Part shown: piece by piece, positions 1 to 64,000 of the stretch
How the letters are laid out: the number at the start of each line of letters is the position of its first letter
Numbering within the stretch: position 1 is the stretch's first letter
NCBI GenBank assembly: GCA_023474015.1
Contig: JAMCYN010000001.1
Coordinates: 19,739 to 83,738 of the forward strand
DNA: 64,000 nt
From: Armatimonadota bacterium
GTDB lineage: Bacteria; Armatimonadota; UBA5829
Direction: 5' to 3'
Notes under the pieces: generated by a model
Database searches by the model: none
Seen by the model: only the letters and a program-made list of their open reading frames with translations
Told to the model about the DNA's origin: nothing
Made by a program: the position numbers and the translations under genes

Positions 1-1
1 C

Positions 2-1690
2 GTACCCGTTGGAGCCAGCACCATAAAGCTCTCTGTCCGACTCTACACGCAAGGCGATCTGGGCATTCACACGCCCGCTCTCCTCATTTCTGGCGCGCAC
101 CTCTATGTTACACGCGCGGGAAGCAGATCCCACGAGATGGAGTATGTCCCGGCGGTACGCAACAGGAACATAGCGACCAACAATGTAGGCTGGCATCCCA
201 ACTACAACAACGTCAGGTCCACGGCGCGAGACTATGATGAGATATCCACGAATGGCTGGGTCTATCCGAGCTTTTCGGCCATGCGTAAGCTCAACCCAAA
301 TATGCGGATATATCTCTACCAGACGGGTATGGCCATTCACGATATATCACCCGAATGGAACCCGCGGTGGTCGCAAAGCCCTCAGAGTTTCTCGGAAGTA
401 TTGTCCGGACATCCGAACTGGCTGATACCCGGCATCCCCGGGATACCGAATGGATACAAGAACGAGCATGGGTACCTTAATCTCAACGGATATGCCGACA
501 AGTACGCAGTTAGTGTTGTTACCGCGAGCGAGTATCAGACCAATTGGGTGCAGACAGTCATAGCAAAAGCAAAGACGTTGGGAGTAGACGGCGTCTGGAT
601 CGATGATTGCGGTACCTTAGTTCCAGAACATGACGCGGCTGTGCGGCAGCCGTGGGAAGTGCAGCAGTTTCTCCATGCGGTCATACCCAAGCTCAAGCAA
701 GCCGGACTGCCGGTGGTGATCAATCAGGCCGAGGCCAACCTCGACGGAAGCTTGTCCTGGAACCAAAACCCGCCACTGGTCTACCTGAGCCCGTTTTGGA
801 CACCGGATTCCACCTACCCGGCATCGGCGGGCTACAGCCCCAATACGGTTGATAATACGCCCGACGTATTCTTTCGCGAGTACAGCTTTATACGGTGGAA
901 CAGTCGATACGACAGCGCCTATTGGCTGAAATGCCTCAACGATCCCGCCATTATCGCGGATTGGAACTCAAGACTACCTGCGAGCAGTAATAGACGCCTG
1001 CAATATTCTGTCTGTTCCGACAACGAAATCAATTCGGCCTATGGAGCCGACGGATGGGTCCAATTTGCGTTGGCGAGCTACCTGCTTTGTCAGAATTCCT
1101 ATACGAGTTTTGGGGCGCATCTCGGGGAGAAGAGCGGATTCAAGTATCCGACCATCGACTACTCCATCACCAAACGCCTCGGCGCTCCCGACGGCGACCA
1201 TCAACCGTACAATGGCGACGCCTACCTTCGCTACCGCCGCTACAAGTCCACTGCCGATGGCGGCGTGGGCGGGGTGGTGGTAGTGAATGGCAATACCGAC
1301 TCGTCGCGAAATTACACGCTCGACTTCGACGCCATTGATGAATCCGGAAACCGCATCGCCACAGGCACGGTGATCACGCTAATGCCTCATACGGCTCGGA
1401 TATTCCTTCAGCGCACCGATTCAGTAGATATCAAGATCACAGCTCCCACGCAGGGCGTCTCTCCGGGCCAGGTTATCACAGTTGTGCTCGACTACACGAA
1501 TAAGAGCGCTTCGGAGGCGAAGAACGTTCAGTTGCGAGCGCGGGTTCCCGATGAGCTTACTTACGTTTCCGGCAGCGCGGAGCAGTCCGGCGGGTATTTT
1601 GATTCAGAGACTAATACCGTGTGTTGGGTGGCGGCGACAGTCGGCGCGGGTGAGACCGGGTCCAGGCAGTTCAAGGCGCGAGTGAACTGA
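2..1690 (+). CDS. Secreted glycoside-hydrolase-like protein with C-terminal DUF11-like domain (5' end cut off)
   Basis: The frame is open from the window edge through the first ATG at 137, so the gene starts outside the window. The first ~45 visible codons look like the end of a beta-sandwich carbohydrate-binding module (strand-like stretch ending LYVTRAG). The middle resembles the (beta/alpha)8 barrel of putative glycosidases of the GHL15 type: WHPNY near the start, RIYLYQTG, and GVDGVWIDD, whose acidic pair is a candidate catalytic site. Roughly the last 90 residues (from VDIKITAP) form a DUF11-like beta-sandwich with the typical VPDELTYVSGSA stretch, as in surface proteins. It probably acts on polysaccharide outside the cell. 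Substrate cannot be told from sequence. The gene is convergent with the aminotransferase gene that follows. Confidence 0.7.
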   Translation, partial: VPVGASTIKLSVRLYTQGDLGIHTPALLISGAHLYVTRAGSRSHEMEYVPAVRNRNIATNNVGWHPNYNNVRSTARDYDEISTNGWVYPSFSAMRKLNPNMRIYLYQTGMAIHDISPEWNPRWSQSPQSFSEVLSGHPNWLIPGIPGIPNGYKNEHGYLNLNGYADKYAVSVVTASEYQTNWVQTVIAKAKTLGVDGVWIDDCGTLVPEHDAAVRQPWEVQQFLHAVIPKLKQAGLPVVINQAEANLDGSLSWNQNPPLVYLSPFWTPDSTYPASAGYSPNTVDNTPDVFFREYSFIRWNSRYDSAYWLKCLNDPAIIADWNSRLPASSNRRLQYSVCSDNEINSAYGADGWVQFALASYLLCQNSYTSFGAHLGEKSGFKYPTIDYSITKRLGAPDGDHQPYNGDAYLRYRRYKSTADGGVGGVVVVNGNTDSSRNYTLDFDAIDESGNRIATGTVITLMPHTARIFLQRTDSVDIKITAPTQGVSPGQVITVVLDYTNKSASEAKNVQLRARVPDELTYVSGSAEQSGGYFDSETNTVCWVAATVGAGETGSRQFKARVN

Positions 1691-1698
1691 CGCGGCGC

Positions 1699-2820
1699 TC
1701 ACTGCGGGTAATGTCCGTCCAGAACTTGTCTCAGCCTCGCCGCTACCATCCGGCATTGCTCCTCCGTCAGGTGCGGCCCGATCGGTATGCTTAGAATTTC
1801 GCGATGAATCGCCTCGGATATCGGCAGGTCGCCTTCGCGGAAGCCGAGTTCCGAGTAGGCTTCCTGCAGATGCGGGGCGATGGGGTAGTGGATCAGAGTG
1901 CCGACGCCGGCGTCTTGGAGAACCTGCTGTAGAGCCTCACGCTGTTTCGTTCGTACGGCGAACACGTGCCAGGCCGGGTCGGCCCAATTCGGCACGTGAG
2001 GCAACACCAGCCCCGTACTTTGCAACTCTTGCAGGTACACATCCGCGAGATTCTTGCGTCGATGGTTCCATTCATCCAAGTATTTCAGCTTGACGCGCAG
2101 GATCGCGGCGTGGATTTCTTCCATGCGGCTGTTCATGCCCTGAATTTCATTCACATACTTCTGCCTTGAGCCATAGTTGCGCAGTAGGCGGATTTTGTCG
2201 GCGAGGGTGTCGCTGTCGGTGGTGACCGCCCCGGCGTCGCCGAACGCGCCGAGGTTTTTCGTGGGATAGAAGCTCCATGCTGTGATATCGCCCAGCGCAC
2301 CCACGCGCTTGTCTTTGTAGCGTGCGCCGTGGGCCTGGGCTGCATCTTCAAGGACTAGCAAGCCGTGCCTGCGGGCAATCTCGATGATTGGGTCCATGTC
2401 CGCGGGCTGGCCGTAGAGGTGGACGGGCAGGATCGCTTTGGTGCGTGGCGTGATGGCGGCCTCTATCTTTGTCGGATCTATGTTGTAGGTCCGCTCGTCG
2501 GGCGCGACCGGGACAATCGTTCCCCCGGCGTAGCTGACCGCCAGCCAAGTCGCGATATATGTGTTGCTGGGGACTATGACCTCGTCTCCCGGCTCGACTC
2601 CCATGACTCGCAGCGATAGATGCAGCGCGTCCAGGCCGTTGCCGACTCCGACGCAGTGCTTCGCTTCGGTGTAGGCGGCGTATTCCTGCTCGAACGCTTC
2701 CAACTCCTTGCCGAGCAGATAGAACCCGCTGTCCATCACTCGCGCGATGGCCGAGTCGATCTCGGGCTTGAGTTCGGTATACGTCGGCTTTAGTTGGAGA
2801 AACGGAATGAAATCGTTCAT
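1699..2820 (-). CDS. DegT/DnrJ/EryC1/StrS family sugar aminotransferase
   Basis: PLP-dependent transaminase of 373 residues that adds an amino group to a nucleotide-linked keto sugar. Visible family marks are [13 protein letters not shown] (phosphate-binding region), [20 protein letters not shown], and the Schiff-base lysine in [13 protein letters not shown]. An in-frame ATG exists at 2907, but the 29 extra codons run through a palindromic repeat. The start at 2820 ([10 protein letters not shown]) matches family N-termini and has a GAAGG ribosome site. It is closest in style to FdtB/QdtB-like 3-aminosugar transaminases. It is divergent from the acyltransferase and second aminotransferase, so it belongs to the same sugar cluster but to a separate transcript. 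Exact sugar substrate unknown. Confidence 0.88.
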
Positions 2821-2838
2821 TATTGCGCCTTCTTCAAT

Positions 2839-2895
2839 GGGATTGCAAATCCCTAGATTGCCCTTTCCGTCCCGGATTGCAAATCCGGACGAACG
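2839..2895. repeat. Palindromic repeat, GGATTGCAAATCC family
   Basis: Two stacked palindromes: GGGATTGCAAATCCC, then GTCCCGGATTGCAAATCC followed by GGACGAACG. Essentially the same unit lies inverted at about 44622-44680 downstream of ftsZ, including the flanking CGTTCGTCCGG and the linking ATTGCC(C)TTTCCGTC. It sits just upstream of the aminotransferase start and would form hairpins in the 5' leader of that gene. Confidence 0.85.
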
Positions 2896-3094
2896 AAGTG
2901 TAGCCAACTATTATATCGGCATATTGCGATGTGAGCTTACAACAATTCGCTTGTGAATGGGATGATAATGGCCGATATAAGAATGAGCCGGGCATTTGGA
3001 GGGTGGTCAGGAACGTATATGCGTCCCGGCTGCGTATGGCATAATAGGGATGAGGTTATCTTATTCAGCGGACATTGGAGAGGAGGGCGGAGGT

Positions 3095-3751
3095 TTGACG
3101 ACCCCCGAAGTGATACTCGGTAAGGATGTAACAATTGACGACGCGGTCAAGCTTGGTTATCTGACCGGGCGGAAGATCAAGGATTACACGCTGCGGATAG
3201 GTGACGGCGCCTGTATCAGGTTTGGCACTGTGATCTATTGCGGCACGACTATCGGCAAGGGTCTGGCCACCGGCCATAATGTCACTATCCGTGAAGAGAA
3301 CGAGATCGGCGACAATTTCAACGTCTGGAACTGTACCACCATCGACTACGGCTGCAAGATCGGCAATAACGTCAAGATTCACTGCAATTGCTACGTCGCG
3401 CAGTTCACCGTCGTCGAAGACAACGCATTCATGGCGCCGGGGGTGACCATTGCGAACGATATCCACCCCGGCTGCGATTTCTCGGGTAAGTGCATGAGGG
3501 GGCCTCACATCGAGGAAGGGGTCGAGATCGGTGTTAACGTGACGATTCTCCCGTTCGTGCGGATCGGCGCCCACTCGGTCATCGGGTCGGGCACGGTCAT
3601 CACCAAGGACATTCCTCCGGGTTCGGTTGTGGTCGGCAACCCCGGAAGAGTGATTTGCTCCATACACGATCTCAAATGCCAGTCCGGGTTGACAGAGAGG
3701 CCATACGGGGATATACTCCTTAATGGCTCCGCTGTGCCCCGGCAAGATTAG
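3095..3751 (+). CDS. Left-handed beta-helix (hexapeptide repeat) N-acyltransferase
   Basis: Trimeric acyltransferase of the LbH/WxcM-N and WbpD/WlbB type that transfers an acyl group to an amino sugar. The protein is nearly all hexapeptide repeats (IRFGTVIYCGTTIGKG, IGDNFNVWNCTTIDYG) and ends with the family signature VITKDIPPGSVVVGNPGR. The frame also has ATG codons at 2996 and 3050, but those lie in promoter-like DNA (CATAAT at 3040). The TTG at 3095 has GAGGAGGG 9 bases upstream, so I chose it; this gives 218 residues. It sits 9 bases before the second aminotransferase, whose product amino sugar is the likely substrate. Acyl donor and sugar are inferred from the neighbours. Confidence 0.82.
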   Translation: MTTPEVILGKDVTIDDAVKLGYLTGRKIKDYTLRIGDGACIRFGTVIYCGTTIGKGLATGHNVTIREENEIGDNFNVWNCTTIDYGCKIGNNVKIHCNCYVAQFTVVEDNAFMAPGVTIANDIHPGCDFSGKCMRGPHIEEGVEIGVNVTILPFVRIGAHSVIGSGTVITKDIPPGSVVVGNPGRVICSIHDLKCQSGLTERPYGDILLNGSAVPRQD

Positions 3752-3760
3752 AGGTAGTTA

Positions 3761-4861
3761 ATGGTTCCCCTTATCGATCTAAAAATCCAGCACCGCTCTA
3801 TCGCACCTGAAATCGAGACGGCAATTAAACGCGTCTGTGACAACACAGCTTTTATTCTAAGCGACGAGATGAAGGAGTTCGAGTCGGAGTTCGCGGCATA
3901 CTGCGGCGCGAAGCACGGTGTCGGCGTTGCGAACGGAACCGAGGCTCTGTTTTTAGCCCTGACGGCCATGGGGATCGGCCCCGGCGATGAAGTAATCGTG
4001 CCCACCAACACGTTTATCGCCTCTGCCGCCGTAATCTCCCACGCGGGCGCGACTCCTGTGTTTGTTGACTGCGACCCAGAAACCTACTGCATCGACCCGG
4101 CCAGAGTCGCGAGCGCCATAACACCAAGGACGAAGGCCGTCATACCCGTGCATCTTTATGGGCATTCCGCCGATATGGACGCAATTATGAACATCGCGCG
4201 CGGCAGCGGTATAAAAGTTATCGAAGACTGCGCGCAGGCCCATGGAACGCAGTACAAGGGGCGGCAGGTCGGCTCGATTGGCGACGCCGCCGGGTTTAGT
4301 TTTTATCCCAGCAAAACGCTTGGCGCCTACGGCGATGCGGGTATTGTGCTTACGAACAGCGATGAGATTTCCGAGAAGCTCAAGCTTCTGCGCGACAACG
4401 GACGCACCACGTGGTACGAGCACGCGATCATCGGCTATAATATGCGCCTGGACGGCATCCAGGCCGCCATTCTGAGGGTCAAGCTGAAGCATCTGGACAA
4501 GTGGGTGGACGGCAGGCGGGCTCATGCAGCTCAATATCAGGAAATGCTCTCGGATGTCAGCGGACTTGCGCTACCGGTCGAAAAGCCTTATGCCAAGCAT
4601 TCATACTATGTCTATGTGGTGCGGGTCAAGGACCGCGAGAACGTGATGGCCAGGCTCAAGGAGAAGGGCTGCGGGTGCGGGATTCACTATCCGCTGCCGC
4701 TGCACCTCCAGCCGGCGTTCAGTTTCCTTGGTGGAAAGGCGGGGGACTGCCCCGTCGCCGAGGAGTATGCAAAGCAGATAGTATCGATTCCGATGTTCCC
4801 GGAGCTTACCAGGGAGCAGGTTTCCGAGGCGGCATCGATTATAAGGGAAGTTGTCGGTTGA
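3761..4861 (+). CDS. DegT/DnrJ/EryC1/StrS family sugar aminotransferase (WbpE/WlbC-like)
   Basis: Second PLP sugar transaminase in the cluster, 366 residues. Marks: GVANGTEALFLAL, EVIVPTNTFIASA, HLYGHSADMDA, EDCAQAHGTQ and the PLP lysine in SFYPSKTLGAYGDAG. The nearby Gfo/Idh/MocA dehydrogenase and hexapeptide acyltransferase make up, with this enzyme, the three-step set known for UDP-2,3-diacetamido uronic acid synthesis (WlbA, WlbC/WbpE, WlbB/WbpD). That assignment is by family and context, not proven. GAGGT precedes the ATG. The two aminotransferases in this window are clearly related but have diverged well beyond a recent duplication. Confidence 0.88.
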   Translation: MVPLIDLKIQHRSIAPEIETAIKRVCDNTAFILSDEMKEFESEFAAYCGAKHGVGVANGTEALFLALTAMGIGPGDEVIVPTNTFIASAAVISHAGATPVFVDCDPETYCIDPARVASAITPRTKAVIPVHLYGHSADMDAIMNIARGSGIKVIEDCAQAHGTQYKGRQVGSIGDAAGFSFYPSKTLGAYGDAGIVLTNSDEISEKLKLLRDNGRTTWYEHAIIGYNMRLDGIQAAILRVKLKHLDKWVDGRRAHAAQYQEMLSDVSGLALPVEKPYAKHSYYVYVVRVKDRENVMARLKEKGCGCGIHYPLPLHLQPAFSFLGGKAGDCPVAEEYAKQIVSIPMFPELTREQVSEAASIIREVVG

Positions 4862-4926
4862 CAGTTGTCAGTTGACGGTTGAAGGGAGTATTCCCTTCTC
4901 CAACTGTCAACTGTCAACTGAGAACT
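4858..4926. repeat. Palindromic repeat built from GTTGTCAGTTGAC words
   Basis: The left arm carries degenerate tandem copies of CAGTTGTCAGTTGACGGTTG and the right arm its complement (CAACTGTCAACTGTCAACTG), joined by a core GAAGGGAGTATTCCCTTC. It begins inside the last codons of the aminotransferase. The same arm type recurs at 9343-9403 upstream of valS. Confidence 0.85.
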
Positions 4927-4993
4927 GTTTTTTGAGTCGCCGTAAGAGCGGCCATGCACACCGAGAGGGGTAATGGAGAGAGGTAACCGTGGC

Positions 4994-5695
4994 ATGTCTA
5001 CGCTGCAAGGCGCTGCCGGTAGTGAAAGCGCAACACAAATCTACGAAGTGAGAGCGATCAAACCATACAGGGCGAAACGGGTATTTGACCTGATTGCCGC
5101 GTCGCTGGGTCTGATTATCGCGGCTCCGCTGGCCGCCGTCATTGCTTTGCTGATAAAGCTGACGAGTCCCGGCCCCGTGCTGTTCAGGCAGTCGAGGATC
5201 GGTAAGGACGGCAAGGAGTTCAAGTTCTACAAGTTCCGTAGTATGCGGAGCGACTGTGACGACGCGTCCCACCGACAGTATATGAAGCTCTTTATCGAGG
5301 GCAAAGAGGAAGAACTCGGCAGGCTCCAGCGAGGGAAGAAGCTCTATAAGATGACCTGCGACGACCGGGTCACCGCTATCGGCCGGTTCCTCAGGCGCAC
5401 GAGCCTGGATGAGCTGCCGCAGCTCCTGAACGTGCTAAACGGCGACATGACGGTCGTGGGGCCAAGGCCGCACATTCCTTATGAGGTGGACCTCTACAAG
5501 GACTGGCATCGTCGCCGTCTCAAGGGCCTACCTGGAATTACCGGTTGGTGGCAGATACATGGCCGGAGCAGGGTCACGTTCGATGAGAGCGTGAAAATGG
5601 ATATCTGGTACCTCGAGCACCAGTCGCTCATTCTCGATATCCGCATCATGTTTCGCACGGTCACGAAGGCAATCGTTGGCAGGGGCGCGTGCTGA
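4994..5695 (+). CDS. Initiating sugar-phosphate transferase (bacterial sugar transferase family)
   Basis: Polyprenyl-phosphate sugar-1-phosphate transferase that starts assembly of an exopolysaccharide or O-chain repeat unit at the inner membrane. It has one hydrophobic hairpin (about residues 28-52, FDLIAASLGLIIAAPL), the RIGKDGKEFKFYKFRSM motif, DELPQLLNVLNGDMTVVGPRP, and LPGITGWWQIHGRSR, all standard for the WcaJ/EpsL catalytic domain. At 233 residues it is the short form without the N-terminal CoA-binding-like half. ATG at 4973 is possible, but GGAGAGAGG lies at better spacing from ATG 4994. Its place in the amino-sugar cluster suggests the amino sugar or its precursor is transferred to lipid carrier here. 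Confidence 0.88.
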   Translation: MSTLQGAAGSESATQIYEVRAIKPYRAKRVFDLIAASLGLIIAAPLAAVIALLIKLTSPGPVLFRQSRIGKDGKEFKFYKFRSMRSDCDDASHRQYMKLFIEGKEEELGRLQRGKKLYKMTCDDRVTAIGRFLRRTSLDELPQLLNVLNGDMTVVGPRPHIPYEVDLYKDWHRRRLKGLPGITGWWQIHGRSRVTFDESVKMDIWYLEHQSLILDIRIMFRTVTKAIVGRGAC

Positions 5696-5697
5696 GA

Positions 5698-5782
5698 ACA
5701 GTTACGGGTTATGAGTTGAGAGTTTTCGGGTTGGCGAAGGGACTCTTCCCAACTCGTAACCCGCAACTCGCAAACCTATAAC
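5698..5782. repeat. Palindromic repeat built from GGGTTAC/GAGTTG words
   Basis: Left arm GTTACGGGTTATGAGTTGAG, core TTGGCGAAGGGACTCTTCCC, right arm CAACTCGTAACCCGCAACTC. The same arm vocabulary returns at 28203-28272 and 55574-55643. It fills the gap between the sugar transferase and the dehydrogenase. Confidence 0.85.
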
Positions 5783-5795
5783 TACGGGGGGAGTC

Positions 5796-6806
5796 ATGTC
5801 TATCAAGCTAGGTGTAGTTGGGGCGGGCTATTGGGGACCCAACATCATCCGCAACTTCAATCAAATTCCCACATGTGAAATGGCCGTATGCTGCGACAAG
5901 GACGAAAAGCGTCTGACGCACATGGGCCGACTTTATCCGACGCTCAAGACCACGACGAACTACGACGACATCGTAGGCGATTCATCGATTGACGCTGTCG
6001 CCGTCTGCACTCATGTCTCCGCGCATTATCCACTCGCTAAGAAGGCGCTCGAGGCGGGCAAGCACGTCCTGATCGAGAAGCCGATGACGGCCAGAGTCGA
6101 CGAGGCCGAGGAACTGGTCGCGCTGGCGAAGAAGAACGGCCTGGTGCTGATGGTGGACCACACTTTCGAGTATACGGCCGGCGTCAACAAGATGAAGGAG
6201 ATCATCGAGAGCGGCATACTTGGCGATGTGCTCTACGTGCACTGCTCCAGGCTCAATCTCGGCATTTTTCAGCGCGACATCAACGTGGTCTGGGACCTCG
6301 CGCCGCACGACCTGTCGGTGATACTCTACGCGACCGGCCTGAAGCCCAGGAGCGTCCGCACGGTCGGCATGAAGCTGCTGCACCCCAAGGTCGAGGACAT
6401 GGCGTTTGTCACCCTGAACTGCGCCAATAACGCCAGCGCCGTCATCCACGTGAGCTGGGTGGACCCGCGCAAGGTCCGCACGGCGTGCGTGGTCGGCACG
6501 AAGCAGATGCTGGTCTACGATGATCTCGACCCGCTGGCCAAGATTCAGATATTCGACAAGGGCGTCGAGAACCCGCCGCACTACGACACCTTCGGCGAGT
6601 TCCTGTGCTCGTATCACTACGGCGACATCCACATGCCCCGCCTGCAGGAGGCCGAGCCGCTGAGCGTGATGTGCAAGCACTTCCTGGAGTGTATCGAGAC
6701 CGGCAAGACCCCGCGCAGCTCCGGCGAGAGCGGGCTGAATATGGTGAGACTGCTGGCCGCGTCAGACCAGTCGATAGCCCAGAACGGGGCGGAGATTACG
6801 CTGTAG
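5796..6806 (+). CDS. Gfo/Idh/MocA family NAD(P)-dependent sugar dehydrogenase (WlbA-like)
   Basis: Oxidoreductase of 336 residues acting on a nucleotide sugar. The N-terminal Rossmann fold shows GVVGAGYWGPNIIRNF, then DAVAVCTHVSAHYPLAKKAL and the catalytic-lysine motif HVLIEKPMT. The C-terminal alpha/beta domain carries the active-site stretch VWDLAPHDLSV. Start ATG is preceded by GGGGGGAG. Together with the aminotransferase and acyltransferase upstream it fits the WlbA step, oxidation of UDP-N-acetylglucosaminuronate to the 3-keto form. Related family members oxidise other sugars, so the substrate is inferred from context. Confidence 0.85.
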   Translation: MSIKLGVVGAGYWGPNIIRNFNQIPTCEMAVCCDKDEKRLTHMGRLYPTLKTTTNYDDIVGDSSIDAVAVCTHVSAHYPLAKKALEAGKHVLIEKPMTARVDEAEELVALAKKNGLVLMVDHTFEYTAGVNKMKEIIESGILGDVLYVHCSRLNLGIFQRDINVVWDLAPHDLSVILYATGLKPRSVRTVGMKLLHPKVEDMAFVTLNCANNASAVIHVSWVDPRKVRTACVVGTKQMLVYDDLDPLAKIQIFDKGVENPPHYDTFGEFLCSYHYGDIHMPRLQEAEPLSVMCKHFLECIETGKTPRSSGESGLNMVRLLAASDQSIAQNGAEITL

Positions 6807-6817
6807 GCTCCAACCTT

Positions 6818-6917
6818 GTCATTCTGAGCCGCAGGCGAAGAATCTGCTTTTTTGCCTTGGTCATAGTGCATACCTTCGTTGCAAAGCAGATTCTTCGTCG
6901 TTCCTCCTCAGAATGAC
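6818..6917. repeat. Long palindrome, GTCATTCTGAGC...GAAGAATCTGC family
   Basis: Left arm TCATTCTGAGCCGCAGGCGA leads into AGAATCTGCTTT. The right arm AAGCAGATTCTTCG leads into CTCAGAATGAC about 100 bases later. A second copy with different loop sequence is at 19971-20063. It lies between convergent genes, where the RNA hairpin could also end transcription from both sides. Confidence 0.85.
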
Positions 6918-6944
6918 AACTTGTGTGACGCTCGGCATGAGATG

Positions 6945-7130
6945 TCACTTCATTTGGCACTCGTGCATCTCCCTCAGCTTCAGCGGCGGTACCTGACCGC
7001 AAATCTCGCAGACGAAGTGCGTCGGATCGGAGTTGTCTGACTCCTTCGCCAGACGGGCGTAGCCTGGGGAAATGGTCTTAAGTTTCTCGTAGTCCTCGTC
7101 GGTGATATGATAGGCGTGCTCATCGCACAT
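6945..7130 (-). CDS. Small conserved-looking cysteine/histidine protein, probably zinc binding
   Basis: 61-residue protein beginning MCDEHAYHITDEDYEKLK and containing FVCEICGQVPPL...MHEC. The CxxC plus later H and C, and the N-terminal C/H pair, look like a small zinc site. The open frame runs much further upstream, but that part is antisense-type shadow of cysK; the ATG at 7130 lies 11 bases after the cysK stop, with GAAGAAG in front. It is therefore very likely co-transcribed with and translated after cysK. No function is recognised. Confidence 0.55.
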   Translation of the reverse strand: MCDEHAYHITDEDYEKLKTISPGYARLAKESDNSDPTHFVCEICGQVPPLKLREMHECQMK

Positions 7131-7141
7131 CAGCAACTTCT

Positions 7142-8113
7142 TCAAATTACCCCGCTCACGTCCATTCCCTCGAACAGCGCCGTGCTCAGGTATCGCTCGG
7201 AGGCGTCGGGGAAGATGACCACTATCGTTTTGCCCGCGAACTCGTCCAGTCGGGCGATGCGGTCCGCGACCGCCATCGCCGCCCCGCACGATATGCCGAC
7301 CAGTATGCCTTCTTCTTTCGGCAGCCTGCGGGCATACTCGATGGATTCCTCGCTGGTCACGGTCTCGACCCTGTCCACGAGCGAGAGGTCCAGCACGTCC
7401 GGCACGAAGCCCGCGCCTATGCCTTGAATCTTGTGGGGGCCGGGCTTGATCTCCTGGTCCATTATCGTCTGGGTAAGCACCGGCGACTCGACCGGCTCGA
7501 CCGCTATGGATGTGATATGCTTGTCCTTGACGCACTTCATGTAGCGGGATACGCCTGTAATCGTGCCTCCGGTCCCCACACCCGATACAAGCACGTCGAT
7601 TTTGCCGTCGGTGTCGTTCCATATCTCGGGGCCGGTGGTTTCCTCGTGAACAGCGGGGTTGGCGGGGTTATTGAACTGCTGAGGCATGAAATACTTGTCC
7701 GGGTCCATCCCCACCATCTCCTCGGCCCTCATAATCGCGCCCTTCATGCCCTTTGCGCCCTCGGTAAGGATCAGCTTCGCACCCAAGGCCGCGAGCACTT
7801 TTCGGCGCTCGATGCTCATCGTTTCGGGCATGGTGAGCGTGACTGGATAGCCCCTCGCCGCGCCCACGAAAGCCAGCGCGATGCCCGTGTTGCCGCTCGT
7901 CGGCTCGATGATATGCTTGCCTGGGTGGAGATTGCCGCGCACCTCCGCGTCCCATATCATCGCCGCCCCTATCCGGCATTTGACCGAATATGCGGGGTTG
8001 CGGCCCTCGATCTTCGCAAGTACAGTTGCCTTCGCCCCTTGCGTGATGTGGTTGATCTTCACAAGTGGCGTGCGTCCTATGCTGTATGAATTGTCCTCGA
8101 ACCAGTTCGCCAT
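7142..8113 (-). CDS. cysK: Cysteine synthase A (O-acetylserine sulfhydrylase)
   Basis: Makes cysteine from O-acetylserine and sulfide with PLP. The 323-residue protein has the PLP lysine in [19 protein letters not shown], the substrate loop [13 protein letters not shown], and the glycine-rich phosphate loop [11 protein letters not shown], which follow the CysK rather than the CysM pattern. A TTG at 8128 would extend it, but ATG 8113 sits 6 bases after GGAGG and is the better start. It gives the organism a free-sulfide cysteine route next to the protein-thiocarboxylate homocysteine route at 13.5-18.6 kb. An extended -10 promoter lies about 90 bases upstream. Confidence 0.93.
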
Positions 8114-8205
8114 TTCATCCTCCGGCAATCGCTGAGTCTATTTCCTAGTTACCCGTGGGCTGTGTGCGGCAAACTCAGCCTCTCAGCCGCTCAATTAGTC
8201 CAAAC

Positions 8206-8214
8206 ATTATATCA
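8206..8214 (-). promoter_or_regulatory. Extended -10 promoter for cysK
   Basis: On the minus strand the sequence reads TGATATAAT, an exact TGnTATAAT extended -10 element, about 90 bases before the cysK ATG. No good -35 box is seen at 17 bases, as is common for extended -10 promoters. Confidence 0.5.
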
Positions 8215-8244
8215 CTCCCGATCTCGCATCGCGTTGGCAAAGGG

Positions 8245-8347
8245 AAGGAATTTAACCACGAAATAACGAAAAAAAACGAAAGCACGAAAGGGAATGGATG
8301 CCCTTTTCGTGTTTTCGTTCCTTTCGTGCTTTCGTGGTTGATTCCCT
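8245..8347. repeat. Palindromic repeat built from ACGAAAGCACGAAAG words
   Basis: The left arm reads AACCACGAAATAACG then ACGAAAGCACGAAAGGG, and the right arm CCTTTCGTGCTTTCGTGGTT. The core is GGGAATGGATGCCCTTTT. The same words occur at 13455-13488, 30184-30345 and 44690-44725. It is also open in the frame of the NUDIX gene but is upstream of that gene's real start. Confidence 0.85.
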
Positions 8348-8364
8348 TCCCAGGAGCATTCTTG

Positions 8365-8811
8365 ATGAATAAGCGGCAGTGTTTTCCAAGACCGGCGGTG
8401 TCGGCTGTCATAGTTCGCGATTGCTCGATACTGCTGGTCAAGCGTGGCTTTGAGCCGAACGAGGGTGCATGGTCGTTTCCCGGCGGGCGGATCGAGCCGG
8501 GTGAGACGGCGCGTGAGGCAATCGAGCGGGAGGTGATGGAGGAGACTTCGCTCCGGATCGAGGTCGGCGATGTCGCCGGTGTCTACGATGTGATCTCACG
8601 TGACGGTGATCTTCTGCTCTTCCACTATGTCATCATCAACTTCCGCGCTCGGGTGATCTCTGGAGAACTGAAGCCCGCATCCGATGCCGCGGACGCCCGC
8701 TGGTTCAAATTTGACGAATTGGCAAGCCTCCCGACCACACCAAATCTGCTCGACCGCCTCCGCGCCGCCGTGCCGAGCTTTCCAAGTCGGCCCCAAACCG
8801 ATAAAATATAG
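8365..8811 (+). CDS. NUDIX hydrolase (ADP-ribose pyrophosphatase/MutT-like)
   Basis: Hydrolyses a nucleoside diphosphate linked to another group. The Nudix box is complete: GGRIEPGETAREAIEREVMEE with the REVMEE metal-binding glutamates. The protein has 148 residues. The start chosen is ATG 8365 with AGGAG 8 bases upstream; the frame is open further 5' only through the palindromic repeat. Substrate cannot be fixed from sequence. It stands alone between a cysK operon running the other way and an unknown membrane protein gene. Confidence 0.85.
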   Translation: MNKRQCFPRPAVSAVIVRDCSILLVKRGFEPNEGAWSFPGGRIEPGETAREAIEREVMEETSLRIEVGDVAGVYDVISRDGDLLLFHYVIINFRARVISGELKPASDAADARWFKFDELASLPTTPNLLDRLRAAVPSFPSRPQTDKI

Positions 8812-8834
8812 TGTAGAGGGAGATCAGTTGTAAG

Positions 8835-9329
8835 ATGCGAGAGGTGGCGAGTTTGGAGAAGATCAGCTACGCGGAGGCGAGGGAGTGGTTTTGGGTCAGG
8901 ACCGCGATATGGTGCATCCCGGCCATGGTCGTGTCGATGGCCGTCCACTTCGTGCTCCTTAACGAGCTTGGCATAGCGGGCCGGGCGTATGTGTGGCTGT
9001 CGATCGTTTCGGGGATACTGTCCGTTCTGCTCGGCGTGCTCGCGGCGCTGATCTCGATGCAGCTTCCGTGGATGCACACCGGATGGCGGTTCGGATTTCT
9101 ACTCACCGGCCCGGCCTGCGCGGTGGTCGGCGGCCTGGGGGCATTTATGCTGGGCGGGTTGTGGATCGCCTACATGCGCGGCGACCCTCTGCACCTGCCG
9201 TCCGCCGAAGCGATGGCATCCGCGTTTCAAGCATTGCAGTTTGCAGTCGGTGCGGCGGCGATGTGGGGCTTCTTATTCGGAAGCTGGTTCGCCCTACGGC
9301 GCGATAGATATTTTGTAGAACCGATATGA
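8835..9329 (+). CDS. Integral membrane protein of unknown function
   Basis: 164 residues with four hydrophobic segments, at about residues 24-45 (WCIPAMVVSMAVHFVLL), 52-74, 85-108 and 132-153. A short cytosolic-looking basic tail ends it. No family recognised. AGGGAGA lies ahead of the ATG at rather long spacing. It starts 24 bases after the NUDIX stop, so the two may share a transcript. Confidence 0.6.
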   Translation: MREVASLEKISYAEAREWFWVRTAIWCIPAMVVSMAVHFVLLNELGIAGRAYVWLSIVSGILSVLLGVLAALISMQLPWMHTGWRFGFLLTGPACAVVGGLGAFMLGGLWIAYMRGDPLHLPSAEAMASAFQALQFAVGAAAMWGFLFGSWFALRRDRYFVEPI

Positions 9330-9342
9330 ATGAGTTAGAGAA

Positions 9343-9403
9343 GTTGTCAGTTGACAGTTGTCGGTTGGGCAAGGGACTGCCTTCAACTGACAACCGTCAA
9401 CTG
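9343..9403. repeat. Palindromic repeat built from GTTGTCAGTTGACAG words
   Basis: Arms GTTGTCAGTTGACAGTTGTC and CAACTGACAACCGTCAACTG with core GGCAAGGGACTGCCTT; second copy of the 4858-4926 type. It sits directly before the valS ribosome site and would form a hairpin in its leader. Confidence 0.85.
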
Positions 9404-9424
9404 CTATTACCAGGAGACTATTTG

Positions 9425-12088
9425 ATGACCAACAACCAGCAGACGACCCTGTCGACCGTATACGACCCGACGGATGTCGAGAGCAAGTGGTATAAGTTCT
9501 GGCTCGATAAGGACTACTTCCACGCCGAGGTGAACCCGAGCAGGCCCAAATACTGCATCACGATTCCGCCGCCGAACGTGACCGGCTCGCTGCACATTGG
9601 CCACGCGCTGTGCTATACGATCCAGGACGTGCTCATACGATGGAAGCGCATGCAGGGGTTCAACGCGCTGTGCCTGCCGGGCACGGACCACGCCGGGATC
9701 GCCACGCAGAACAAGGTCGAGCAGCAGTTGGCCGAGGAGGGTCTGACCCGGCACGACCTCGGGCGCGAGAAGTTCCTGGAGCGCGTGTGGGCGTGGAAGA
9801 AGCAATACGGCGGGCAGATTCTGCATCAGTTCAAGAAAATGGGCTTCTCATTCGACTGGAAGCGCGAGCGGTTCACGATGGACGAGGGCTACATCGACGC
9901 CGTGCTGGAGGCGTTTGTCCGCCTGTTCGACAAGGGCTATATATATCGCGGCGCGCGGGTGATTAACTGGTGCCCCCGCTGCCATACCGCCATCTCGGAC
10001 ATCGAGGTTGAATATGTGGAGGACCACAGCCACCTGTGGCGTCTGCGCTACCCATTGGAAGACGGCTCCGGGTATGTGGTCGTGGCCACCACGCGCCCCG
10101 AGACGATGCTCGGTGATACGGCCGTCGCGGTGAACCCGTCGGACGAGCGCTATCTGGGCGTGATGGGCAAGAATGTGAGGCTGCCTCTTACCGACCGCAT
10201 GATCCCAATGATCGAGGACGACCATGTGGACCCCGAGTTTGGCACAGGCGCGGTCAAGGTGACTCCTGCGCACGACCCGAACGATTTCGAGATCGGCTTG
10301 CGCCATAACCTGCCGCAGGTGGTCGTAATCGCGCCGGACGGTTCTATGACCGCCGATGCGGGCGAGCGTTATGCTGGGCTTGACCGTTACGAGGCCCGGA
10401 AGAAGGTAGTCGCCGATCTGGAGGCCCAGGGGCTGCTCGATGGGATAGATGACTATACCCACTCCGTCGGCACGTGCGCGCGGTGCGATACGGTGATCGA
10501 GCCGCTGCTGTCCGAGCAGTGGTTCTGCAAAATGAAGGAGCTTGCCGCGCCGGCCATCGAGGTCGTAAAGCGCGGCGAGGTGAAGTTCATCCCCGACCGC
10601 TACAAGAACATATACATCGAGTGGATGGAGAACGTGCGCGACTGGTGCATCTCGCGCCAGCTTTGGTGGGGCCATCGGATACCTGTCTACACTTGTGACG
10701 AGTGCGGCCAGACGGTCGCGGCGAAGAGCAAGGCCGAGGCCGTGGAAAAGCTGAAGTGCGGGCATGGGAAAGTGACTCAGGAAGAGGACGTGCTGGACAC
10801 GTGGTTCTCGTCGGCGCTGTGGCCGTTCGCCACTCTCGGCTGGCCGAAGCAGACCCCCGAACTGAATTATTTCTATCCGACGGATGTATTGGTGACCGCC
10901 CGCGACATCATATATCTGTGGGTGGCGCGCATGATCTTCTCCGGCATCGAGTATCTGGACAAGATTCCGTTCGACGATGTGTATATCTACGCGACCGTGA
11001 TGAACGAAGAGGGCAAGCGGATGAGCAAGTCGCTCGGGACCGGCGTGGACCCGCTGGAGTCGATTGCGACCTACGGCTCGGACGCCCTGCGCTTCGCTCT
11101 TATCCAGCAGACCGGCAAGAACCAGGACATAAGGTTCTCCGACAAGCGCGTCGAGCAGATCCGAAACTTCTGCAACAAGATATGGAACGCGAGCCGGTTT
11201 GTGATTATGAACCTGGACGACTTTGACCCGCGCACCAAGATCGATCAGGCTGGACTACGGTTAGAGGACCAGTGGATTGTATCCAGACTTCAAGACACCA
11301 TAGTAGACGTCAACGACGGCCTTAAAGGCTATGACATGGATAAGGCCGCGCGCGCATTGTATGAGTTCATATGGGACCACTACTGTGACTGGTACATCGA
11401 ATTGGCCAAGCCACGCTTGCGAGAAGGTGGAGGTGACCGCACACAGGTTCAGGCAATCCTTTGCTATGTCCTCGACGTGGCTCTGTGTTTGCTGCACCCA
11501 ATTATGCCGTTTATCACGGAAGAAATCTGGCAAGCTCTCCCTCACAAGGGAGAGAGTATAATGGTCGCGCCTTATCCACAGAACGACCCTAGGCTCAAAA
11601 ACCAGAGGGCCGAAGTCGATATGGAGACTATCATAGGCGAGGTTCGTCAAATCAGAAGCCTTCGAGCCGACATAGGAGTGGCCCCCGGAAAAGTCATAGA
11701 CGTTCTCGCGGTGTGCCCCCAATACGCCAGAAACCTAATCGAACCGAATCTTGCGTTTATCAAGCGGCTTGCAAAGGTTAACGAGTTCAGGTTTGTCGAC
11801 TCAATTCCTGAAGAGGATATGAGCAAGTACATGAGTTCTCACGAGGTCGGATCGGACCTCTACGTCGAGGTCGCGGGCCTGATCGATATAGAAAAGGAGC
11901 TTACTAGAATAGGCTCCGAACTGGCCTCCATCGAGAAAGACCTCGCGCGGTCGTCCGGCAAGCTCGCCAGCGAGAGCTTCACCTCCAAGGCCCCGGAGGA
12001 GATCGTGGAGAAGGAGAAGAAAATCGTCGCCGAGCTTAGCGAGAAGAAGCAGAGGCTGGAGGAGCGAAAGGCCGCGCTGTCAAACTAG
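9425..12088 (+). CDS. valS: Valyl-tRNA synthetase
   Basis: Class I aminoacyl-tRNA synthetase, 887 residues, charging tRNA-Val. It shows the HIGH motif (PPPNVTGSLHIGHAL, about residue 57), a CP1 editing domain with TTRPETMLGDTAVAV, the KMSKS loop (GKRMSKSLGTG, about residue 532), an anticodon-binding helical domain, and the ValRS-specific C-terminal coiled coil (last ~70 residues, rich in E and K). Cysteine pairs CPRCH, CARCD and CDECG suggest bound zinc. Start is ATG 9425 with AGGAGA; the frame is open from 9326, but that part encodes the palindromic repeat. No T-box is seen in the short upstream gap. Confidence 0.96.
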   Translation: MTNNQQTTLSTVYDPTDVESKWYKFWLDKDYFHAEVNPSRPKYCITIPPPNVTGSLHIGHALCYTIQDVLIRWKRMQGFNALCLPGTDHAGIATQNKVEQQLAEEGLTRHDLGREKFLERVWAWKKQYGGQILHQFKKMGFSFDWKRERFTMDEGYIDAVLEAFVRLFDKGYIYRGARVINWCPRCHTAISDIEVEYVEDHSHLWRLRYPLEDGSGYVVVATTRPETMLGDTAVAVNPSDERYLGVMGKNVRLPLTDRMIPMIEDDHVDPEFGTGAVKVTPAHDPNDFEIGLRHNLPQVVVIAPDGSMTADAGERYAGLDRYEARKKVVADLEAQGLLDGIDDYTHSVGTCARCDTVIEPLLSEQWFCKMKELAAPAIEVVKRGEVKFIPDRYKNIYIEWMENVRDWCISRQLWWGHRIPVYTCDECGQTVAAKSKAEAVEKLKCGHGKVTQEEDVLDTWFSSALWPFATLGWPKQTPELNYFYPTDVLVTARDIIYLWVARMIFSGIEYLDKIPFDDVYIYATVMNEEGKRMSKSLGTGVDPLESIATYGSDALRFALIQQTGKNQDIRFSDKRVEQIRNFCNKIWNASRFVIMNLDDFDPRTKIDQAGLRLEDQWIVSRLQDTIVDVNDGLKGYDMDKAARALYEFIWDHYCDWYIELAKPRLREGGGDRTQVQAILCYVLDVALCLLHPIMPFITEEIWQALPHKGESIMVAPYPQNDPRLKNQRAEVDMETIIGEVRQIRSLRADIGVAPGKVIDVLAVCPQYARNLIEPNLAFIKRLAKVNEFRFVDSIPEEDMSKYMSSHEVGSDLYVEVAGLIDIEKELTRIGSELASIEKDLARSSGKLASESFTSKAPEEIVEKEKKIVAELSEKKQRLEERKAALSN

Positions 12089-12123
12089 TGTACAGTCATT
12101 AATAAGTAGGAAGGCTTCGAACA

Positions 12124-13284
12124 GTGACAAATAGAGAAAGAATACTTGCAATACTCAACTATGAGGCGTACGATCGTCTGCCGGTCGTCCATTTTGGGTT
12201 TCTCAGAGAAACCCTCGGCAAGTGGCTCGCGGAGGGCCACCTGACCAGCGAACAGCATGACGCGGCGTGCTGTGCCGACCAGGATGTGGCCCGTGACGAA
12301 TTGACTCGTCGGCTCGGCTTCGACTGCTGTTACGAACGCATCTTCGAGCTGGCTTTTCGTATCTATCCGGCATTCGAGCGCAAAGTGATCGAGACTCTGC
12401 CGGACGGCACGCGCAAGGTGATTACCGTCAACGGCGCCATCGTCATCGAGAAAGATGACGCCACGAGCATTCCTATGGAGTTCGACCACGTGCTCAAGGG
12501 TCGTAAGGAATGGGAGGAAATATTCAAGCCGCGTATGCAGTTCTCCGAGGAGAGGGTGAATATCACTGCCGTTAATTGTGAGACCGAGATGCGCCGGTTT
12601 GATGAGGGCGGGCTTGAGTATCTGCGGCAAGATGACAGGGAGAACCATTACCTGCTGTATTGCGGCAGCCTCTACGGAGTCTTGCGGGACTACATAGGTA
12701 TGGAGAACCTTTGTTACCTCGCCGCCGACGATCCTGATCTTCTCCTCGAGATGATCGATGTCAACGCTGAGCTCTGTTACAGGTGCGCCGAGCACACTCT
12801 CAATACCGGGGCGAAGTTCGACATTGCCCATTTCTGGGAGGATATTGCATTCAAGAACGGTCCGCTGGTCAATCCGAAGTTCTTCGCCGAGCACGTCGGG
12901 CCGCACTACAAGCGCATCACGGATATGCTAAAGAGTCATGGAATCAGCCTGGTCTCTTTGGACTGCGACGGCCTCATCGACAGCCTCGTGCCGATCTGGC
13001 TGGAGAACGGGGTTAATGTGATGTTTCCGATCGAGGTGGGGACCTGGGATGCGAGCATCAGGCCCTGGAGGGAGAAATACGGCAGGCAGGTTCGCGGAGT
13101 GGGAGGCATGAGGAAGTATGTCTTTGCCCTGGACTATGCCGCCGTTGATGCCGAGATCGAAAGGCTCAAGCCGCTGGTCGAATTGGGCGGATACCTGCCC
13201 TGCCCCGATCATCGCATCGCGGACGACGCCAAGTGGGAGAATGTCCAATACTACTGTGAGAAGATGCGCAAGGCATTTGGATAG
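12124..13284 (+). CDS. Uroporphyrinogen-decarboxylase-like (URO-D/MtaA family) protein
   Basis: 386 residues with a GTG start and an AGGAAGG ribosome site. It has the (beta/alpha)8 URO-D fold pattern: MTNRERILAILN at the start as in this branch, HFWEDIAFKNGPLVNP in the middle, VSLDCDGLIDSLVPIWLENG and GGYLPCPDHRIADD near the end. This branch is expanded in several environmental phyla and is not the haem enzyme; related proteins include corrinoid methyltransferases. No haem genes are nearby. Real substrate unknown. It ends about 35 bases before the metY-cluster promoter. Confidence 0.75.
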   Translation: MTNRERILAILNYEAYDRLPVVHFGFLRETLGKWLAEGHLTSEQHDAACCADQDVARDELTRRLGFDCCYERIFELAFRIYPAFERKVIETLPDGTRKVITVNGAIVIEKDDATSIPMEFDHVLKGRKEWEEIFKPRMQFSEERVNITAVNCETEMRRFDEGGLEYLRQDDRENHYLLYCGSLYGVLRDYIGMENLCYLAADDPDLLLEMIDVNAELCYRCAEHTLNTGAKFDIAHFWEDIAFKNGPLVNPKFFAEHVGPHYKRITDMLKSHGISLVSLDCDGLIDSLVPIWLENGVNVMFPIEVGTWDASIRPWREKYGRQVRGVGGMRKYVFALDYAAVDAEIERLKPLVELGGYLPCPDHRIADDAKWENVQYYCEKMRKAFG

Positions 13285-13318
13285 CACAAACTCACCCAAT
13301 AAATGCGCCGCAAGGGTA

Positions 13319-13347
13319 TTGACAAATGCCCGACGGCACGCCATAAT
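13319..13347 (+). promoter_or_regulatory. Sigma70-type promoter ahead of the metY cluster
   Basis: TTGACA, 17 bases, CATAAT: near-consensus. Transcription would begin near 13354, about 180 bases before the metY start, and run into a strong terminator-like hairpin at 13404-13451. Confidence 0.7.
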
Positions 13348-13403
13348 AGTATAAGTAAAGTAAATTGACCGGAAAAGTAAGACACTGGCTGACCAGATAA
13401 CTG

Positions 13404-13451
13404 GAGGCCGGCGGACTCTCGCAACAGGAGCGTCTTGCCGGCCTCTTTTTT
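13404..13451 (+). terminator. Strong intrinsic terminator in the metY leader (possible attenuator)
   Basis: GAGGCCGGC pairs with GCCGGCCTC, with inner pairing GAC/GTC and CTC/GAG around the loop GCAACAG, followed by six T. Upstream, CTGGCTGACCAG and CCAGATAACTGG share the same CCAG, so two small hairpins are mutually exclusive. Because a good promoter lies 5' of it and downstream of the previous gene, it would cut the metY transcript at about 98 bases unless read through. It matches no SAM riboswitch class I know. It could also simply end stray transcription from the URO-D-like gene. Confidence 0.7.
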
Positions 13452-13454
13452 CAT

Positions 13455-13488
13455 CGCGAAAGCCCGAAAACCCGAAATCCCGAAAGGG
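13455..13488. repeat. Degenerate GCGAAAGCCCGAAAACC repeat (single arm)
   Basis: One arm of the GCGAAAG-type element: GCGAAAGCCCGAAAACCCG continuing AAATCCCGAAAGGGG. No full complementary arm is seen here, so this copy appears solitary or decayed. Confidence 0.6.
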
Positions 13489-13531
13489 GAATGGAGTTTG
13501 AGGGTAGGGACTCTACGTAAGGATTTTCGCT

Positions 13532-14773
13532 ATGGATATCGAGACTTTAGCACTGCACGGGGGGTTTGCACCGGATGGGGTGGCGGGGTCCACGGTTGCG
13601 CCTATTCACCAGACCACGGCGTTCGCCTACGCAAGCTCTGAGGGGCTGTCGAACGCGTTTACCGGCCGCGGCCCGGGATATATCTATTCGCGAATAGCCA
13701 ACCCGACATCCTCGGCGTTCGAGAAGCGGCTGGCCGAGATGGAGGGCGGCGTCGGCTGCCTTTCGTGCTCGTCTGGGATGGCGGCGATTGCGTCGGTCGT
13801 GATGGGCCTGACGCGTGCGGGCGATCATATAGTGGCGTCGAGCGGGATATTCGGCGGGACGGTGTCGTTCTTCGCCAAGACCCTCTCGCGCTTCGGCGTC
13901 ACGACCACATTCGTAGATGCGGGAGACGTGGAAGCGTATCGAGCCGCGATATTGCCCGAAACGAAGCTGATATTCGTGGAAACCATCACCAACCCGCGTA
14001 TGGACGTGCCGGACCTGCCCGCAATCTCCGAAATCGCACGCGGGGCCGGGATTCCGCTGGTGGTCGATAGCACAGTGACCTCGCCCGTGCTCGTGCAGCC
14101 CGGCAAGTGGGGCGCGGATATTGTGATCCATTCGGTCTCGAAGTTTATCAACGGACATGGAAACTCGCTGGGCGGGGCGATAGTCGATACGGGCAACTTC
14201 GATTGGCGCAGCGGACCATTCGAGGATATCGCGCAACTGGCGAAGCGTGCGGGGCAACTCGCGTTTCTAGCTCACCTTCGGACGTTGATCTATCGGGATT
14301 TAGGGTGCTGCCCGTCGCCGTTCAACTCGTTTATGCACCTTACAGGCATCGAGGGCTTGGCGCTGCGGATGGGGGCGCACTGCCGCAACGCGCTGGCGCT
14401 GGCGGAGTACTTGAGCGAGCATCCGAAAGTCGGGTGGGTGAACTATCCGGGGCTGAAATCCAGCCCGAATCACGAGACGGCGAGCCGACTGTTTGGCGGA
14501 CGCTTCGGCGGCGTGTTGACCTTCGGGCTTGGCTCGGCTGAGGGGGCGTATGCATTGATCGATCACCTTGCGCTCGCCCAGAACCTGGCGAATATCGGCG
14601 ATTCGAAGACCCTCGTGATTCACCCGGCATCGACCATATTTTCCGAGTTCACACCAGAGCAGCGGCTGGCCATGGGCGTACCCGATGATCTGGTGCGGGT
14701 GTCGGTGGGGGTCGAAAGCGCGAATGACATCATCGCCGACTTCCAATCGGCGCTAAGTAATGTCTGTCTTTAG
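13532..14773 (+). CDS. metY: O-acetylhomoserine sulfhydrylase (MetY type)
   Basis: PLP enzyme of the Cys/Met gamma family, 413 residues, replacing the acetyl group of O-acetylhomoserine with a sulfur donor to give homocysteine. Visible marks: TLALHGGFAPD start, SRIANPTSSAFEKRLAEMEGG, the PLP lysine in IVIHSVSKFINGHGNSLGG, and C-terminal IHPASTIFSEF, typical of MetY rather than MetB/MetC. Upstream is a promoter plus attenuator-like hairpin; downstream are genes for a sulfur-carrier protein, its activator, a JAMM protease and sulfite reductase. In this setting the sulfur donor is probably the carrier-protein thiocarboxylate, as described for Wolinella succinogenes. Confidence 0.9.
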   Translation: MDIETLALHGGFAPDGVAGSTVAPIHQTTAFAYASSEGLSNAFTGRGPGYIYSRIANPTSSAFEKRLAEMEGGVGCLSCSSGMAAIASVVMGLTRAGDHIVASSGIFGGTVSFFAKTLSRFGVTTTFVDAGDVEAYRAAILPETKLIFVETITNPRMDVPDLPAISEIARGAGIPLVVDSTVTSPVLVQPGKWGADIVIHSVSKFINGHGNSLGGAIVDTGNFDWRSGPFEDIAQLAKRAGQLAFLAHLRTLIYRDLGCCPSPFNSFMHLTGIEGLALRMGAHCRNALALAEYLSEHPKVGWVNYPGLKSSPNHETASRLFGGRFGGVLTFGLGSAEGAYALIDHLALAQNLANIGDSKTLVIHPASTIFSEFTPEQRLAMGVPDDLVRVSVGVESANDIIADFQSALSNVCL

Positions 14774-14791
14774 CCGTGGGTCCAGTACTAT

Positions 14792-14885
14792 CCAGCATGC
14801 TGAGCCTGTCGAAGCACGCGGTCGGCTATTGTTGAAGCCTTCGATTAGAACTGGCCGCACCCTTCGACAAGCTCAGGATGCTGGG
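14792..14885. repeat. Palindrome of the CTTCGACAAGCTCAGGATG family
   Basis: Left arm CAGCATGCTGAGCCTGTCGA then AGCACGCGG; right arm CCGCACCCTTCGACAAGC then TCAGGATGCTGGG. This motif is widely dispersed in many bacterial genomes. It fills the gap between metY and the sulfur-carrier gene; a half-copy lies inside murC at 37282. Its translation (AEPVEARG, TLRQAQDAG) produces a false small ORF here. Confidence 0.85.
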
Positions 14886-14946
14886 TTAGGGCATATCGGC
14901 AACAAGGAACGGATGCTACTTAGAGATAACGTGACAGGAGAGACAA

Positions 14947-15156
14947 ATGCAGATAACCGTAAACGGAAAACCGGCGCAGGCCACTGATAACATAACCGTA
15001 ACCGAATTGCTCGCGGAGTTGAAAGTCGAGACTCCGGAGTATGTTTCCGTGGAGCTTAATGGCGAGATACTCGACCGGCAGGACTTCGGGACGATTGTTG
15101 TGTCTGAGGGCGACGTGGTCGAGTTCCTATACTACATGGGCGGAGGCGCGCGATGA
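14947..15156 (+). CDS. hcyS: ThiS/MoaD-like sulfur-carrier protein (HcyS-like) with masked C-terminus
   Basis: 69-residue beta-grasp protein (MQITVNGKPAQ, VSVELNGEILDRQDF, EGDVVEFLYYMGGGAR). ThiS-type proteins end in Gly-Gly, which is adenylated and turned into a thiocarboxylate. Here two residues, Ala-Arg, follow the glycines, so the tail must be trimmed first, and a JAMM protease gene lies two genes downstream. The activating-enzyme gene overlaps it by 4 bases (ATGA). GACAGGAGAG precedes the ATG. I assign it to homocysteine rather than thiamin synthesis because metY and sulfite reductase flank it and no thiamin genes do. ThiS or CysO roles are the alternatives. Confidence 0.8.
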   Translation: MQITVNGKPAQATDNITVTELLAELKVETPEYVSVELNGEILDRQDFGTIVVSEGDVVEFLYYMGGGAR

Positions 15157-15968
15157 GTCTGGGAGTAGAAGACATTGAACGCTACAGTCGCCAGATCCTC
15201 CTGAAGCAGGTCGGGGGCAAGGGGCAGGAGAAGCTGCTCGCATCAAAGGTGCTCGTGGTGGGCGCGGGTGGGCTGGGCTCGCCGGTCGCGCTGTACCTGG
15301 CTGCGGCGGGGGTCGGCACGATTGGGCTTATCGACGGGGATAATGTCGATGTCACGAACCTCCAGCGGCAGATCGCGCACTTCACAAGTGATGTCGGCAC
15401 GCCGAAGGTCGAATCGGCAGCCGAGAAGCTCAAGGCGATCAACCCTGCGGTCAATGTCGAGACGTATCACGAACTGGCCCTGGCGCACAATATTCTCGGC
15501 ATCGTGAAGGGCTATGATTTCGTTATCGACGGGACGGACAACTTCCCCGCCAAGTTCCTGATCAACGACGCCTGCGTGTTCGCGGGAGTGCCGTTCTCAC
15601 ACGCCGGGATACTGCGTTTCGACGGCCAGTTGTTCACGGTGGTTCCGGGGCAGAGCGCGTGCTATCGTTGCCTCTTCGGCGCGCCGCCGCCGGCGGGGGC
15701 CGTGCCTACGTGCTCGCAGGCGGGAGTGTTGGGAGGCGTCGCGGGCGTGATAGGCAGCCTTCAGGCGACCGAAGCCCTGAAGTACCTTCTCGGAGTCGGC
15801 GAACTGCTTATTGATAGGATGCTGGTATTCGACGCGCTCGGAATGCGATTCAGGGAGGCGAAGTTCAGGCGCAACCCGAGGTGCCCGATCTGCGGCGAGA
15901 ACCCATCGATCACGGAGCTAACAGACGAGCAGCAGATCGCGTGCGACCTGAAGGCGGCGCGGGCATGA
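15153..15968 (+). CDS. hcyF: ThiF/MoeB-family adenylating enzyme (HcyF-like)
   Basis: E1-like enzyme, 271 residues, which uses ATP to adenylate the C-terminal glycine of the sulfur carrier. Features: RYSRQILLKQVGGKGQEKL start, nucleotide-binding VLVVGAGGLGSPVALYLAAAG, DGDNVDVTNLQRQIAH with the conserved Asp and Arg, DGTDNFPAKFLIND, and two zinc cysteine pairs (CYRC and CPIC). There is no C-terminal rhodanese domain, so sulfide must arrive by another path; the TusA domain of the downstream sulfite reductase is a candidate. Overlaps both neighbours by 4 bases. Confidence 0.9.
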   Translation: MSLGVEDIERYSRQILLKQVGGKGQEKLLASKVLVVGAGGLGSPVALYLAAAGVGTIGLIDGDNVDVTNLQRQIAHFTSDVGTPKVESAAEKLKAINPAVNVETYHELALAHNILGIVKGYDFVIDGTDNFPAKFLINDACVFAGVPFSHAGILRFDGQLFTVVPGQSACYRCLFGAPPPAGAVPTCSQAGVLGGVAGVIGSLQATEALKYLLGVGELLIDRMLVFDALGMRFREAKFRRNPRCPICGENPSITELTDEQQIACDLKAARA

Positions 15969-16372
15969 TCGTCATACCACTTAACATATTGAACGATATG
16001 GTGGAGCATGCGAGGGAGCAGGCCCCGCTGGAGGCGTGCGGGCTGCTGGTGGGGCAGAATGCCGAAGTCAAGAAGAGCTATCGTCTGACCAACATGGATG
16101 CAAGCTCCGAGCACTTTAGCCTTGATCCGAAGGAGCAGTTCGCGGTCGTGAAGGAGATCAGGCCAAATGGTTGGGATGTGCTCGCGGTCTACCATTCACA
16201 TCCGGCCACCCCCGCGCGGATGTCGGAGGAGGACCTGCGCCTGGCCCTGGCCCCCGAGATGAGGTATGTGATCGTCTCTCTGATGGACGACGAATGGCCA
16301 AAAGTGAAGAGCTTTACCGTGCGGGATGGTCAGGCGGTGGAAGAGCCCGTATCGACGGAGGAATCGCAATGA
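15965..16372 (+). CDS. hcyD: JAMM/Mec-family metalloprotease (HcyD-like)
   Basis: 135-residue zinc protease of the Mpr1/Pad1 (JAB) fold. The JAMM motif is intact: Glu in PLEACGLLVG and YHSHPATPARMSEEDL with two His, Ser and Asp. Such proteins (Mec in actinobacteria, HcyD in Wolinella) trim the extra residues after Gly-Gly of a sulfur carrier or release the product from it. The GGGAR tail of the carrier encoded two genes upstream is the obvious substrate. The ATG at 15965 overlaps the hcyF stop (ATGA); an earlier in-frame start at 15881 would lie inside hcyF and is unlikely. Confidence 0.87.
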   Translation: MIVIPLNILNDMVEHAREQAPLEACGLLVGQNAEVKKSYRLTNMDASSEHFSLDPKEQFAVVKEIRPNGWDVLAVYHSHPATPARMSEEDLRLALAPEMRYVIVSLMDDEWPKVKSFTVRDGQAVEEPVSTEESQ

Positions 16373-18624
16373 TTGAAGCAACTTATCGAATACCCGAGAG
16401 CGTCTTGGAGGACACCCGCGCGTTTCGCGGCCAGGTGGAGAAGTATCTCGCCGGAGAGACATCGCCGGTGGCCTTTCGCGGCATCCGGGTGCCGATGGGC
16501 ATCTACGAGCAGAGGGAAAACGACACCTATATGGTCCGCGTGCGCGGGGCGGCGGGGCTGTTTCTCGAGCATCAGGCGAAGGTGATTGCCAATCTCGCCG
16601 ATACCTACGGCAACGGCATCGTCCACGTCACTACCCGCCAGGACTTGCAGATACATGGCGTCAGAATCGAGGACACGCCACTTATACTGGACCGGCTGCT
16701 GGAGGTCGGGCTTTCATCGCGCGGCGGGGGCGGGAATACGGTTCGCAACATATCCGCGTGCCCGCATGCCGGGGCCTGCAGCGATGAGGTGTTCGATGTC
16801 ACGCCGTACGCACTTGCCCTTACCGAGTATCTGATACGCGAGCGGGGCAATTTCAATCTTCCGCGCAAGTTTAAGGTGGCGTTCTCAGGCTGCGGCAGGG
16901 ACTGTGGGCTGTGCTCGGTCGCCGACCTGGGGTTCTTCGCGCACGAGCGGGATGGCGCTCCCGGGTTCGCGGTATATGCCGGTGGTGGAATGGGCGCTCA
17001 TTCGGCACTGGGGGTCCTTATTGAAGAGTTTATACCGTCCGACGCCGTATTTGAGGTGGCAGAGGCGGTTAAGAGGCTGTTCGACAGATACGGCGACCGC
17101 GCGGACCGAAACAGAGCTAGGCTGCGGTTTGTGGTTCAGCGGCTTGGTGTGGAGGTATTCAGGCGGGCTTATCGTGACGAACTGGAGCACGTCAGGTTGG
17201 AAGGCATATCGACCCCCGGCATAGACCGCTCCACGGTTCATCGGCGCAATGATGCCAGGCATGCGGTAACGCTGCGGCTCCCGCTCGGCGATATTCCAGC
17301 CCGGCGGCTTGAATTGCTGGCGGACCTGGCTTTTGCTCACGGAGATGGGACGCTTCGCACCACCCAGGAGCAGAACATACAGCTCAGAGGAGTTCCCGAG
17401 GGGAGGCTTCAGGACCTTCATGCGGCTCTCAGGAGTATGGACGAAAGGTACCTCGCGCCCGCATCGATCCGGTGCGTTGCATGCGCGGGGGCATCCACCT
17501 GCAAGCTCGGCCTGTGCCTTTCGAGGGGTCTGGCGGAAGCTCTGGACGCCGAATTGCGCGGGATCAAGCTTCCCCTGGACGCCGTGATTCGCATCAGTGG
17601 CTGCCCCAACTCCTGTGGGCATCATCCCATAGCCGCGCTGGGGCTTTACGGGACCGCCTCACGCGTGAACGGCAGGCTCGTGCCGTTCTATAGGCTCGTG
17701 GCCGGTGGCCGAGTAGCCGAGGGGGACGCGGCGCTTGCTCAGCCGGTGGCGAGAGTGCCCGCAAAGGCCATTCCGGCGATGCTGAAGGAGTTCTGGACCG
17801 CCGCCGCGACCGAGTTCAAGGATGACGAGGCCCTGCACGAACTTATGGACCGCTGGGGTATCGATAAGCTGCGCGAACTGGCCGGAAACTACGAGCAGGT
17901 TCCGTCATACGATGCTGAGCCGGATTACTACCGCGATTTCGGATGCGTAAAGGACTTCTCGCTCGCGGGCAGGGGTCCGGGCGAATGCGGGGCCGGGGTG
18001 ACGGACGTGATCGCGCTTGATATCGACCAGGCCAAGCGCGCGCTTCTGGAGTCGCGGCTGTACGACGCCGTCATCGCCTCGGCTCGGGCGCTGCTGATCA
18101 CTAAGGGTTTGGAACCGCAAAAGGATCGCGAGGTCCTCGCGGCCTTCTCCGAGCATCTGATTGCGCCGGGGTGGGTTGCCAAGCAGACGCAGAGCCTGCT
18201 CGACGCCGCCATGGACCTCAAACTGGGAGACCGTGACGATCTCAACGATCTGCGGGATGGGATCGAGGCGCTGGTGGCGCGAATCGAGGAGCTGTTCCAT
18301 TCCCTGGACTCCAATCTCAACTTCCGGGTGGACTCGGTTGAAGAGTCGGAGTCGGTCGACAGCCTTGTTGGTCGGGGGTTTAGACCCCCGACCAACGAAA
18401 ATATTACCGAACTCGACCTGCGCGGGGTAGCTTGCCCGATGAACTTCGTTCGGGCAAAGATACAGCTCGAGCAGATTGATCCCGGCGCGGTGCTCGATGT
18501 TCTGCTCGATGATGGCGAACCGGTGCGCAACGTTCCGGCAAGTTTCGTCGAGCAGGGGCAGGAAGTGCTGTCTGTCGAGGCCGAGCAGGCGCATTACAGG
18601 GTAAGGGTGAGAAGGGTCGAGTGA
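16369..18624 (+). CDS. Siroheme nitrite/sulfite reductase fused to a helical domain and a C-terminal TusA domain
   Basis: 751 residues, ATGA overlap with hcyD. Residues ~1-530 are two siroheme-reductase half-domains. The second has the usual [4Fe-4S]/siroheme ligands C372-x5-C378 and C412-x3-C416 (CAGASTC, CPNSC). The first also has a full set, C131-x5-C137 (CPHAGAC) and C175-x3-C179 (CGRDC), which is not the standard layout. Residues ~565-655 are helical, HEPN-like (ARALLITKGLEPQ). Residues ~675-751 are a SirA/TusA sulfur-transfer domain with the active CP (LRGVACPMNFVRAKIQLE). Between them lies a stretch written by a palindromic repeat. In this operon it most likely reduces sulfite to sulfide and hands the sulfur to the carrier protein. 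Confidence 0.88.
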   Translation: MIEATYRIPESVLEDTRAFRGQVEKYLAGETSPVAFRGIRVPMGIYEQRENDTYMVRVRGAAGLFLEHQAKVIANLADTYGNGIVHVTTRQDLQIHGVRIEDTPLILDRLLEVGLSSRGGGGNTVRNISACPHAGACSDEVFDVTPYALALTEYLIRERGNFNLPRKFKVAFSGCGRDCGLCSVADLGFFAHERDGAPGFAVYAGGGMGAHSALGVLIEEFIPSDAVFEVAEAVKRLFDRYGDRADRNRARLRFVVQRLGVEVFRRAYRDELEHVRLEGISTPGIDRSTVHRRNDARHAVTLRLPLGDIPARRLELLADLAFAHGDGTLRTTQEQNIQLRGVPEGRLQDLHAALRSMDERYLAPASIRCVACAGASTCKLGLCLSRGLAEALDAELRGIKLPLDAVIRISGCPNSCGHHPIAALGLYGTASRVNGRLVPFYRLVAGGRVAEGDAALAQPVARVPAKAIPAMLKEFWTAAATEFKDDEALHELMDRWGIDKLRELAGNYEQVPSYDAEPDYYRDFGCVKDFSLAGRGPGECGAGVTDVIALDIDQAKRALLESRLYDAVIASARALLITKGLEPQKDREVLAAFSEHLIAPGWVAKQTQSLLDAAMDLKLGDRDDLNDLRDGIEALVARIEELFHSLDSNLNFRVDSVEESESVDSLVGRGFRPPTNENITELDLRGVACPMNFVRAKIQLEQIDPGAVLDVLLDDGEPVRNVPASFVEQGQEVLSVEAEQAHYRVRVRRVE
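18367..18396. repeat. Perfect palindrome GTTGGTCGGGGGT inside the sulfite reductase gene
   Basis: 13-base arms around TTAG, in frame, encoding VGRGFRPPTN in the linker between the helical and TusA domains. Related copies: 50068-50092 and 59112-59142 (both intergenic). Confidence 0.9.
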
Positions 18625-18710
18625 TTGCAGAATGAAGAATGCAGAATGCAGAATGAAGGGACCTCACAACGCAGGTCATTCTGCATTCTGCACTCATCAT
18701 TCTGCATTCC
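18625..18710. repeat. Palindromic repeat built from GCAGAATGCAGAATG words
   Basis: Left arm with tandem words ending GCAGAATGCAGAATGAAGGG, core GGGACCTCACAACGCAGGTC, right arm CATTCTGCATTCTGC. Further copies: 26308-26392, 28593-28678, 34168-34243, 37985-38073, and a variant at 57764-57838. It fills the space after the sulfite reductase stop. Confidence 0.9.
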
Positions 18711-18744
18711 CCGACGCTTTATGAAGGAATTGCGCGCTTGGCCT

Positions 18745-18750
18745 TATAAT
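18745..18750 (+). promoter_or_regulatory. Probable -10 box for the DUF4432 gene
   Basis: A perfect TATAAT 55 bases before the ATG. The -35 region (around 18720) is weak, so this call rests on the -10 alone. Confidence 0.35.
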
Positions 18751-18804
18751 AAGTCTCAGGCGGTGGCCATGCGGTCGCCGGCATGAGTTAGGCAGGAGGG
18801 AACT

Positions 18805-19890
18805 ATGGCCAGGCTATTCGGAAGAACTTATACCAAGAAGGAACTTCTAGACAGGGTAGGGGACATCTCGCAACTCGGCGGGGCTCGGCAGGCGAAGCTG
18901 GTAGGCGGGATGGAGGACGGAGTCGACGTTGTGGAGTTCCGCACGGGCTCCGGACTCAACTTCACGGCGGTGCCGGGTCGGGCTCTGGATATCAGCATCG
19001 CCGAGTTTAACGGACGCCCTCTGGCGTGGCGTTCGGCCTCTGGGGAAGTCCACGCGGCGCATTACGAGGAGCCGGGGATCGGTTGGCTCAGGTCTTTCTT
19101 CGGCGGGTTGGTGACCACTTGTGGCCTCACATACGCCGGCGCGCCGACGGTCGATGAGGGGGAACCGCTCGGCCTGCACGGACGGATTTCCAGCACGCCT
19201 GCCTCGAATTTGCACGTCGACGGCGAGTGGGACGGAGACGAATACCGAATGTGGGCATCTGGTAAGATGCGCGAGTCCCGTCTATATGGCGAGAATCTTC
19301 TTCTGAGACGCAAAATTTCTGCTGTTCTAGGGCAGAACAAGCTGTGGATCGACGATAAGGTCAGCAACGAAGGCCCGCGCCGTACACCGCACATGTTTCT
19401 TTACCACATTAATGCCGGCTTTCCCGTGGTCGATGCCGGGGCCGAACTCGTCGCCCCCATCATAAGCACCCGTCCCCGCGACGCCGAAGCCGAGGTGGAC
19501 CAGGAGCACTACTATCTTTGCGATCCACCGACTGTCGGCTTCAAGGAACGCTGCTACTATCACGACATGGCGACCGACGAGAACGGCTTCGTCTGCTCGG
19601 CTCTTATCAACAGAAAGCTCCCGGGCGGTCCGTTCGGGTTCTACGTGAAGTATAAGAAGAGCCAGTTTCCGAAGTTCACCCAGTGGAAGATGAACGGACC
19701 GCGGGAATATGTGATCGGTATGGAGCCGGCGAACTGCTGGGTCGAGGGGCGCGCAATCGAACGGGGACGCGGCGGGTTGGAGTTCCTCGATCCGGGCGAA
19801 ACTCGGGAATACAACATGGAGATCGGTGTCCTGTCCGGCGATGAGGAAGTTTCGAGGTTTGAGGAAGCGATCAAGTCGATCAAGAAATAA
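18805..19890 (+). CDS. DUF4432 / aldose-1-epimerase-like protein
   Basis: 361 residues with the galactose-mutarotase beta-sandwich pattern of DUF4432: LDISIAEFNGRPLAW, FFGGLVTTCGLTYAG, LGLHGRISSTPA (conserved His), FLYHINAGFPVVD, and YVIGMEPANCWVEGR (conserved Glu) near the end. Members are thought to act on sugars or sugar conjugates in carbohydrate catabolism, but no reaction is established for this group. AGGCAGGAGGG lies ahead of the ATG. It stands alone between repeats. A second, distantly similar epimerase-like protein (DUF4380 type) is encoded at 51952-52875. Confidence 0.8.
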   Translation: MARLFGRTYTKKELLDRVGDISQLGGARQAKLVGGMEDGVDVVEFRTGSGLNFTAVPGRALDISIAEFNGRPLAWRSASGEVHAAHYEEPGIGWLRSFFGGLVTTCGLTYAGAPTVDEGEPLGLHGRISSTPASNLHVDGEWDGDEYRMWASGKMRESRLYGENLLLRRKISAVLGQNKLWIDDKVSNEGPRRTPHMFLYHINAGFPVVDAGAELVAPIISTRPRDAEAEVDQEHYYLCDPPTVGFKERCYYHDMATDENGFVCSALINRKLPGGPFGFYVKYKKSQFPKFTQWKMNGPREYVIGMEPANCWVEGRAIERGRGGLEFLDPGETREYNMEIGVLSGDEEVSRFEEAIKSIKK

Positions 19891-19970
19891 GCGGCCTCTT
19901 GAATCACGAAATCAAGTGCAGCCCATCCAGCATGTGGTGCCTGGTTTCTGCACGAAGCCATAAGTCTTTT

Positions 19971-20063
19971 CATTCTGAGCCAAAGGCGAAGAATCTGCTT
20001 TGAACCGTTCGTGGTAGTCCATGCCTTCAGTTCAAAGCAGATGCTTCGCTTCACTCACATGAC
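19971..20063. repeat. Second copy of the CATTCTGAGC...GAAGAATCTGC palindrome
   Basis: Same arms as 6818-6917 (CATTCTGAGCCAAAGGCGAA then GAATCTGCTTTGAA; TTCAAAGCAGATGCTTCG then CTCACATGAC). Lies between the converging DUF4432 and transketolase genes, the same setting as copy one. Confidence 0.8.
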
Positions 20064-20098
20064 AGGATTACAGCGTCCGTGGAGAAACAGGCACGGCG

Positions 20099-22165
20099 TC
20101 ATGCTATATACGCGCATTCCGGCGTGCCCTCGATTGTCGCCCGCTTCGGGTCTTTCTTCCTCAACTCCATGTAATCCATCACTCCCTGAGTTACGGCTTC
20201 GGGGGTGAATCCCAGTTGCTCTGCTATCACCTTAAAGGGCGCCGACGCGCCGAACCGGTCTAGCCCGATGATTAGCCCATAAGGCCCGGCATAGCGATAC
20301 CAACTCATCGGCGACGCGGCTTCGATCACCACTCGATTCAGGATATTTGGCGGGAGTATGCGGTCCTTATAATCCCTTGGCTGATGCTCAAAGAATGCTT
20401 GGCTTGGAAAGCTGACGACTCTCGGTCGCACACCTTTCTCCTCCAACATCTTCGCCGCCTCGACGGCAATCTGGACCTCCGAGCCGGTGGCCATCAGTAT
20501 CAAATTCGGTTCGCCATTCTTAGGATCGGAAATCACATACGCGCCCTTTTCGAGGCCCCTGGCGCTATTTTGCCTGGCGATGGGCGGGAGCTTCTGCCGG
20601 GTGAGCGCGAGCGCCGTGGGGCGGTGGTGGTTCTTCAAGGCCGCCGCCCAGGCGACCGCCGTTTCCGCCGCGTCCGCCGGGCGTATGATGTTCATACCGG
20701 GTATCGCGCGGATCGAAGTGAGGTGCTCTATCGGCTCGTGGGTGGGGCCGTCCTCGCCGAGAAGTACGCTGTCATGGGTGAACACATAGATCACCTGCAC
20801 GTGCTGCATCGACGCGAGCCTCATCGTTGGGCGCATGTAGTCGGAGAATATCAGAAACGTCGCCGCGAACGGGATAATGCCGCCGTAGAGCGCAAGCCCC
20901 GTGCAGACCGCGCTCATGCCATGCTCCCTGACGCCGAAGTGCAGGTTTAGTCCATCAAACCTATCCTTAGCTATACTCCCGTAGTCCTTCAGCAAGGTCT
21001 TGGTGGAGGGGGCAAGGTCCGCCGAGCCGCCGATGAAGCTGGGCACCAGCCTGGCTATCTCCTGCATGGCCTGGCCGCTCGAGTCCCGAGTCGCCGCCTC
21101 TTTGTCTACGTCCACCGAGGCCAGCAGCTTGTCGGTGATGTCATCTGGCACATGCAACTCCATCATTTCGGTCCACAGCCCGGCCATTTCGGGGTATTCG
21201 GCGCTGTATCGCGCGAACATCTCTTCCCACTCGTGGAACCGCTTCTCAAGCTCCTCGCGCCGCTGGGCGAAGAGTTCATAAACCTCCTCCGGCACGTAAA
21301 ACGTCGGCTCCAGCGGCCAGCCGAGGTTCTTCTTCATCGCCTCGGCTTCTTCGGGGCCGAGCGGCTCGCCGTGGGCGTCTTTGGTGTCCTGCTTGTGAGG
21401 CGCGCCATAGCCGATGTGGGTCCGCGCGATGATCAGGCTCGGCCTGCGGTCCTCTTCAATCGCGGCGGCGATGGCCTCGTCCGCGGCCCGGCGGTCGTGG
21501 CCGTTGATTCGCTGCACGTGCCAGCCGTAGCCCTCAAACCTTTCTTCCACGTCGTCGGTGTAGGCGAGCTCGGTATCCCCCTCGATGCTGATGTGGTTAT
21601 CATCGTAGATGTAGATGATGTTCCCCAGCCCAAGGTGGCCCGCCAGCGACGCCGCCTCGTGCGAGATTCCTTCCATCAGATCGCCGTCGCTGACGATGGC
21701 GAAAATGCGGTGGTCGATGATGTCGTATCCAGGTTTATTAAACTTCGCGGCTATAATCTTGGACCCAATCGCCATCCCAACGCCGTTCGCGAACCCCTGG
21801 CCGAGTGGGCCGGTCGTCGCTTCGATTCCTGGGGCGAGCCCGTGTTCCGGGTGGCCGGGCGTAATACTGCCCCACTGTCGGAAGTTCTTGATCTGCTCCA
21901 TCGGCATGTCGTAACCCGACAGGTGCAACAGCGCGTACAGCAGCATCGAGCCGTGCCCGGCGGAGAGCACGAACCTGTCCCTGTTCATCCAGTTCGGAAC
22001 AGCGGGATGAAACCTCAGATACTTCGTCCAGAGCACAAACGCGTAGTCCGCCGCACCAGAGGGCATGCCGGGGTGGCCCGATTTGGCCTTCTCGACGGCG
22101 TCCACCGCCAGGAACCTTATCGTGTTTACGGCAAGCTGCTCAAGTCGGCTGTCAGATTTCGGCAT
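20099..22165 (-). CDS. tkt: Transketolase
   Basis: ThDP enzyme of the non-oxidative pentose phosphate pathway, 688 residues. N-terminal ThDP domain: KSGHPGMPSGAADYAFVLW, HGSMLLYALLHLSGY, and the metal/diphosphate motif IVSDGDLMEGISHEAASLAG. Pyrimidine domain: GGSADLAPSTKT and LNLHFGVREHGMSA, with the catalytic Glu. C-terminal domain follows (VVSFPSQAFFEHQ). ATG 22165 (MPKSDSRLEQLA) fits the family; an upstream ATG at 22207 would add only rpiB shadow sequence. The start lies within the end of rpiB, overlapping by 14 bases, so translation is coupled. With transaldolase on the other strand it completes the pathway branch. Confidence 0.95.
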   Translation of the reverse strand: MPKSDSRLEQLAVNTIRFLAVDAVEKAKSGHPGMPSGAADYAFVLWTKYLRFHPAVPNWMNRDRFVLSAGHGSMLLYALLHLSGYDMPMEQIKNFRQWGSITPGHPEHGLAPGIEATTGPLGQGFANGVGMAIGSKIIAAKFNKPGYDIIDHRIFAIVSDGDLMEGISHEAASLAGHLGLGNIIYIYDDNHISIEGDTELAYTDDVEERFEGYGWHVQRINGHDRRAADEAIAAAIEEDRRPSLIIARTHIGYGAPHKQDTKDAHGEPLGPEEAEAMKKNLGWPLEPTFYVPEEVYELFAQRREELEKRFHEWEEMFARYSAEYPEMAGLWTEMMELHVPDDITDKLLASVDVDKEAATRDSSGQAMQEIARLVPSFIGGSADLAPSTKTLLKDYGSIAKDRFDGLNLHFGVREHGMSAVCTGLALYGGIIPFAATFLIFSDYMRPTMRLASMQHVQVIYVFTHDSVLLGEDGPTHEPIEHLTSIRAIPGMNIIRPADAAETAVAWAAALKNHHRPTALALTRQKLPPIARQNSARGLEKGAYVISDPKNGEPNLILMATGSEVQIAVEAAKMLEEKGVRPRVVSFPSQAFFEHQPRDYKDRILPPNILNRVVIEAASPMSWYRYAGPYGLIIGLDRFGASAPFKVIAEQLGFTPEAVTQGVMDYMELRKKDPKRATIEGTPECAYIA

Positions 22166-22619
22166 GGTAGGTCTCTGTCCTCTCCAGTTCGGCGATCTCT
22201 CGAACACGGCGCTCGTGTCTCTCCTCGTGACTGAAATCGGTGTCGAGCCAGTTCTTGGTAATCTTTTCCGCTTTTACCTCATCCATAAACATCGCCCCGA
22301 GGGACAATACGTTGGAATTGTTGTGCTGCCTGGTAAGTCTAGCGAGATCTTCATCGTGAACCAGGGCGGAGCGCACGCCCGGAATCTTATTCGCCACGAT
22401 ATCCACCCCTATCCCGGAGTCGCAGACCAGCACCCCCCTGTCCGCTTCGCCGTTTGCCACCTTTTCCGCCGCCGCGATGGCGTATGGAGGGTAGTCGTCG
22501 CCGGGCGTGTACTTGTGTGCGCCCACATCGATCACCTGGTGCCCCTCGCCCTTAAGGAACTTCTTGAGCGCCTCTTTCAAGTGGTAGCCCGCATGATCAG
22601 CCCCAATAGTCACCTTCAT
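22152..22619 (-). CDS. rpiB: Ribose-5-phosphate isomerase B
   Basis: Interconverts ribose-5-phosphate and ribulose-5-phosphate. 155 residues with IGADHAGYHLKEALKKFL, the anion hole and active Cys region VLVCDSGIGVDIVANKIPG, and RQHNNSNVLSLGAMF, all standard RpiB marks. ATG 22619 is preceded by AAGGAGA at 6 bases and is preferred to ATG 22625, which sits directly on the ribosome site. It is the first gene of an rpiB-tkt operon. Confidence 0.94.
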   Translation of the reverse strand: MKVTIGADHAGYHLKEALKKFLKGEGHQVIDVGAHKYTPGDDYPPYAIAAAEKVANGEADRGVLVCDSGIGVDIVANKIPGVRSALVHDEDLARLTRQHNNSNVLSLGAMFMDEVKAEKITKNWLDTDFSHEERHERRVREIAELERTETYHAEI

Positions 22620-22690
22620 TTGCATTCTCCTTCGGATGAAATGGGTATAACCTCAGATGCAGGATATCACATCATACCCAAGGTGAAACA

Positions 22691-23974
22691 ATGAATATAG
22701 AAGTGGGAGTTCACGAGGACGCTAATCTGATACAGGCTGTGCGCGAACTGGCGCTGGAGGGCTACCAGGGGCCGGGCAAGCCGGAGTACGCGAGCCGGGA
22801 GAAATATGTCTGGCTCCGTGAACTGACCAGTCGCCTGTGGCTCGACACCGGCGACGCCGAGGCCGCGCACGGGGCTTGGTCTCCGGAGATGGAGGCGCTC
22901 ACGACCAACAATACGCTCGTGAACCAGGTGGTCCAGACCGGCGCGATGGACGGGCTAATAGGCTACGGCGCCAGGAAGGTTTGGGACGCTCGCCCGGACA
23001 TTTCCGAGAATGACCTCGCTGTCGAGGTCGCGTTTCTGGTAAACGCCAGGCTTGCGCTGAGCTTGGTCCATCGATTCGGGGCAAAGGTCAGCGTGGAGCT
23101 TCATCCGGATGTAGCTCACGATATCGAGCAGATCATAGTGTCCGCCCGTCGCTACTTTGAGATCAACCCCGACTACTTCTATATAAAGGTACCGCTGACA
23201 CCCGACGGCTTCATTGCGGTCAGGCAGCTTGCGTCGGAGGGAATTCCCATCAATTTCACCCTGGGCTTTTCCGCCCGCCAGAACTACCTTGCGGCCCGGT
23301 TCAGCCGCCCGAGGTTTGTGAATGTGTTTCTAGGCCGGCTCAACGCGCTGGTTGAGGAGAACGAACTCGGCAGTCCCGAGAACGTCGGTGAGAAAGCGGC
23401 CCTCGCATCCGACGAGATGGTAAAGAGCCTGCGTGCATCGAACCCCGAGGTGCGCACCCATCAGATCGCCGCCAGCATAAGAAACGGCCGCCAGGTGGTG
23501 ACGCTCGCGGGAGTCGATGTCTTGACGATCCCGCCCAAGGCCGCGCGCGAGTATCTGGATATGGATGTCTCCAAGGACGATATCTATCAGCGCAACTGGC
23601 GCGACCTCGAAGTTAATATGAACCCGGATCACGCGGTCGACACGAACGCCCTGTTGCAGCTTTGGGAGATCGACCCCAGGTTCATATCATTTGTGGAGGA
23701 CGCGGTGAAGCAGGGGGACGCTCTGGCTACCGGCCGGCAGTTGGTCGATCTGGCGCGCTTCCACCACGTCGCGCTGTTCCATGACTGGACGCCGGAGGAT
23801 CGGGCCAGGATACGGGAAAAAGGCAAGATCCCGGACCTTTCGCAGTGGCCGGGGGTGCCGGTCGACGATCTGATGTCGGTGGCGGCGCTGGAATCATTTG
23901 ATAAGGACCAGTTGGAGCTGGACGAACGGATAAAACGGGTGATCCGGGAGTCCGGCGTGCACACCGTAAGTTAA
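22691..23974 (+). CDS. tal: Transaldolase
   Basis: Transfers a dihydroxyacetone unit between sedoheptulose-7-phosphate and glyceraldehyde-3-phosphate. 427 residues, (beta/alpha)8 barrel with NNTLVNQVV near the N-terminus, VSVELHPDVAHD, the Schiff-base lysine in YFYIKVPLTPDG, and IPINFTLGFSARQ. This is the longer transaldolase type. A 71-base divergent region separates it from rpiB-tkt, so both halves of the pathway are probably expressed together. Ribosome site AAGGTG. The cluster lies just upstream of the division cluster, separated by two palindromes. Confidence 0.92.
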   Translation: MNIEVGVHEDANLIQAVRELALEGYQGPGKPEYASREKYVWLRELTSRLWLDTGDAEAAHGAWSPEMEALTTNNTLVNQVVQTGAMDGLIGYGARKVWDARPDISENDLAVEVAFLVNARLALSLVHRFGAKVSVELHPDVAHDIEQIIVSARRYFEINPDYFYIKVPLTPDGFIAVRQLASEGIPINFTLGFSARQNYLAARFSRPRFVNVFLGRLNALVEENELGSPENVGEKAALASDEMVKSLRASNPEVRTHQIAASIRNGRQVVTLAGVDVLTIPPKAAREYLDMDVSKDDIYQRNWRDLEVNMNPDHAVDTNALLQLWEIDPRFISFVEDAVKQGDALATGRQLVDLARFHHVALFHDWTPEDRARIREKGKIPDLSQWPGVPVDDLMSVAALESFDKDQLELDERIKRVIRESGVHTVS

Positions 23975-23990
23975 TACCTCCAACATACAG

Positions 23991-24165
23991 TAGGGGTTAA
24001 GCATTTGCCCTTGGGTTTGATGTGGCTCTCAAATTTCAACGCAAATGCTAAACCCTAACGCCGGGGCGAAGCATTTGCGGCTGGGATTACAGGCTAGATC
24101 AGACACAAGAGCTAGTATATAACCCAAGGCATAATCATAACTGCGGGCAAATGCTTCGCCCCTAC
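23991..24165. repeat. Two adjacent palindromes of the GGGGCGAAGCATTTGC family
   Basis: Palindrome A (23991-24058): TAGGGGTTAAGCATTTGC with GCAAATGCTAAACCCTAA. Palindrome B (24063-24165): CCGGGGCGAAGCATTTGC with GCAAATGCTTCGCCCCTA. B carries an unrelated ~70-base AT-richer insert between its arms. This arm motif is widely dispersed in unrelated bacteria. It ends about 75 bases before the mraZ promoter. Confidence 0.88.
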
Positions 24166-24241
24166 GCTTGCATTCCCACTTGTGACATGTATCCGTACTC
24201 CGCTATCCCGAAAAAAATTCTCAAAATATTCTCCGGCCCTA

Positions 24242-24270
24242 TTGACAAGGCAGCATGAGCTTGGTAAACT
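24242..24270 (+). promoter_or_regulatory. Promoter of the mraZ (dcw) operon
   Basis: TTGACA, 17 bases, TAAACT. Predicted start near 24277, leaving about 127 bases of 5' leader that hold the periodic TGG array. Confidence 0.7.
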
Positions 24271-24280
24271 CTTACCGCGT

Positions 24281-24395
24281 CCAGTTGGAGTCTCTGTGGT
24301 TACTTGGTGGCATAATAGATTCTAGCTGGGCGAAATCTGGAAACTTGATGGAGATTCAGTGGCATCTTGATGGTTTCTAGGTGGAGAGGTCTGGG
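24281..24395 (+). promoter_or_regulatory. 11-bp-periodic TGG array, probable extended MraZ operator
   Basis: TGG occurs at 24286, 24297, 24308, then 24327, 24338, 24349, 24360, 24371, 24382 and 24392. Spacing is 11 bases in two phased blocks (three and six copies) plus a last copy at 10. The units resemble CTTGATGGANN (CTTGATGG twice, CTAGGTGG, CTTGGTGG). MraZ proteins are known to bind short direct repeats with a TGG core, about one helical turn apart, ahead of their own gene. Placement directly between the promoter start and mraZ fits autorepression. Ten copies is many more than in the well-studied operators. Confidence 0.75.
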
Positions 24396-24403
24396 ACGCG
24401 AGG

Positions 24404-24904
24404 ATGTTCGGCGGCTCGTTCACCCACAGTCTGGATTCGGCGGGCAGGTTCGTAATGCCCAAGAGGTTCCGATACGACCTCGGTGAGAAGTTTTTCATCA
24501 CCAAGGGACTCGGATGCCTCTGCGTGTTTGATACGGACTGGAGAAACAAGCTCGAATCCGAACTCAACGGCCTCGGAAACGCCCTGGAGCTCCTTCTGAA
24601 CCCGCACATTTCGCGGCTGCACCGGCATTTCTTCGGTGAGATGATCGAGGCAAGCGCGGACGGCCAGTTCAGAGTCCAGCTTACACCTGAGCACAGGCGC
24701 TACGCGGGGATCGAGGACGAAGTAGTTGTCCGCGGGTGCGGGAACCACGTCGAACTCTGGTCACCCAAGGCGCTTGAAGAATACGACAAACAAAACGACG
24801 GCGTCGGGGACCTGATAGCCGCCGGCGCGGCGCTCTTGGCGACGCCGGTCGGGAGGGCGCTTGGAGAACGGGATGCCGGAGTATCACAAACCGGTCCTGG
24901 TTAA
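24404..24904 (+). CDS. mraZ: Transcriptional regulator MraZ
   Basis: 166-residue regulator of the division and wall cluster, with two SpoVT/AbrB-like swapped-hairpin halves. Half one starts MFGGSFTHSLDSAGRFVMPKRFR (DxxGR motif), half two has ADGQFRVQLTPEHRRYAGI. It forms rings that bind tandem DNA repeats, and the array immediately upstream is a good target. The C-terminal ~32 codons overlap rsmH in another frame. The ribosome site is weak. Confidence 0.93.
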   Translation: MFGGSFTHSLDSAGRFVMPKRFRYDLGEKFFITKGLGCLCVFDTDWRNKLESELNGLGNALELLLNPHISRLHRHFFGEMIEASADGQFRVQLTPEHRRYAGIEDEVVVRGCGNHVELWSPKALEEYDKQNDGVGDLIAAGAALLATPVGRALGERDAGVSQTGPG

Positions 24905-25817
24905 CGAGACCATAGCGCTGCTCGACCCACGGCCGGGCTGCGTTTTTCTTGACGCAACCCTAGGCGGAGGCGGGCACGCGGCGGAGATATTGAAGCGGAT
25001 CGGTCCCGAGGGACGCCTGCTCGGCGTAGACAGAGACCCGGAAGCTCTGAAATATGCTCGCAAGAGGCTTGAAGAGTTTGGGGACAGGGCGGTCCTGATT
25101 CATGGCGACTTCCGGAACCTGGCGGGGATTCTGACCGATGCGGGCATCAGCGCCCTCGACGGCGCGCTGTTCGATCTTGGGGTTTCATCTCATCAGTTAG
25201 ACACAGAGCGGGGCTTTGCTTTTGCCCGTGATGAAGAGTTGGATATGAGGATGAACCCGCTGGAGGATACGCCCAGCGCGGCGGACATTGTCAATTCTTA
25301 TAGCGAACACGACCTGGCCGATGTGATCTGGAGATACGGCGAAGAACGTTATTCCAGGCGGATCGCCCGCGCTATTGTCGAGAGGCGAGCAAAAACGCCG
25401 GTCACACGCACCGGGGAACTTGCGGACATCGTTACGCAGGCTATTCCGGGGAAGTATCGCTGGCAACAGGGGATTTATCCGGCCACTCGGGCGTTCCAGG
25501 CGATCAGGATAGAGGTCAATCGTGAGCTTGAAGCGGTAGAGCAGGGAATACCAGCCGCGATTGACGCTCTGAAGGTCGGCGCGAGGATCTGTGTGATATC
25601 GTTCCACAGCCTCGAGGACAGAATCGTGAAGCGGACATTTCGGCGATATGCCGGGCACTGCGAGTGCCCTCCGGAACTGCCGGAATGCCGATGCGGAGCG
25701 CGAGCCATCGTGAAGATTATAACATCAAGGCCGGTGGTTGCAAGCGCCGAAGAAATTGAGGACAATCCGCGCTCAAGAAGTGCAAAGCTCAGATGCGCGG
25801 AGAAAACGCAGGGATAG
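24873..25817 (+). CDS. rsmH: 16S rRNA (cytosine-1402-N4)-methyltransferase RsmH
   Basis: SAM-dependent methyltransferase, 314 residues. HKPVLVNETIALL start, SAM loop FLDATLGGGGHAAEIL, GVDRDPEAL, FDLGVSSHQLD, and the C-terminal ISFHSLEDRIVKRTFR are diagnostic. ATG 24873 follows GGAGA; a TTG at 24861 is less likely. It overlaps mraZ by 32 bases, as often seen for this pair. Confidence 0.95.
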   Translation: MPEYHKPVLVNETIALLDPRPGCVFLDATLGGGGHAAEILKRIGPEGRLLGVDRDPEALKYARKRLEEFGDRAVLIHGDFRNLAGILTDAGISALDGALFDLGVSSHQLDTERGFAFARDEELDMRMNPLEDTPSAADIVNSYSEHDLADVIWRYGEERYSRRIARAIVERRAKTPVTRTGELADIVTQAIPGKYRWQQGIYPATRAFQAIRIEVNRELEAVEQGIPAAIDALKVGARICVISFHSLEDRIVKRTFRRYAGHCECPPELPECRCGARAIVKIITSRPVVASAEEIEDNPRSRSAKLRCAEKTQG

Positions 25818-25838
25818 AAGCCGGACTGTTGGGATCAA

Positions 25839-25872
25839 TTCTAACATCTAACTTCTAATCTCTAACTTCTAG
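25839..25872. repeat. Tandem CTAACTTCTAATCT words
   Basis: TTCTAACATCTAACTTCTAA followed by TCTCTAACTTCTAG, a one-armed member of the repeat family; the same words occur at about 62168-62200 as the right arm of a palindrome. Confidence 0.7.
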
Positions 25873-25890
25873 ACGAGGGGGGTACCAGGG

Positions 25891-26289
25891 ATGGCTGCTG
25901 TTGCTCAACGTTGCTCCACCACAACTGAAAGACCGTCCGCTAGCCATCGCGTACGCAAGGTCAGGCGGACACGGGTCAGGCGCTCGCCTCGAATCGGCTT
26001 CTGGCTGACCTCCAGGGCGGTGATCTGCGTGATCGCGGGGCTATCGCTGTTCGGCTGGATGAGCGTCTACGCCAAACTTACCGTCACCGGCTACAGCCGC
26101 AGCAGGCTGCTTCAAATGTGCAGGCAGGAGCAGCTCAAGCACGAGCGGCTGGAAGTCAAGTGGAACTCCCTAAGTAGTCCCCACAATGTTGTCGCGGCGG
26201 CGGAGAAATCCGGCATGGTCTACGCTACCGACTACGACTACATCCGGTCGCCGCAGACCATTGCCAGCGTTTCGCGAAGCGACGAATGA
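25891..26289 (+). CDS. ftsL: FtsL-like cell division protein
   Basis: 132 residues: a very basic cytosolic N-terminus (KVRRTRVRRSPR), one membrane span at about residues 42-60 (AVICVIAGLSLFGWMSVY), then a periplasmic segment of short coiled-coil type (RLLQMCRQEQLKHERLEVKWNSL). FtsL sequences are poorly conserved, so the call rests on this topology plus the position between rsmH and the transpeptidase gene. It would act in the FtsQ/L/B complex that activates septal wall synthesis. Confidence 0.7.
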   Translation: MAAVAQRCSTTTERPSASHRVRKVRRTRVRRSPRIGFWLTSRAVICVIAGLSLFGWMSVYAKLTVTGYSRSRLLQMCRQEQLKHERLEVKWNSLSSPHNVVAAAEKSGMVYATDYDYIRSPQTIASVSRSDE

Positions 26290-26307
26290 TAGGGAACAGA
26301 ATCTAAT

Positions 26308-26392
26308 GCAGATTGATGATTGCAGATTGCAGAATGAAGGGACCTCACAATGCCAGGTCAATCTGCATTCTGCATTCTGCAATCTGCAATTC
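26308..26392. repeat. GCAGATTGCAGAATG-type palindromic repeat
   Basis: Left arm GCAGATTGATGATTGCAGAT then TGCAGAATGAAGGGACC; right arm reads CAATCTGCATTCTGCATTCT then GCAATCTGC. The core GGGACCTCACAA...AGGTC is almost identical to that at 18655-18675. Confidence 0.9.
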
Positions 26393-26432
26393 TCTTCCCC
26401 ACGAAATTCAAGAGACAGGCTGCGGTTGAAAG

Positions 26433-28202
26433 ATGGCATCAAGGCATAGAGGATTTGTAAGGAAGCGGACGACTTGGCTCTTCTTCGTGTTTGCGCTGAT
26501 CTATATGAGCGTGAGCGCGAGGCTGGTCTACGTTCAAGTGTTCCGAGCAGAGTACTTCAAGCAGAAAGCCGCCGAGATACGCTTCCGCGAATACCCGATT
26601 GTGGCTCCGAGGGGGACAATTTGTGACCGCACGGGCCGCACGCTGGCTGTGAATATCGAGACTGCGTCGGTGTTCGCCAGACCCAGGGAGATTCCGAATA
26701 CGCCCGAAACCGCTGTGCGCGTGGCGGCGCTTCTGGGCGAGGAAGCTCAGACGGTCGAGAGCAAGTTGAACGGCCGTCGCGGCTTCGTATGGCTGGGCAG
26801 GCAGGTGGACGCGAGTGTGGGCGACAAGCTCGGCAAGATGCGCAAGGAACTGCCGGGCATCGGCTCGCAAAGGGATACCAAGCGAGTCTATCCGGTCGGC
26901 CCGCTGGCCGCGCAGATAGTCGGATTTACGAACATTGATAATGTTGGAGCCGAGGGCATCGAGAGTGCCTTCAATAGAGAATTGGTTGGCCGGGATGGGT
27001 TATTCAGAGCCGAGCTGGACGGCGCGCGGAGGGTTATCCCCGAGACGCGCCGTCTGGTGAGGCAACCGGAAAACGGCAAGGATGTCTACCTGACCATCGA
27101 CGTCACCATCCAGCACATAGCGGAGCAGGCCCTGGCAAAGATGGCCAAGACGTACAACCCAAGCAGCGCGTCCGCGATTGTGATGGACCCCAAGACCGGT
27201 GAGATTCTTGCGCTCGCGAACTACCCGACCTATGACCCCAACAAGGCGCGATCCGTCGAGGCCAAGATGTGGCGGAACAAGGCGGTCGCCGACCTGTATG
27301 AGCCGGGGAGTACGCTGAAGTGTGTCACGATTGCCGCCGGTCTGAACGAGGGCTTGAATCCGCACGTTCCGGTGGCCTACTGCAATGGCCGGGAGAAGAT
27401 GAAGGGCGGCAGCATTCCGTGCGTGTTGCACAAGCCGTACTTGTCGGGGCATGGCGCGGCGGATATGTATAGGATTATCCAGTATTCTTGTAATATCGGC
27501 GCCGCGCATGTCGCGCTGCGGCTGGGGCCGGACAAGCTGCGTGAGTACGAAAAGGCCTTCGGTCTGCTCGATAAGGCGGACGCGGGGTTCGGCTGCGAGG
27601 CGGTCTGTCCGAAGATTCCCGAGGATGAGTGGAGGCCGATCAGGGTAGCCAACGTCGGGTTCGGGCAGGGTTTGGCCGTGACTCCGCTCCAGATGGCGTG
27701 CGTGTATTCGACGATAGCAAACGGCGGAGTGAGAATGCGCCCGAGCATCGTCCGTGAGATCAGACGGAGCGATGGGACCATCTGCTCCCCGTTCAAGCCG
27801 AAAGTGGCCGGACGGGCTGTCTCCAAGAGCACCGCCGATGAGCTTACGAAAATGATGACCAAGTGTGTCCAAGAAGGCACGGGTAAACCTGCTCAAATCG
27901 AGGGGCGAAGCGTGGCGGGCAAGACCGGCAGCGCCCAGGTCGTGAGAACGAAAGGCCGCGGGTATGAGTCTGGCGCGTATGTGGCTTCGTTCATGGGCTT
28001 TGTCCCGGCGAACCGACCGAGACTGACGATTGTGGTCGTGGTAAATCGTCCGAAGAACTCGCACTGGGGCGCCACGGTTGCCGCGCCGGTGTTCAAAGAG
28101 ATTGGAGAGAAGGCGCTGTGGTATCTGAGGGCGCCTTCCGATGCGCCAACCAGGCAGGAGATAAGACAGAAAAAGGATGTGGATAGGAAGAGGCTGGCTT
28201 GA
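26433..28202 (+). CDS. ftsI: Division-type transpeptidase (class B PBP, FtsI/SpoVD family)
   Basis: 589 residues. N-terminal membrane anchor (about 12-32, TTWLFFVFALIYMSVSARLV), dimerisation/pedestal domain with IVAPRGTICDRTGRTLA, then the penicillin-binding domain with S-x-x-K (EPGSTLKC), S-x-N (YSCN) and K-T-G (VAGKTGSAQ). Cross-links septal peptidoglycan. There is no C-terminal PASTA domain, and the tail is basic. Position between ftsL and murE is canonical. A non-coding 500-base gap follows. Confidence 0.94.
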   Translation: MASRHRGFVRKRTTWLFFVFALIYMSVSARLVYVQVFRAEYFKQKAAEIRFREYPIVAPRGTICDRTGRTLAVNIETASVFARPREIPNTPETAVRVAALLGEEAQTVESKLNGRRGFVWLGRQVDASVGDKLGKMRKELPGIGSQRDTKRVYPVGPLAAQIVGFTNIDNVGAEGIESAFNRELVGRDGLFRAELDGARRVIPETRRLVRQPENGKDVYLTIDVTIQHIAEQALAKMAKTYNPSSASAIVMDPKTGEILALANYPTYDPNKARSVEAKMWRNKAVADLYEPGSTLKCVTIAAGLNEGLNPHVPVAYCNGREKMKGGSIPCVLHKPYLSGHGAADMYRIIQYSCNIGAAHVALRLGPDKLREYEKAFGLLDKADAGFGCEAVCPKIPEDEWRPIRVANVGFGQGLAVTPLQMACVYSTIANGGVRMRPSIVREIRRSDGTICSPFKPKVAGRAVSKSTADELTKMMTKCVQEGTGKPAQIEGRSVAGKTGSAQVVRTKGRGYESGAYVASFMGFVPANRPRLTIVVVVNRPKNSHWGATVAAPVFKEIGEKALWYLRAPSDAPTRQEIRQKKDVDRKRLA

Positions 28203-28272
28203 CGGGAGTTTGAGAGTTTGAGAGTTAGAGAGTCCGGAACCCTCAAACCCTCCAACACTCAAACCCTCAAAC
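28203..28272. repeat. GAGAGTTTGAGAGTT / AACCCTCAAACCCTC palindrome
   Basis: Left arm GGGAGTTTGAGAGTTTGAGA, right arm AACCCTCAAACCCTCCAACA then CTCAAACCCTCAAAC, joined at AGTCCGGAACC. Related words at 5698-5782 and 55574-55643. Confidence 0.85.
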
Positions 28273-28279
28273 AGCCGTG

Positions 28280-28591
28280 AGGCAGGTTTGGGACAGCGGG
28301 CAATACGGGGAGCAAGAGGGATCTTGGGCGAGCCCTATTTCTCTCTTCCGCCGTCCCAACTTCTTAGTGTTCGCCCCGGAACCCAGGTGTTTCGGGAATT
28401 TATTCCCGAAACGAGCTTCGATCAGCGGTTCTAGGGCGCATTCTTAGCTCTTCGCCTTATTGGGCGAATGATCTTTGGCGAAGGGCGGAGTAGCCGGTAG
28501 CCGAAACGCCGGTTGCTGGACGTGGGGTTGTGTTTTGACAGGCAAGGTCACTGGGCGAGTCTTGTTTGTGCGACACAACCCCGCTTTTTTT
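28280..28591 (+). ncRNA. Candidate structured non-coding RNA between the PBP gene and murE
   Basis: About 310 bases without a plausible gene but with nested pairing. TTGGGAC (28288) pairs with GTCCCAA (28353), enclosing AAGAG/CTCTT and GGG/CCC stems. A repeat hairpin TTTCGGGAATTTATTCCCGA lies at 28390. CTTCGCC pairs with GGCGAAG (28450-28482), CCGGTAGCC and CCGGTTGCTGG follow, and a long terminator closes it at 28522-28591. It matches no riboswitch, RNase P, tmRNA or SRP signature I know. It could be a decayed repeat cluster instead. Confidence 0.3.
28522..28591 (+). terminator. Long intrinsic terminator upstream of murE
   Basis: GTGGGGTTGTG pairs with CACAACCCCGC, extended inside by ACAGGCAAG with CTTGTTTGT, followed by seven T. 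It lies inside the dcw cluster, so transcription from the mraZ promoter would be reduced here; murE has its own -10 box beyond it. Confidence 0.7.
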
Positions 28592-28592
28592 A

Positions 28593-28678
28593 GTGCAGAA
28601 TGAAGAGTGCAGAATGCAGAATAGCTTGGCGTGCGGGCGCCTTCATTCTGCATTCTACATTCTGCATTCTTCATTTTG
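28593..28678. repeat. TGCAGAATGAAGAGTGCAG-type palindromic repeat
   Basis: Left arm GTGCAGAATGAAGAGTGCAG, right arm CATTCTGCATTCTACATTCT then GCATTCTTCATT. The core differs from other copies (AGCTTGGCGTGCGGGCGCC). Confidence 0.88.
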
Positions 28679-28703
28679 GGTATCCCTAGACTCGTCGGGG
28701 CGT

Positions 28704-28709
28704 TATAAT
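28704..28709 (+). promoter_or_regulatory. -10 box directly ahead of murE (leaderless start)
   Basis: TATAAT ends 7 bases before the murE ATG and no ribosome site is present, so transcription would begin at or within a base of the start codon, as in leaderless mRNAs. It follows the terminator at 28522-28591. Confidence 0.5.
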
Positions 28710-28716
28710 TAGAAGT

Positions 28717-30216
28717 ATGCTGTTTTCTGATCTCGTAAAATGTATAGCGGACGCTCGGGTGGTCGGTGATGGTGATGCCGATGTGACCGGGGTTGCCTAC
28801 GACAGCCGGCAGGTGGAGCCGGGGTTCGTGTTTGTGGCAATGAAGGGCGGGTCGTTCGACGGCCACGAGTTCATCGGCAGAGCGCTGGATGCGGGCGCGT
28901 CGGCGATTGTGGCCGAGCGAGAGGTGGATGAGGCCGTGAAGCGCGACGTGCCGTATGTGGTCGTGCCCAACGGCCGGGTTGCAATGGGCGAGATCGCCGC
29001 GCCGCTGTGCGGGTTTCCGTCAAGAAAAATGAAGCTCGTGGGGGTCACGGGGACCAGCGGCAAGACGACGGTCACTCACCTCATTCAGGGCATATTCAAC
29101 GCGGCGGGCAAGAAGGCCGGGCTGATCGGGACCGTCGGGGCGAAGATCGGCGGGGAGATTCTTGATACGAAGCACACCACGCCCGAGTCCGCCGATTTGC
29201 AGAAGCTGCTATCGTATATGGCTGAGCAGGGCGTTGAGGTGGTGGCGATGGAGGTGAGCTCGCACGGCCTGTATCAGGGGCGGTCGCTGGGCTGCGAGTT
29301 CGACTGCGGGGTTTTTACCAACATCGCGCGGGACCATTTGGATTTCCACAAGACCATCGACGCGTATCTCGACGCGAAGATCATACTGTTCCGTGACCAT
29401 CCGAAGGCCTCGACCAAGCGGTTTCACGCCGTGATAAACGCGGACGATCCGTCGGCGGGCAAGGTGCGCGAAGCGGCGCAAGGGCGTATAATAACATTTG
29501 GCATGAACTCCGGCGCGGATGTCACAGCCTCGGATGTTGAGGTGACCGACAAGTCAGTTTGGTTCACGATGAGTCACCAGGGGCGGAGTGTGCCGGTACG
29601 GCTCGGGATCGGCGGCGCTTTCAATGTGTATAACGCCCTCTCGGCCGCCGGGGCCGCGATTGCCCTTGGGATGGACCTTGACGAGATAGCGCGCGGTCTC
29701 GCGACGGCCAAGGGCGCGCCGGGGAGGTTCGAGTCGGTCGAGTGCGGGCAGGATTTTGGGGTAATTGTAGACTACGCCCACACGCCCGACGAGATCGAAA
29801 ACGTCATGCGTACCGCGAAGAATCTCACCCAGCGTAAGCTCATCGCCGTGTTCGGCTGCGGCGGTGATCGAGACAAGGGCAAGCGGCCACTGATGGGCGG
29901 GCTGGGCGCGGAAATCGCGGACGAGGTGATTATTACCTCTGACAACCCGCGCACAGAGGATCCGAACGCGATAATCCGCGACATCCTCGCGGGCATTCTC
30001 GAGCATCGAATCGACAAAGTGACCGTGCAGGCGGACCGCAAAGATGCCATCCGCGAAGCTATTCATAGGGCGCGGACGGGCGACATCGTCGTAATCGCCG
30101 GTAAGGGCCACGAGGACTATCAAATTTTCGCCGACCGAACGATTCATTTCGATGATAGGGAAGTGGCGAGGGAAATCTTAATCGCGAAAGCGCGAAAGGG
30201 CGAAAACGCGAAATAG
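28717..30216 (+). CDS. murE: UDP-MurNAc-tripeptide synthetase MurE (meso-diaminopimelate type)
   Basis: Adds the third amino acid to UDP-MurNAc-L-Ala-D-Glu. 499 residues: N-terminal uridine-binding domain (VTGVAYDSRQVEPG), ATP loop GVTGTSGKTTVTHL, carbamylated-lysine region, and C-terminal domain with the DNPR motif (ITSDNPRTEDP), which in this family marks meso-diaminopimelate as substrate, so the wall is the DAP type. The last codons (LIAKARKGENAK) run into a GCGAAAG repeat. No ribosome site; see the -10 box at 28704. Confidence 0.95.
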   Translation: MLFSDLVKCIADARVVGDGDADVTGVAYDSRQVEPGFVFVAMKGGSFDGHEFIGRALDAGASAIVAEREVDEAVKRDVPYVVVPNGRVAMGEIAAPLCGFPSRKMKLVGVTGTSGKTTVTHLIQGIFNAAGKKAGLIGTVGAKIGGEILDTKHTTPESADLQKLLSYMAEQGVEVVAMEVSSHGLYQGRSLGCEFDCGVFTNIARDHLDFHKTIDAYLDAKIILFRDHPKASTKRFHAVINADDPSAGKVREAAQGRIITFGMNSGADVTASDVEVTDKSVWFTMSHQGRSVPVRLGIGGAFNVYNALSAAGAAIALGMDLDEIARGLATAKGAPGRFESVECGQDFGVIVDYAHTPDEIENVMRTAKNLTQRKLIAVFGCGGDRDKGKRPLMGGLGAEIADEVIITSDNPRTEDPNAIIRDILAGILEHRIDKVTVQADRKDAIREAIHRARTGDIVVIAGKGHEDYQIFADRTIHFDDREVAREILIAKARKGENAK

Positions 30217-30345
30217 GGAACAGGGAACAGGGAATAGGGAACAGAAGGGACCTACCCTTCTCCGTTCGTCCGGGGTTTGAGCCCCGGACACAAGTTCCCC
30301 GGGCTTAAGCCCGTCCCTTCTCTTTCGTTCTTTCGTGATTAAATA
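30184..30345. repeat. Composite repeat: GCGAAAG words, GGGAACA words and two extra palindromes
   Basis: Order: GCGAAAGCGCGAAAGGGCGA (in the murE tail), GGGAACAGGGAACAGGGAAT, core ACAGAAGGGACC, CGTTCGTCCGGGGTTTGAGC with CCCGGAC, CCCGGGCTTAAGCCCG, then CTTTCGTTCTTTCGTGATTA as partial complement of the first part. The CGTTCGTCCGG element also borders the repeats at 2839-2895 and 44579-44730. Confidence 0.85.
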
Positions 30346-30380
30346 AGATAGATCGCTACTGTTAGAACGGACGCTGAAAA

Positions 30381-31751
30381 ATGCAGACGATCAAAGCTGA
30401 AGAGGTTTTGCAGGCGTGTCACGGCGAGCTGCTGGCCGGTGAGCTTGATACGAAGATCACCGGGGTCAGCACCGATACGCGCACGCTGGAGGCAGGTGAC
30501 TTGTTTGTCGCCCTGACCGGCGAGAGTTCCGACGGCCACAAGTTCCTCGCGGATGCGCTGTCGAAGGGCGCGAGCGGAGTTGTGGTCTCGAAGAAGGTCG
30601 AGGCCAGGCGGCTGGCGATTCGGGTGGAAGATACCCTGATCGCGCTCGGCGACCTGGCGGCGTATTATCGAGGGAAGTTTCAGCCGGTGGTGATCGGTGT
30701 CACGGGCAGCGTCGGCAAGACGACCACGCGGGAGATGATCGCTGCCGTCGTGGCGGCGCGCGGGCCGGTGCTTAAGAGCGCCGGGAACTTCAACAACGAG
30801 ATCGGCGTCCCCCTCACCCTTTTTCAGCTTAATCCCAGGCACAAGACCGCCGTGATTGAGATGGCTATGCGCGGGCCGGGCCAGATAGAGTATTTGGCGA
30901 AGATCGCGCGGCCATCGGTCGGGGTCATTACCAATATCCATATGTCCCATATAGAGCTCCTCGGCAGCCTCGATGCCATCGCCGATACCAAGGGCGAACT
31001 GCTCGATTATCTGCCCGATGATGGCGCTGCGATCTTAAATGCCGATGACGCCTATTTTGATTATTTTAAGAGGCGCTCGAACGCGCGGGTGATCTCGTTC
31101 GGCGAAAGCCCGCAGGCGGACATACGCGCGGTCTCGGCGGGGTTGGACTCGAAGGGCTGCTGCACGTTCAAGGTGGAGACCCCGCGCGGGGCGTTCGACG
31201 TGCGGATTCCCGTCCCCGGAGAGCACAACATCAAGGACGCACTGGCGGCGATAGCCGTGGGTGAGGTGCTGGAGATAGCGCACGATCACACGCAGGAGGT
31301 GCTTGCGAACTTCAAGCCCCCGGAAAAACGCTCGAACGTGGTCCCGACCCGGCAGGGGTTCGTGGTGATAGATGACACCTATAACGCCAGCCCGCCGTCG
31401 GTGCAGAGCGCGCTGAAGACGCTAAAGATGATCGAGGGCGGCCGCAAGATCGCCGTGCTGGGAGATATGCTGGAACTCGGCGAGCATGCGCTGGACGCCC
31501 ATCTGGAGATAGGCCGCGCGGTGAAGGAAGCCGGGGTCGATATGCTTGTCGTCGTCGGCCAGCTCGCGAAGCTGATCGCCCGAGGAGCCATCGACGCCGG
31601 AATGCCGGTAAGCCTCGTGCAAGAGTTCGACGATAGCTGGCGCGCTGCCAAAGAATTGCCCGAAAAGCTGTTGGAGCGGGATGTGGTGCTGGTAAAAGGC
31701 TCGCGTGCGATGAAGATGGAGCGAGTCGTGGAGGCGTTGATTGCAGCCTGA
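30381..31751 (+). CDS. murF: UDP-MurNAc-tripeptide:D-alanyl-D-alanine ligase MurF
   Basis: Adds D-Ala-D-Ala to complete the cytosolic muropeptide. 456 residues with ITGVSTDTRTLEAGDLFVAL, ATP loop GVTGSVGKTTTREMI, NFNNEIGVPLTL (MurF-specific), VIDDTYNASPPSVQSAL and AVLGDMLELGEHA. The start has no strong ribosome site. Overlaps mraY by 11 bases. Confidence 0.95.
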   Translation: MQTIKAEEVLQACHGELLAGELDTKITGVSTDTRTLEAGDLFVALTGESSDGHKFLADALSKGASGVVVSKKVEARRLAIRVEDTLIALGDLAAYYRGKFQPVVIGVTGSVGKTTTREMIAAVVAARGPVLKSAGNFNNEIGVPLTLFQLNPRHKTAVIEMAMRGPGQIEYLAKIARPSVGVITNIHMSHIELLGSLDAIADTKGELLDYLPDDGAAILNADDAYFDYFKRRSNARVISFGESPQADIRAVSAGLDSKGCCTFKVETPRGAFDVRIPVPGEHNIKDALAAIAVGEVLEIAHDHTQEVLANFKPPEKRSNVVPTRQGFVVIDDTYNASPPSVQSALKTLKMIEGGRKIAVLGDMLELGEHALDAHLEIGRAVKEAGVDMLVVVGQLAKLIARGAIDAGMPVSLVQEFDDSWRAAKELPEKLLERDVVLVKGSRAMKMERVVEALIAA

Positions 31752-32805
31752 CGTCGCGTTGTGGGTTTTACCGTTCGTTGTGGCGTTCGTGGTTTCAATA
31801 GTCGCGGGCCCTGGTGTCATCGGGATGCTGAAGCATTGGGGAGCCGGGCAGACGATCCAGGAGGACGGCCCGGAACTGCACAAGCCGAAGGCCGGCACTC
31901 CCACGATGGGTGGGATTGTCATATTGATCGGTATCTTGGTCGGAACGACAGCGGCGCTGTTTGCCATGAGTAAGACGACCCTTCATGATCTAGTGGATTT
32001 CGAAGTGTCTAACCACGTGATTGCGCTGCTTATATTGGTGCTGGGTTATGCCGCGGTTGGATTGATTGATGACTACCTGACTCTTAAGCCGCTTAGCGGC
32101 ATACGGGGCATCGCCAGCAAACCCAAGGCCGCGATTCAATTCTTGCTCGCCGTAGGATTTGTGCTGTGGCTTCGGTCGATTGGATGGGAGCCTGTGCTGT
32201 GCCTCGGTGGCAGACAGTTGTTGTTGGGGGAGGCGTACTGGGCGCTCGCCGCGCTGTTCATCGTGGGGATGGCGAACTTCGTCAACATTACGGATGGGCT
32301 GGACGGTCTGGTTTCGGGATTGGTACCTGTTGCGGCTGTCGCGTTCTTGTTGTGCATTTTTCTGCCTATTACCAGCGATGTGTACACCGGCAATCCGGGG
32401 CTGTTCTTTGTGTTTGGGCCGCTGCTTGTGGCAGCGGCGGGGGCGTGTGTAGCGTTCTTGTGGTTCAACGCAAACCCCGCCAAGGTCTTCATGGGGGACA
32501 CCGGGTCGCTTGCACTTGGAGCATTACTTCCCGCTGTGGCAATTCTAACTCACAAAGAGATATTGATGATCGTAATAGGGCTGGTCTTCGTCCTGGACGG
32601 TTTCTCTACGATCATCCAGTGGGCGGTCTTTAAGTATACGCGAATCACGACCGGCACCGGCAGGCGGGTCTTTAAGAAGAGCCCGATTCACCACCATTTC
32701 GAGATGTGCGGGTGGCCGGAGCAGACGGTCGTCGTTAGATTTTGGATTTGCGGAGTGATCGCGGCGGCGCTGGGGTTCGCCGGAGCCGCGATGGGCTGGT
32801 GGTAA
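31741..32805 (+). CDS. mraY: Phospho-MurNAc-pentapeptide translocase MraY
   Basis: Forms lipid I from UDP-MurNAc-pentapeptide and undecaprenyl phosphate in the membrane. 354 residues, about ten hydrophobic spans. Catalytic marks: LHKPKAGTPTMGG, VGLIDDYLTL, NFVNITDGLDGL, KVFMGDTGSLALG, and KKSPIHHHFEMCGW. Starts at TTG 31741 inside the murF end; a second TTG at 31759 is possible. Its stop overlaps the murD start by one base (TAATG). Confidence 0.95.
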   Translation: MQPDVALWVLPFVVAFVVSIVAGPGVIGMLKHWGAGQTIQEDGPELHKPKAGTPTMGGIVILIGILVGTTAALFAMSKTTLHDLVDFEVSNHVIALLILVLGYAAVGLIDDYLTLKPLSGIRGIASKPKAAIQFLLAVGFVLWLRSIGWEPVLCLGGRQLLLGEAYWALAALFIVGMANFVNITDGLDGLVSGLVPVAAVAFLLCIFLPITSDVYTGNPGLFFVFGPLLVAAAGACVAFLWFNANPAKVFMGDTGSLALGALLPAVAILTHKEILMIVIGLVFVLDGFSTIIQWAVFKYTRITTGTGRRVFKKSPIHHHFEMCGWPEQTVVVRFWICGVIAAALGFAGAAMGWW

Positions 32806-34211
32806 TGTCTGACTATCAGGGCAAGCGAATAGCGGTAATCGGCCTGGCGCGAACGGGCCTGGCGGTCGCGGAGGTAATGCGCGACTTCGGCGCGAACGTC
32901 GTTGTATATGACAAGAAGTCCGTATCCGATCTTGGCGAAGCTATTGAGGCCGCGCGGGCGCTGGGCGTTGAGACCAGGCCGGGGGCCGAAAATATCGACC
33001 TCGCGGGCGTCGATTTACTCGTTCCAAGCCCTGGAGTGCCGAAAAGCGCGCCGGTATTTGCCGAGGCGAAATCGCGCGGGGTCGAGGTCATATCGGAGAT
33101 CGAGCTTGCGTATCGGCTCTCGAAAGCGCCCATAATCGCCATCACGGGCACGAACGGCAAGACTACGACCACCGTCCTGATCGGCAAGATGTTCATAGCC
33201 GACGGGCGAGATACCTACATCGCTGGGAACGTGGTTGCGGGGGACATCAGGCTGCCGCTCGTGATGGCGGCGCATCGGGCGAGTCCCGAGAGCGTGATCG
33301 TCGCCGAGATCAGCACATTCCAGCTCGAATGGATTCAGAGTTTCAGGCCGAAGGTCGCGGCTCTCTTGAACGTGACCGCCGACCACATGGACCGCCACGC
33401 AAGCATCGAGGAATATCGCGACCTCAAGGCCCGAATCTTCGAAAACCAGGCCGAGGGCGATTTCGCGATCATCAACGCGGAGAACCCATTCACCGCCTCG
33501 CTTGCGCCGAAGCTCAAGGGGCGGGTCATGGAGTTCGCCCGAGCGAGCGAAGTTGACGAAGGCGGATTCGTTCGCGGCGAAGAACTAATCATAAGACTGA
33601 ACGGCATCGAGCACGTGATTTGTACGCGCGGGGATATCCCCCTGCGAGGGGAGCATAATGTGGAGAACGTCCTCGCGGCGGGGTGTGCGGCGATTGCCAT
33701 GGGCGTCAGGCCCGAGAGCATACTTAAGGCCATCACGGAGTTCACGCCGGTCGAGCACAGGCTGGAGCCGGTTGCGGTGATCGACGGCGTGCAGTATATC
33801 AACAATTCCATGTGCACGAACGTCGATGCGGCGGTGCGCTCCGTTGAGGCGATCTGCGAGCCGCAGATAGTGATCGCGGGCGGCAAGGACAAAGGCTCCG
33901 ACTACACCGCCCTGGGACAGGCGTTCAAAAAGAATGCGAAACACGTCGTGTTGATCGGGGCCGATGCGGACTTGATAAACGATGCCGCCGAACGCGCGGG
34001 TTTCAGTGCCATATCGAGAGCGAAGTCGATGCGGGAAGCCGTGGAGATCGCACGAGGATTGGCCATGCCGGGAGACGTGGTTGTCCTCACCCCCGGCTGC
34101 GCGAGCTTCGACATGTTCGACTCGTTCGAGCACCGGGGACAGGTTTTTAAGGAGACAGTGAAAGAAATGCAGAATGCAGAATGCAGAATGCAGAATGATC
34201 TGGAGAGTTAG
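32805..34211 (+). CDS. murD: UDP-MurNAc-L-alanine:D-glutamate ligase MurD
   Basis: 468 residues: N-terminal domain with KRIAVIGLARTGLAVAE and LVPSPGVPKSAP, ATP loop AITGTNGKTTTTVL, and C-terminal domain with VIAGGKDKGSDY and LTPGCASFDMFDSFEHRG. The normal MurD end is around FKETVKE. The last ~13 residues here (MQNAECRMQNDLES) are written by a GCAGAATG palindromic repeat that has replaced or extended the tail. ATG 32805 is chosen from the one-base TAATG overlap with mraY. Confidence 0.95.
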   Translation: MSDYQGKRIAVIGLARTGLAVAEVMRDFGANVVVYDKKSVSDLGEAIEAARALGVETRPGAENIDLAGVDLLVPSPGVPKSAPVFAEAKSRGVEVISEIELAYRLSKAPIIAITGTNGKTTTTVLIGKMFIADGRDTYIAGNVVAGDIRLPLVMAAHRASPESVIVAEISTFQLEWIQSFRPKVAALLNVTADHMDRHASIEEYRDLKARIFENQAEGDFAIINAENPFTASLAPKLKGRVMEFARASEVDEGGFVRGEELIIRLNGIEHVICTRGDIPLRGEHNVENVLAAGCAAIAMGVRPESILKAITEFTPVEHRLEPVAVIDGVQYINNSMCTNVDAAVRSVEAICEPQIVIAGGKDKGSDYTALGQAFKKNAKHVVLIGADADLINDAAERAGFSAISRAKSMREAVEIARGLAMPGDVVVLTPGCASFDMFDSFEHRGQVFKETVKEMQNAECRMQNDLES

Positions 34212-34243
34212 GTCCCTTCATTCTGCATTCATCATTCTGCATT
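34168..34243. repeat. GCAGAATG-type palindromic repeat overlapping the murD 3' end
   Basis: Left arm holds four tandem GCAGAAT words inside murD; the stop TAG lies in the core (GAGTTAGGTCCCTTC); right arm CATTCTGCATTCATCATTCT. Core GGTCCCTTC is the same as in other copies, inverted. Confidence 0.9.
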
Positions 34244-34258
34244 GCCGGAGGGGCTGGG

Positions 34259-35506
34259 ATGAGAAGAAAGGAAACCTGGCTTGTTGCGCCGGATGGCGGG
34301 CTGCTGGGCGCGGTGGTGCTGCTGCTGGTCGCCGGGGTATTTCTCGTCTTCGACGCGAGCTACGCCAAGGTCGGCGACGCGAAGTGGGCCAACTACGACA
34401 TTTGGTATATGGTCAAGAGGCAGGCCTTGTATGCCCTGGTCGGGATCGGGGTGATGTTCTGGGTCTCGAAGATCAAGATGAAGAGCCTATTGAAGATCAC
34501 CCTGCCGCTGTTGGTAATTTCGGTCCTGATGCTCGCCGCAGTGCTCGCGCCGGGCGTGGGCTACAGGGTCAACGGCGCCGACCGGTGGCTCAAGGCGGGA
34601 CCGATCTCGATCCAGCCCTCGGAGCTTGCCAAGGTCGCGGTGGTGCTTTATCTGGCGGGGATGCTGGCGCGGCGGAAGATGCTGGTGCGGCGGCTGAGTT
34701 CGAGATGGATTGGGCCGATGTGTGTTATCGGGGTCGTCACCGGCCTGATCTTTATAGAGCCGGACCTGGGCACGGCGATTGCGATTGTTGGCACGTGCTT
34801 TATAATGATGTTCGCGGCGGGCGCGATGAAACGGCATCTCCTGGCGATTGCGCTGGGGGGTGGGCTGCTCGTGAGCGTCGCCGTGATCTTCGAGCCGTAT
34901 CGACTTCAGCGCATCTGGGTATGGCTGGACCCTTGGAAGGACAGATATGGCGACGGTTATCAGATAATCCATTCGCTGATCGCGCTGGGGACCGGCGGGG
35001 TCGGCGGCGTGGGGCTGTGCGAAGGCAGGGAGAAGCTCTATCTGCCCGCCGCGTCCACCGACTTTATCCTGGCCACGCTCGGCGAGGAAAAGGGGCTGAT
35101 CGGCTGCCTGATATTGCTGGGCGCATTTATGTTCTTTGTCTACCGTGGGCTGGATGTGGCGCGCAGGTGCAAGGGGAGCTATGGGAACCTAGTGGCGGTA
35201 GGGATAACCTCGCTGGTCGGGCTTCAGGCGGCGATCAACGCGGCGGTCGTGAGCGCGTCGATCCCGGCGACCGGCGTTCCGCTTCCATTTATAAGCTACG
35301 GCGGGTCGGCGCTGGTGTCGATGCTGGCCGCGACCGGTATCCTGCTGGCCATTTCCAGGCAGACTAACGCCGACATAGAAGAACAGGACTTATATGAAAG
35401 TAGTTTTGACGGGTGGCGGGACGGGCGGGCACATCTACCCCGCCATCAGCATCGGCCAGGCTCTTCGAAAGGCCGATCCCGGCGCGGAACTGCTGTTCGT
35501 CGGTAG
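34259..35506 (+). CDS. ftsW: FtsW, lipid II polymerase of the divisome (SEDS family)
   Basis: Septal glycosyltransferase, partner of the FtsI-type PBP. 415 residues, about ten spans. SEDS marks: FDASYAK, YRVNGADRWLKAGPISIQPS, FIEPDLGTA, YQIIHSLIALGTGGVGGVGL, FILATLGEEKG, and SIPATGVPLPFISYGGSALV. The frame runs 113 bases into murG and ends in a basic, low-complexity tail (about 37 residues, ending RSRRGTAVRR) that is the +1-type shadow of murG codons. Such a long overlap is unusual. Confidence 0.94.
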   Translation: MRRKETWLVAPDGGLLGAVVLLLVAGVFLVFDASYAKVGDAKWANYDIWYMVKRQALYALVGIGVMFWVSKIKMKSLLKITLPLLVISVLMLAAVLAPGVGYRVNGADRWLKAGPISIQPSELAKVAVVLYLAGMLARRKMLVRRLSSRWIGPMCVIGVVTGLIFIEPDLGTAIAIVGTCFIMMFAAGAMKRHLLAIALGGGLLVSVAVIFEPYRLQRIWVWLDPWKDRYGDGYQIIHSLIALGTGGVGGVGLCEGREKLYLPAASTDFILATLGEEKGLIGCLILLGAFMFFVYRGLDVARRCKGSYGNLVAVGITSLVGLQAAINAAVVSASIPATGVPLPFISYGGSALVSMLAATGILLAISRQTNADIEEQDLYESSFDGWRDGRAHLPRHQHRPGSSKGRSRRGTAVRR

Positions 35507-36479
35507 TTCGCATGGGCCGGAGGGGGAGCTTGTATCTAGGGCGGGGATACCGTTTCGGGCGGTTCCGAGTTCTCCGCTGACCAGGTCCATGTCCGTGCGA
35601 AATGCCGTGTCCATGTCGAGACTTGTGGCCGGTGTTTTCCGCGCGAGACGGATACTAAAGGAATTTCGGCCGGATGTGGTAGTTGGAACCGGCGGCTACA
35701 CCACCGCCGCGGTGCTCATGGCCCAGCGGATGCTCCATGGTAAAATTGTGATTCATGAGCAGAACGCCATTCCCGGCAAGACCAATCTCTGGCTCGCGCG
35801 GATCGCCGACAGGGTCTGCGTAACCTTCGACAGCTCCGCCGCGTTCTTTTCAAAGGAGAAGGTTGTCGTTACGGGGATGCCGATCCGCGCGGAGTTCGCG
35901 AAGCTGCCCTCGAAGGCCGAGGCGCGGCGCGCGCTGGAGTTTGACGAGAGCGCATTCACCATCCTAGTGGTCGGCGGCAGCCAGGGCGCGAAACGCCTTA
36001 ACGAACTCGTGCTGGAGGCATGGTCTCGTATAGATGACGGCTCGACGCAGGTGCTGCACCAGGTCGGCGCGCGGAATTTGGATGAATTGCAGACCAGGCG
36101 CGCGGACACCGGGAATCGGTATCGGATTGAGGCGTATGTAGACATGCCCGTGGCCGTGGCTGCGGCGGATATTGTAATCTGCCGAAGCGGGGCATCGACC
36201 ATCGCTGAAATCACGGCGGCGGGGCTGCCAGCGATACTGGTACCCTTCCCTTACGCCTACGCGAACCATCAGAAACTCAACGCCGAGCATCTGGCTGAAC
36301 ACGGCGCGGCGATTATCTGCGAGGAGAGCGTGACATCAGCCGATATGCTCGCGACCGTCATTACCGATCTCAGGTCGTCACCCGAGAAACGCGCGTCGAT
36401 GTCGTCGTCGAGCGCATCGCTGGCCAAGCCGGACGCGGCGTCGGAGGTCGCGAAGGTGTTAATCGCGAAAGCCGGTTGA
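35394..36479 (+). CDS. murG: UDP-GlcNAc:lipid I transferase MurG
   Basis: Makes lipid II on the inner face of the membrane. 361 residues, GT-B fold: VLTGGGTGGHIYPAISIGQAL, VVGTGGYTTAAVLMAQ, IHEQNAIPGKTN, VVGGSQGAKRLNELV, CRSGASTIAEITAAGLPAILVPFPYA. ATG 35394 lies inside the end of ftsW. The last residues (VLIAKAG) sit on a CGCGAAAGC word of the dispersed repeat. Confidence 0.95.
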   Translation: MKVVLTGGGTGGHIYPAISIGQALRKADPGAELLFVGSSHGPEGELVSRAGIPFRAVPSSPLTRSMSVRNAVSMSRLVAGVFRARRILKEFRPDVVVGTGGYTTAAVLMAQRMLHGKIVIHEQNAIPGKTNLWLARIADRVCVTFDSSAAFFSKEKVVVTGMPIRAEFAKLPSKAEARRALEFDESAFTILVVGGSQGAKRLNELVLEAWSRIDDGSTQVLHQVGARNLDELQTRRADTGNRYRIEAYVDMPVAVAAADIVICRSGASTIAEITAAGLPAILVPFPYAYANHQKLNAEHLAEHGAAIICEESVTSADMLATVITDLRSSPEKRASMSSSSASLAKPDAASEVAKVLIAKAG

Positions 36480-36612
36480 GTCGGCGGAGGCCGACTTTGT
36501 GCTCTTGTTGCCGTGGTTTTAACCGCCGGGTCAGTTTACCGGGCGAATAAATTCACGGCCACAAATGCACGAAGTCCCCCTCCGGGGACTCAACCGTCGA
36601 AAGGACTTCTAA

Positions 36613-37998
36613 TTGCATTATCATCTAATCGGAATCGGCGGCGCGGGAATGAGCGCAATCGCCCAGATACTTCACGAACGCGGCGAGAGCGTCAGCGGCT
36701 CCGACCGTCAGGAGAACGAAGCCGTCATTCGCCTGCGCGCCGCCGGGGTGAAAGTCGATATCGGCCACTCGGAGGGCAACGTAAATGGCGCGGACGTGGT
36801 GGTCTACACCGCCGCCGTCTCGCAGGACAACCCGGAGCTTGTGGAAGCCCGCCGCCGGGGTATCGAGACCCTCGAGCGCCCCGCGATGCTTGGTCGGATT
36901 ATGGAGCCTTATAAGCACAGAGTGGCAATCTCCGGCACGCACGGCAAGACAACTACGACCTCCATGCTGGGGGTCATTCTCGATCACGCGGGAGTCAACG
37001 CCAGCGCGCTGATCGGCGGCGATGTGAAATCGCTTAACGGCAACGCCGTGCTCGGCTCGGGCGAGATCATCATTACCGAGGCGTGCGAGGCTTTCGCGTC
37101 GTTCCTGCATCTGCATCCGTCAATTGCCGTGATCACGAATATCGACGCCGACCATTTGGATTACTACGGCACTATCGAGCGCGTCGAGGAGACGTTTAAG
37201 CAGTTCGTGAGCCAGGTGGACCCGGACGGCTGCGTCATCGCGTGCTCCGATGACGAGCGCGTGCGCAAGGTGCTGGACGGCCCTTCGACAAGCTCAGGAC
37301 GGCGCGTAATATGGTTCGGATTGACCGGCTCCCCGGACGTTCTTGCGGCGGATGTCGATGTGGCGAAGCCGAATCCGACCTATACGCTGGTGCGTGGGGG
37401 TGAGGCGCTGGGGACGGTCGAGTTGCGGGTTCCCGGCGAGCAGAATGTGGTCGATTCGCTCGCGGCGGCGGCGGTGGCGTTCGAGCTCGGCGTCGGGTTC
37501 GATGATATACGCGACGGCCTCGGTGAGTTCCACGGGGCGGGACGACGGTTTGAGATTCTTTATGATGACGGGCGCGTGATGGTAGTCGATGATTATGCGC
37601 ATCATCCGGCGGAGGTCCAAGCCACCCTTTCCGGCGCGCGCAAAGGCTACGGCAAGCGCATCGTTGCCGTGTTCCAGCCGCATTTATACTCTCGGACGAA
37701 GATATTCACGAACGAGTTCGCCCAGGCGCTCTCGCAGGCCGACGAGGTCATCGTCACTTCGATATATGCTGCCCGCGAGCAGCCCATGGAAGGCGTCACA
37801 GCGGAGGGCATTGTTAATCGCATGAAGTCGGTAGGCTTCGCCAACGCGCGCTACGTCGCCGACAAGGACACCCTTCCCGGAGAATTGGCCGAGCGCATCA
37901 GGCCCGGCGATATGGTCATGGTCATCGGCGCGGGGGATATACGTAAAGTAGGCGAGGAACTGGCGGCGATACTAGACCGAAGGGAGATTGCAGATTGA
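36613..37998 (+). CDS. murC: UDP-MurNAc:L-alanine ligase MurC
   Basis: 461 residues, TTG start with AAGGAC ahead. N-terminal Rossmann loop HLIGIGGAGMSAIAQIL, ATP loop AISGTHGKTTTTSML, ITNIDADHLDYYG, C-terminal VDDYAHHPAEVQATL and FQPHLYSRTK. An 18-base half-copy of the CCTTCGACAAGCTCAGGA element lies in frame at 37282-37299, writing PSTSSG into a surface loop of the central domain (KVLDGPSTSSGRRVIWFG). The gene stays open and all motifs are present, so it is probably functional. Confidence 0.95.
   Translation: MHYHLIGIGGAGMSAIAQILHERGESVSGSDRQENEAVIRLRAAGVKVDIGHSEGNVNGADVVVYTAAVSQDNPELVEARRRGIETLERPAMLGRIMEPYKHRVAISGTHGKTTTTSMLGVILDHAGVNASALIGGDVKSLNGNAVLGSGEIIITEACEAFASFLHLHPSIAVITNIDADHLDYYGTIERVEETFKQFVSQVDPDGCVIACSDDERVRKVLDGPSTSSGRRVIWFGLTGSPDVLAADVDVAKPNPTYTLVRGGEALGTVELRVPGEQNVVDSLAAAAVAFELGVGFDDIRDGLGEFHGAGRRFEILYDDGRVMVVDDYAHHPAEVQATLSGARKGYGKRIVAVFQPHLYSRTKIFTNEFAQALSQADEVIVTSIYAAREQPMEGVTAEGIVNRMKSVGFANARYVADKDTLPGELAERIRPGDMVMVIGAGDIRKVGEELAAILDRREIAD
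37282..37299. repeat. CCTTCGACAAGCTCAGGA element inside murC
   Basis: 18 bases identical to the right arm of the palindrome at 14792-14885; encodes PSTSSG in frame. Confidence 0.85.
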
Positions 37999-38073
37999 TG
38001 ATTGCAGAATGCAGAATGAAGGGCCCCGTTATTGTAGGTCAATCTGCAATCTGCATTCTGCAATCTGCAATTG
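37985..38073. repeat. GCAGATTG/GCAGAATG-type palindromic repeat
   Basis: Left arm GCAGATTGATGATTGCAGAA then TGCAGAATGAAGGG, core GGGCCCCGTTATTGTAGGTC, right arm CAATCTGCAATCTGCATTCT then GCAATCTGCAATTG. Starts in the last murC codons. Confidence 0.9.
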
Positions 38074-38113
38074 TCCTTTCCCAGGATAAATCTTTACTGG
38101 AGGCTGCTTAGAT

Positions 38114-39016
38114 TTGGGTCACGTTGACGAACTGCGGCGCATTGTGAGAGGTCGGGTACTTGAGAACGAGCCGATGGCTGGTTACACGACCCTCGGCGTC
38201 GGGGGGCCGGCGGATTATCTGGTCGAGATCGCCGACGAGGATGAGCTTTCGGCGCTGATGAAGTATATCGCGTCGAGCGGCCTTCCGTGGATGATCATGG
38301 GTGACGGCGCAAATCTCTTAATATCCGACAAGGGGATTCGCGGTGTCGTGATTCGCCTCGGGGAGGAGTTCTCGCGTATCGATATTGACGGCCTGAAGAT
38401 CAGGGCAGGGTCGGCGGCGCGGATATCGAAAGTCGCCGATGTCGCCGCGAAGCATAACTTGAGTGGCCTGGAGGGTGTGGGGACGGTTCCCGGCAGCCTC
38501 GGCGGCGCAATTGTGATGAACGCCGGGACCCATCGCGGCTATATAGGCGATGTTGTGGAGAGCGTGTCGGTCGTGACGGATACGGGCGAGAAGCGCGTGC
38601 TCTCGCGTGAGGAGTGCGGGTTCACCTATCGCAACAGCAGGTTCCAGACGGACAGGTCTCTGCTGATCACCTTCGCGACTTTTCTAATGCGTCCGGGCGA
38701 CGGGACGGCCATCGAAGAGCATTTGGAGAGCGTTAGACGTCACCGTGCCGAGACACAGCCCCAGGGCAGGAGCGCGGGGTGTTTCTTTAAGAATCCTCCT
38801 GGGATGAGCGCCGGAAAGCTGATTGAGGATGTCGGGGGCAAGGGCCTGCGCGAGGGTGGGGCGCGCGTCTCGGATGTTCATGCGAACTTCATAATGAATG
38901 TAAACAACGCGACCGCTTCCGATCTGTATACCCTCGCCGAGAGGGTGCGGAAAATGGTGCGCGATGAGCACGGAATCGAACTGGAATACGAGGTCAGACT
39001 GGTAGGCGAATGGTAG
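38114..39016 (+). CDS. murB: UDP-N-acetylenolpyruvoylglucosamine reductase MurB
   Basis: FAD/NADPH enzyme completing UDP-MurNAc synthesis. 300 residues, TTG start preceded by GGAGG. Marks: NEPMAGYTTLGVGGPADYLV, MGDGANLLISDKGIRGVVI, GVGTVPGSLGGAIVMNAGTHR, ECGFTYRNSRF, AGCFFKNPPGMSAGKLIE, HANFIMN. Length and YRNSRF place it with the type II MurB enzymes. Overlaps ddl by 7 bases. Confidence 0.95.
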   Translation: MGHVDELRRIVRGRVLENEPMAGYTTLGVGGPADYLVEIADEDELSALMKYIASSGLPWMIMGDGANLLISDKGIRGVVIRLGEEFSRIDIDGLKIRAGSAARISKVADVAAKHNLSGLEGVGTVPGSLGGAIVMNAGTHRGYIGDVVESVSVVTDTGEKRVLSREECGFTYRNSRFQTDRSLLITFATFLMRPGDGTAIEEHLESVRRHRAETQPQGRSAGCFFKNPPGMSAGKLIEDVGGKGLREGGARVSDVHANFIMNVNNATASDLYTLAERVRKMVRDEHGIELEYEVRLVGEW

Positions 39017-40074
39017 AGCGCAAAGGCAAGATCAGAGTCGCGGTGATGATGGGCGGGTTCTCCTCGGAGAGGGCGGTGTCGCTTTCCACCGGCAAGCAGA
39101 TATTGGAATCGCTGGACCGGGACAAGTATGGGGCAATCGGCGTCGATGCCGCTATGCTTCCCGGGAGCACGAGGCAATGTCTGGAAGGAGCTTCCGAGGA
39201 AGTTGGAGCGATAGCGGCGGCGGGCAGCGCCCTGGCGCAATCGACTAAGCTCGTCTCGGTGCAGGACATATCGAGTAACGGCTCCGGACTGCGGCCCGAT
39301 GTCGTCTTTATAGCCCTTCACGGGAAGTTTGGCGAAGACGGGACCATCCAGGGGATGCTCGACCTGCTCGGCATTCCCTACACTGGCTCGGGGGTGTTGG
39401 CGAGCGCGCTTGCGATGGACAAGTCAATGTGCAAGAAAGTCCTCGCGGCGGACGGCGTGCCCGTGCCGCCGTCGGTGGACTTTGCCTGCAAGGATGGCGA
39501 GTGGGATCGGGAGGCAGTCGCGAGCGCCGTAGCGAAAATCGGCTACCCTGTAATAGTAAAACCAAGCCGTCAGGGATCAAGTATCGGATTGACGAAGGTG
39601 AACGCCCCGGAAGAGTTGAATAATGCAATTAAAGAGGCTGCCGGGTACGATGGGCTGATAATCGTCGAGAAGTACCTGGAGGGCACTGAACTGACCGTCG
39701 GCGTGCTCGGAAATGATGATCTGACCGCGCTGCCGGTGATCGAGATAGTGCCCAAAAGCGGGACGTATGACTACAAGTCCAAGTACGATCCCGGAGCGAC
39801 CGAAGAGATCGTGCCCGCTCGAATCAGTGAGGCCGACACGGCGCGCGCTCAGGAGCTTGGGCTTGCTGCTCACAGATCGCTCGGCTGCCGGGGAGCTTCA
39901 AGGACGGATATTATCATGACCGCCGACGGGATGTATGTGCTCGAAGTTAACACCATCCCAGGCATGACGCCCACCAGCCTCCTGCCGACAGCGGCGGCGG
40001 CGGCGGGGATATCGTTCGGCAGGCTGCTGGATATGATGATTGGATTTGCACTTGAGGAGGGGGGCGAAAAGTGA
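39010..40074 (+). CDS. ddl: D-alanine:D-alanine ligase
   Basis: ATP-grasp enzyme supplying D-Ala-D-Ala for MurF. 354 residues: VAVMMGGFSSERAVSLSTG, FIALHGKFGEDGTIQGMLD, PVIVKPSRQGSSIGLTKV, EKYLEGTELTVGVLG, and VLEVNTIPGMTPTSLLP. The omega-loop has KYDPGATEE; the Tyr of typical D-Ala-D-Ala ligases is present in YDYKSKY. Overlaps both murB and ftsQ. Confidence 0.95.
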   Translation: MVERKGKIRVAVMMGGFSSERAVSLSTGKQILESLDRDKYGAIGVDAAMLPGSTRQCLEGASEEVGAIAAAGSALAQSTKLVSVQDISSNGSGLRPDVVFIALHGKFGEDGTIQGMLDLLGIPYTGSGVLASALAMDKSMCKKVLAADGVPVPPSVDFACKDGEWDREAVASAVAKIGYPVIVKPSRQGSSIGLTKVNAPEELNNAIKEAAGYDGLIIVEKYLEGTELTVGVLGNDDLTALPVIEIVPKSGTYDYKSKYDPGATEEIVPARISEADTARAQELGLAAHRSLGCRGASRTDIIMTADGMYVLEVNTIPGMTPTSLLPTAAAAAGISFGRLLDMMIGFALEEGGEK

Positions 40075-40874
40075 AGACCACGAAAAGGCGAAAGGAAGCG
40101 CGGACCGGAACCCGTTCGGTCAAGAAAGTGCCGCGCAATAGGCCGAAACCGAATTATCTGATGCTGTTCGCGGTGTTTGTCGCCTCGGTCGCGATCTCGG
40201 GCGGGATATCGTACGCGCTGAAGACCCCGGCTCTCAACGTGAAAGAGGTCAATATCCGCGGGGTGCGCTATTGTGGGGAGGACGCCGTCAGTGGAGCCGC
40301 CAAGCCCGCGCTGGGCAAGAATATCTGTCTTCTTCGCAAGTCCCCCATAGTCGCGCGGATTCGGCGGCTGAGCGAAGTCGAGGACGTGAAGATCGGGCGA
40401 GTCTTCCCCGACAAGGTCTGGATCAGGGTCCGGGAGCGCAGGGCTTGCGCCGTGGTGTCCTATGGGAATTCCTGCTGCCTTGTCCAGTCGGATGGGCTGG
40501 TGTTCCACCAGGTCGAGGGTCCCGTGAAAGGACTGCCGGTCATCTCGGTCTCACGGGAGTGCCCGCTTGAAGTGGGCCGGAAGTCCGGCTCGGTGGATGT
40601 CGGCTACGCCCTTGAAGCGCTCAAGCTCGCCGGGGACAAGGCAATCAAGGTGGACAAAATTTCCGTTGACCATGAGGGTGATATGTGCTTAAATATGGAG
40701 AGTGACTTCTTCGTCAAGCTTGGACAGCCTGATGATATGGCAAAGAAGATGTCACTACTGCGCAGGACGCTGGATTGCAAGCCTGCGTTCGCCAGGGAGG
40801 CCAGCTACGTCGATCTGAGCTGCCCCAGCGCGGTCGTGTGGAAGCCGAGGATGACCGCGCAGGCCGCTTTGTAG
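40071..40874 (+). CDS. ftsQ: FtsQ/DivIB-type division protein
   Basis: 267 residues, GTG start overlapping ddl (GTGA). Basic cytosolic tail, one membrane span (about 31-49, LFAVFVASVAISGGISYAL), POTRA domain (VKEVNIRGVRYCGEDAV...IGRVFPDKVWIRVRERRACAVV) and a beta domain. Links FtsL and the septal synthases. Position after ddl and before ftsA supports the call. Confidence 0.85.
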   Translation: MKTTKRRKEARTGTRSVKKVPRNRPKPNYLMLFAVFVASVAISGGISYALKTPALNVKEVNIRGVRYCGEDAVSGAAKPALGKNICLLRKSPIVARIRRLSEVEDVKIGRVFPDKVWIRVRERRACAVVSYGNSCCLVQSDGLVFHQVEGPVKGLPVISVSRECPLEVGRKSGSVDVGYALEALKLAGDKAIKVDKISVDHEGDMCLNMESDFFVKLGQPDDMAKKMSLLRRTLDCKPAFAREASYVDLSCPSAVVWKPRMTAQAAL

Positions 40875-40893
40875 CGGCAGGAAAAGAATTCCG

Positions 40894-41661
40894 ATGTCAA
40901 CGATAATGCCCACCGTTCGAGGCAAGTCCTGGGTTTTCCAAGTGACGGGCCTATGTATTGTACTAGGCGCCCTGCTGGGCCTGTCGCTAAAGACACAGCG
41001 CCAGGTTGCCCAGGAAGGTGGGGTGCCGAACAGGATGCCGGCTCTGCGCGTCGCGCTTGCCGAGCAGAAACAGCTCAACGAGAAGCTCAAGAAGGACGTC
41101 GTCTACTATCGGACCCGCTGTGAGGACCTTTCAAAGGCGATGGCGGAGGGCACGACCAGTTCGAAGAGCCTGGAGCGGACGCTGAACGACGCGAAGATGC
41201 TCGCGGGGACCATCGCGGTCCGCGGCCCGGGAGTGGTGCTCTCGATCACCGACAGCCCGCAGCTCAGCAAGTCCGTGACGGACCCGGAGGTGATCGAGCA
41301 GTATGTGGTGCATGACACGGACCTGCGCGCCATAGTCAACGAGCTCTTCGCGGCGGGGGCGGAAGCGGTATGCGTGAACGGGCACAGGATAGCGGCCACA
41401 TCGTCCATTCGGTGCGCCGGTTCGACGATTTTAGTGAACAGCGATCGGGCAACTCCTCCATATGTGATAAAGGCTATCGGCAAGCCCGACGAGTTGGAAA
41501 GTGCGCTGAGGATGCCGGGAGGTGTGCTTGAGCTGACAGGTCTCATCCAGCTCGATATGGTTACCATCAAGAGAGAGCCTGACGTGCTCATACCCGCTTA
41601 TGCGGGGAGCACACATTTCAGTATCGCGAAACCGGTCTTGGAGCGGAGAAAAAATAGATGA
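40894..41661 (+). CDS. DUF881 family membrane protein (YlxW-like)
   Basis: 255 residues: one N-terminal span (about 16-32), a coiled coil (LRVALAEQKQLNEKLKKD), and the DUF881 domain with GPGVVLSITDSP, IVNELFAAGAEAVCVNGHRI and YVIKAIGKPDELESAL. Genes of this family commonly sit beside sbp and the ftsA/ftsZ or ftsQ genes in Gram-positive and related phyla, but their function is not established. Overlaps sbp by 4 bases. Confidence 0.87.
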   Translation: MSTIMPTVRGKSWVFQVTGLCIVLGALLGLSLKTQRQVAQEGGVPNRMPALRVALAEQKQLNEKLKKDVVYYRTRCEDLSKAMAEGTTSSKSLERTLNDAKMLAGTIAVRGPGVVLSITDSPQLSKSVTDPEVIEQYVVHDTDLRAIVNELFAAGAEAVCVNGHRIAATSSIRCAGSTILVNSDRATPPYVIKAIGKPDELESALRMPGGVLELTGLIQLDMVTIKREPDVLIPAYAGSTHFSIAKPVLERRKNR

Positions 41662-42011
41662 TCTGGCTGCCTGTTTTGGGCCTGGTGGTGGGATTTATCG
41701 TATTTTGGCTGCCTGTCAGGCTGCCTTCGGACTGGGCGAGCTATCTGGGCTTGGCGACGCTGGCGGGGCTCGATTCGATATTCGGAGGAATTAGGGCCGG
41801 TATCGAGGGCAAGTTTCACGACGATATCCTGTTCTCGGGATTCATAGTCAATACGCTTTTGGCGGCGCTGCTGGCCTATGTGGGTGATCAGATAGGTGTA
41901 GATTTGTTCCTTGCCGCAGTTGTCGCATTGGGAGGCAGGGTGTTCTTGAACCTGTCGCTGATACGCCGCTACTACCTGACTCAGACGAGCCTGAGCAGGA
42001 AAAGAGAGTAA
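41658..42011 (+). CDS. sbp: Small basic protein Sbp (DUF1290)
   Basis: 117 residues with three membrane spans (LPVLGLVVGFIVFWLPV; DILFSGFIVNTLLAALLAYVGD; LFLAAVVALGGRVFLNLSLI). The stretch YLGLATLAGLDSIFGGIRAG is the DUF1290 signature. Role unknown; the family goes with DUF881 genes next to ftsA/ftsZ. ATGA overlap. Confidence 0.85.
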   Translation: MIWLPVLGLVVGFIVFWLPVRLPSDWASYLGLATLAGLDSIFGGIRAGIEGKFHDDILFSGFIVNTLLAALLAYVGDQIGVDLFLAAVVALGGRVFLNLSLIRRYYLTQTSLSRKRE

Positions 42012-42012
42012 G

Positions 42013-42087
42013 AATTTTATATTTTATAGTGGATATTTTATATTGCAGACATTTGCATTATTCATTACAAAATATAAAATATAAATT
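42013..42087. repeat. AT-rich ATATTTTATA palindrome between sbp and ftsA
   Basis: AATTTTATATTTTATAGTGG at the left and ACAAAATATAAAATATAAAT at the right, about 75 bases in all. Its A+T content stands out sharply from the surrounding GC-rich DNA. It has the same two-arm tandem-word design as the other elements. Confidence 0.8.
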
Positions 42088-42098
42088 GGAGATCACCA

Positions 42099-43328
42099 TT
42101 GAGCCGAAGAGAGTTTGTCGCTGGACTTGATATAGGAACCACCAAGACTTGCTGCGTTCTGGCGGATGTTGAGCTGGACGGCGGGTCGGTCGATATTATC
42201 GGCGTGGGGCTGACGCCGTCGAACGGCCTGCGCAAAGGGGTGGTGGTCGATCTCGACGCCACCACCGAGGCAATACGCAGCGCGGTCGACAAGGCCCAGC
42301 ATATGGCCGGGAGCGTGATGATCCGCTCGGTTGTTGTTGGAGTCACGGGAGAGCACATAAGCTCGCTCAACAGCCGCGGGGTTATCGCGATCACAAGCCC
42401 CGACAGGGAGATCAGCCAATCGGATGTCGCGCGGGTGATCGACGCCTCCAAGGTGATCGTGCTTCCGCCGGAGCGAGAGATTATTCACGCCATTCCGCGC
42501 GGGTTCACGGTCGATGGACAGGATGGCGTCAAGGATCCAATCGGCATGTCCGGCGCGCGGCTCGAGGTCGAGACGCACATTGTCACCGGCTCGACCGCTT
42601 TCCTGGACAACGTGGTCAAGTGCGTTCACCGCGCGGGGCTGGAGATCGAGTTCACGGTCCTTGAACCGATAGCCACCAGTGAGGCTGCCGTCATTCCGGC
42701 GGAGAAGGAACTCGGCGTGGCGTTGATCGATATCGGCGGCGGCACGACCGATGTGGCGGTGTTTACGAACGGCGACATCTACTACACGGCGGTGCTGCCG
42801 GTCGGCGGTAACCATGTGACCAAGGATATCGCGGTCGGCCTGCGGGCATCACAGGACGAGGCCGAGAAGGCAAAGCTCAAGTGGGGATGCGCGATGGTCA
42901 GCCAGGTCGAGGAGGATGATTCTTTCGAGATCACAAGCCTGGGAGCCGAGGAATCGAGAGAGCTTCCGCGCGAGATTCTGGCAAGGATCATCGAGCCCAG
43001 GATGCAGGAGATTTTGCAGATGGTCCGCGAGGAGATCATTAAGTCGGGCTATATAGATCTGCTCCCGGCGGGGGCGGTGGTGACAGGTGGCGGAGCACAG
43101 ATGCCGGGCGCGGCGGAGTTCGCGGAGAAGATTCTGGGAATGCCGGTGCGGATCGGCCTGCCGCGCAATATCGGTGGGCTCAACGATACGGTCCAAAGCC
43201 CGATATATTCAACCGCCGTTGGGCTGGTTTTATATGCTTCAAAACGGCATTCGGACTTGCACAGGGAAGAGAAAAGCGTTACACTTAAGCGGAGCCTGGC
43301 TGACATGTGGAAGCGGCTCAGGTCTTAG
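42099..43328 (+). CDS. ftsA: Cell division protein FtsA
   Basis: Actin-like ATPase tethering FtsZ to the membrane. 409 residues, TTG start with TTGGAGA upstream. Marks: AGLDIGTTKTCCVLAD (phosphate 1), the 1C subdomain (RGVIAITSPDREISQSDVAR), ALIDIGGGTTDVAVF (phosphate 2), and VVTGGGAQMPGAAEFAEKIL. The C-terminus KRSLADMWKRLRS is an amphipathic membrane-binding helix. Confidence 0.95.
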   Translation: MSRREFVAGLDIGTTKTCCVLADVELDGGSVDIIGVGLTPSNGLRKGVVVDLDATTEAIRSAVDKAQHMAGSVMIRSVVVGVTGEHISSLNSRGVIAITSPDREISQSDVARVIDASKVIVLPPEREIIHAIPRGFTVDGQDGVKDPIGMSGARLEVETHIVTGSTAFLDNVVKCVHRAGLEIEFTVLEPIATSEAAVIPAEKELGVALIDIGGGTTDVAVFTNGDIYYTAVLPVGGNHVTKDIAVGLRASQDEAEKAKLKWGCAMVSQVEEDDSFEITSLGAEESRELPREILARIIEPRMQEILQMVREEIIKSGYIDLLPAGAVVTGGGAQMPGAAEFAEKILGMPVRIGLPRNIGGLNDTVQSPIYSTAVGLVLYASKRHSDLHREEKSVTLKRSLADMWKRLRS

Positions 43329-43360
43329 AGTTTCTTGTGGATATTTGCGGCTGATTGCCG

Positions 43361-43422
43361 GTGTTTCGGGAAGCTTGTTCCCGAAACGAACGGTGCGTAT
43401 CGGGAATAAAGTTCCCGATACA
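43361..43422. repeat. TTTCGGGAA...TTCCCGAAA palindromes
   Basis: GTTTCGGGAAGCTTGTTCCC then GAAACG, followed by GTATCGGGAATAAAGTTCCC then GATAC. A similar unit lies at 28388-28412. Sits in the ftsA-ftsZ gap. Confidence 0.85.
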
Positions 43423-43477
43423 CCGCAACAAACGACATCACTGAATCATTCTTAAACCGAGAAGGGGGCTTAATCGG

Positions 43478-44581
43478 ATGGCGAACGGTAACGGGGACTA
43501 CTACGCAAGGATAAAAGTAATCGGTGTGGGCGGCGGAGGTATGAACGCTGTCAACCGGATGATAGACTCCAATGTATGCGGCGTCGATTTCGTGGCGATG
43601 AACACCGACACCCAGGTGCTAGAGCTTTCGAGCGCGAAAAGCAAGCTCCAGATTGGCGCGAACCTGACCAGGGGCCTGGGGGCCGGGGGCAATCCCGAGA
43701 TGGGCAGGGAATCGGCGGAAGAGAGCCGCCCGGAGATTCGCAGGCTTCTCGAAGGCGCGGATATGGTCTTCATCGCCGCCGGGATGGGCGGCGGCACGGG
43801 GACCGGCGCTGCTCCCGTCATTGCCGAGATGTCCAAGGAGATGGGCGCGCTGACCGTGGCGGTGGTCACCAGGCCGTTCAGTTTCGAGGGCCCGCGGCGG
43901 GCGAGAGTCGCGGATGTGGGCGTTAAGGATCTCAAAGACCGGGTCGATACCCTCATCGTTATTCCCAACGACCGCCTATTGAACGTCGTTGAGAAGAGGG
44001 CGACGCTGAACGATGCGTTCATGGTGGCGGACCAGGTCATCCAGCAGGGCGTGCAGGGCATTTCCGACATTATCACGATCCCTGGTATGATCAACGTCGA
44101 CTTCGCCGATATTAAGGCGATTATGGCCGACCAGGGCACGGCACTTATGGGCATCGGCCACGCGAGCGGCGAGCAGAGAGCGGTTCATGCCGCCGAGATG
44201 GCCTGCGCGAGTCCGCTTCTTGAGACTACCATCGACGGCGCGCGCGGCGTGCTGATCAATGTCACGGGCGGACCCGATCTCACCCTCACCGAGGTCTACG
44301 AGGCCGCCGACATCGTCTACAAGGCCTGCGACTCCGAGAACGTGAATGTAATCTTCGGCACCGTCATCGACCCCAGTATGCAGAACGAGGTCAAGATTAC
44401 GGTCCTTGCGACGGGATTTGACGTGGTGGAAAGACAGCAGCAGGCGGTCGAGACCAGAGCTGCCGTGGTAGCTCACGGCGAATCCGCGCCCCCAAAGCCT
44501 TCCCTGGCGGTTGCCACACATGACGCGGCGCTGATCCCCGAAGGAGAGCTCGATATACCGGCGTTTCTGCGGAGAAGATAG
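43478..44581 (+). CDS. ftsZ: Cell division GTPase FtsZ
   Basis: Tubulin-like ring protein, 367 residues. GTP-binding marks: [27 protein letters not shown], the tubulin loop [20 protein letters not shown], synergy loop [13 protein letters not shown] short linker (~35 residues) leads to the C-terminal peptide [11 protein letters not shown] that binds FtsA. Ribosome site AGAAGGGGG. Last gene of the cluster. Confidence 0.97.
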
Positions 44582-44730
44582 GGAACAGGGAACAGGGAAC
44601 AGGGAACAGAAGGGACCGCGTACGTTCGTCCGGATTTGCAATCCGGGACGGAAAGGCAATCTGGGGATTTGCAATCCCTCCCTTCCCCTTTCGTGCTTTC
44701 GCCCTTTCGGGTTTTCGTGATGAAATTCCC
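44579..44730. repeat. Composite repeat after ftsZ
   Basis: Tandem GGGAACAGGGAACAGGGAAC, core ACAGAAGGGACC, the GGATTTGCAATCC double palindrome (inverted copy of 2839-2895, with CGTTCGTCCGG border), then CTTTCGTGCTTTCGCCCTTT of the GCGAAAG type. Three arm types are chained in one gap. Confidence 0.88.
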
Positions 44731-44768
44731 TTCCGCAATCTTGCACGGAGTCTGCACAGCAGCATAAT

Positions 44769-45608
44769 ATGAACTTCGCTGACATCATCTCACCTGGCTA
44801 CTGGATGCAGCTTTGGCGGCAATACGGCGAACTGCTGGCTTTCAGCGCGTACCGCGTCGTTCTTATCCTTGTCATTTACTTCGTAGTGCGCCTGGTACTG
44901 TTTAAGCTCATCAACAGGATGGTCCGGCTACCGATTGCGAATGGGGCATCCGAGGTGCGCAAGGCCAGAGTGCGGGCGCTCCAGAGCGTGACGCGGAGCG
45001 CGGTTGGCTTCATCCTCGGCTTCCTTGCAGGGATAATGGTGCTTCAGGCGGTCGGGGTCAATATTGTTCCCCTGCTCACTACCGCGAGTGTCGCGGGTCT
45101 TGCTATCGGTTTCGGCGCCCAGAAACTTGTCAAAGACGTCATCTCGGGCTTCTTCATCCTCACCGAGGACCAATATGGCGTCGGGGACTACGTCACTATC
45201 GGCTCGCCCAACGGCGTCAGCGGCGTTGTAGAAGATCTTGGCATGCGGACTACCCGCCTTCGCGATACCTCCGGCAAACTCTTCATCATCTCCAACGGCG
45301 ACATTGTTCAGGTGTTCAACCATTCGCGCGGCGCGCTGCGGATGTGGACCGACGTGACTGTGCCCGCCGATGAGGACCTTGAGGGCGTCAAGCGAGTGCT
45401 GAGCGAGGTCGGCAGCGAGATTGCAGAGCAGATACCTGATAAGGTGCAGTCGCCGTTCGTGTGCGAAGGTCTGCCCCAGATAAGCGGCGAGAAAACCACC
45501 GTGCGCCTCGCCGGGAGTGTGTCCGCTCAGTTCCAGGACGCGGTGCTGCTTGATCTGAACGAGAGGATCAAGTCGGCATTTGAACAAAATGGTCTGCGGC
45601 TGGGCTGA
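44769..45608 (+). CDS. MscS-family mechanosensitive channel
   Basis: 279 residues. Three membrane spans (about 22-44, 76-98, 100-125); the pore-lining third span has SVAGLAIGFGAQKLVKDVISG with the GA-rich helix of MscS, then the beta domain FILTEDQYGVGDYVTIG, GVVEDLGMRTTRLRD, ISNGDIVQVFNHSR. Releases solutes on osmotic downshock. No ribosome site; CATAAT abuts the ATG, so either the mRNA is leaderless or the true start is a little downstream. Confidence 0.9.
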   Translation: MNFADIISPGYWMQLWRQYGELLAFSAYRVVLILVIYFVVRLVLFKLINRMVRLPIANGASEVRKARVRALQSVTRSAVGFILGFLAGIMVLQAVGVNIVPLLTTASVAGLAIGFGAQKLVKDVISGFFILTEDQYGVGDYVTIGSPNGVSGVVEDLGMRTTRLRDTSGKLFIISNGDIVQVFNHSRGALRMWTDVTVPADEDLEGVKRVLSEVGSEIAEQIPDKVQSPFVCEGLPQISGEKTTVRLAGSVSAQFQDAVLLDLNERIKSAFEQNGLRLG

Positions 45609-45759
45609 TCTGACCTCTCGCCCCGAAGTAGTAAGCCCCACGCGTCATCATTGTATCGCCCCAGTCACACAATGCGAACCTGCACAGCTGATGTCTCGTC
45701 CGTGATATGTTTGCGGCTTGATTGCGCGCGACTGCACGTGTTCTTCACTGATTTAACTA

Positions 45760-45788
45760 TTGACAGTATGTTAAAGTGGTGGTATCAT
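45760..45788 (+). promoter_or_regulatory. Promoter of the large secreted protein gene
   Basis: TTGACA, 17 bases, TATCAT. Predicted start near 45795, leaving ~190 bases of 5' leader in which I recognise no known riboswitch. The space from 45609 to 45760 shows no gene. Confidence 0.65.
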
Positions 45789-45987
45789 CCGGCTATGCTT
45801 TTTTCGCCTGGTTGATTGAGACACCGATAGCACTTTGCGACTGCCTGAAAGGCCTGGTTTTGCGCCTGACATATGGGAGAGGTGGTGCCGTGAGGATCTT
45901 GTGATTCACTGTGAAACGATCCTGGGTCCAATTTGCCAACCCGCTGTGGTTGAGGGACGAACTCATTATAGAGAAGGAGGGAACGAA

Positions 45988-48900
45988 ATGGAGAATCGTA
46001 GAAATCGATCCATCTCCGTCTGTTTGCGCGTCGCACTGTGCGCGGCACTGGTTCTGAGTTTTGGAACAGCGGCGACTGCCGTTTGGCAGCCCTATTTCTT
46101 CATCGATTCACTTCCCGAGTGGGACGAGGCCATGGGGTTGGGCCGGATTAAGCCCATGACCGAAGCCCAATGGGGCGACTACATGCACCAGTGGGAGACA
46201 TACCCAGTGGAAGGGCAGCCGTACCCGCCCACTCGCTTCATGCTGCCGGAGCTATATGTTTGGGGCGGCGGAGGTGGCGGCGGACTCTATCCGGAGGACG
46301 CCGGACTGGTAATGGTCTGGAATGGGTCCGATGACCCGGCCGTCAAATACTCGAGCGCCTGGCTATATGACTACGGCCCCGACCCCGACTTGTCCAACTC
46401 GACCATCACGCTGACGGTTACTGCTCCGCAGTGGAGCACGACGCCGCCGACCAGCCAGGTCAACAATGTGTCTTTCGGCATCCAGGACATAAACGGGAAC
46501 GTGCGCTCCTGGCACTGGACTTGTGGGCCATCCCCGAATCCGATTCAGTGGAACACATCGACGACAATCACGATCAATACGTCGATCGCCGGGGTAACGG
46601 CGGCCAATCCGGTCGCCACGGGCTATGTTAACAGCCCGGCGTTCAACATTGTGAATAGCCAGAACTTCATCGTGGACGAGAACGGGACATGGGTCGGCAG
46701 CTCGCAGCCGGTTCCACCTCCGGGGCAGACGCTCCCGGCTATGTGGAACTATTGGCACAACATAAGCGTGGCCCCCAACCAGCCTGTAAAGGGTCAAGAC
46801 CCAACCAAGTGGAGCCAGCCCCCGGACTTTTTGTCGCTGGGGCCCGGTAACCCGATCATCAACGGCTGGGATGAGAGATCGATGTATCGCGAGGGTCCGC
46901 CGATTGTGGCGGATGACTGGGAGTGCAAGGATGAAAGGCCGGTTACCGACTTCCATTGGTGGGGGTCGTTCATTGGGTGGACTCAGCCCTATCCACCCGT
47001 GTTGCCGAATGCCTTCCACCTTGCTATCTGGACGGATGTGGCCTCTAATCCGCCTGAGATTCCATTCAGCCATCCGGGCAGAATGGTATGGGAACACTAT
47101 TGCTACGATTATACATGGAACTTCGCGGGCTACGACAAGGACCCGCGAGGACTGGTTGAGAACGAGGCGTGCTTCCAGTTTAACCAGTGGCTGCGTCCGG
47201 AGCACTATTTCTATCAGGAACCAGGCCCGGACGGCAGAAACGTCTACTGGCTGAGTATCGCCGCCGTCTACGATGAGATCACCACGCTATACCCGTGGGG
47301 CTGGAAGACCAGGCCGCACCACTTCAACGATGACGCGGTCCGCATATACCAGGTCATAGACACTGCCGGAAATACCCATTGGCCGCCCGTTTTGGGCAGC
47401 ATCTGGGATCAAGGTGAGGAAATCCGATTGGGTGAAGAGTCCTGGGATTTGGCGTTCGAGCTTACAACGATCGAAAGCGGCATGCCCTACAACGATCTCG
47501 GCGACGCTCCCGACCGCACCAACTCGATGGGGGCTATTATGACCGCTTATCCTCCGGGCGGGCCTCCCGGTGTGATTGCCAACTATCCGACGGTCTATGC
47601 GGGCCCCGCGCCCAACGGCCCGCTGCACTTGAAGCCCCAGGCGGTGGCATATCTCGGCCCGGCGGTTACTCTGGAGAACGATGCCGACACATTGCCGGAC
47701 CAGGATCCGACCACCAATATTCTGCCGATGCTCGACCAGCCCGATCAGGACGTGGCCGACGACGGCGTGATATTCCCAATAGCGCTGCCGAATTGCCAGT
47801 CGACTACGTTCCAGTACTTGGTGAACGTGGTAATTCCCAACCAGCAGCTCTACGCCAACGTCTGGTTCGACTGGAACCGCGACGGCGACTGGGATGACAC
47901 CTTGCAGTGCGCGACAGCGGCCGCGCCCGAATGGGCGGTGCAGAACCAGCCGCTGATCTTCGCCGCGCCGGGACTCTACACCGTTACATCGCTGCCCTTC
48001 CTGCCGTGGCAGCCACACGATGCCCTTGTTCCAATCTGGATGCGGATCACGCTCTCTGAACAGAAGTGGCAGCCGTTCAGTACATTGCTGGGCTACGGCG
48101 GATCGGGACCGGCGGCGGGTTATCAGTTCGGCGAGACTGAAGACTACTACTTCTGGCCGCTAAATCAGCAGGAGCCACAGGACTTCGGCGACGCGCCCGA
48201 TTCGTACATCACGAAACTGCCTAACGGCGCTCGGCATATGATCGCGCCGGGTATGATGATGGGCAACGCGATAGACGCCGAGGGCGACGGCCAGCCGAAT
48301 GCCAACGCGACCGGCGACGACCTTGCCGGCTTCCCGGATGATGAAGATGGCGTCACGATCTCCAAGCTGGCGCAGGGATGCCCTGGGGCGGCCAAGGTCA
48401 GCGTAACCTTGCCGGGAAGGATAGATGCCTGGATCGACTGGGCCAATGACGGGACCTTCGCGACGCCCGGCGACCAGATCGCGGTGAGCACGGCGGTTGT
48501 TCCCGGAGTCAACACCTTGAAGTTCCTGGTTCCCGCCGCCGCCTCGCTTGGCGATACGTTCGCCCGCTTCCGCTACAGCTCAGCGGGTGGTCTGTCGTAT
48601 ATGGGGTTCGCAGGTGACGGCGAGGTCGAGGACTACATGGTGCGGATCAATCCAACGCCGTTTATAGTCAACAAGGGCAGGGCGAAGCTGCTGCCTCTCG
48701 ACACCGACGTCCTGATTCAGAAGGATGTTGTAACAGCGAACTTCGGCGTGCTCGGCTGGTACTTCGAGGAGCCGGAACGGACGATTGGTCCGGCTAAGAT
48801 CGGCGGCCGATTCGCTGGCCTCGGAGTTATGGGTGAAGAGCCGTGGGCCATCAACGACATGGTCACCTGCTACGGCAGGACCGTTCTTTCGGGCTGCGAG

Positions 48901-49386
48901 CTGATGCTCGACGAATACGCGTCCATGCTCGAAGGTAGCGGCTCGATCACGCCGCTCGGCCAGACCAACAAAGGTTCCGGCGGCGGCCCGTTCGGCAACC
49001 AGCCCGGCCTGATGGATATCATCAGCGGCGTGGGCATACCGAGACCGGCTTACGGACTCAACAGCGTCGGCCTGCTGGTCAGGCTGTGGGGCCGCTGCAC
49101 CTGCATCGAGGAAACCACTGGTGGGCCGGTTCCCATCCAGACCAACTTCTGGATCGACGACGGCAGCAATCTGTGGGATGGCACGATGTGCCCGATCATC
49201 GATAAACCGGCGCTGGGCGTCAAGGTGCGCGTTCCCGACGGGTACGCAGGTCCGCCGATTGTGGGTGGTGCGTACTACTGCGTGACGGGCATCATGCGCA
49301 CGACCGGCACGCCGGTGCTGGACTGCGCCAGGTGGCTCTGGCCGAGGATGGACACAGACGTCCAGCTTATCCCCGTGCCTATGTAA
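45988..49386 (+). CDS. Large secreted protein with DUF7901-like and two GEVED domains
   Basis: 1132 residues. Signal peptide (about 1-31: basic start, LRVALCAALVLSFGTAATA). Residues ~300-480 resemble the DUF7901-type beta domain (VADDWECKDERPVTDFHWWG, PGPDGRNVYWLSIAAVY). Two GEVED modules follow, each opened by a GDAP motif (DLGDAPDRTN near 504, DFGDAPDSY near 731) and closed by GETEDYYFWP (near 714) and GDGEVEDYMV (near 876). The last ~250 residues are another beta-rich domain. Probably cell-surface or matrix protein; function unknown. ATG 45988 follows AAGGAGGG; an earlier open stretch from 45835 lacks this and precedes the signal peptide. Confidence 0.8.
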   Translation: MENRRNRSISVCLRVALCAALVLSFGTAATAVWQPYFFIDSLPEWDEAMGLGRIKPMTEAQWGDYMHQWETYPVEGQPYPPTRFMLPELYVWGGGGGGGLYPEDAGLVMVWNGSDDPAVKYSSAWLYDYGPDPDLSNSTITLTVTAPQWSTTPPTSQVNNVSFGIQDINGNVRSWHWTCGPSPNPIQWNTSTTITINTSIAGVTAANPVATGYVNSPAFNIVNSQNFIVDENGTWVGSSQPVPPPGQTLPAMWNYWHNISVAPNQPVKGQDPTKWSQPPDFLSLGPGNPIINGWDERSMYREGPPIVADDWECKDERPVTDFHWWGSFIGWTQPYPPVLPNAFHLAIWTDVASNPPEIPFSHPGRMVWEHYCYDYTWNFAGYDKDPRGLVENEACFQFNQWLRPEHYFYQEPGPDGRNVYWLSIAAVYDEITTLYPWGWKTRPHHFNDDAVRIYQVIDTAGNTHWPPVLGSIWDQGEEIRLGEESWDLAFELTTIESGMPYNDLGDAPDRTNSMGAIMTAYPPGGPPGVIANYPTVYAGPAPNGPLHLKPQAVAYLGPAVTLENDADTLPDQDPTTNILPMLDQPDQDVADDGVIFPIALPNCQSTTFQYLVNVVIPNQQLYANVWFDWNRDGDWDDTLQCATAAAPEWAVQNQPLIFAAPGLYTVTSLPFLPWQPHDALVPIWMRITLSEQKWQPFSTLLGYGGSGPAAGYQFGETEDYYFWPLNQQEPQDFGDAPDSYITKLPNGARHMIAPGMMMGNAIDAEGDGQPNANATGDDLAGFPDDEDGVTISKLAQGCPGAAKVSVTLPGRIDAWIDWANDGTFATPGDQIAVSTAVVPGVNTLKFLVPAAASLGDTFARFRYSSAGGLSYMGFAGDGEVEDYMVRINPTPFIVNKGRAKLLPLDTDVLIQKDVVTANFGVLGWYFEEPERTIGPAKIGGRFAGLGVMGEEPWAINDMVTCYGRTVLSGCELMLDEYASMLEGSGSITPLGQTNKGSGGGPFGNQPGLMDIISGVGIPRPAYGLNSVGLLVRLWGRCTCIEETTGGPVPIQTNFWIDDGSNLWDGTMCPIIDKPALGVKVRVPDGYAGPPIVGGAYYCVTGIMRTTGTPVLDCARWLWPRMDTDVQLIPVPM

Positions 49387-49413
49387 GGGAATACTGTCTG
49401 CCTAAGACAGCTT

Positions 49414-49447
49414 AAGGCCGCCACGTGAGAGTTCTCGTGGCGGCCTT
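49414..49447 (+). terminator. Intrinsic terminator of the GEVED protein gene
   Basis: AAGGCCGCCACG pairs with CGTGGCGGCCTT around a 10-base loop, then ATT-rich sequence; also works on the opposite strand for the small gene at 49476-49775. Confidence 0.8.
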
Positions 49448-49475
49448 ATTTACTCAAAGCCGCACCCGCGTCGCG

Positions 49476-49775
49476 CTAGGCCCGGCCCAACAGCTTCTTT
49501 AGTGCTCCCCGGAGTTCCGCCCAGAGGCTCGGCTTCGGGGGCGTGCTTGGCACTACTTCATTCTCGAAGAGCAACGCGTTAATCTCGCCATATTCCATCT
49601 CAATCGAATGCATGGCATCGCGTATTGTCTCTATGTCGAATTGAAACCAGCCTCTCCAGCCACATACAAAGCACTCGTCGTTGTGTACCGGGTTCAGCGC
49701 GCCGCACAGGTCACAGACCTTGAAGTCCCACTCGGTGTAGCCGAGCCTTCCGGAACCTCGCTCTTGCCACTCCAT
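49476..49775 (-). CDS. Small zinc-ribbon protein
   Basis: 99 residues. Zinc ribbon VCDLCGALNPVHNDECFVCGW (two CxxC pairs) at about residues 20-40, then a helical part (DIETIRDAMHSIEMEYGEINALL) and a basic tail. No family recognised. GAAGG precedes the ATG. Single gene convergent with the GEVED protein gene. Confidence 0.65.
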   Translation of the reverse strand: MEWQERGSGRLGYTEWDFKVCDLCGALNPVHNDECFVCGWRGWFQFDIETIRDAMHSIEMEYGEINALLFENEVVPSTPPKPSLWAELRGALKKLLGRA

Positions 49776-49889
49776 GACAATGCCCTTCTTTGCGCACTAT
49801 TTGGGATCGTCTCTATCGCCCCACCAACTATATTGTGCCCGTGACGGAAGAGCGAGTAAACCGGCGTGTTTTTCACGCTCGAATTAACC

Positions 49890-50095
49890 ATCTTGAAAGA
49901 ACGAACTCGTGCTCAGCATGAGCTTTGATCTGTACCCCAGGGCGAACGCATTTCAACTGACCAGCATGCGTTCGAGTTAAGAGTTATGGCCCGTACCCAA
50001 TTGTACGGGTACTTTGTTAAGCAACAATGACGGCCTTGTGCGTTACGGGCACAAGCCCGGGGAACGCGGGTCGGGGATTCAAACCCCCGACCATC
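49890..50095. repeat. Gene-free stretch with several hairpins and repeat units
   Basis: Between the zinc-ribbon and hcp genes. Contents: AACGCAT...ATGCGTT arms (49945-49975), a terminator-like CCCGTAC/GTACGGG hairpin at 49990-50009, GGGCACAAGCCC at 50047, and the palindrome GGTCGGGGATTCAAACCCCC then GACC at 50068-50092 (same family as 18367-18396). No gene seen. Confidence 0.7.
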
Positions 50096-50129
50096 GACAT
50101 TCCAGTAAACTATCTAACCACCGAATCCC

Positions 50130-51794
50130 TCACGCCACCGGCGCGCCCAGTATTGCGTTCAGGTCCTCCTGCGGGGTGGAGATCGGCATTATGTTGAAGT
50201 TTTCCACCAGCACGTTGAGCACGTTCGGCGAGACGAACGCCGGGAGGCTCGGGCCGAGGCGGATGTTCTTGACTCCCAGGTGGAACAGGGTCAAGAGGAT
50301 CGCGACTGCCTTCTGCTCATACCAGGAGAGTATCAGCGAGAGCGGGAGGTCGTTTACTCCGACTCCGAACGCATTGGCGAGCGCCACCGCGATCTGGACC
50401 GCCGAGTAGGCGTCGTTGCACTGGCCGATGTCCAGCAGCCTCGGAATACCGCCGATGTCGCCGAAGTCGAGCTTGTTGAACCGATATTTGCCGCAAGCCA
50501 GGGTCAGGATGACGCTGTCCTGGGGGACCTTCTCGGCGAACTCGGTGTAGTAGTTGCGGCCACTCTTCGCGCCGTCGCAGCCGCCGATCAGGAAGAAATG
50601 CTTGATCGCGCCGCTTTTGACTCCCTCGATCACCTTATCCGCCACGCTCATAACCGTGTTGTGGCCGAAGCCGACGAGGATGGTCTTGTCGGAGCCATTC
50701 TCCGTGAAGCCCGGAGCCTCGAGCGCGGCCTGGATTACCGGAGTGAAGTCGCTATTGGCGATGTGTTCGACGCCCGGCCAGGCGACCAGACCCGACGTGA
50801 AGATGCGGGCCTTGTAGGTCTCCTTGGGCTTCTGGATGCAATTGGTGGTCATCAGGATAGCGCCGGGGAATGCCTCGAACTCCTTCGCCTGATCCTGCCA
50901 CGCGCCGCCGTAGTTGCCGACGAGGTGCTTATAGGCGTGGAGCTTCGGATAGCCGTGGGCCGGGAGCATCTCGCCGTGGGTATAGACATTGATGCCCTTG
51001 CCCTCGGTCTGCTTGAGAAGCTCTTCCAAATCCTTCAGATCGTGGCCGGATACGAGGATCGCCTTGCCCTTGATCGGCTCGATGCGGACCGCCGTCGGGG
51101 TGGGGTGGCCGTAGGTTCCCGTGTTGCCGGTGTCAAGCAGGCCCATCACCTTGAAGTTCAGTTCGCCGACCTTGAGCGCCATCCCGACAAGCTCATCGAC
51201 CGTTCGATCCGTCTTGGTGAGGAAGTCGAGCGTTTCGTGGAACCCGGCGTAGACAGCATCATCCTCCTGGCCGAGTATCTGGGCATGGTCGGCATAGGCA
51301 GCCGCGCCCTTGAGTCCGTAGGTTATGATTTCCTGAAGGCTCACGACGTCCTCGCCGAGCGTCGCGGTCCGCTTCTCGATGCTGAGATCAAAGCCCTGGG
51401 CGGCGAGACCGTCGATGTCGGCGGCGGGTGTCCATGCGGCGGGTCCGCCTAGGGTCTCGGGGGTCTTGCCGGACTTGGCGGCGGCGTCCTCATAGAGTCT
51501 CTTCGCCTTGGCCTTAATATCGGCTGCCGTCTTGAGCAGGCCCTGTAGGCGCTCCGGGTCGAAATCGACGTTGGTTACCGTGGAAAAGAGTGCCTCGATG
51601 GTGAATACGTCGATCACCCTGTCCCCGGCGCCGAGCTTCCTTGCGCGGTGGGCATACATCGAGATGCCCTCGGTCGCGTGCAGGAGCAGGTCCTGGAGGT
51701 TCGATACGGTCGCGTCCTTGCCGCAGACCCCGCGCAGAGTGCATCCGGCACCCATGGCCGTTTGCTCACATTGATAGCAGAACATATTACTCAT
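50130..51794 (-). CDS. hcp: Hybrid cluster protein (hydroxylamine reductase), class I type
   Basis: 554 residues. N-terminal [4Fe-4S] ligands C6-x2-C9-x8-C18-x5-C24 (FCYQCEQTAMGAGCTLRGVC), the spacing of the anaerobe (class I) type. Hybrid-cluster region has GHDLKDLEELLKQ, TNCIQKPKE, GGCDGAKSGRNYYTEF, LACGKYRFNKLDFGDIGG and DIGQCNDAYSA. Reduces hydroxylamine in vitro and is linked to nitric-oxide stress; NO reductase and S-nitrosylase roles are reported for relatives. GGAGG lies 9 bases before the ATG. An FNR-like promoter sits upstream, which fits oxygen or NO control. No hcr reductase gene is next to it. Confidence 0.94.
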   Translation of the reverse strand: MSNMFCYQCEQTAMGAGCTLRGVCGKDATVSNLQDLLLHATEGISMYAHRARKLGAGDRVIDVFTIEALFSTVTNVDFDPERLQGLLKTAADIKAKAKRLYEDAAAKSGKTPETLGGPAAWTPAADIDGLAAQGFDLSIEKRTATLGEDVVSLQEIITYGLKGAAAYADHAQILGQEDDAVYAGFHETLDFLTKTDRTVDELVGMALKVGELNFKVMGLLDTGNTGTYGHPTPTAVRIEPIKGKAILVSGHDLKDLEELLKQTEGKGINVYTHGEMLPAHGYPKLHAYKHLVGNYGGAWQDQAKEFEAFPGAILMTTNCIQKPKETYKARIFTSGLVAWPGVEHIANSDFTPVIQAALEAPGFTENGSDKTILVGFGHNTVMSVADKVIEGVKSGAIKHFFLIGGCDGAKSGRNYYTEFAEKVPQDSVILTLACGKYRFNKLDFGDIGGIPRLLDIGQCNDAYSAVQIAVALANAFGVGVNDLPLSLILSWYEQKAVAILLTLFHLGVKNIRLGPSLPAFVSPNVLNVLVENFNIMPISTPQEDLNAILGAPVA

Positions 51795-51837
51795 TGATCA
51801 GGTCCTCCGTTTTCTTGTGTGGCTCGTTTACAGGCAT

Positions 51838-51898
51838 ATTCTACCGCGCCGGCGGGGGTCGTTCTTTGATGTGGGTCAAGTTCGTGATTCTTTTCACG
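51838..51898 (-). promoter_or_regulatory. FNR/Crp-type promoter of hcp
   Basis: Minus-strand -10 TAGAAT at 51843-51838 puts the start near 51831. The palindrome TTGATGTGGGTCAA (plus strand, 51866-51879) is one base from the FNR consensus TTGATNNNNATCAA and is centred at -41.5, the class II activator position. A second palindrome CGTGATTCTTTTCACG (51883-51898, GTGA-N6-TCAC, Crp/HcpR style) is centred at about -59.5. No good -35 box is present, as expected for an activated promoter. Confidence 0.65.
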
Positions 51899-51951
51899 TT
51901 TTTTCTTGCCGGTGAACGATCACACAGTGGATTGCTTTCGCTCTAACGTGC

Positions 51952-52875
51952 CTACTTTCCATCGGTCTGCTTAACCAGCGGAGCGATCGCGGCTTCCAGA
52001 GTATCGTCGGAGTCGCCGGCGTCGACATCCTTGAACAGGAACCAGTTCTCGGTGTGATTGACGCTCTCGCCGGGAGCCAGCGTGACGAGCGGGCCAAGGC
52101 TCTCGACTTCCAGGAAATCCCCTTCCGTATAGGTCTCATAATTGCAGCCGTAGTCGGGGTAGTTCGCGCCCTCGATGTAGGGGAAGCGCTTGACGAACAG
52201 CGTTCCCTGGCGCAGATACCCCGCCCAACCCTGCTTGTCACAAACGCCGATCTTGTTCGCCGTGGTGTTGTTCGCGTCGGTCGCGAGCCGGATGAACTTC
52301 TCGCCCAGGCTCAAGCGGCTGTCGGCGAGGTTCGTGAAGTGCCACAGCGCCAGCGGTCGGGCCGGCAGCAGGTAGTCGTGGTGCGAGATGAACGGCTCCC
52401 GCGGGCAAATACTGGCGCCGCCGCTGCTCATAATCGTCAAGGCCCAGGGCGCGACCTCTATCGGCCAGACGTTGTGATTGGTCAGCTTGTGATCGACTGT
52501 CACCCGCGTGCCGCTCGGGTCGAGGCTGACGGCAAGCTGCTTTTGGACCTTCGGGCCGGTCTCGAGCGCCGGGGTGACGCGTACCGTGTTGTCGTCCAAG
52601 ACATCCGCGTCTATCGGATCATCATCAGGCCAGTAGCTTCGTGGCGACACCTCAGGCGCGTGCCAGAACCTGTGCCCTCCCCACGGATGCCACTTGCCGT
52701 CTTCGTGCTTGACGACCGCTTCGGGGCCGAGTTCCCTGAGTATGTTCGTATCCCCCACGAACCTGTAGCAGATGATCCGTGGGCCGAGGTCCGTGGTCAC
52801 GAACAGCTCGACGCCGCCGTTCGAGAGCTTGAGGCACTGCCCGTAGTGCGAATACGTGGTCTTTTCAACGCTCAT
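51952..52875 (-). CDS. DUF4380 / aldose-epimerase-like protein
   Basis: 307 residues, all-beta galactose-mutarotase-like: GGVELFVTTDLGPRIICYRFVG, HPWGGHRFWHAPEV, VTVDHKLTNHNVWPIEVAPWAL, YIEGANYPDYGCNYETYTEGDFLEVESLGPL. These match DUF4380-type proteins. Sugar binding is likely; the reaction is unknown. AAAGGA lies ahead of the ATG. A tiny cysteine-rich ORF is 41 bases upstream on the same strand. Confidence 0.75.
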   Translation of the reverse strand: MSVEKTTYSHYGQCLKLSNGGVELFVTTDLGPRIICYRFVGDTNILRELGPEAVVKHEDGKWHPWGGHRFWHAPEVSPRSYWPDDDPIDADVLDDNTVRVTPALETGPKVQKQLAVSLDPSGTRVTVDHKLTNHNVWPIEVAPWALTIMSSGGASICPREPFISHHDYLLPARPLALWHFTNLADSRLSLGEKFIRLATDANNTTANKIGVCDKQGWAGYLRQGTLFVKRFPYIEGANYPDYGCNYETYTEGDFLEVESLGPLVTLAPGESVNHTENWFLFKDVDAGDSDDTLEAAIAPLVKQTDGK

Positions 52876-52916
52876 CTATCGTTATTTCCTTTCGATCTGC
52901 CATGGTCAGATAGGGA

Positions 52917-53042
52917 CTACGTCAGCCGCATGCCGAAATCCTTCCCGGCGCACTTTGGGCAGGGGATATTCGGATTAAGAACAGTTCGCTGGCAGCCGAT
53001 AATATCCTTTGGAATACATCCATTGGAGCATTGCAAGGACAC
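52917..53042 (-). CDS. Possible tiny cysteine-rich (zinc-ribbon-like) protein
   Basis: 41 codons from GTG, reading (M)SLQCSNGC, then IGCQRTVLNPNIPCPKC, then AGKDFGMRLT. The CxxxC...C...CPKC layout is typical of small zinc ribbons and unlikely by chance in antisense DNA. No clear ribosome site, and the GTG directly follows an in-frame stop. It begins 3 bases before the divergent ABC gene. It may be a genuine leader gene for the DUF4380 protein, or chance. Confidence 0.35.
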   Translation of the reverse strand: MSLQCSNGCIPKDIIGCQRTVLNPNIPCPKCAGKDFGMRLT

Positions 53043-53044
53043 CT

Positions 53045-53959
53045 ATGAACCAGCCGCTTGTTACAGATAACCTCACCAAAGTTTACAACCTCGGCCGAAG
53101 GAAGGCCCCCAAGACCGCCCTGGACTCGCTTTCGATAGAAGTCCCGGAAGGGGTCATATTCGGGTTTCTGGGGCCGAACGGGGCCGGCAAGACAACCACC
53201 ATCAAGCTGATACTAGACTTCGTGCGCCCGACACGTGGGTCGGCGACTGTATTCGGCAATCCAACAACCCGTCCCCGGACGCGCGAACTGATCGGCTACC
53301 TGCCCGAACAGCCATATTTTCACAGGTTCTTGAAGCCCATGGAGGTGGTGGCCATGCACGCTGGGCTTGCGGGAATGAAGAGCGATGAGATACCCGTCAG
53401 GTCCATAAGCGCGCTGGAGAAGGTGGGAATCGCGGAATACGCCGACACCCCCATCGCCAAGCTCTCGAAAGGGTTGACCCAGAGGGTGGGAATCGCGCAG
53501 GCTATAGTCGGCGACCCGAAGCTGTTAATACTCGACGAGCCCACCTCGGGGCTCGACCCGATAGGCAGGCGGCACACCCGCGACCTGCTGCTGAGCCTCA
53601 AGAACGAGGGTAAGACCATATTCCTGAGTTCGCATCTGCTGGGCGAGGTGGAAAACATCTGCGATATCGTCGCGGTTCTTAAGAGTGGGAAGCTGGTCGC
53701 CTGCGGTTCGCCCGATATGGTAAGGGGCGGCGATGCGCAGGTGGTTGTGCGGACGTCGCTGATGGACGAGAACACGCGGGACAGGCTCAGGTTCGCAGAC
53801 GCATCGATTGAGCGGCAAAGCGACTGCACCCTGGTTCGTGTCGAACCCGGCAAAGTCTACGAACTTATGCGCGTGATGGAAGAGCTCAGCCTGCCCATTT
53901 TTAGAATTGACACTCAACGCGAATCGCTGGAAGAGGCCTTCCTGCGGCTGGCGGCTTGA
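53045..53959 (+). CDS. ABC transporter ATP-binding protein (ABC-2 type)
   Basis: 304 residues. Walker A LGPNGAGKTTTIKLIL, Q-loop YLPEQPYFHRFL, signature LSKGLTQRVGIAQ, Walker B LLILDEPTSGLDP, H-loop LSSHLLGEV. The C-terminal ~80 residues form the DUF4162-like regulatory extension of ABC-2 exporters. ATG 53045 follows AAGGA; the earlier start at 53009 is less likely. It heads a four-gene operon with a permease, a small membrane protein and a TPR-like protein. Confidence 0.92.
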   Translation: MNQPLVTDNLTKVYNLGRRKAPKTALDSLSIEVPEGVIFGFLGPNGAGKTTTIKLILDFVRPTRGSATVFGNPTTRPRTRELIGYLPEQPYFHRFLKPMEVVAMHAGLAGMKSDEIPVRSISALEKVGIAEYADTPIAKLSKGLTQRVGIAQAIVGDPKLLILDEPTSGLDPIGRRHTRDLLLSLKNEGKTIFLSSHLLGEVENICDIVAVLKSGKLVACGSPDMVRGGDAQVVVRTSLMDENTRDRLRFADASIERQSDCTLVRVEPGKVYELMRVMEELSLPIFRIDTQRESLEEAFLRLAA

Positions 53960-53973
53960 GGAGGCTAGTAGTT

Positions 53974-54741
53974 GTGACTCGAATATGGATTATTGCGAAA
54001 ATGTCGTTGTTGGAAAACAGCCGGAAGCAGGTGTTTCATGTGCTGTGCCTTCTGATGCTGACCCTGATCGCCGCATCGACCATGGTGTCGATATTCACCG
54101 AAGGCGTGCGGCTGAAGATACTTAAAGACCTGTGTATGAGCTGCATCCTGTTCGGCGGGGCCGCGCTGGCGATCGCGCTGGGCTCGATGGGCGTTCCGAA
54201 CGACGTGGAATCGCGGACCATCTACCCTATCCTCGCCAGGCCGGTAGGGCGCGCGCAGTATATAATTGGGAAGTTCATCGGCACGTTGCTTACCGTTACG
54301 CTGGGCGTTGTCTCGATGGCGGTGGTGTTCGGGATACTTATCTGTTCATACGAGCGCAGTTTTGACCCGTTCCTGCTGGCTGCGATAGGATTTACCTTGC
54401 TCGAAGTGGGGGTGATAGCGGCGGTCGCCACGGCGGTATCGACCGTCGCCACGCCGGCGGTAACAGCCGTGCTCACATTCCTAATCTATATATGCGGGAC
54501 GATCAAGATAGGGTACTTTGGGAACATGATCGAACGCACGGGGAGCGGGGCGGCTAAGTCGGTCTACTACGGCGTCTATCATCTGCTGCCGAACCTGGAG
54601 TGTTTCAATCTCAAGAACGCGCTGGTGCATCAGGACGCGGTGCCGATGTCGTACCTGGTACAAGTAGGGTTGTACGCGATATGCTACGCGGCTTTCGTGC
54701 TGTTCCTGGGGTCGCTGTGCTTTTCGCGGAAAGAGGTATAG
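53974..54741 (+). CDS. ABC-2 type permease
   Basis: 255 residues with six hydrophobic segments (about 24-45, 57-75, 98-122, 130-153, 162-180, 228-250) and the motif ESRTIYPILARPVGRAQYIIGKF typical of ABC-2 permeases. GTG 53974 has GAGGAGG 9 bases upstream; a TTG at 53956, inside the end of the ATPase gene, is the alternative. Pairs with the ATPase. Substrate unknown. Confidence 0.87.
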   Translation: MTRIWIIAKMSLLENSRKQVFHVLCLLMLTLIAASTMVSIFTEGVRLKILKDLCMSCILFGGAALAIALGSMGVPNDVESRTIYPILARPVGRAQYIIGKFIGTLLTVTLGVVSMAVVFGILICSYERSFDPFLLAAIGFTLLEVGVIAAVATAVSTVATPAVTAVLTFLIYICGTIKIGYFGNMIERTGSGAAKSVYYGVYHLLPNLECFNLKNALVHQDAVPMSYLVQVGLYAICYAAFVLFLGSLCFSRKEV

Positions 54742-54743
54742 GT

Positions 54744-55016
54744 ATGGCGAGATATGCCCGGCGGTTGAAACCGCGGCAACAACTACGTAAAGTCGGCCTG
54801 CGCCGATTCAACCATGCTCTGATTGCCTGCATGACCGGGTTATGCACAAGCGCCCTTGCGCATGGAGACGCTGAAGAGCTGGGCCATCATTGGGAGGTCA
54901 AGTCCTACGTGGGTGAGATGCACTTCCAGATAGCGGTAATGGTGGTCGCGGCGCTCGCGATAGCCGCGGGGAAATATCTGCTGAGGTTCTGGAGAAACTG
55001 GAGCGCCGAAAGATGA
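54744..55016 (+). CDS. Small membrane protein of the ABC operon
   Basis: 90 residues: basic N-terminus (MARYARRLKPRQQLRKV), hydrophobic stretch LIACMTGLCTSALAHG resembling a signal or first span, a short acidic/His-rich linker (GDAEELGHHWEVKSYVGEMHF), and a second span (IAVMVVAALAIAAGKYLL). It starts 3 bases after the permease stop and overlaps the next gene by 4 bases, so it is firmly part of the operon. No family recognised. Confidence 0.65.
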   Translation: MARYARRLKPRQQLRKVGLRRFNHALIACMTGLCTSALAHGDAEELGHHWEVKSYVGEMHFQIAVMVVAALAIAAGKYLLRFWRNWSAER

Positions 55017-55570
55017 CATTCAGGATCACGTATGCGATTACAATCCTGCTGATGTTCGGCGCGATATGCGTTCTGGAGAACAGCACCGTCAAAGCCAAGC
55101 CACCGGAGCCGGCTGAGCGTGGGGTATCATCGGTATATATGCTCGCCGGGGAGTTCAGGACGGTCTTCGCCAACCTGCTGTGGATAAAGGCGGAGCAGTA
55201 TCACCACGAGTTCCTCCAGCACAACAAGGATTGGGCCAAGAACAAAGAGCTTGTCGGGCTTCTCAATCTGATCACCAACCTCGACCCCCACTTCCCCGAA
55301 GCCTACGCGGTCGGAACATCGATATACGCGGACGGGTTCAATGACAAGAACAGAGCACTGCGCTATCTGATCGAGGGAATACACAACAATCCGAGGTCGT
55401 GGGAGTTGCATAGAATCGCGACGATCATGTACGCCAGGCACTTACATGACCCCCAGCGCGCCCTCTTCCACGCGCGGCTGACGGTGAAGTACTGCGACGA
55501 TCAATGGTACGCGCCAAGCCTGCACAGGCTGCTGCAAACGGTTCAGAGGCTTGCGGACAAGCCGGAGTAG
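55013..55570 (+). CDS. Membrane-anchored TPR-like protein
   Basis: 185 residues. Signal or anchor helix (residues 4-21, RITYAITILLMFGAICVL), then helical repeats that read like tetratricopeptide units: NLLWIKAEQYHHEFLQHNKD, LNLITNLDPHFPEAYAVGTS, RALRYLIEGIHNNPRSWELH, IMYARHLHDPQRALFHARLT. Likely an extracytoplasmic scaffold for the ABC system. Function unknown. Confidence 0.72.
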   Translation: MTFRITYAITILLMFGAICVLENSTVKAKPPEPAERGVSSVYMLAGEFRTVFANLLWIKAEQYHHEFLQHNKDWAKNKELVGLLNLITNLDPHFPEAYAVGTSIYADGFNDKNRALRYLIEGIHNNPRSWELHRIATIMYARHLHDPQRALFHARLTVKYCDDQWYAPSLHRLLQTVQRLADKPE

Positions 55571-55573
55571 TTC

Positions 55574-55643
55574 GCGGGTTACGGGTTTACGGGTTATGAG
55601 TTTGGAACCCGCCAACCCGCCAACCCGCAAACTCGCAAACTCC
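55574..55643. repeat. GCGGGTTACGGGTTTACGGG palindrome
   Basis: Left arm GCGGGTTACGGGTTTACGGG then TTATGAGTTTGG; right arm AACCCGCCAACCCGCCAACC then CGCAAACTCGCAAACTCC. Joins the converging TPR and LPP20-like genes; reaches the latter's stop codon. Confidence 0.88.
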
Positions 55644-56590
55644 TACAGCCGCCCGTCCTTGACCACGATAACATTGAGTTTGTCGAGGAACCCGCTCTTC
55701 GCGTTCTCGGAAAGCATTATCTGAGCGTCTTCATCGCCGATAACCGGGTCTGAGTTGAACCTGCCGCCCGCTCGGCCGATGGCCTTGATAAGCAGTGGAT
55801 TGGAGCCGCATCGCGGACTCGTTTTCGCGTCCTGGAGCGTGGTGGCATACGAAACCACGCCGCGCTCGAGCACCAGGTCGGGATCGGCCTTCACGGAACC
55901 CCAAACCTCGGAGCCGTCGTCGCGGCGAATCTTCGGACTCATGCAGCGGTCCAGCTTGTAGCCGGTGGTGTCGATAATGACCGATGAATAGCCGGGGTCC
56001 GTGGACGCCCTGGCCGGCTCAATCGTGATTTCCTTGATCGGCTTGAGGTCCTGCTTCAGCGTAACCTTGACATTGGTTTCGACGGAGATCTCCGTCTTCC
56101 CGCCTTCGCCTACCTTGGCCTTCTCTTCTTTTATTTGCTCACCCAGGAGCACGGTACCCGGGCCATTCTGGCCGAACATCGGGGCGCGAACCTCGACGAT
56201 CACGACCGTGTCGCCCTCGATCGTCTCCTTGGACGTCTTGGTGATCTCCACGTTCTTGACGTAGCCTTCGATCTTCTGGCGGACGGTGGCCTCTTCCATG
56301 TAGTCCTTGCCTGTCGCCTCGAAGCTGATAGTCGTGCCCTCAACGGCGGCGAGCAGGTTCGCTGTTGCGGCCATACGAGCGTAGCCTTTTGCCTTGAGGT
56401 ATGCCCGCGCCCTGTTTGGCTCAGCCTTGACCGACGGCATTGCGCCCTCGCCCGTGGCGACGTACTCGAGCTTGGTCCAGTTGATCCTGGCGTTGTCGTT
56501 GAGCTTCTGCACGCTGTCGGTGGCGATGACCTGAGAGGCCGCCACCAGGCACAGCGATACAGCCGCAACTACCACACTGATCTTACGCAT
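55643..56590 (-). CDS. Secreted LPP20-like domain protein
   Basis: 315 residues. Signal peptide (1-23, ISVVVAAVSLCLVAASQVIA). Residues ~60-135 match the LPP20/FlgT-N pattern: ARAYLKAKGYARMAATANLLAAVEG and VEITKTSKETIEGDTVVIVEVRAPMFG. The C-terminal half has YSSVIIDTTGYKLDRCMSPKI and GGRFNSDPVIGDEDAQIML, resembling parts of the same superfamily in spirochaetes and planctomycetes. Probable periplasmic or envelope protein. GGAGGAGG precedes the ATG. Confidence 0.75.
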   Translation of the reverse strand: MRKISVVVAAVSLCLVAASQVIATDSVQKLNDNARINWTKLEYVATGEGAMPSVKAEPNRARAYLKAKGYARMAATANLLAAVEGTTISFEATGKDYMEEATVRQKIEGYVKNVEITKTSKETIEGDTVVIVEVRAPMFGQNGPGTVLLGEQIKEEKAKVGEGGKTEISVETNVKVTLKQDLKPIKEITIEPARASTDPGYSSVIIDTTGYKLDRCMSPKIRRDDGSEVWGSVKADPDLVLERGVVSYATTLQDAKTSPRCGSNPLLIKAIGRAGGRFNSDPVIGDEDAQIMLSENAKSGFLDKLNVIVVKDGRL

Positions 56591-56774
56591 GAAAATTTCC
56601 TCCTCCTATAGATGAATGATGTCCGGGAGCAATTCCACAAATTAATTCGGCAGCAACCCGTTGCTTCCTTACCCCCCACGCGCTTCCCTGCTTCCAAAAG
56701 TTCCTATTACCAGGGACGCAGACAGCAACTGAGCATTGCATATTATATTTCGCCTCGGCGCGCCCGACTCCTTC

Positions 56775-56803
56775 TTCTTGAAACGAACTCTTGTATTTGT
56801 TAT
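56775..56803 (+). promoter_or_regulatory. Promoter of the cyclophilin gene
   Basis: TTGAAA, 17 bases, TATGCT; predicted start about 50 bases before the gene's ATG at 56860. The divergent gap 56591-56774 shows nothing else clear. Confidence 0.5.
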
Positions 56804-56859
56804 GCTGGTAGAAAGAGTTGTGCACCCTGCACTCGATCAGGTTGAGGTGGCCGTATACT

Positions 56860-57492
56860 ATGATGAAATGGATATTACTGATAGTGCTCGTTGCCGCAAT
56901 GGTGGGCTCCTACAACTGGCTCAACGAAACCCCCACGGAGTTGCACCGCGAGGAGATCCAGCAGAAGCCGACCGCCGAGTTGCTCAAGAGCCAGGCCCAT
57001 GCAACTCTGACCCCCGGGAGCGTGGTAGAACTGCAAACGAACAAGGGACAGATCGACTTCGTATTGTTCGAGAAAGACTGCCCTACAACGACGAAAAGGG
57101 TCGCGGCGCTGGTGGCGGCGGGGGCGTATAACGGTGTCAAGTTCCCGCGCGTGGAGGGATGGGTAATCCAGACCGATATGGCCAAGGCAAAGGTGAAGCC
57201 GATGGGTATTGAGGTTATGAAAGGCCTTGTCAACTCGAAGGGAGCCGTCGGGATGGCGCGCACCAGCGATCCCAACAGCAACACGAGCATATTCTATATC
57301 CTGCTCGATCCGCAGCCTGGGCTGGACGGTCAATATACGGTATTTGGCCGTGTGATCAGAGGCATGGATAACGTCATTAAGATCAAGAAGGGTGATGTCA
57401 TACGCAGGGCTAAGGTTCGGCCATTGACCGACAAGGACCGGAAAGACTTCATGGAAGCACTCAAGATCGAGGCCGAGCGCAAGACGCAGTGA
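56860..57492 (+). CDS. Membrane-anchored cyclophilin-type peptidyl-prolyl isomerase
   Basis: 210 residues. N-terminal span (2-18, KWILLIVLVAAMVGSY) followed by a linker and a cyclophilin domain from about residue 60: VVELQTNKGQIDFVLFEKDCP, VKFPRVEGWVIQTD, KGAVGMARTSDPNSNTSIFY, PGLDGQYTVFGRVIRGMDNV. The active Arg (FPRV), Phe and surrounding positions are mostly kept, though the QxF...Q part is altered (Q as WVIQ). Speeds proline isomerisation in exported proteins. Confidence 0.88.
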   Translation: MMKWILLIVLVAAMVGSYNWLNETPTELHREEIQQKPTAELLKSQAHATLTPGSVVELQTNKGQIDFVLFEKDCPTTTKRVAALVAAGAYNGVKFPRVEGWVIQTDMAKAKVKPMGIEVMKGLVNSKGAVGMARTSDPNSNTSIFYILLDPQPGLDGQYTVFGRVIRGMDNVIKIKKGDVIRRAKVRPLTDKDRKDFMEALKIEAERKTQ

Positions 57493-57609
57493 ACCGCATC
57501 ACGTTAAATTGCCGCATTCAACCGAATTTCGAGAAGGTTTATCCCGCGGCGGTGTATTATAAAAATACTATACAAGCTCACCAGGACAACTCTCTAAGGG
57601 GGCTGATTT

Positions 57610-57768
57610 GTGGAAGATGGTGATATACAAGTTTTCTCGGTTACGATCACTTGGTCGCCGGAATCGGGCGGACGCATGACCGAAGGTGACCTGAAAGAGG
57701 CAATCGAGCAGATGGTGCTCGAAATTGACGAGGATGCAATGGTGGACGTCGCGGAGGGCATAGAGTGA
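57610..57768 (+). CDS. Small acidic protein of unknown function
   Basis: 52 residues from GTG with AGGGGG ahead: (M)EDGDIQVFSVTITWSPE, then GGRMTEGDLKEAIEQMVLEI, then an acidic tail DEDAMVDVAEGIE. Codon usage is GC-rich like real genes, and the sequence reads as a strand plus helix. It ends 88 bases before the MoeA-like gene with a palindrome between. No family recognised. Confidence 0.5.
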   Translation: MEDGDIQVFSVTITWSPESGGRMTEGDLKEAIEQMVLEIDEDAMVDVAEGIE

Positions 57769-57838
57769 GTGCGGAGTTAGGAATGCAGGGTGCGGAATGA
57801 AGAAACCCTTTTCCATTCCGCACTCACTCTGCGCTCAC
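57764..57838. repeat. GAGTGCGGAGTTAGGAATGC-type palindromic repeat
   Basis: Left arm GAGTGCGGAGTTAGGAATGC then AGGGTGCGGAATG; core AAGAAACCCTTTT; right arm CATTCCGCACTCACTCTGCG then CTCACT. A GC-richer variant of the TGCAGAATG type. Confidence 0.82.
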
Positions 57839-57856
57839 TGAAGCAGGGATGGTGAT

Positions 57857-59068
57857 TTGACGGAAGCATTACGTTCTATGACTCTGGATGCCGGACAGGC
57901 TCGGAAAGTGGTCCTAAGTACGATCCATGAGATCGGGAAGGAGCAGGCCGGCATAATAAACGCCTGTCGCAGGACCCTCGCGGAGCCGATACGCGCCGAG
58001 GATGATATGCCACCGCGCGGCGTTGCCGGGGCGGGTGGGTTCGCGGTCATCTCCCGCAATACCCTCGGGGCCAGCGAGAATGATCCAAAGCGGCTGAGCG
58101 TGCTGGCGGAGTCGGTTTCGCGGGAGACCCGCCTCGTGTCCGGGACGGTAGTGGCGGTTCGCAAAGGAGATATATTGCCGCTGGATGCGGACGCGGTGCT
58201 GGGCGTGCGCGGTGTCTTTAGACCCCGAAACGACCCTGAGGTGCTGGTCCGCGCCGAGGTGAAGCCGGGGGATAACGTTCGCTCTGCCGGATGCGATATC
58301 TCGAAGGGCGAGCTGCTGATCGAGAGCGGCACGGTGATTACCGGCCGTGAGATGGGTCTTCTGGCGACCATCGGCAGGCACGGCATCACGATCAGCCGCA
58401 GGCCGAAGGTGTCGGTTATCACGAGCGGGAGCGGCGTGGTCGACGTTTTGGAGAACCTGCGGCCCGGCGAGGAGCACAATAGCGCTCGCTACTCTCTGGT
58501 CGGGTTCCTGATCGAGGCGGGCTGCGAACTGGACCGGCTGATACACATAAAGGAAGGCAGGGTCGGCCTCGAAAGGGCGCTAGCGGGCTGTGCGAGCTCC
58601 GATGCGACGATTGTGACGCTTGGCCCCGAAGACAAGCACGACCTCGCGGTCACGGCCTTGGAAAACTGCGGTAATGTCCACTTCAGCAAACTCAACATCG
58701 AGCCGGGAATGGCGACGGCGTTCGGCACGGTGGAGGGCAAGCCGGTCTTCATCACAAGCGCCGAGGCGATTCTCGAAGTCTTCGAGGCGCTGATCAGGCC
58801 GGGGCTTCTATCGATGCTCGGAAGGGCCGAGATAGACAGGCTCCGTGTGAATGCCTCCATGCAGACGATGCTCAAGCTCAACCCCGGGTATCGACACTAC
58901 ATCAAGGCCATCACGCACTTCCACGAAGATGGGTGCGCAACCCAGCCGATAGGGCCGTACTCGCCCACCACCAGGCCGTGGGCGATCCCCAATTCGCTCA
59001 TTGTGGTTTCGGAGAATGTGAGCGGAGTTGCACGCGGGGAGAAGGTTGATGTGTGCCTGCTGGGTTAG
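57857..59068 (+). CDS. MoeA-like (molybdopterin molybdotransferase superfamily) protein, divergent
   Basis: 403 residues, TTG start. Overall MoeA domain order is visible: N-terminal MPPRGVAGAGGFAV (in place of PPFDNSAMDGYAV), the beta-barrel VRSAGCDISKGELLIESGTV, the MPT-binding core KVSVITSGSGVVDV (in place of VSTGDEL), KLNIEPGMATAFGTVEGKPV, and C-terminal beta domain. The PGNP loop of true MoeA is replaced by TSAEAI and the GDEL acidic residues are missing. No other molybdenum cofactor genes are in the window. It may have lost or changed its activity. Confidence 0.7.
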   Translation: MTEALRSMTLDAGQARKVVLSTIHEIGKEQAGIINACRRTLAEPIRAEDDMPPRGVAGAGGFAVISRNTLGASENDPKRLSVLAESVSRETRLVSGTVVAVRKGDILPLDADAVLGVRGVFRPRNDPEVLVRAEVKPGDNVRSAGCDISKGELLIESGTVITGREMGLLATIGRHGITISRRPKVSVITSGSGVVDVLENLRPGEEHNSARYSLVGFLIEAGCELDRLIHIKEGRVGLERALAGCASSDATIVTLGPEDKHDLAVTALENCGNVHFSKLNIEPGMATAFGTVEGKPVFITSAEAILEVFEALIRPGLLSMLGRAEIDRLRVNASMQTMLKLNPGYRHYIKAITHFHEDGCATQPIGPYSPTTRPWAIPNSLIVVSENVSGVARGEKVDVCLLG

Positions 59069-59111
59069 GCGCGAAGACTAGTTAGCATCGGGCCAAGAAT
59101 GGCCTTGAAGA

Positions 59112-59142
59112 GTGGTCGGGGGCACGAATACCCCCGACCAAC
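59112..59142. repeat. GTGGTCGGGGGCACG...CCCCCGACCAAC palindrome
   Basis: Lies between the converging MoeA-like and leuA genes, 13 bases beyond the leuA stop; family of 18367-18396. Could serve as a two-way terminator, but no T run follows. Confidence 0.85.
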
Positions 59143-59154
59143 TTATCCAGTCAC

Positions 59155-60309
59155 TCACCCACGAGCGTCGGAAACCAGCGCGTGCAGGTCATCGTCCAAG
59201 ACCTGCTTCTTGGCATCGGCAAGCCTCAGGAAGCGCTCGTGCAGGCGCTCCAACTCTTCATCGACGAACACATACCCCAACGCCTCCAGCCTGTGGCGCA
59301 CCGCGTGCCGGCCCGAACGGGAGGTGAGGACGATCTGCGTCCCGGAGGCGCCCACATCCTCGGGGGTCATTATCTCGTAATTGTCAGGGTTTTTCAGCAC
59401 GCCGTCCTGATGGATGCCGGAGGAGTGCGCGAACGCGTTGGCCCCAACCACGGGCTTGTTGCGGGCGATGGCAAGGCCGGTCAGGCGGCTCACCATGCGG
59501 CTCGTACGGTATATCTCCGACGCAGTGATGCCCGTCGAGACTCCATAGTATCGAGAGCGAACCTTGAGACCCATCGCTACCTCCTCCAGTGAGGCGTTGC
59601 CTGCTCGCTCGCCTATGCCGTTCACGGCGCACTCGACCTGCTGGGCCCCCGCTCTGATTGCAACCAGGGAGTTGGCGACTGCCATTCCCAGGTCATTGTG
59701 GCAATGTATGCTCAAGATTGCGCGGTCAATGTTATACACATTTCGGCGAATGTCGGCGATCAGCCTCCCCCATTGTGCGGGCACTGCCCATCCCACGGTG
59801 TCCGGAATGTTGACCACCGTGGCCCCTGCGTCGATCACTGATTCGACTACGTGGAACAGGTATCGGCGGTTGCTGCGGGAGGCGTCCTCGGTCGAATATT
59901 GAACGTCAGGGCATAGCGTGCTGGCATACCTTACCGCGTCAACCCCCATCTGGAGCAGCTCCTCCCGGCTTCTGCCGAACTTGTGCTGGGCATGGATGTC
60001 CGAACTGCCCAGGACGATGTGTATGCGCGGCCGCTGAGCATCGCGCACTGCCTCCCAGACGGCATCTATGTCGGACTTTACCGCCCTGGCCAGCGCCGTA
60101 ATCACGGGCCCTCTCACTTCGCGGGCAATCTCCCGCACCGCCTCGAAGTCGCCGGGTGATGAGGCGGCGAACCCAGCCTCGATTATGTCGACATTCAGCC
60201 GCGCAAGCTGTCGGGCTATCTCCAGCTTCTCTTGTGCGGTCAGGCTCGCGCCGGGTGACTGCTCCCCGTCGCGCAGGGTGGTATCGAAGATGTAAACTTT
60301 GCGTTCCAT
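59155..60309 (-). CDS. leuA: 2-Isopropylmalate synthase without regulatory domain
   Basis: Condenses acetyl-CoA with 2-oxoisovalerate, first step of leucine synthesis. 384 residues: DTTLRDGEQSPGASLTAQEK, LGSSDIHAQHKFG, LSIHCHNDLGMAVANSLVAI (metal-binding HxH), VNGIGERAGNASLEEVAMGL, SGIHQDGVLKNPDNYEIM. It ends after the linker helices, so the ~120-residue C-terminal leucine-feedback domain of standard LeuA (around 510 residues) is absent. AAGGAG precedes the ATG. A leucine T-box leader controls it. Homocitrate or citramalate synthase are family alternatives; the CUC specifier argues for leucine. Confidence 0.88.
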   Translation of the reverse strand: MERKVYIFDTTLRDGEQSPGASLTAQEKLEIARQLARLNVDIIEAGFAASSPGDFEAVREIAREVRGPVITALARAVKSDIDAVWEAVRDAQRPRIHIVLGSSDIHAQHKFGRSREELLQMGVDAVRYASTLCPDVQYSTEDASRSNRRYLFHVVESVIDAGATVVNIPDTVGWAVPAQWGRLIADIRRNVYNIDRAILSIHCHNDLGMAVANSLVAIRAGAQQVECAVNGIGERAGNASLEEVAMGLKVRSRYYGVSTGITASEIYRTSRMVSRLTGLAIARNKPVVGANAFAHSSGIHQDGVLKNPDNYEIMTPEDVGASGTQIVLTSRSGRHAVRHRLEALGYVFVDEELERLHERFLRLADAKKQVLDDDLHALVSDARG

Positions 60310-60324
60310 GTTGGTCTCCTTTTC

Positions 60325-60420
60325 AAGTTCAGTTCCGTAAGGTCGGTAAGATCACTAAGGTCACTGGGTTCCATCTTCAGCACCACCCCCTTCCCCAATC
60401 CACAATCCAAAATCCGCAAT
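60325..60420. repeat. Tandem degenerate words in the leuA leader
   Basis: On the minus strand: ATTGCGGATTTTGGATTGTG then GATTGGGGAAGG, and further along CAGTGACCTTAGTGATCTTA then CCGACCTTACGG. Same tandem-word style as the other repeats but without clear matching arms. It separates the T-box terminator from the leuA ribosome site. Confidence 0.55.
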
Positions 60421-60427
60421 AAAATAA

Positions 60428-60463
60428 GCCCCTCGTCTCTGCATGCATACAGAGACGAGGGGC
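60428..60463 (-). terminator. T-box regulated terminator of leuA
   Basis: GCCCCTCGTCTCTG pairs with CAGAGACGAGGGGC around an 8-base loop, followed on the minus strand by TTATTTT. It directly follows the T-box sequence. Confidence 0.9.
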
Positions 60464-60771
60464 TATAATCCTCGCGGTACCACTCTGCTTGACCGGCGCT
60501 CACGCGCTCGGCCCGCTTATCCGCCACGGCCCCGACTTACTCGAAGCGATGGCGTCTTCCTTGTAACGGTGGAAGTTTCCGTCCCAGTCTAATCTCGAAA
60601 GTTCGGCAGTTCGGCAGTCCGAAGGTCCGAATGTCGATTTCGGTGGGCGACTCAGGAGGGAGTTCGGGAGGACCCTGTCGACGCCGGTTTCCAGCGACCC
60701 GGCTCTCTGGTAGTCCGGTTTTCCACCTTACTAGTCTCCATCATAGTCTTTGGTGCGATATTTGTTTGTGT
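60428..60771 (-). promoter_or_regulatory. Leucine T-box riboswitch upstream of leuA
   Basis: Minus-strand leader of ~340 bases. Stem I has the distal-loop elements AGAGAGCCGGG and GCTGGAAACCGGC. The specifier loop reads GAACTCCCTCCTGAGTCG, giving specifier CTC (Leu) at 60660-60662. The antiterminator holds the T-box AGAGTGGTACCGCG at 60473-60486, followed by the terminator. Uncharged tRNA-Leu would stabilise the antiterminator and turn leuA on. This is the main visible control, since the enzyme lacks its leucine-binding domain. Confidence 0.92.
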
Positions 60772-60777
60772 AGTCTA

Positions 60778-60806
60778 ATTATGGTCAGAATTCGCCTGTC
60801 TGTCAA
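60778..60806 (-). promoter_or_regulatory. Promoter of the leuA T-box leader
   Basis: On the minus strand TTGACA, 17 bases, CATAAT. The same -35/-10 pair and spacing as the metY promoter at 13319-13347. Confidence 0.75.
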
Positions 60807-60810
60807 GACA

Positions 60811-60864
60811 AAAATGAGGATGGCCCCACTTGTTGAAGATAATGAATGGGCCATCCTCGTTTTT
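60811..60864. terminator. Two-way terminator hairpin between divergent promoters
   Basis: GAGGATGGCC (60816) pairs with GGCCATCCTC (60849), with A-rich sequence before and T-rich after, so it is terminator-like on both strands. It lies between the leuA promoter and the pilT promoter and may insulate them. Confidence 0.6.
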
Positions 60865-60869
60865 GAGCA

Positions 60870-60898
60870 TTGACAGCCTGTAACTTTAGTGGTAAGTT
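60870..60898 (+). promoter_or_regulatory. Probable pilT promoter
   Basis: TTGACA, 17 bases, TAAGTT; predicted start about 50 bases before the ATG at 60953. Confidence 0.5.
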
Positions 60899-60952
60899 GA
60901 GCTTAGGTTGTAGCTGCACCTGAGGACAGTCAGATACTAGGGGGTGGGAACG

Positions 60953-62113
60953 ATGTTGGACATCAGTGTCCTTCTAGATGAGATTGTCAACCGGGACGGG
61001 TCAGACCTGCATCTTGTGGTCGGCGACCCCCCTACCGTGCGAGTTCACGGGCATTTGGTAAGGCTCGAGGAATACGGCGAATTGACTGACGAGGTCACGC
61101 AGGACCTCACCAGACAGATCATCCCGGAGCGCTGCGTGAAAGAGCTCCAGGATGAACGAGGTGTCGACTTCGGCTTCGCCTACGGCGACAAGGCGCGTTT
61201 CAGGGTGGCGGTCTTCTACCAGAAATACACGATGGCCCTCAACCTGAGACTGATCCCCTACAAGATCCGCTCGTTCGAAGAACTCGGCCTTGATCAGCAT
61301 GTGCAGAAACTATGCCATGCTCCCAGGGGCCTGGTGCTGGTGACCGGCCCGACCGGCAGCGGCAAGACCACCACGCTGGCCACGATGATCGACTACATCA
61401 ACCGCAATCGCGACTGCCACATCATTACCATCGAGGACCCCATCGAGTACCACCACTCCCACAAGAAATCCATCATCAGCCAGAGGCAGGTGGGCGACGA
61501 CGTCCCCACGTTCGATGTAGGCGTGATTAAGGCGCTCAGGCAGGACCCGGATGTGATCCTCGTCGGCGAGATGCGTGACCTCAAGACCATCTCGGCGGCG
61601 GTGCGCGCGGCGGAGACGGGCCACCTCGTGTTCTCGACCCTGCACACCACCGGCGCGGTGCGGACCGTGGACCGGGTCGTGGATGTGTTCCCATTCGACC
61701 AGCAGGAGCAGATTCGATCCCAGCTCGGTGGCAACCTGCTGGCGGTCATCTCACAGCTTCTGCTGCCGACACCCGACGGCACGGGACGACACTCGGTCTA
61801 CGAGATTATGATCTGCACACCGGCGATCCAGCACATGATACGCGACCGCAAGACCCACTCCATCTTCTCGGCGATCCAGACCGGCCAGCAGTTCGGCATG
61901 AAAACCCTCGACGATTCGCTTCTGGCGAACTACCGCAGGGGTCTGCTTGCCAGGGAGGAGATGCTCCGCGTTGCCGAGCATCCGGGCGATGTTCTGCAAA
62001 AGTTGGGCGAGGCGGTGCCGCAGCACATGGCGGTGCACAGCCAGCCGCAGAATAGCAGCCAGCCACAGCAGCGGCCGCCCTATCCTGGCCCTCAGCAGAA
62101 CGCTCGGCAGTAA
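60953..62113 (+). CDS. pilT: PilT-type twitching motility ATPase
   Basis: Retracts type IV pili. 386 residues: N-terminal PAS-like domain (LDEIVNRDGSDLHLVVGDPP), Walker A VTGPTGSGKTTTLATMIDYI, Asp box IITIEDPIEYHHSH, Walker B VIKALRQDPDVILVGEMRD, His box HLVFSTLHTTGAVRTVDR. The PilT-specific AIRNLIRE-type motif is not clear. The C-terminus is extended by a Gln/Pro-rich tail. ATG 60953 follows GGGGGTGG; a GTG at 60944 overlaps that site. No other pilus genes are in the window. Confidence 0.92.
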   Translation: MLDISVLLDEIVNRDGSDLHLVVGDPPTVRVHGHLVRLEEYGELTDEVTQDLTRQIIPERCVKELQDERGVDFGFAYGDKARFRVAVFYQKYTMALNLRLIPYKIRSFEELGLDQHVQKLCHAPRGLVLVTGPTGSGKTTTLATMIDYINRNRDCHIITIEDPIEYHHSHKKSIISQRQVGDDVPTFDVGVIKALRQDPDVILVGEMRDLKTISAAVRAAETGHLVFSTLHTTGAVRTVDRVVDVFPFDQQEQIRSQLGGNLLAVISQLLLPTPDGTGRHSVYEIMICTPAIQHMIRDRKTHSIFSAIQTGQQFGMKTLDDSLLANYRRGLLAREEMLRVAEHPGDVLQKLGEAVPQHMAVHSQPQNSSQPQQRPPYPGPQQNARQ

Positions 62114-62145
62114 GGCAGTCGGAAATTGTTGGAAAGTTCGTCGGT

Positions 62146-62200
62146 AAAGAGGTTCAGGTGTTGGAGTTCTAACCTCTAACCTCCAACCTCTAACTTCTAA
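62146..62200. repeat. GAGGTTCAGGTGTTGGAG / CTAACCTCTAACCTCC palindrome
   Basis: Left arm AGAGGTTCAGGTGTTGGAGT, right arm CTAACCTCTAACCTCCAACC then TCTAACTTCTA. It ends just before the ribosome site of the ankyrin gene. Words shared with 25839-25872. Confidence 0.75.
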
Positions 62201-62217
62201 AAACGGAGGATATGCAA

Positions 62218-62649
62218 ATGGCTGAGATACACGATGCCGTGGTTCAAGGCAACATCAATAAGGTCAAGGAACTGATCGAGGTCGATGGGCACATGGTGAA
62301 TCTGCCGGATGACTACGGCTGGACACCATTGCACTATGCGGCGCAGGAGTGCAAAGCAAACTTGATCCGTGAGCTACTGGGCAGTGGGGCGCGGGTGATC
62401 GTCCGCAACAGCGACGGCGAAACGCCCATGCACCTGGCGGTGCGCTTCAAGGAAGAGCGGGCGGCAGCCGACCCGGAGGTATCCGAAGTGCTGGACCTGC
62501 TCCGCAGGCACGCTGGACCGCAGTGCCCCAAGTGCGGCGAGCCATATTTCAGCACGAAACGCGTCCGCGATGAGTCCGATGACGGCGAGACCATCGACTT
62601 CTGCATCCTGTTTTGCTCGGACTGCGGGCACATACTGAGGGTGCGGTGA
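62218..62649 (+). CDS. Ankyrin-repeat protein with C-terminal zinc ribbon
   Basis: 143 residues. Two ankyrin repeats, GWTPLHYAAQECKANLIREL with LLGSGARV, and GETPMHLAVRFKEER, occupy residues ~10-90. A zinc ribbon follows: CPKCGEPYFSTKR ... FCSDCGHILRV. Likely a protein-interaction adaptor; partner unknown. ATG 62218 has GGAGGA 7 bases upstream; ATG 62212 is too close to it. May be co-transcribed with pilT. Confidence 0.78.
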   Translation: MAEIHDAVVQGNINKVKELIEVDGHMVNLPDDYGWTPLHYAAQECKANLIRELLGSGARVIVRNSDGETPMHLAVRFKEERAAADPEVSEVLDLLRRHAGPQCPKCGEPYFSTKRVRDESDDGETIDFCILFCSDCGHILRVR

Positions 62650-62669
62650 ACCGCTGAGGTCGCAGGGAG

Positions 62670-63044
62670 CTATTCGGCTCTATCGATACTCACCATCTCG
62701 CCGCTCGAGACCTTCTTGAACTCCTTCGGGTTGCCTTCGAGTTTACCGAAGACCTCGACGGCGCTGGCGGGGCGGATTTCGTTGCCCCGGCTCATGGGCG
62801 TCGGTCCGAAGAAGATGCAGAAGCAGCTCCCCTCGAGCCAGTAGCCGAGATCGCCGAGGTCGACGGTCGTCCTCGGGCTTTCTGGGCCGCATTCGACCGG
62901 AATCCCGAAGTAGATCTCATCGCCCCAGGTGCTGGCTTTTGCATGAAGCGGCAGCGAGTCCCAAATGCTTTGTGCGCACTTGCTGTCATTCAATATGGCG
63001 GTCTGGCTTACCTGACCGGCGGTGATCCTGATCTTGTTCGCCAT
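62670..63044 (-). CDS. Cyclophilin-like fold protein (TM1367/DUF369-type)
   Basis: 124 residues with the pattern of Cyclophil_like proteins: KIRITAGQ start, SIWDSLPLHAKASTWGDEIYFGIPV, VDLGDLGYWLEGSCFCIFFGP, and RPASAVEVFGKLEGNP. The fold resembles cyclophilin, but isomerase activity has not been shown for this group. ATG 63044 lies 6 bases after AAGGAGA. Confidence 0.78.
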   Translation of the reverse strand: MANKIRITAGQVSQTAILNDSKCAQSIWDSLPLHAKASTWGDEIYFGIPVECGPESPRTTVDLGDLGYWLEGSCFCIFFGPTPMSRGNEIRPASAVEVFGKLEGNPKEFKKVSSGEMVSIDRAE

Positions 63045-63140
63045 CGTCATTCTCCTTGCCATAACAGGGTCGTGTAATGACTCTTCGGCGGGAGTTGCGG
63101 ATAATCCTTCAGCAGAGTATGCGCAAAGGCGCGAGTTACT

Positions 63141-63149
63141 TGTTATAAT
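63141..63149 (+). promoter_or_regulatory. Extended -10 promoter of the last gene
   Basis: TGTTATAAT, an exact TGnTATAAT element, about 50 bases before the GTG at 63198. No good -35 box. Confidence 0.5.
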
Positions 63150-63197
63150 GGAATTCGTAGCGCACGTGGCAAAAGGTTATCAGGAGGGCCACTCACG

Positions 63198-64000
63198 GTG
63201 AGATATATACACTTTATTGGGCATACCGCCGCCGTTCTTTTTATCAGCGTCGTAATCGGGTGCTGCGCCTCGGCGGGCGTTGTGACGCTGGATGTCGCCG
63301 CCAAGTCAGCGGTCAGCGACACAAGCACACTGGCAATGGGTAAGGTGAACGTGATCGAGCAGCAGGTTGGGGTCACGATAAAAAGCACCATCCTTACCCC
63401 GCAGAAGTTCACGCTCAGAGTGAATGGGATCAAGGAAGACGACTACGACCTCTACGTAAACCAGAGTTATGTGGGAGAGAAGAGCTACAAGGAACTGACA
63501 AGCGGCTTCGAGCTGTCGATACCCGGCAGGATTGTGGACGAGGGCCTGCTTCGATGCGCCAGGCTGGTGGAATCCAAAGTCGATGCCGAGATGAAGCGGC
63601 TGGGGCAGCCTCAGGAAGGCGAGCCGCAGAGGGTTTCATACACCCTGGGTCAGGCCCGTGATTGGACGCATCTAGTGGTCGGCAAAGAAGAAACATATCG
63701 GTCGGTCGATATCATACTGGCTCCCGCCGGGAAGATGCTCAGGCAGATGTCCACAAGGAACAGGCTCGACGCCGAGCACCTGGTCGAGGCGCTATTCAAA
63801 ACATGTGATCTGCTCCAGCAGGCCAGGGACCGGATGTATCGGGTCATTCGGGATGGGGCGCTGCGCAACGACGCGGTCGTGGCCATGACGCCGGTCGATT
63901 TGACGGCGGCCTACACGACGGCGAAAGGCAAGCAGAGGATCATAGTCGCGATCACCAATAGCTGTGATTTGCCGGTGAGGGGAGTTGTCGGTTTGAGGCT
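63198..64000 (+). CDS. Exported protein, possible lipoprotein (3' end cut off)
   Basis: At least 267 codons, running off the window. GTG start with AGGAGG upstream. N-terminal signal: RYIHFIGHTAAVLFISVVIG followed by CCASAG; VIGC could be a lipobox, or this is an ordinary signal peptide cut after ASA. The mature part reads as beta-rich (VTIKSTILTPQKFTLRVNGI) followed by helices (AEHLVEALFKTCDLLQQARDRM) and a further beta stretch. No family recognised. Confidence 0.65.
   Translation, partial: MRYIHFIGHTAAVLFISVVIGCCASAGVVTLDVAAKSAVSDTSTLAMGKVNVIEQQVGVTIKSTILTPQKFTLRVNGIKEDDYDLYVNQSYVGEKSYKELTSGFELSIPGRIVDEGLLRCARLVESKVDAEMKRLGQPQEGEPQRVSYTLGQARDWTHLVVGKEETYRSVDIILAPAGKMLRQMSTRNRLDAEHLVEALFKTCDLLQQARDRMYRVIRDGALRNDAVVAMTPVDLTAAYTTAKGKQRIIVAITNSCDLPVRGVVGLR

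Follow-up and report, generated by a model that had tools for sequence, protein, structure and literature searches.

The window analysed here, a stretch of 64,000 nucleotides from an Armatimonadota contig, carries hairpins between its genes whose arms consist of tandem copies of a short word. From their architecture and their similar words, on which class membership rests, these hairpins are probably gene-less, non-autonomous representatives of small dispersed elements that form a very widespread class. Such an element in its full form would be a palindrome with one small gene in the loop and with arms in which a short word is repeated in tandem, pointing inward. The gene would encode either a PF05635 four-helix-bundle (4HB) protein, its word mostly 7 and sometimes 8 nt long, or a GxxExxY/PDDEXK_3 protein, with words of about 8-10 nt.

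For the survey of the window, 48 main ORFs were hand-picked and 34 gaps between them were scored; two ORF starts and one end were shifted by hand, so that the arrays at 8242, 9343 and 34166 were counted as lying in gaps. An inverted repeat was considered significant when it exceeded by more than 2 the highest score among 40 first-order Markov shuffles, which was the case in 20 of the 34 gaps. The arms show a self-identity of 0.51-0.95 at lag 7 or 8 in 11 of these 20 gaps (4849, 5700, 8242, 9348, 18612, 26292, 28596, 34173, 37987, 42014 and 55569), and a twelfth tandem-word palindrome, 28203-28272, shares its gap with another, higher-scoring palindrome. The remaining nine significant inverted repeats (6816, 14792, 19937, 23990, 36473, 43359, 49413, 57762 and 60800) are not tandem-word palindromes. 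Arrays with a single clear arm are located at 13453, 25836, 30180/30209, 44573/44686, 60600 and 62167. A scan of the window gave eight arrays at lag 7 and five at lag 8, and none at lags 5, 6 and 9-12. The tandem-word hairpins described in an initial annotation of this DNA are thereby confirmed, with the word class occupying about 18 places, all between protein genes (strand given where assigned; z, RNA folding score):

4845..4926, GTTGACA/GTTGTCA palindrome with apex AAGGGAGTATTCCCTT; the stop codon of ORF 3761-4861 lies inside the first arm; z -7.4
5700..5768, GGGTTAC-type palindrome with apex GAAGGGAC, 4 nt past a stop codon; z -4.9
8242..8351, GCACGAAA palindrome, period 8, similar to some GxxExxY gene arms elsewhere; z -9.3
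9343..9403, GTTGACA/GTTGTCA palindrome with apex AAGGGAC; z -5.0
13453..13486, CGAAAGCC array, period 8, single arm
18618..18715, plus strand, TGCAGAA palindrome whose core is AAGGGACCTCACAA, located at the ORF 16171-18624 stop codon; z -10.7
25836..25871, TTCTAAC array, single arm, directly past a stop codon
26292..26399, plus strand, TGCAGAA palindrome with the same AAGGGACCTCACAA core as at 18618, within an outer GGGAA..TTCCC pair; z -6.3
28203..28272, GAGTTTGA palindrome, period 8, immediately 3' of a stop codon; z -5.0
28592..28678, plus strand, TGCAGAA palindrome with a diverged core; z -6.7
30180..30330, composite of a GCGAAAG array, a GGGAACA array beginning at the stop codon of ORF 28717-30216, a GAAGGGACC core, a nested CGTTCGTCCGG repeat and a TTTCGTTCTTTCGTG arm
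34166..34243, minus strand, TGCAGAA palindrome with a reverse-oriented core, into which ORF 32742-34211 runs; z -6.0
37980..38078, plus strand, TGCAGAA palindrome with an outer AAGGGA..TCCTTT pair; z -6.0
42014..42080, ATTTTAT palindrome, 2 nt past a stop codon; z -4.1
44573..44733, GGGAACA array that starts at the stop codon of ftsZ, with a GAAGGGACC core, a nested CGTTCGTCCGG repeat and a TTTCGTGCTTTCG arm
55569..55633, GGGTTGGC palindrome, period 8; z -4.4
60600..60631, AGTTCGGC array, period 8, single arm
62167..62201, TTCTAACC array, single arm

Apart from the gene, these elements have the features of the gene-bearing ones elsewhere: tandem heptamers, inward pairs, placement at operon stop codons and dispersed same-word copies. 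The 12 palindromes fold strongly as RNA, with z-scores from -4.1 to -10.7 (200 shuffles each); 0 of 200 shuffles fold as well for 11 of them, and 1 of 200 for the palindrome at 42010. The five TGCAGAA palindromes can be aligned with each other, loops included, and this alignment marks them as dispersed homologous copies. The words at 8242 and 30180 resemble the arms of some GxxExxY genes, and the window itself contains no such gene.

The core that the initial annotation saw in several word types is real. The sequence GAAGGGAC occurs 7 times in the window versus about 3 expected, and all seven copies are inside elements; six adjoin an apex, and one (30313) is on the far side of the 30180-30330 composite. 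The shorter AAGGGAC is not enriched in number (10 versus about 9.6 expected), with 8 of the 10 in elements. The supposed CGTTCGTCCGG border (30255 and 44625) belongs to what seems to be a distinct palindromic repeat sitting within those two loops. The explanation we prefer does not account for the presence of one AAGGGAC core in elements with different words.

In other phyla, the same architecture is found with a gene in it. Inverted word arms scoring at least 30 within 350 nt of the gene, a threshold chosen after the first scores had been seen and with control windows run later, are present at 155 of 203 PF05635 genes, the other 48 having no arms at this threshold. Among the controls, 22 of 2000 random 315-nt windows and 2 of 274 windows shifted by 1000 nt within the same loci pass the same test. 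Armed genes make up 57 of 78 in the chromosomal set, 10 of 12 on cyanobacterial plasmids, 19 of 29 in Elusimicrobiota (the phylum of locus L020 by NCBI taxonomy), 26 of 34 on viral contigs (non-redundant, 21 of 25) and 43 of 50 in the family of Xanthomonas massiliensis. The chromosomal loci were 50 of 60 and 29 of 38 listed places with the weak locus L222 excluded, and one of the 79 was dropped for too little flank; the plasmid set covers 12 of 25 plasmid records, the viral set 34 loci (25 non-redundant), and the further samples (29 new and 50 Xanthomonas-family loci) came from lists with well over 100 places. The dominant period in 112 of the armed 4HB loci is 7 in 78, 8 in 18 and 9 in 1, with none clear in 15, and the stop codon of the gene abuts the 3' arm in many of the loci inspected.

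GxxExxY (PF13366) genes lie between word arms as well, in 28 of 48 cases (13 of 20 in a first set and 15 of 28 in a second), while 20 of the 48 have no arms at threshold 30; their words, of about 8-10 nt, are less regular. Five of 27 places were left out of the first set (L124, L125 and L130-L132, being weak, partial or tandem), the second set represents 30 of 58 listed places, and short flanks cost 2 of 22 and 2 of 30 places, respectively. A search for an associated RAYT-like or other transposase gene had been suggested; elsewhere, a 4HB or GxxExxY gene occupies a RAYT-like position between the arms.

Word sharing increases with protein identity, and none of 2000 permutations reaches the observed level. 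Since 27 of the 43 protein pairs at least 70% identical have common flanks, this correlation could come from common descent alone; some near-identical genes with the same word are located at different sites, such as L179 and L180, 98% identical within genome G014. In genome G001, which has 10 armed genes, the words of 15 of the 19 gene-less arrays are also found at those genes, against a null mean of 1.9 and maximum of 6 (500 draws) taken from other phyla, with composition not fully controlled. Elsewhere the same architecture recurs with dozens of words, which supports the initial view that the hairpins are of a single kind, with words that can be exchanged, rather than unrelated ordinary transposons. 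The further idea of one process acting on different seeds is not supported, since the TGCAGAA copies are homologous and words elsewhere tend to follow particular gene-bearing elements. The refuting case named in the initial annotation, a complete mobile element for each arm type, partly applies, yet all of these elements share one architecture, with a 4HB or GxxExxY gene between the arms.

A profile search of the 64-kb window detected neither a 4HB nor a GxxExxY gene (best E 1.9 and 6.7, respectively). Some 4HB genes elsewhere have arm words resembling those of the window: GGTGACA is mixed with GGGAACA at 4HB locus L200, GGAAACA/GGGAACA occur at L458 and GTTGCCA/GTTGTCA at L440; no window word is the main arm word of any 4HB gene found, and our confidence in the preferred explanation is lowered because these three matches are mixed or one letter off rather than clean. 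TGCAGAA was not found beside a 4HB gene in 340 genomes of one phylum or in viral stretches; one of these genomes has a one-mismatch match, with only an array in the part of the locus inspected. Three window words led to 156 viral stretches, 126 of which were searched (for GGGAACA, 80 of 110), and the two with a 4HB gene both have other arms. An earlier viral pattern scan gave two matches inside one phage-contig gene region, which were read as chance. The exact TGCAGAA-plus-core pattern had no match in the genome contigs searched, and a MurC profile scan, built on universal motifs, gave at least 80 loci of other phyla, with no Armatimonadota among the matches listed.

The comparison of orthologous gaps that had been proposed for this DNA was possible in a Thermoflexales family, where states of presence and absence are seen. 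Two orthologous operon gaps (12 and 10 genomes) are empty in some genomes and in others hold a full element, one with an internal deletion, one without the gene or one with another word; mur-operon gaps are likewise varied, and the word-palindrome that occupies an orthologous gap differs between genomes. Read by eye, the empty Thermoflexales sites are too diverged to call a target duplication, and these sequence comparisons revealed no transposition event, target duplication or junction.

We propose that the protein would bind its own word array and mobilise copies with and without the gene, much as RAYTs are presumed to act on REPs, and that insertions would persist mainly beside stop codons because a transcribed hairpin presumably does little harm there. 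To our knowledge, the 4HB type has no catalytic motif. A borrowed enzyme might do the chemistry for it, perhaps a reverse transcriptase, because the 4HB protein appears to be distantly related to Avd, the DGR cofactor; in the GxxExxY type, the protein's own nuclease fold might act. Avd is a four-helix bundle that works with the DGR reverse transcriptase. Of three element proteins scanned, two are weakly similar to it (NF033474, E about 2e-6; PF22296, E 1e-5 and 6e-4), with matches below the curated cut-offs, in which the element proteins differ from Avd itself.

Could the hairpins instead be host signals under selection, such as attenuators, RNase III sites or mRNA stabilisers, with the 4HB protein a trans-acting regulator and not a mobiliser? 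Their placement in operon gaps beside stop codons and the strong folding of the 12 palindromes would suit such a role, and RNase III targets the hairpins of 23S rRNA intervening sequences (IVS) according to the accessible part of PMC4990558. We consider this unlikely, given that the same gap is empty or unrelated in relatives, that nested insertions and deletions inside the genes suggest decay, and that TGCAGAA palindromes also occur in the gene gaps of L303, a phage-like contig. Slightly less likely is that an ordinary transposase encoded elsewhere moves the palindromes, as IS-family MITEs or in the manner of RAYT/REP, whose architecture is similar (PMC2817692, accessible part), the 4HB and GxxExxY genes being passengers that landed in such gaps: the genes are enclosed by the arms, the 3' arm directly adjoins the stop codon in many inspected loci, and related proteins have related words, whereas a generic passenger is not expected to carry its own word. 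Least likely, by a small margin, is local replication slippage at small quasi-palindromes, in which period 7 would be a polymerase property and template switching would make the inverted arms with no element or protein involved; arm lengths do differ by whole units, but slippage alone is rejected by the homology of distant same-word copies, loops included, by the presence or absence of entire palindromes in orthologous gaps, by words matching gene-bearing elements within the same genome, and by the tie of arms to two gene families far above controls.

Among known systems, the IVS are alike in having the same protein family (an S23p/PF05635 ORF) and terminal inverted repeats, and one described IVS has tandem heptamers 5' of the ORF; they are termed a selfish element and proposed to be transposition remnants or mobile (PMC4990558, accessible part). 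Most gene-bearing relatives of the window elements also have an S23p ORF with heptamers and terminal inverted repeats, a combination absent from the window copies, as these carry no gene. Known IVS lie inside 23S rRNA, whereas the present elements occupy gene gaps, their words are highly varied, and the copies in the window are gene-less; a 23S rRNA location was rejected here, as 0 of 40 gene-bearing loci checked have rRNA and the window sites lie between protein genes. The accessible part of PMC4990558 does not connect IVS to genome-wide heptamer repeats.

REP/RAYT systems likewise comprise intergenic palindromes with a gene between two inverted copies, and gene and palindrome coevolve, copy number tracking the gene (PMC2817692, accessible part). 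They differ in that the arms here are tandem words and the proteins a four-helix bundle or GxxExxY instead of a Y1 transposase, none of which was detected among 30 window ORFs scanned with Pfam. No GTAG or CGTC tag, which marks REP stem ends (PMC3733652, accessible part), was seen by eye at the stem ends of the 12 folded window elements.

Cyanobacterial STRRs are heptamer repeats. Together with Xanthomonas GGGAATC, Beggiatoaceae TAACTGA and the repeats of the SPADE survey, they resemble the present arms as intergenic tandem heptamers, often near stop or start codons. Two Xanthomonas genomes contain 70 and 75 convergent heptamer pairs, and such repeats are generally not tied to mobile elements (PMC4692102, accessible part), nor is there a clear clue on function according to SPADE (PMC6344855, accessible part). 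The literature, as far as accessible, describes them without a partner gene, whereas here the words are arms of gene-bearing elements.

Tentatively, and with somewhat more doubt than belief, we suggest that PF05635 and GxxExxY may be two large word-reading protein families driving the same style of selfish element, each lineage reading its own short word. The heptamer repeats of bacteria (cyanobacterial STRRs, Xanthomonas GGGAATC, 23S rRNA IVS hairpins and the window hairpins) might then be the arms and debris of such elements, and the 4HB type may move as an RNA hairpin passed on to a reverse transcriptase, in the way that the related Avd works in DGRs. We found no explained role in the literature for PF05635 genes outside rRNA or for GxxExxY genes. 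The long-unexplained seven-letter repeats of bacterial genomes would gain a likely origin; if the proteins do read their words, they would amount to a large natural repertoire of sequence readers, and the elements would be a mobile class without a known transposase. Both puzzles become testable, since the gene predicts the word and the word predicts the gene. A PF05635 gene was absent from the first four gamma- and betaproteobacterial genomes searched (loci L052, L069, L072 and L061). A prediction set beforehand, that 4HB genes in the family of Xanthomonas massiliensis are flanked by arms like the published GGGANTN heptamers, was largely borne out: the GGGANTN motif is present on both sides in 29 of 50 loci, versus 0 of 50 in the outward control. 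Exact GGGAATC, by contrast, is found two or more times in the flanking sequence at just 4 of the 50.

The palindromes of the window are intergenic, lie mostly between co-directional neighbours and are concentrated in the mur/fts cluster at 24–45 kb. The inverted repeat beats shuffled sequences in 20 of the 34 gaps tested, and eleven of these 20 significant gaps hold arms with a period of 7 or 8; a twelfth period-7/8 palindrome and six single-arm arrays are further elements of the window. In 8 of the 11 palindromes the first arm starts close to the upstream stop codon, from 13 nt ahead of it to 20 nt past it, the exceptions being those at 8242, 28596 and 34173, in the last of which an open reading frame runs into the arm. 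The RNA folds of all 12 elements have a stability far above the shuffle average. The five TGCAGAA elements are, by alignment, copies of one sequence, and four of them have in common an AAGGG(A/C)CC-type loop, in reverse orientation in one of the four. All 7 occurrences of GAAGGGAC in the window fall within elements.

The window belongs to an Armatimonadota contig: among the matches listed for its MurC, the organism-named relatives near the top are Armatimonadota, at 68–72% identity. A comparison of 80 listed MurC loci from many phyla, none of them Armatimonadota, included a Thermoflexales genome (G001, locus L030) with several similar arrays in its mur operon, built of words other than those of the window, and three loci (L033, L011 and L034) with a single word array apiece. 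In relatives of G001 with MurC diverged by 7–30%, the matching gaps carry other word palindromes or none, and in one relative (L108) the palindrome surrounds a gene matched by PF13366, the GxxExxY family. The other gene family is PF05635, four-helix-bundle (4HB) proteins known from the intervening sequences of 23S rRNA. At L030 21200–21400 and L100 2740–2893, the loop of ACACGAAG palindromes of the GxxExxY style contains a TTAATTG-like array, a case of nesting of one element type in the other. The murC contigs of four genomes (G008, G012, G014 and G015) terminate at most about 800 nt from murC, in G008 with a word array at the contig end near murC (L103 200–280); word repeats may hinder assembly.

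Arms were scored by aligning the 350 nt upstream of a gene with the reverse complement of the 350 nt downstream, a gene being called armed at a score of at least 30. By this measure 155 of 203 4HB genes and 28 of 48 GxxExxY genes are armed; the score was reached in 22 of 2000 random windows and in 2 of 274 windows placed 1000 nt away within these loci.

Genes armed in each set, followed by cross-pairs of unlike loci reaching the arm score
Chromosomal 4HB: 57 of 78; 25 of 1560
Cyanobacterial-plasmid 4HB: 10 of 12; 15 of 132
4HB in the phylum of L020 (Elusimicrobiota, NCBI taxonomy): 19 of 29; 3 of 435
Viral-contig 4HB: 26 of 34 (non-redundant, 21 of 25); 21 of 300
Xanthomonas massiliensis family 4HB: 43 of 50; 122 of 360
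GxxExxY, first set: 13 of 20; 20 of 336
GxxExxY, second set: 15 of 28; 8 of 336

The high cross-pair rates are taken to reflect words common to different loci. The arms are oriented inward, and their inward strand is rich in purines at 114 of the 140 armed loci when the two families are pooled. The dominant period is 7 at 78 of 112 armed 4HB loci, 8 at 18 and 9 at a single locus, with no clear period at 15. In many of the gene-bearing loci inspected, the stop codon abuts the start of the 3′ arm, and the start codon lies near the end of the 5′ arm. Insertion next to stop codons may reflect target choice or survival. Two cyanobacterial plasmids (L198 and L200) carry 4HB elements with unrelated words in the same cas6–cas4 gap, and the 4HB gene of L195 (arm score 29) lies between cas10 and a cmr3-family gene.

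GGGAATC/GGGANTN heptamers are described in Xanthomonas (PMC4692102): two genomes have 70 and 75 convergent pairs of them, and they lie near stop codons, generally without a tie to mobile elements. It was predicted beforehand that PF05635 genes of the Xanthomonas family would be flanked by GGGANTN-like arms. The gene was not found in four gammaproteobacterial and betaproteobacterial genomes; in the family of Xanthomonas massiliensis, 126 of 297 genomes carry it, and 50 loci were examined. At least two inward GGGANT units stand on both sides at 29 of these 50, compared with 9 among 153 4HB loci from elsewhere and none of the 50 in the outward-orientation control; with GGGANY the count is 41 of 50. 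Exact GGGAATC, in at least two copies, occurs at only 4 of the 50.

In G001, 15 of 19 gene-less arrays have a word in common with one of its 10 armed genes (arm score at least 28 in this comparison), against a null from other phyla that averages 1.9 and peaks at 6 over 500 draws. In G013, whose MurC is 90% identical, PF05635 and PF13366 profiles find no match, and there is one period-7 array in 160 kb, versus 14 in 200 kb of G001.

Two adjacent operon gaps were traced across a Thermoflexales family, the states being read by eye. Over 12 genomes, the first gap is an empty spacer of 11–14 nt in three, holds a complete 4HB element, its arms made of GCAGGTC, in two, keeps the arms but only a decayed or internally deleted gene in two, has a gene-less palindrome of a similar word in one and a palindrome with another word in one, and carries a single arm plus other insertions in three. 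Over 10 genomes, the second gap shows full elements in two, a decayed element in one, gene-less palindromes with three further words, a single arm with another insertion in one and other palindromes in two, and is nearly empty in one. Different elements have therefore occupied the same gaps, and gene-less forms can originate via internal deletion. What is shown of the history of the elements is that orthologous gaps may have them or lack them, that genes are deleted internally, that elements nest, and that gene and arms occur together at more than one site.

The more similar two 4HB proteins are, the more often their words agree: over 66 armed loci, word sharing is 0.02 at <35% protein identity, 0.34 at 70–85% and 0.58 at >85%, and for pairs at 40–90% identity it exceeds all 2000 label permutations, a procedure that ignores relatedness. 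Much of this correlation is descent at one site: 27 of 43 pairs at least 70% identical have common flanks. The flanks of the other 16 pairs do not match, as for two 98% identical genes of G014 that have one word at two sites, and such pairs support movement of gene and arms as a unit but are no proof that the word is read by the protein. In the proposed mechanism, the 4HB or GxxExxY protein would bind its own word array and mobilise copies built of that word. One 4HB protein matches PDB 2gsc, and two of three scanned 4HB proteins show a weak match, below the cut-off, to Avd, the accessory protein of diversity-generating retroelements (DGR); on this weak resemblance, a route through RNA and reverse transcriptase is thinkable for the 4HB elements.

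The closest relatives are the rRNA intervening sequences with S23p ORFs, which have inverted ends and the same protein family, one with tandem heptamers ahead of the ORF (PMC4990558). REP/RAYT systems are the closest analogue of the word elements (PMC2817692). Heptamer repeats themselves are already known (PMC4679880, PMC6344855), P6b hairpins of Nostoc trnL are built of repeats (PMC4476775), and 4HB/GxxExxY genes receive bare mention in the accessible parts of PMC8700078 and PMC8934634. Titles and abstract openings, from a coverage mostly outside subscription journals, yielded no published link of heptamer arms to PF05635/GxxExxY genes outside rRNA.

The 64-kb window gives no PF05635 or PF13366 gene in a profile search, which makes its elements gene-less. 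Close variants of its words form 4HB arms elsewhere: GGTGACA mixed with GGGAACA at L200 (the Anabaena sp. 90 plasmid), GGAAACA/GGGAACA at L458 and GTTGCCA/GTTGTCA at L440; the window words CACGAAA/GCGAAAG are similar to some GxxExxY arms. TGCAGAA was not found flanking any 4HB gene in a genome search of one phylum and in viral stretches with window words. Membership of the window elements in the gene-bearing class is therefore likely, on architecture and similar words, rather than proved by a full copy.

Other repeats accompany them. Positions 6816–6919 and 19937–20094 hold two copies of an inverted repeat, CATTCTGAGC ... GCGAAGAATCTGCTTT, with no tandem words, which looks like a separate dispersed family. 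The inverted repeats CAGCATGCTGAGCCTGTCGAAG and GTAGGGGCGAAGCATTTGCCC, at 14792–14884 and 23990–24165 respectively, are presumably widely recurrent in environmental genomes. A palindromic repeat resembling CGTTCGTCCGG / ATTTGCAATCCGG occurs at 2873–2895, 30255–30300 and 44625–44690, in the latter two inside word-element loops, and seems to be a small repeat family of its own. TGCAGAA palindromes also lie in gene gaps of the IMG/VR contigs L303 (5380–10040), which carries an HK97 gp10-like gene at 7617–8342, and L310, where cores such as AAAGACTTTTG replace AAGGGACC.
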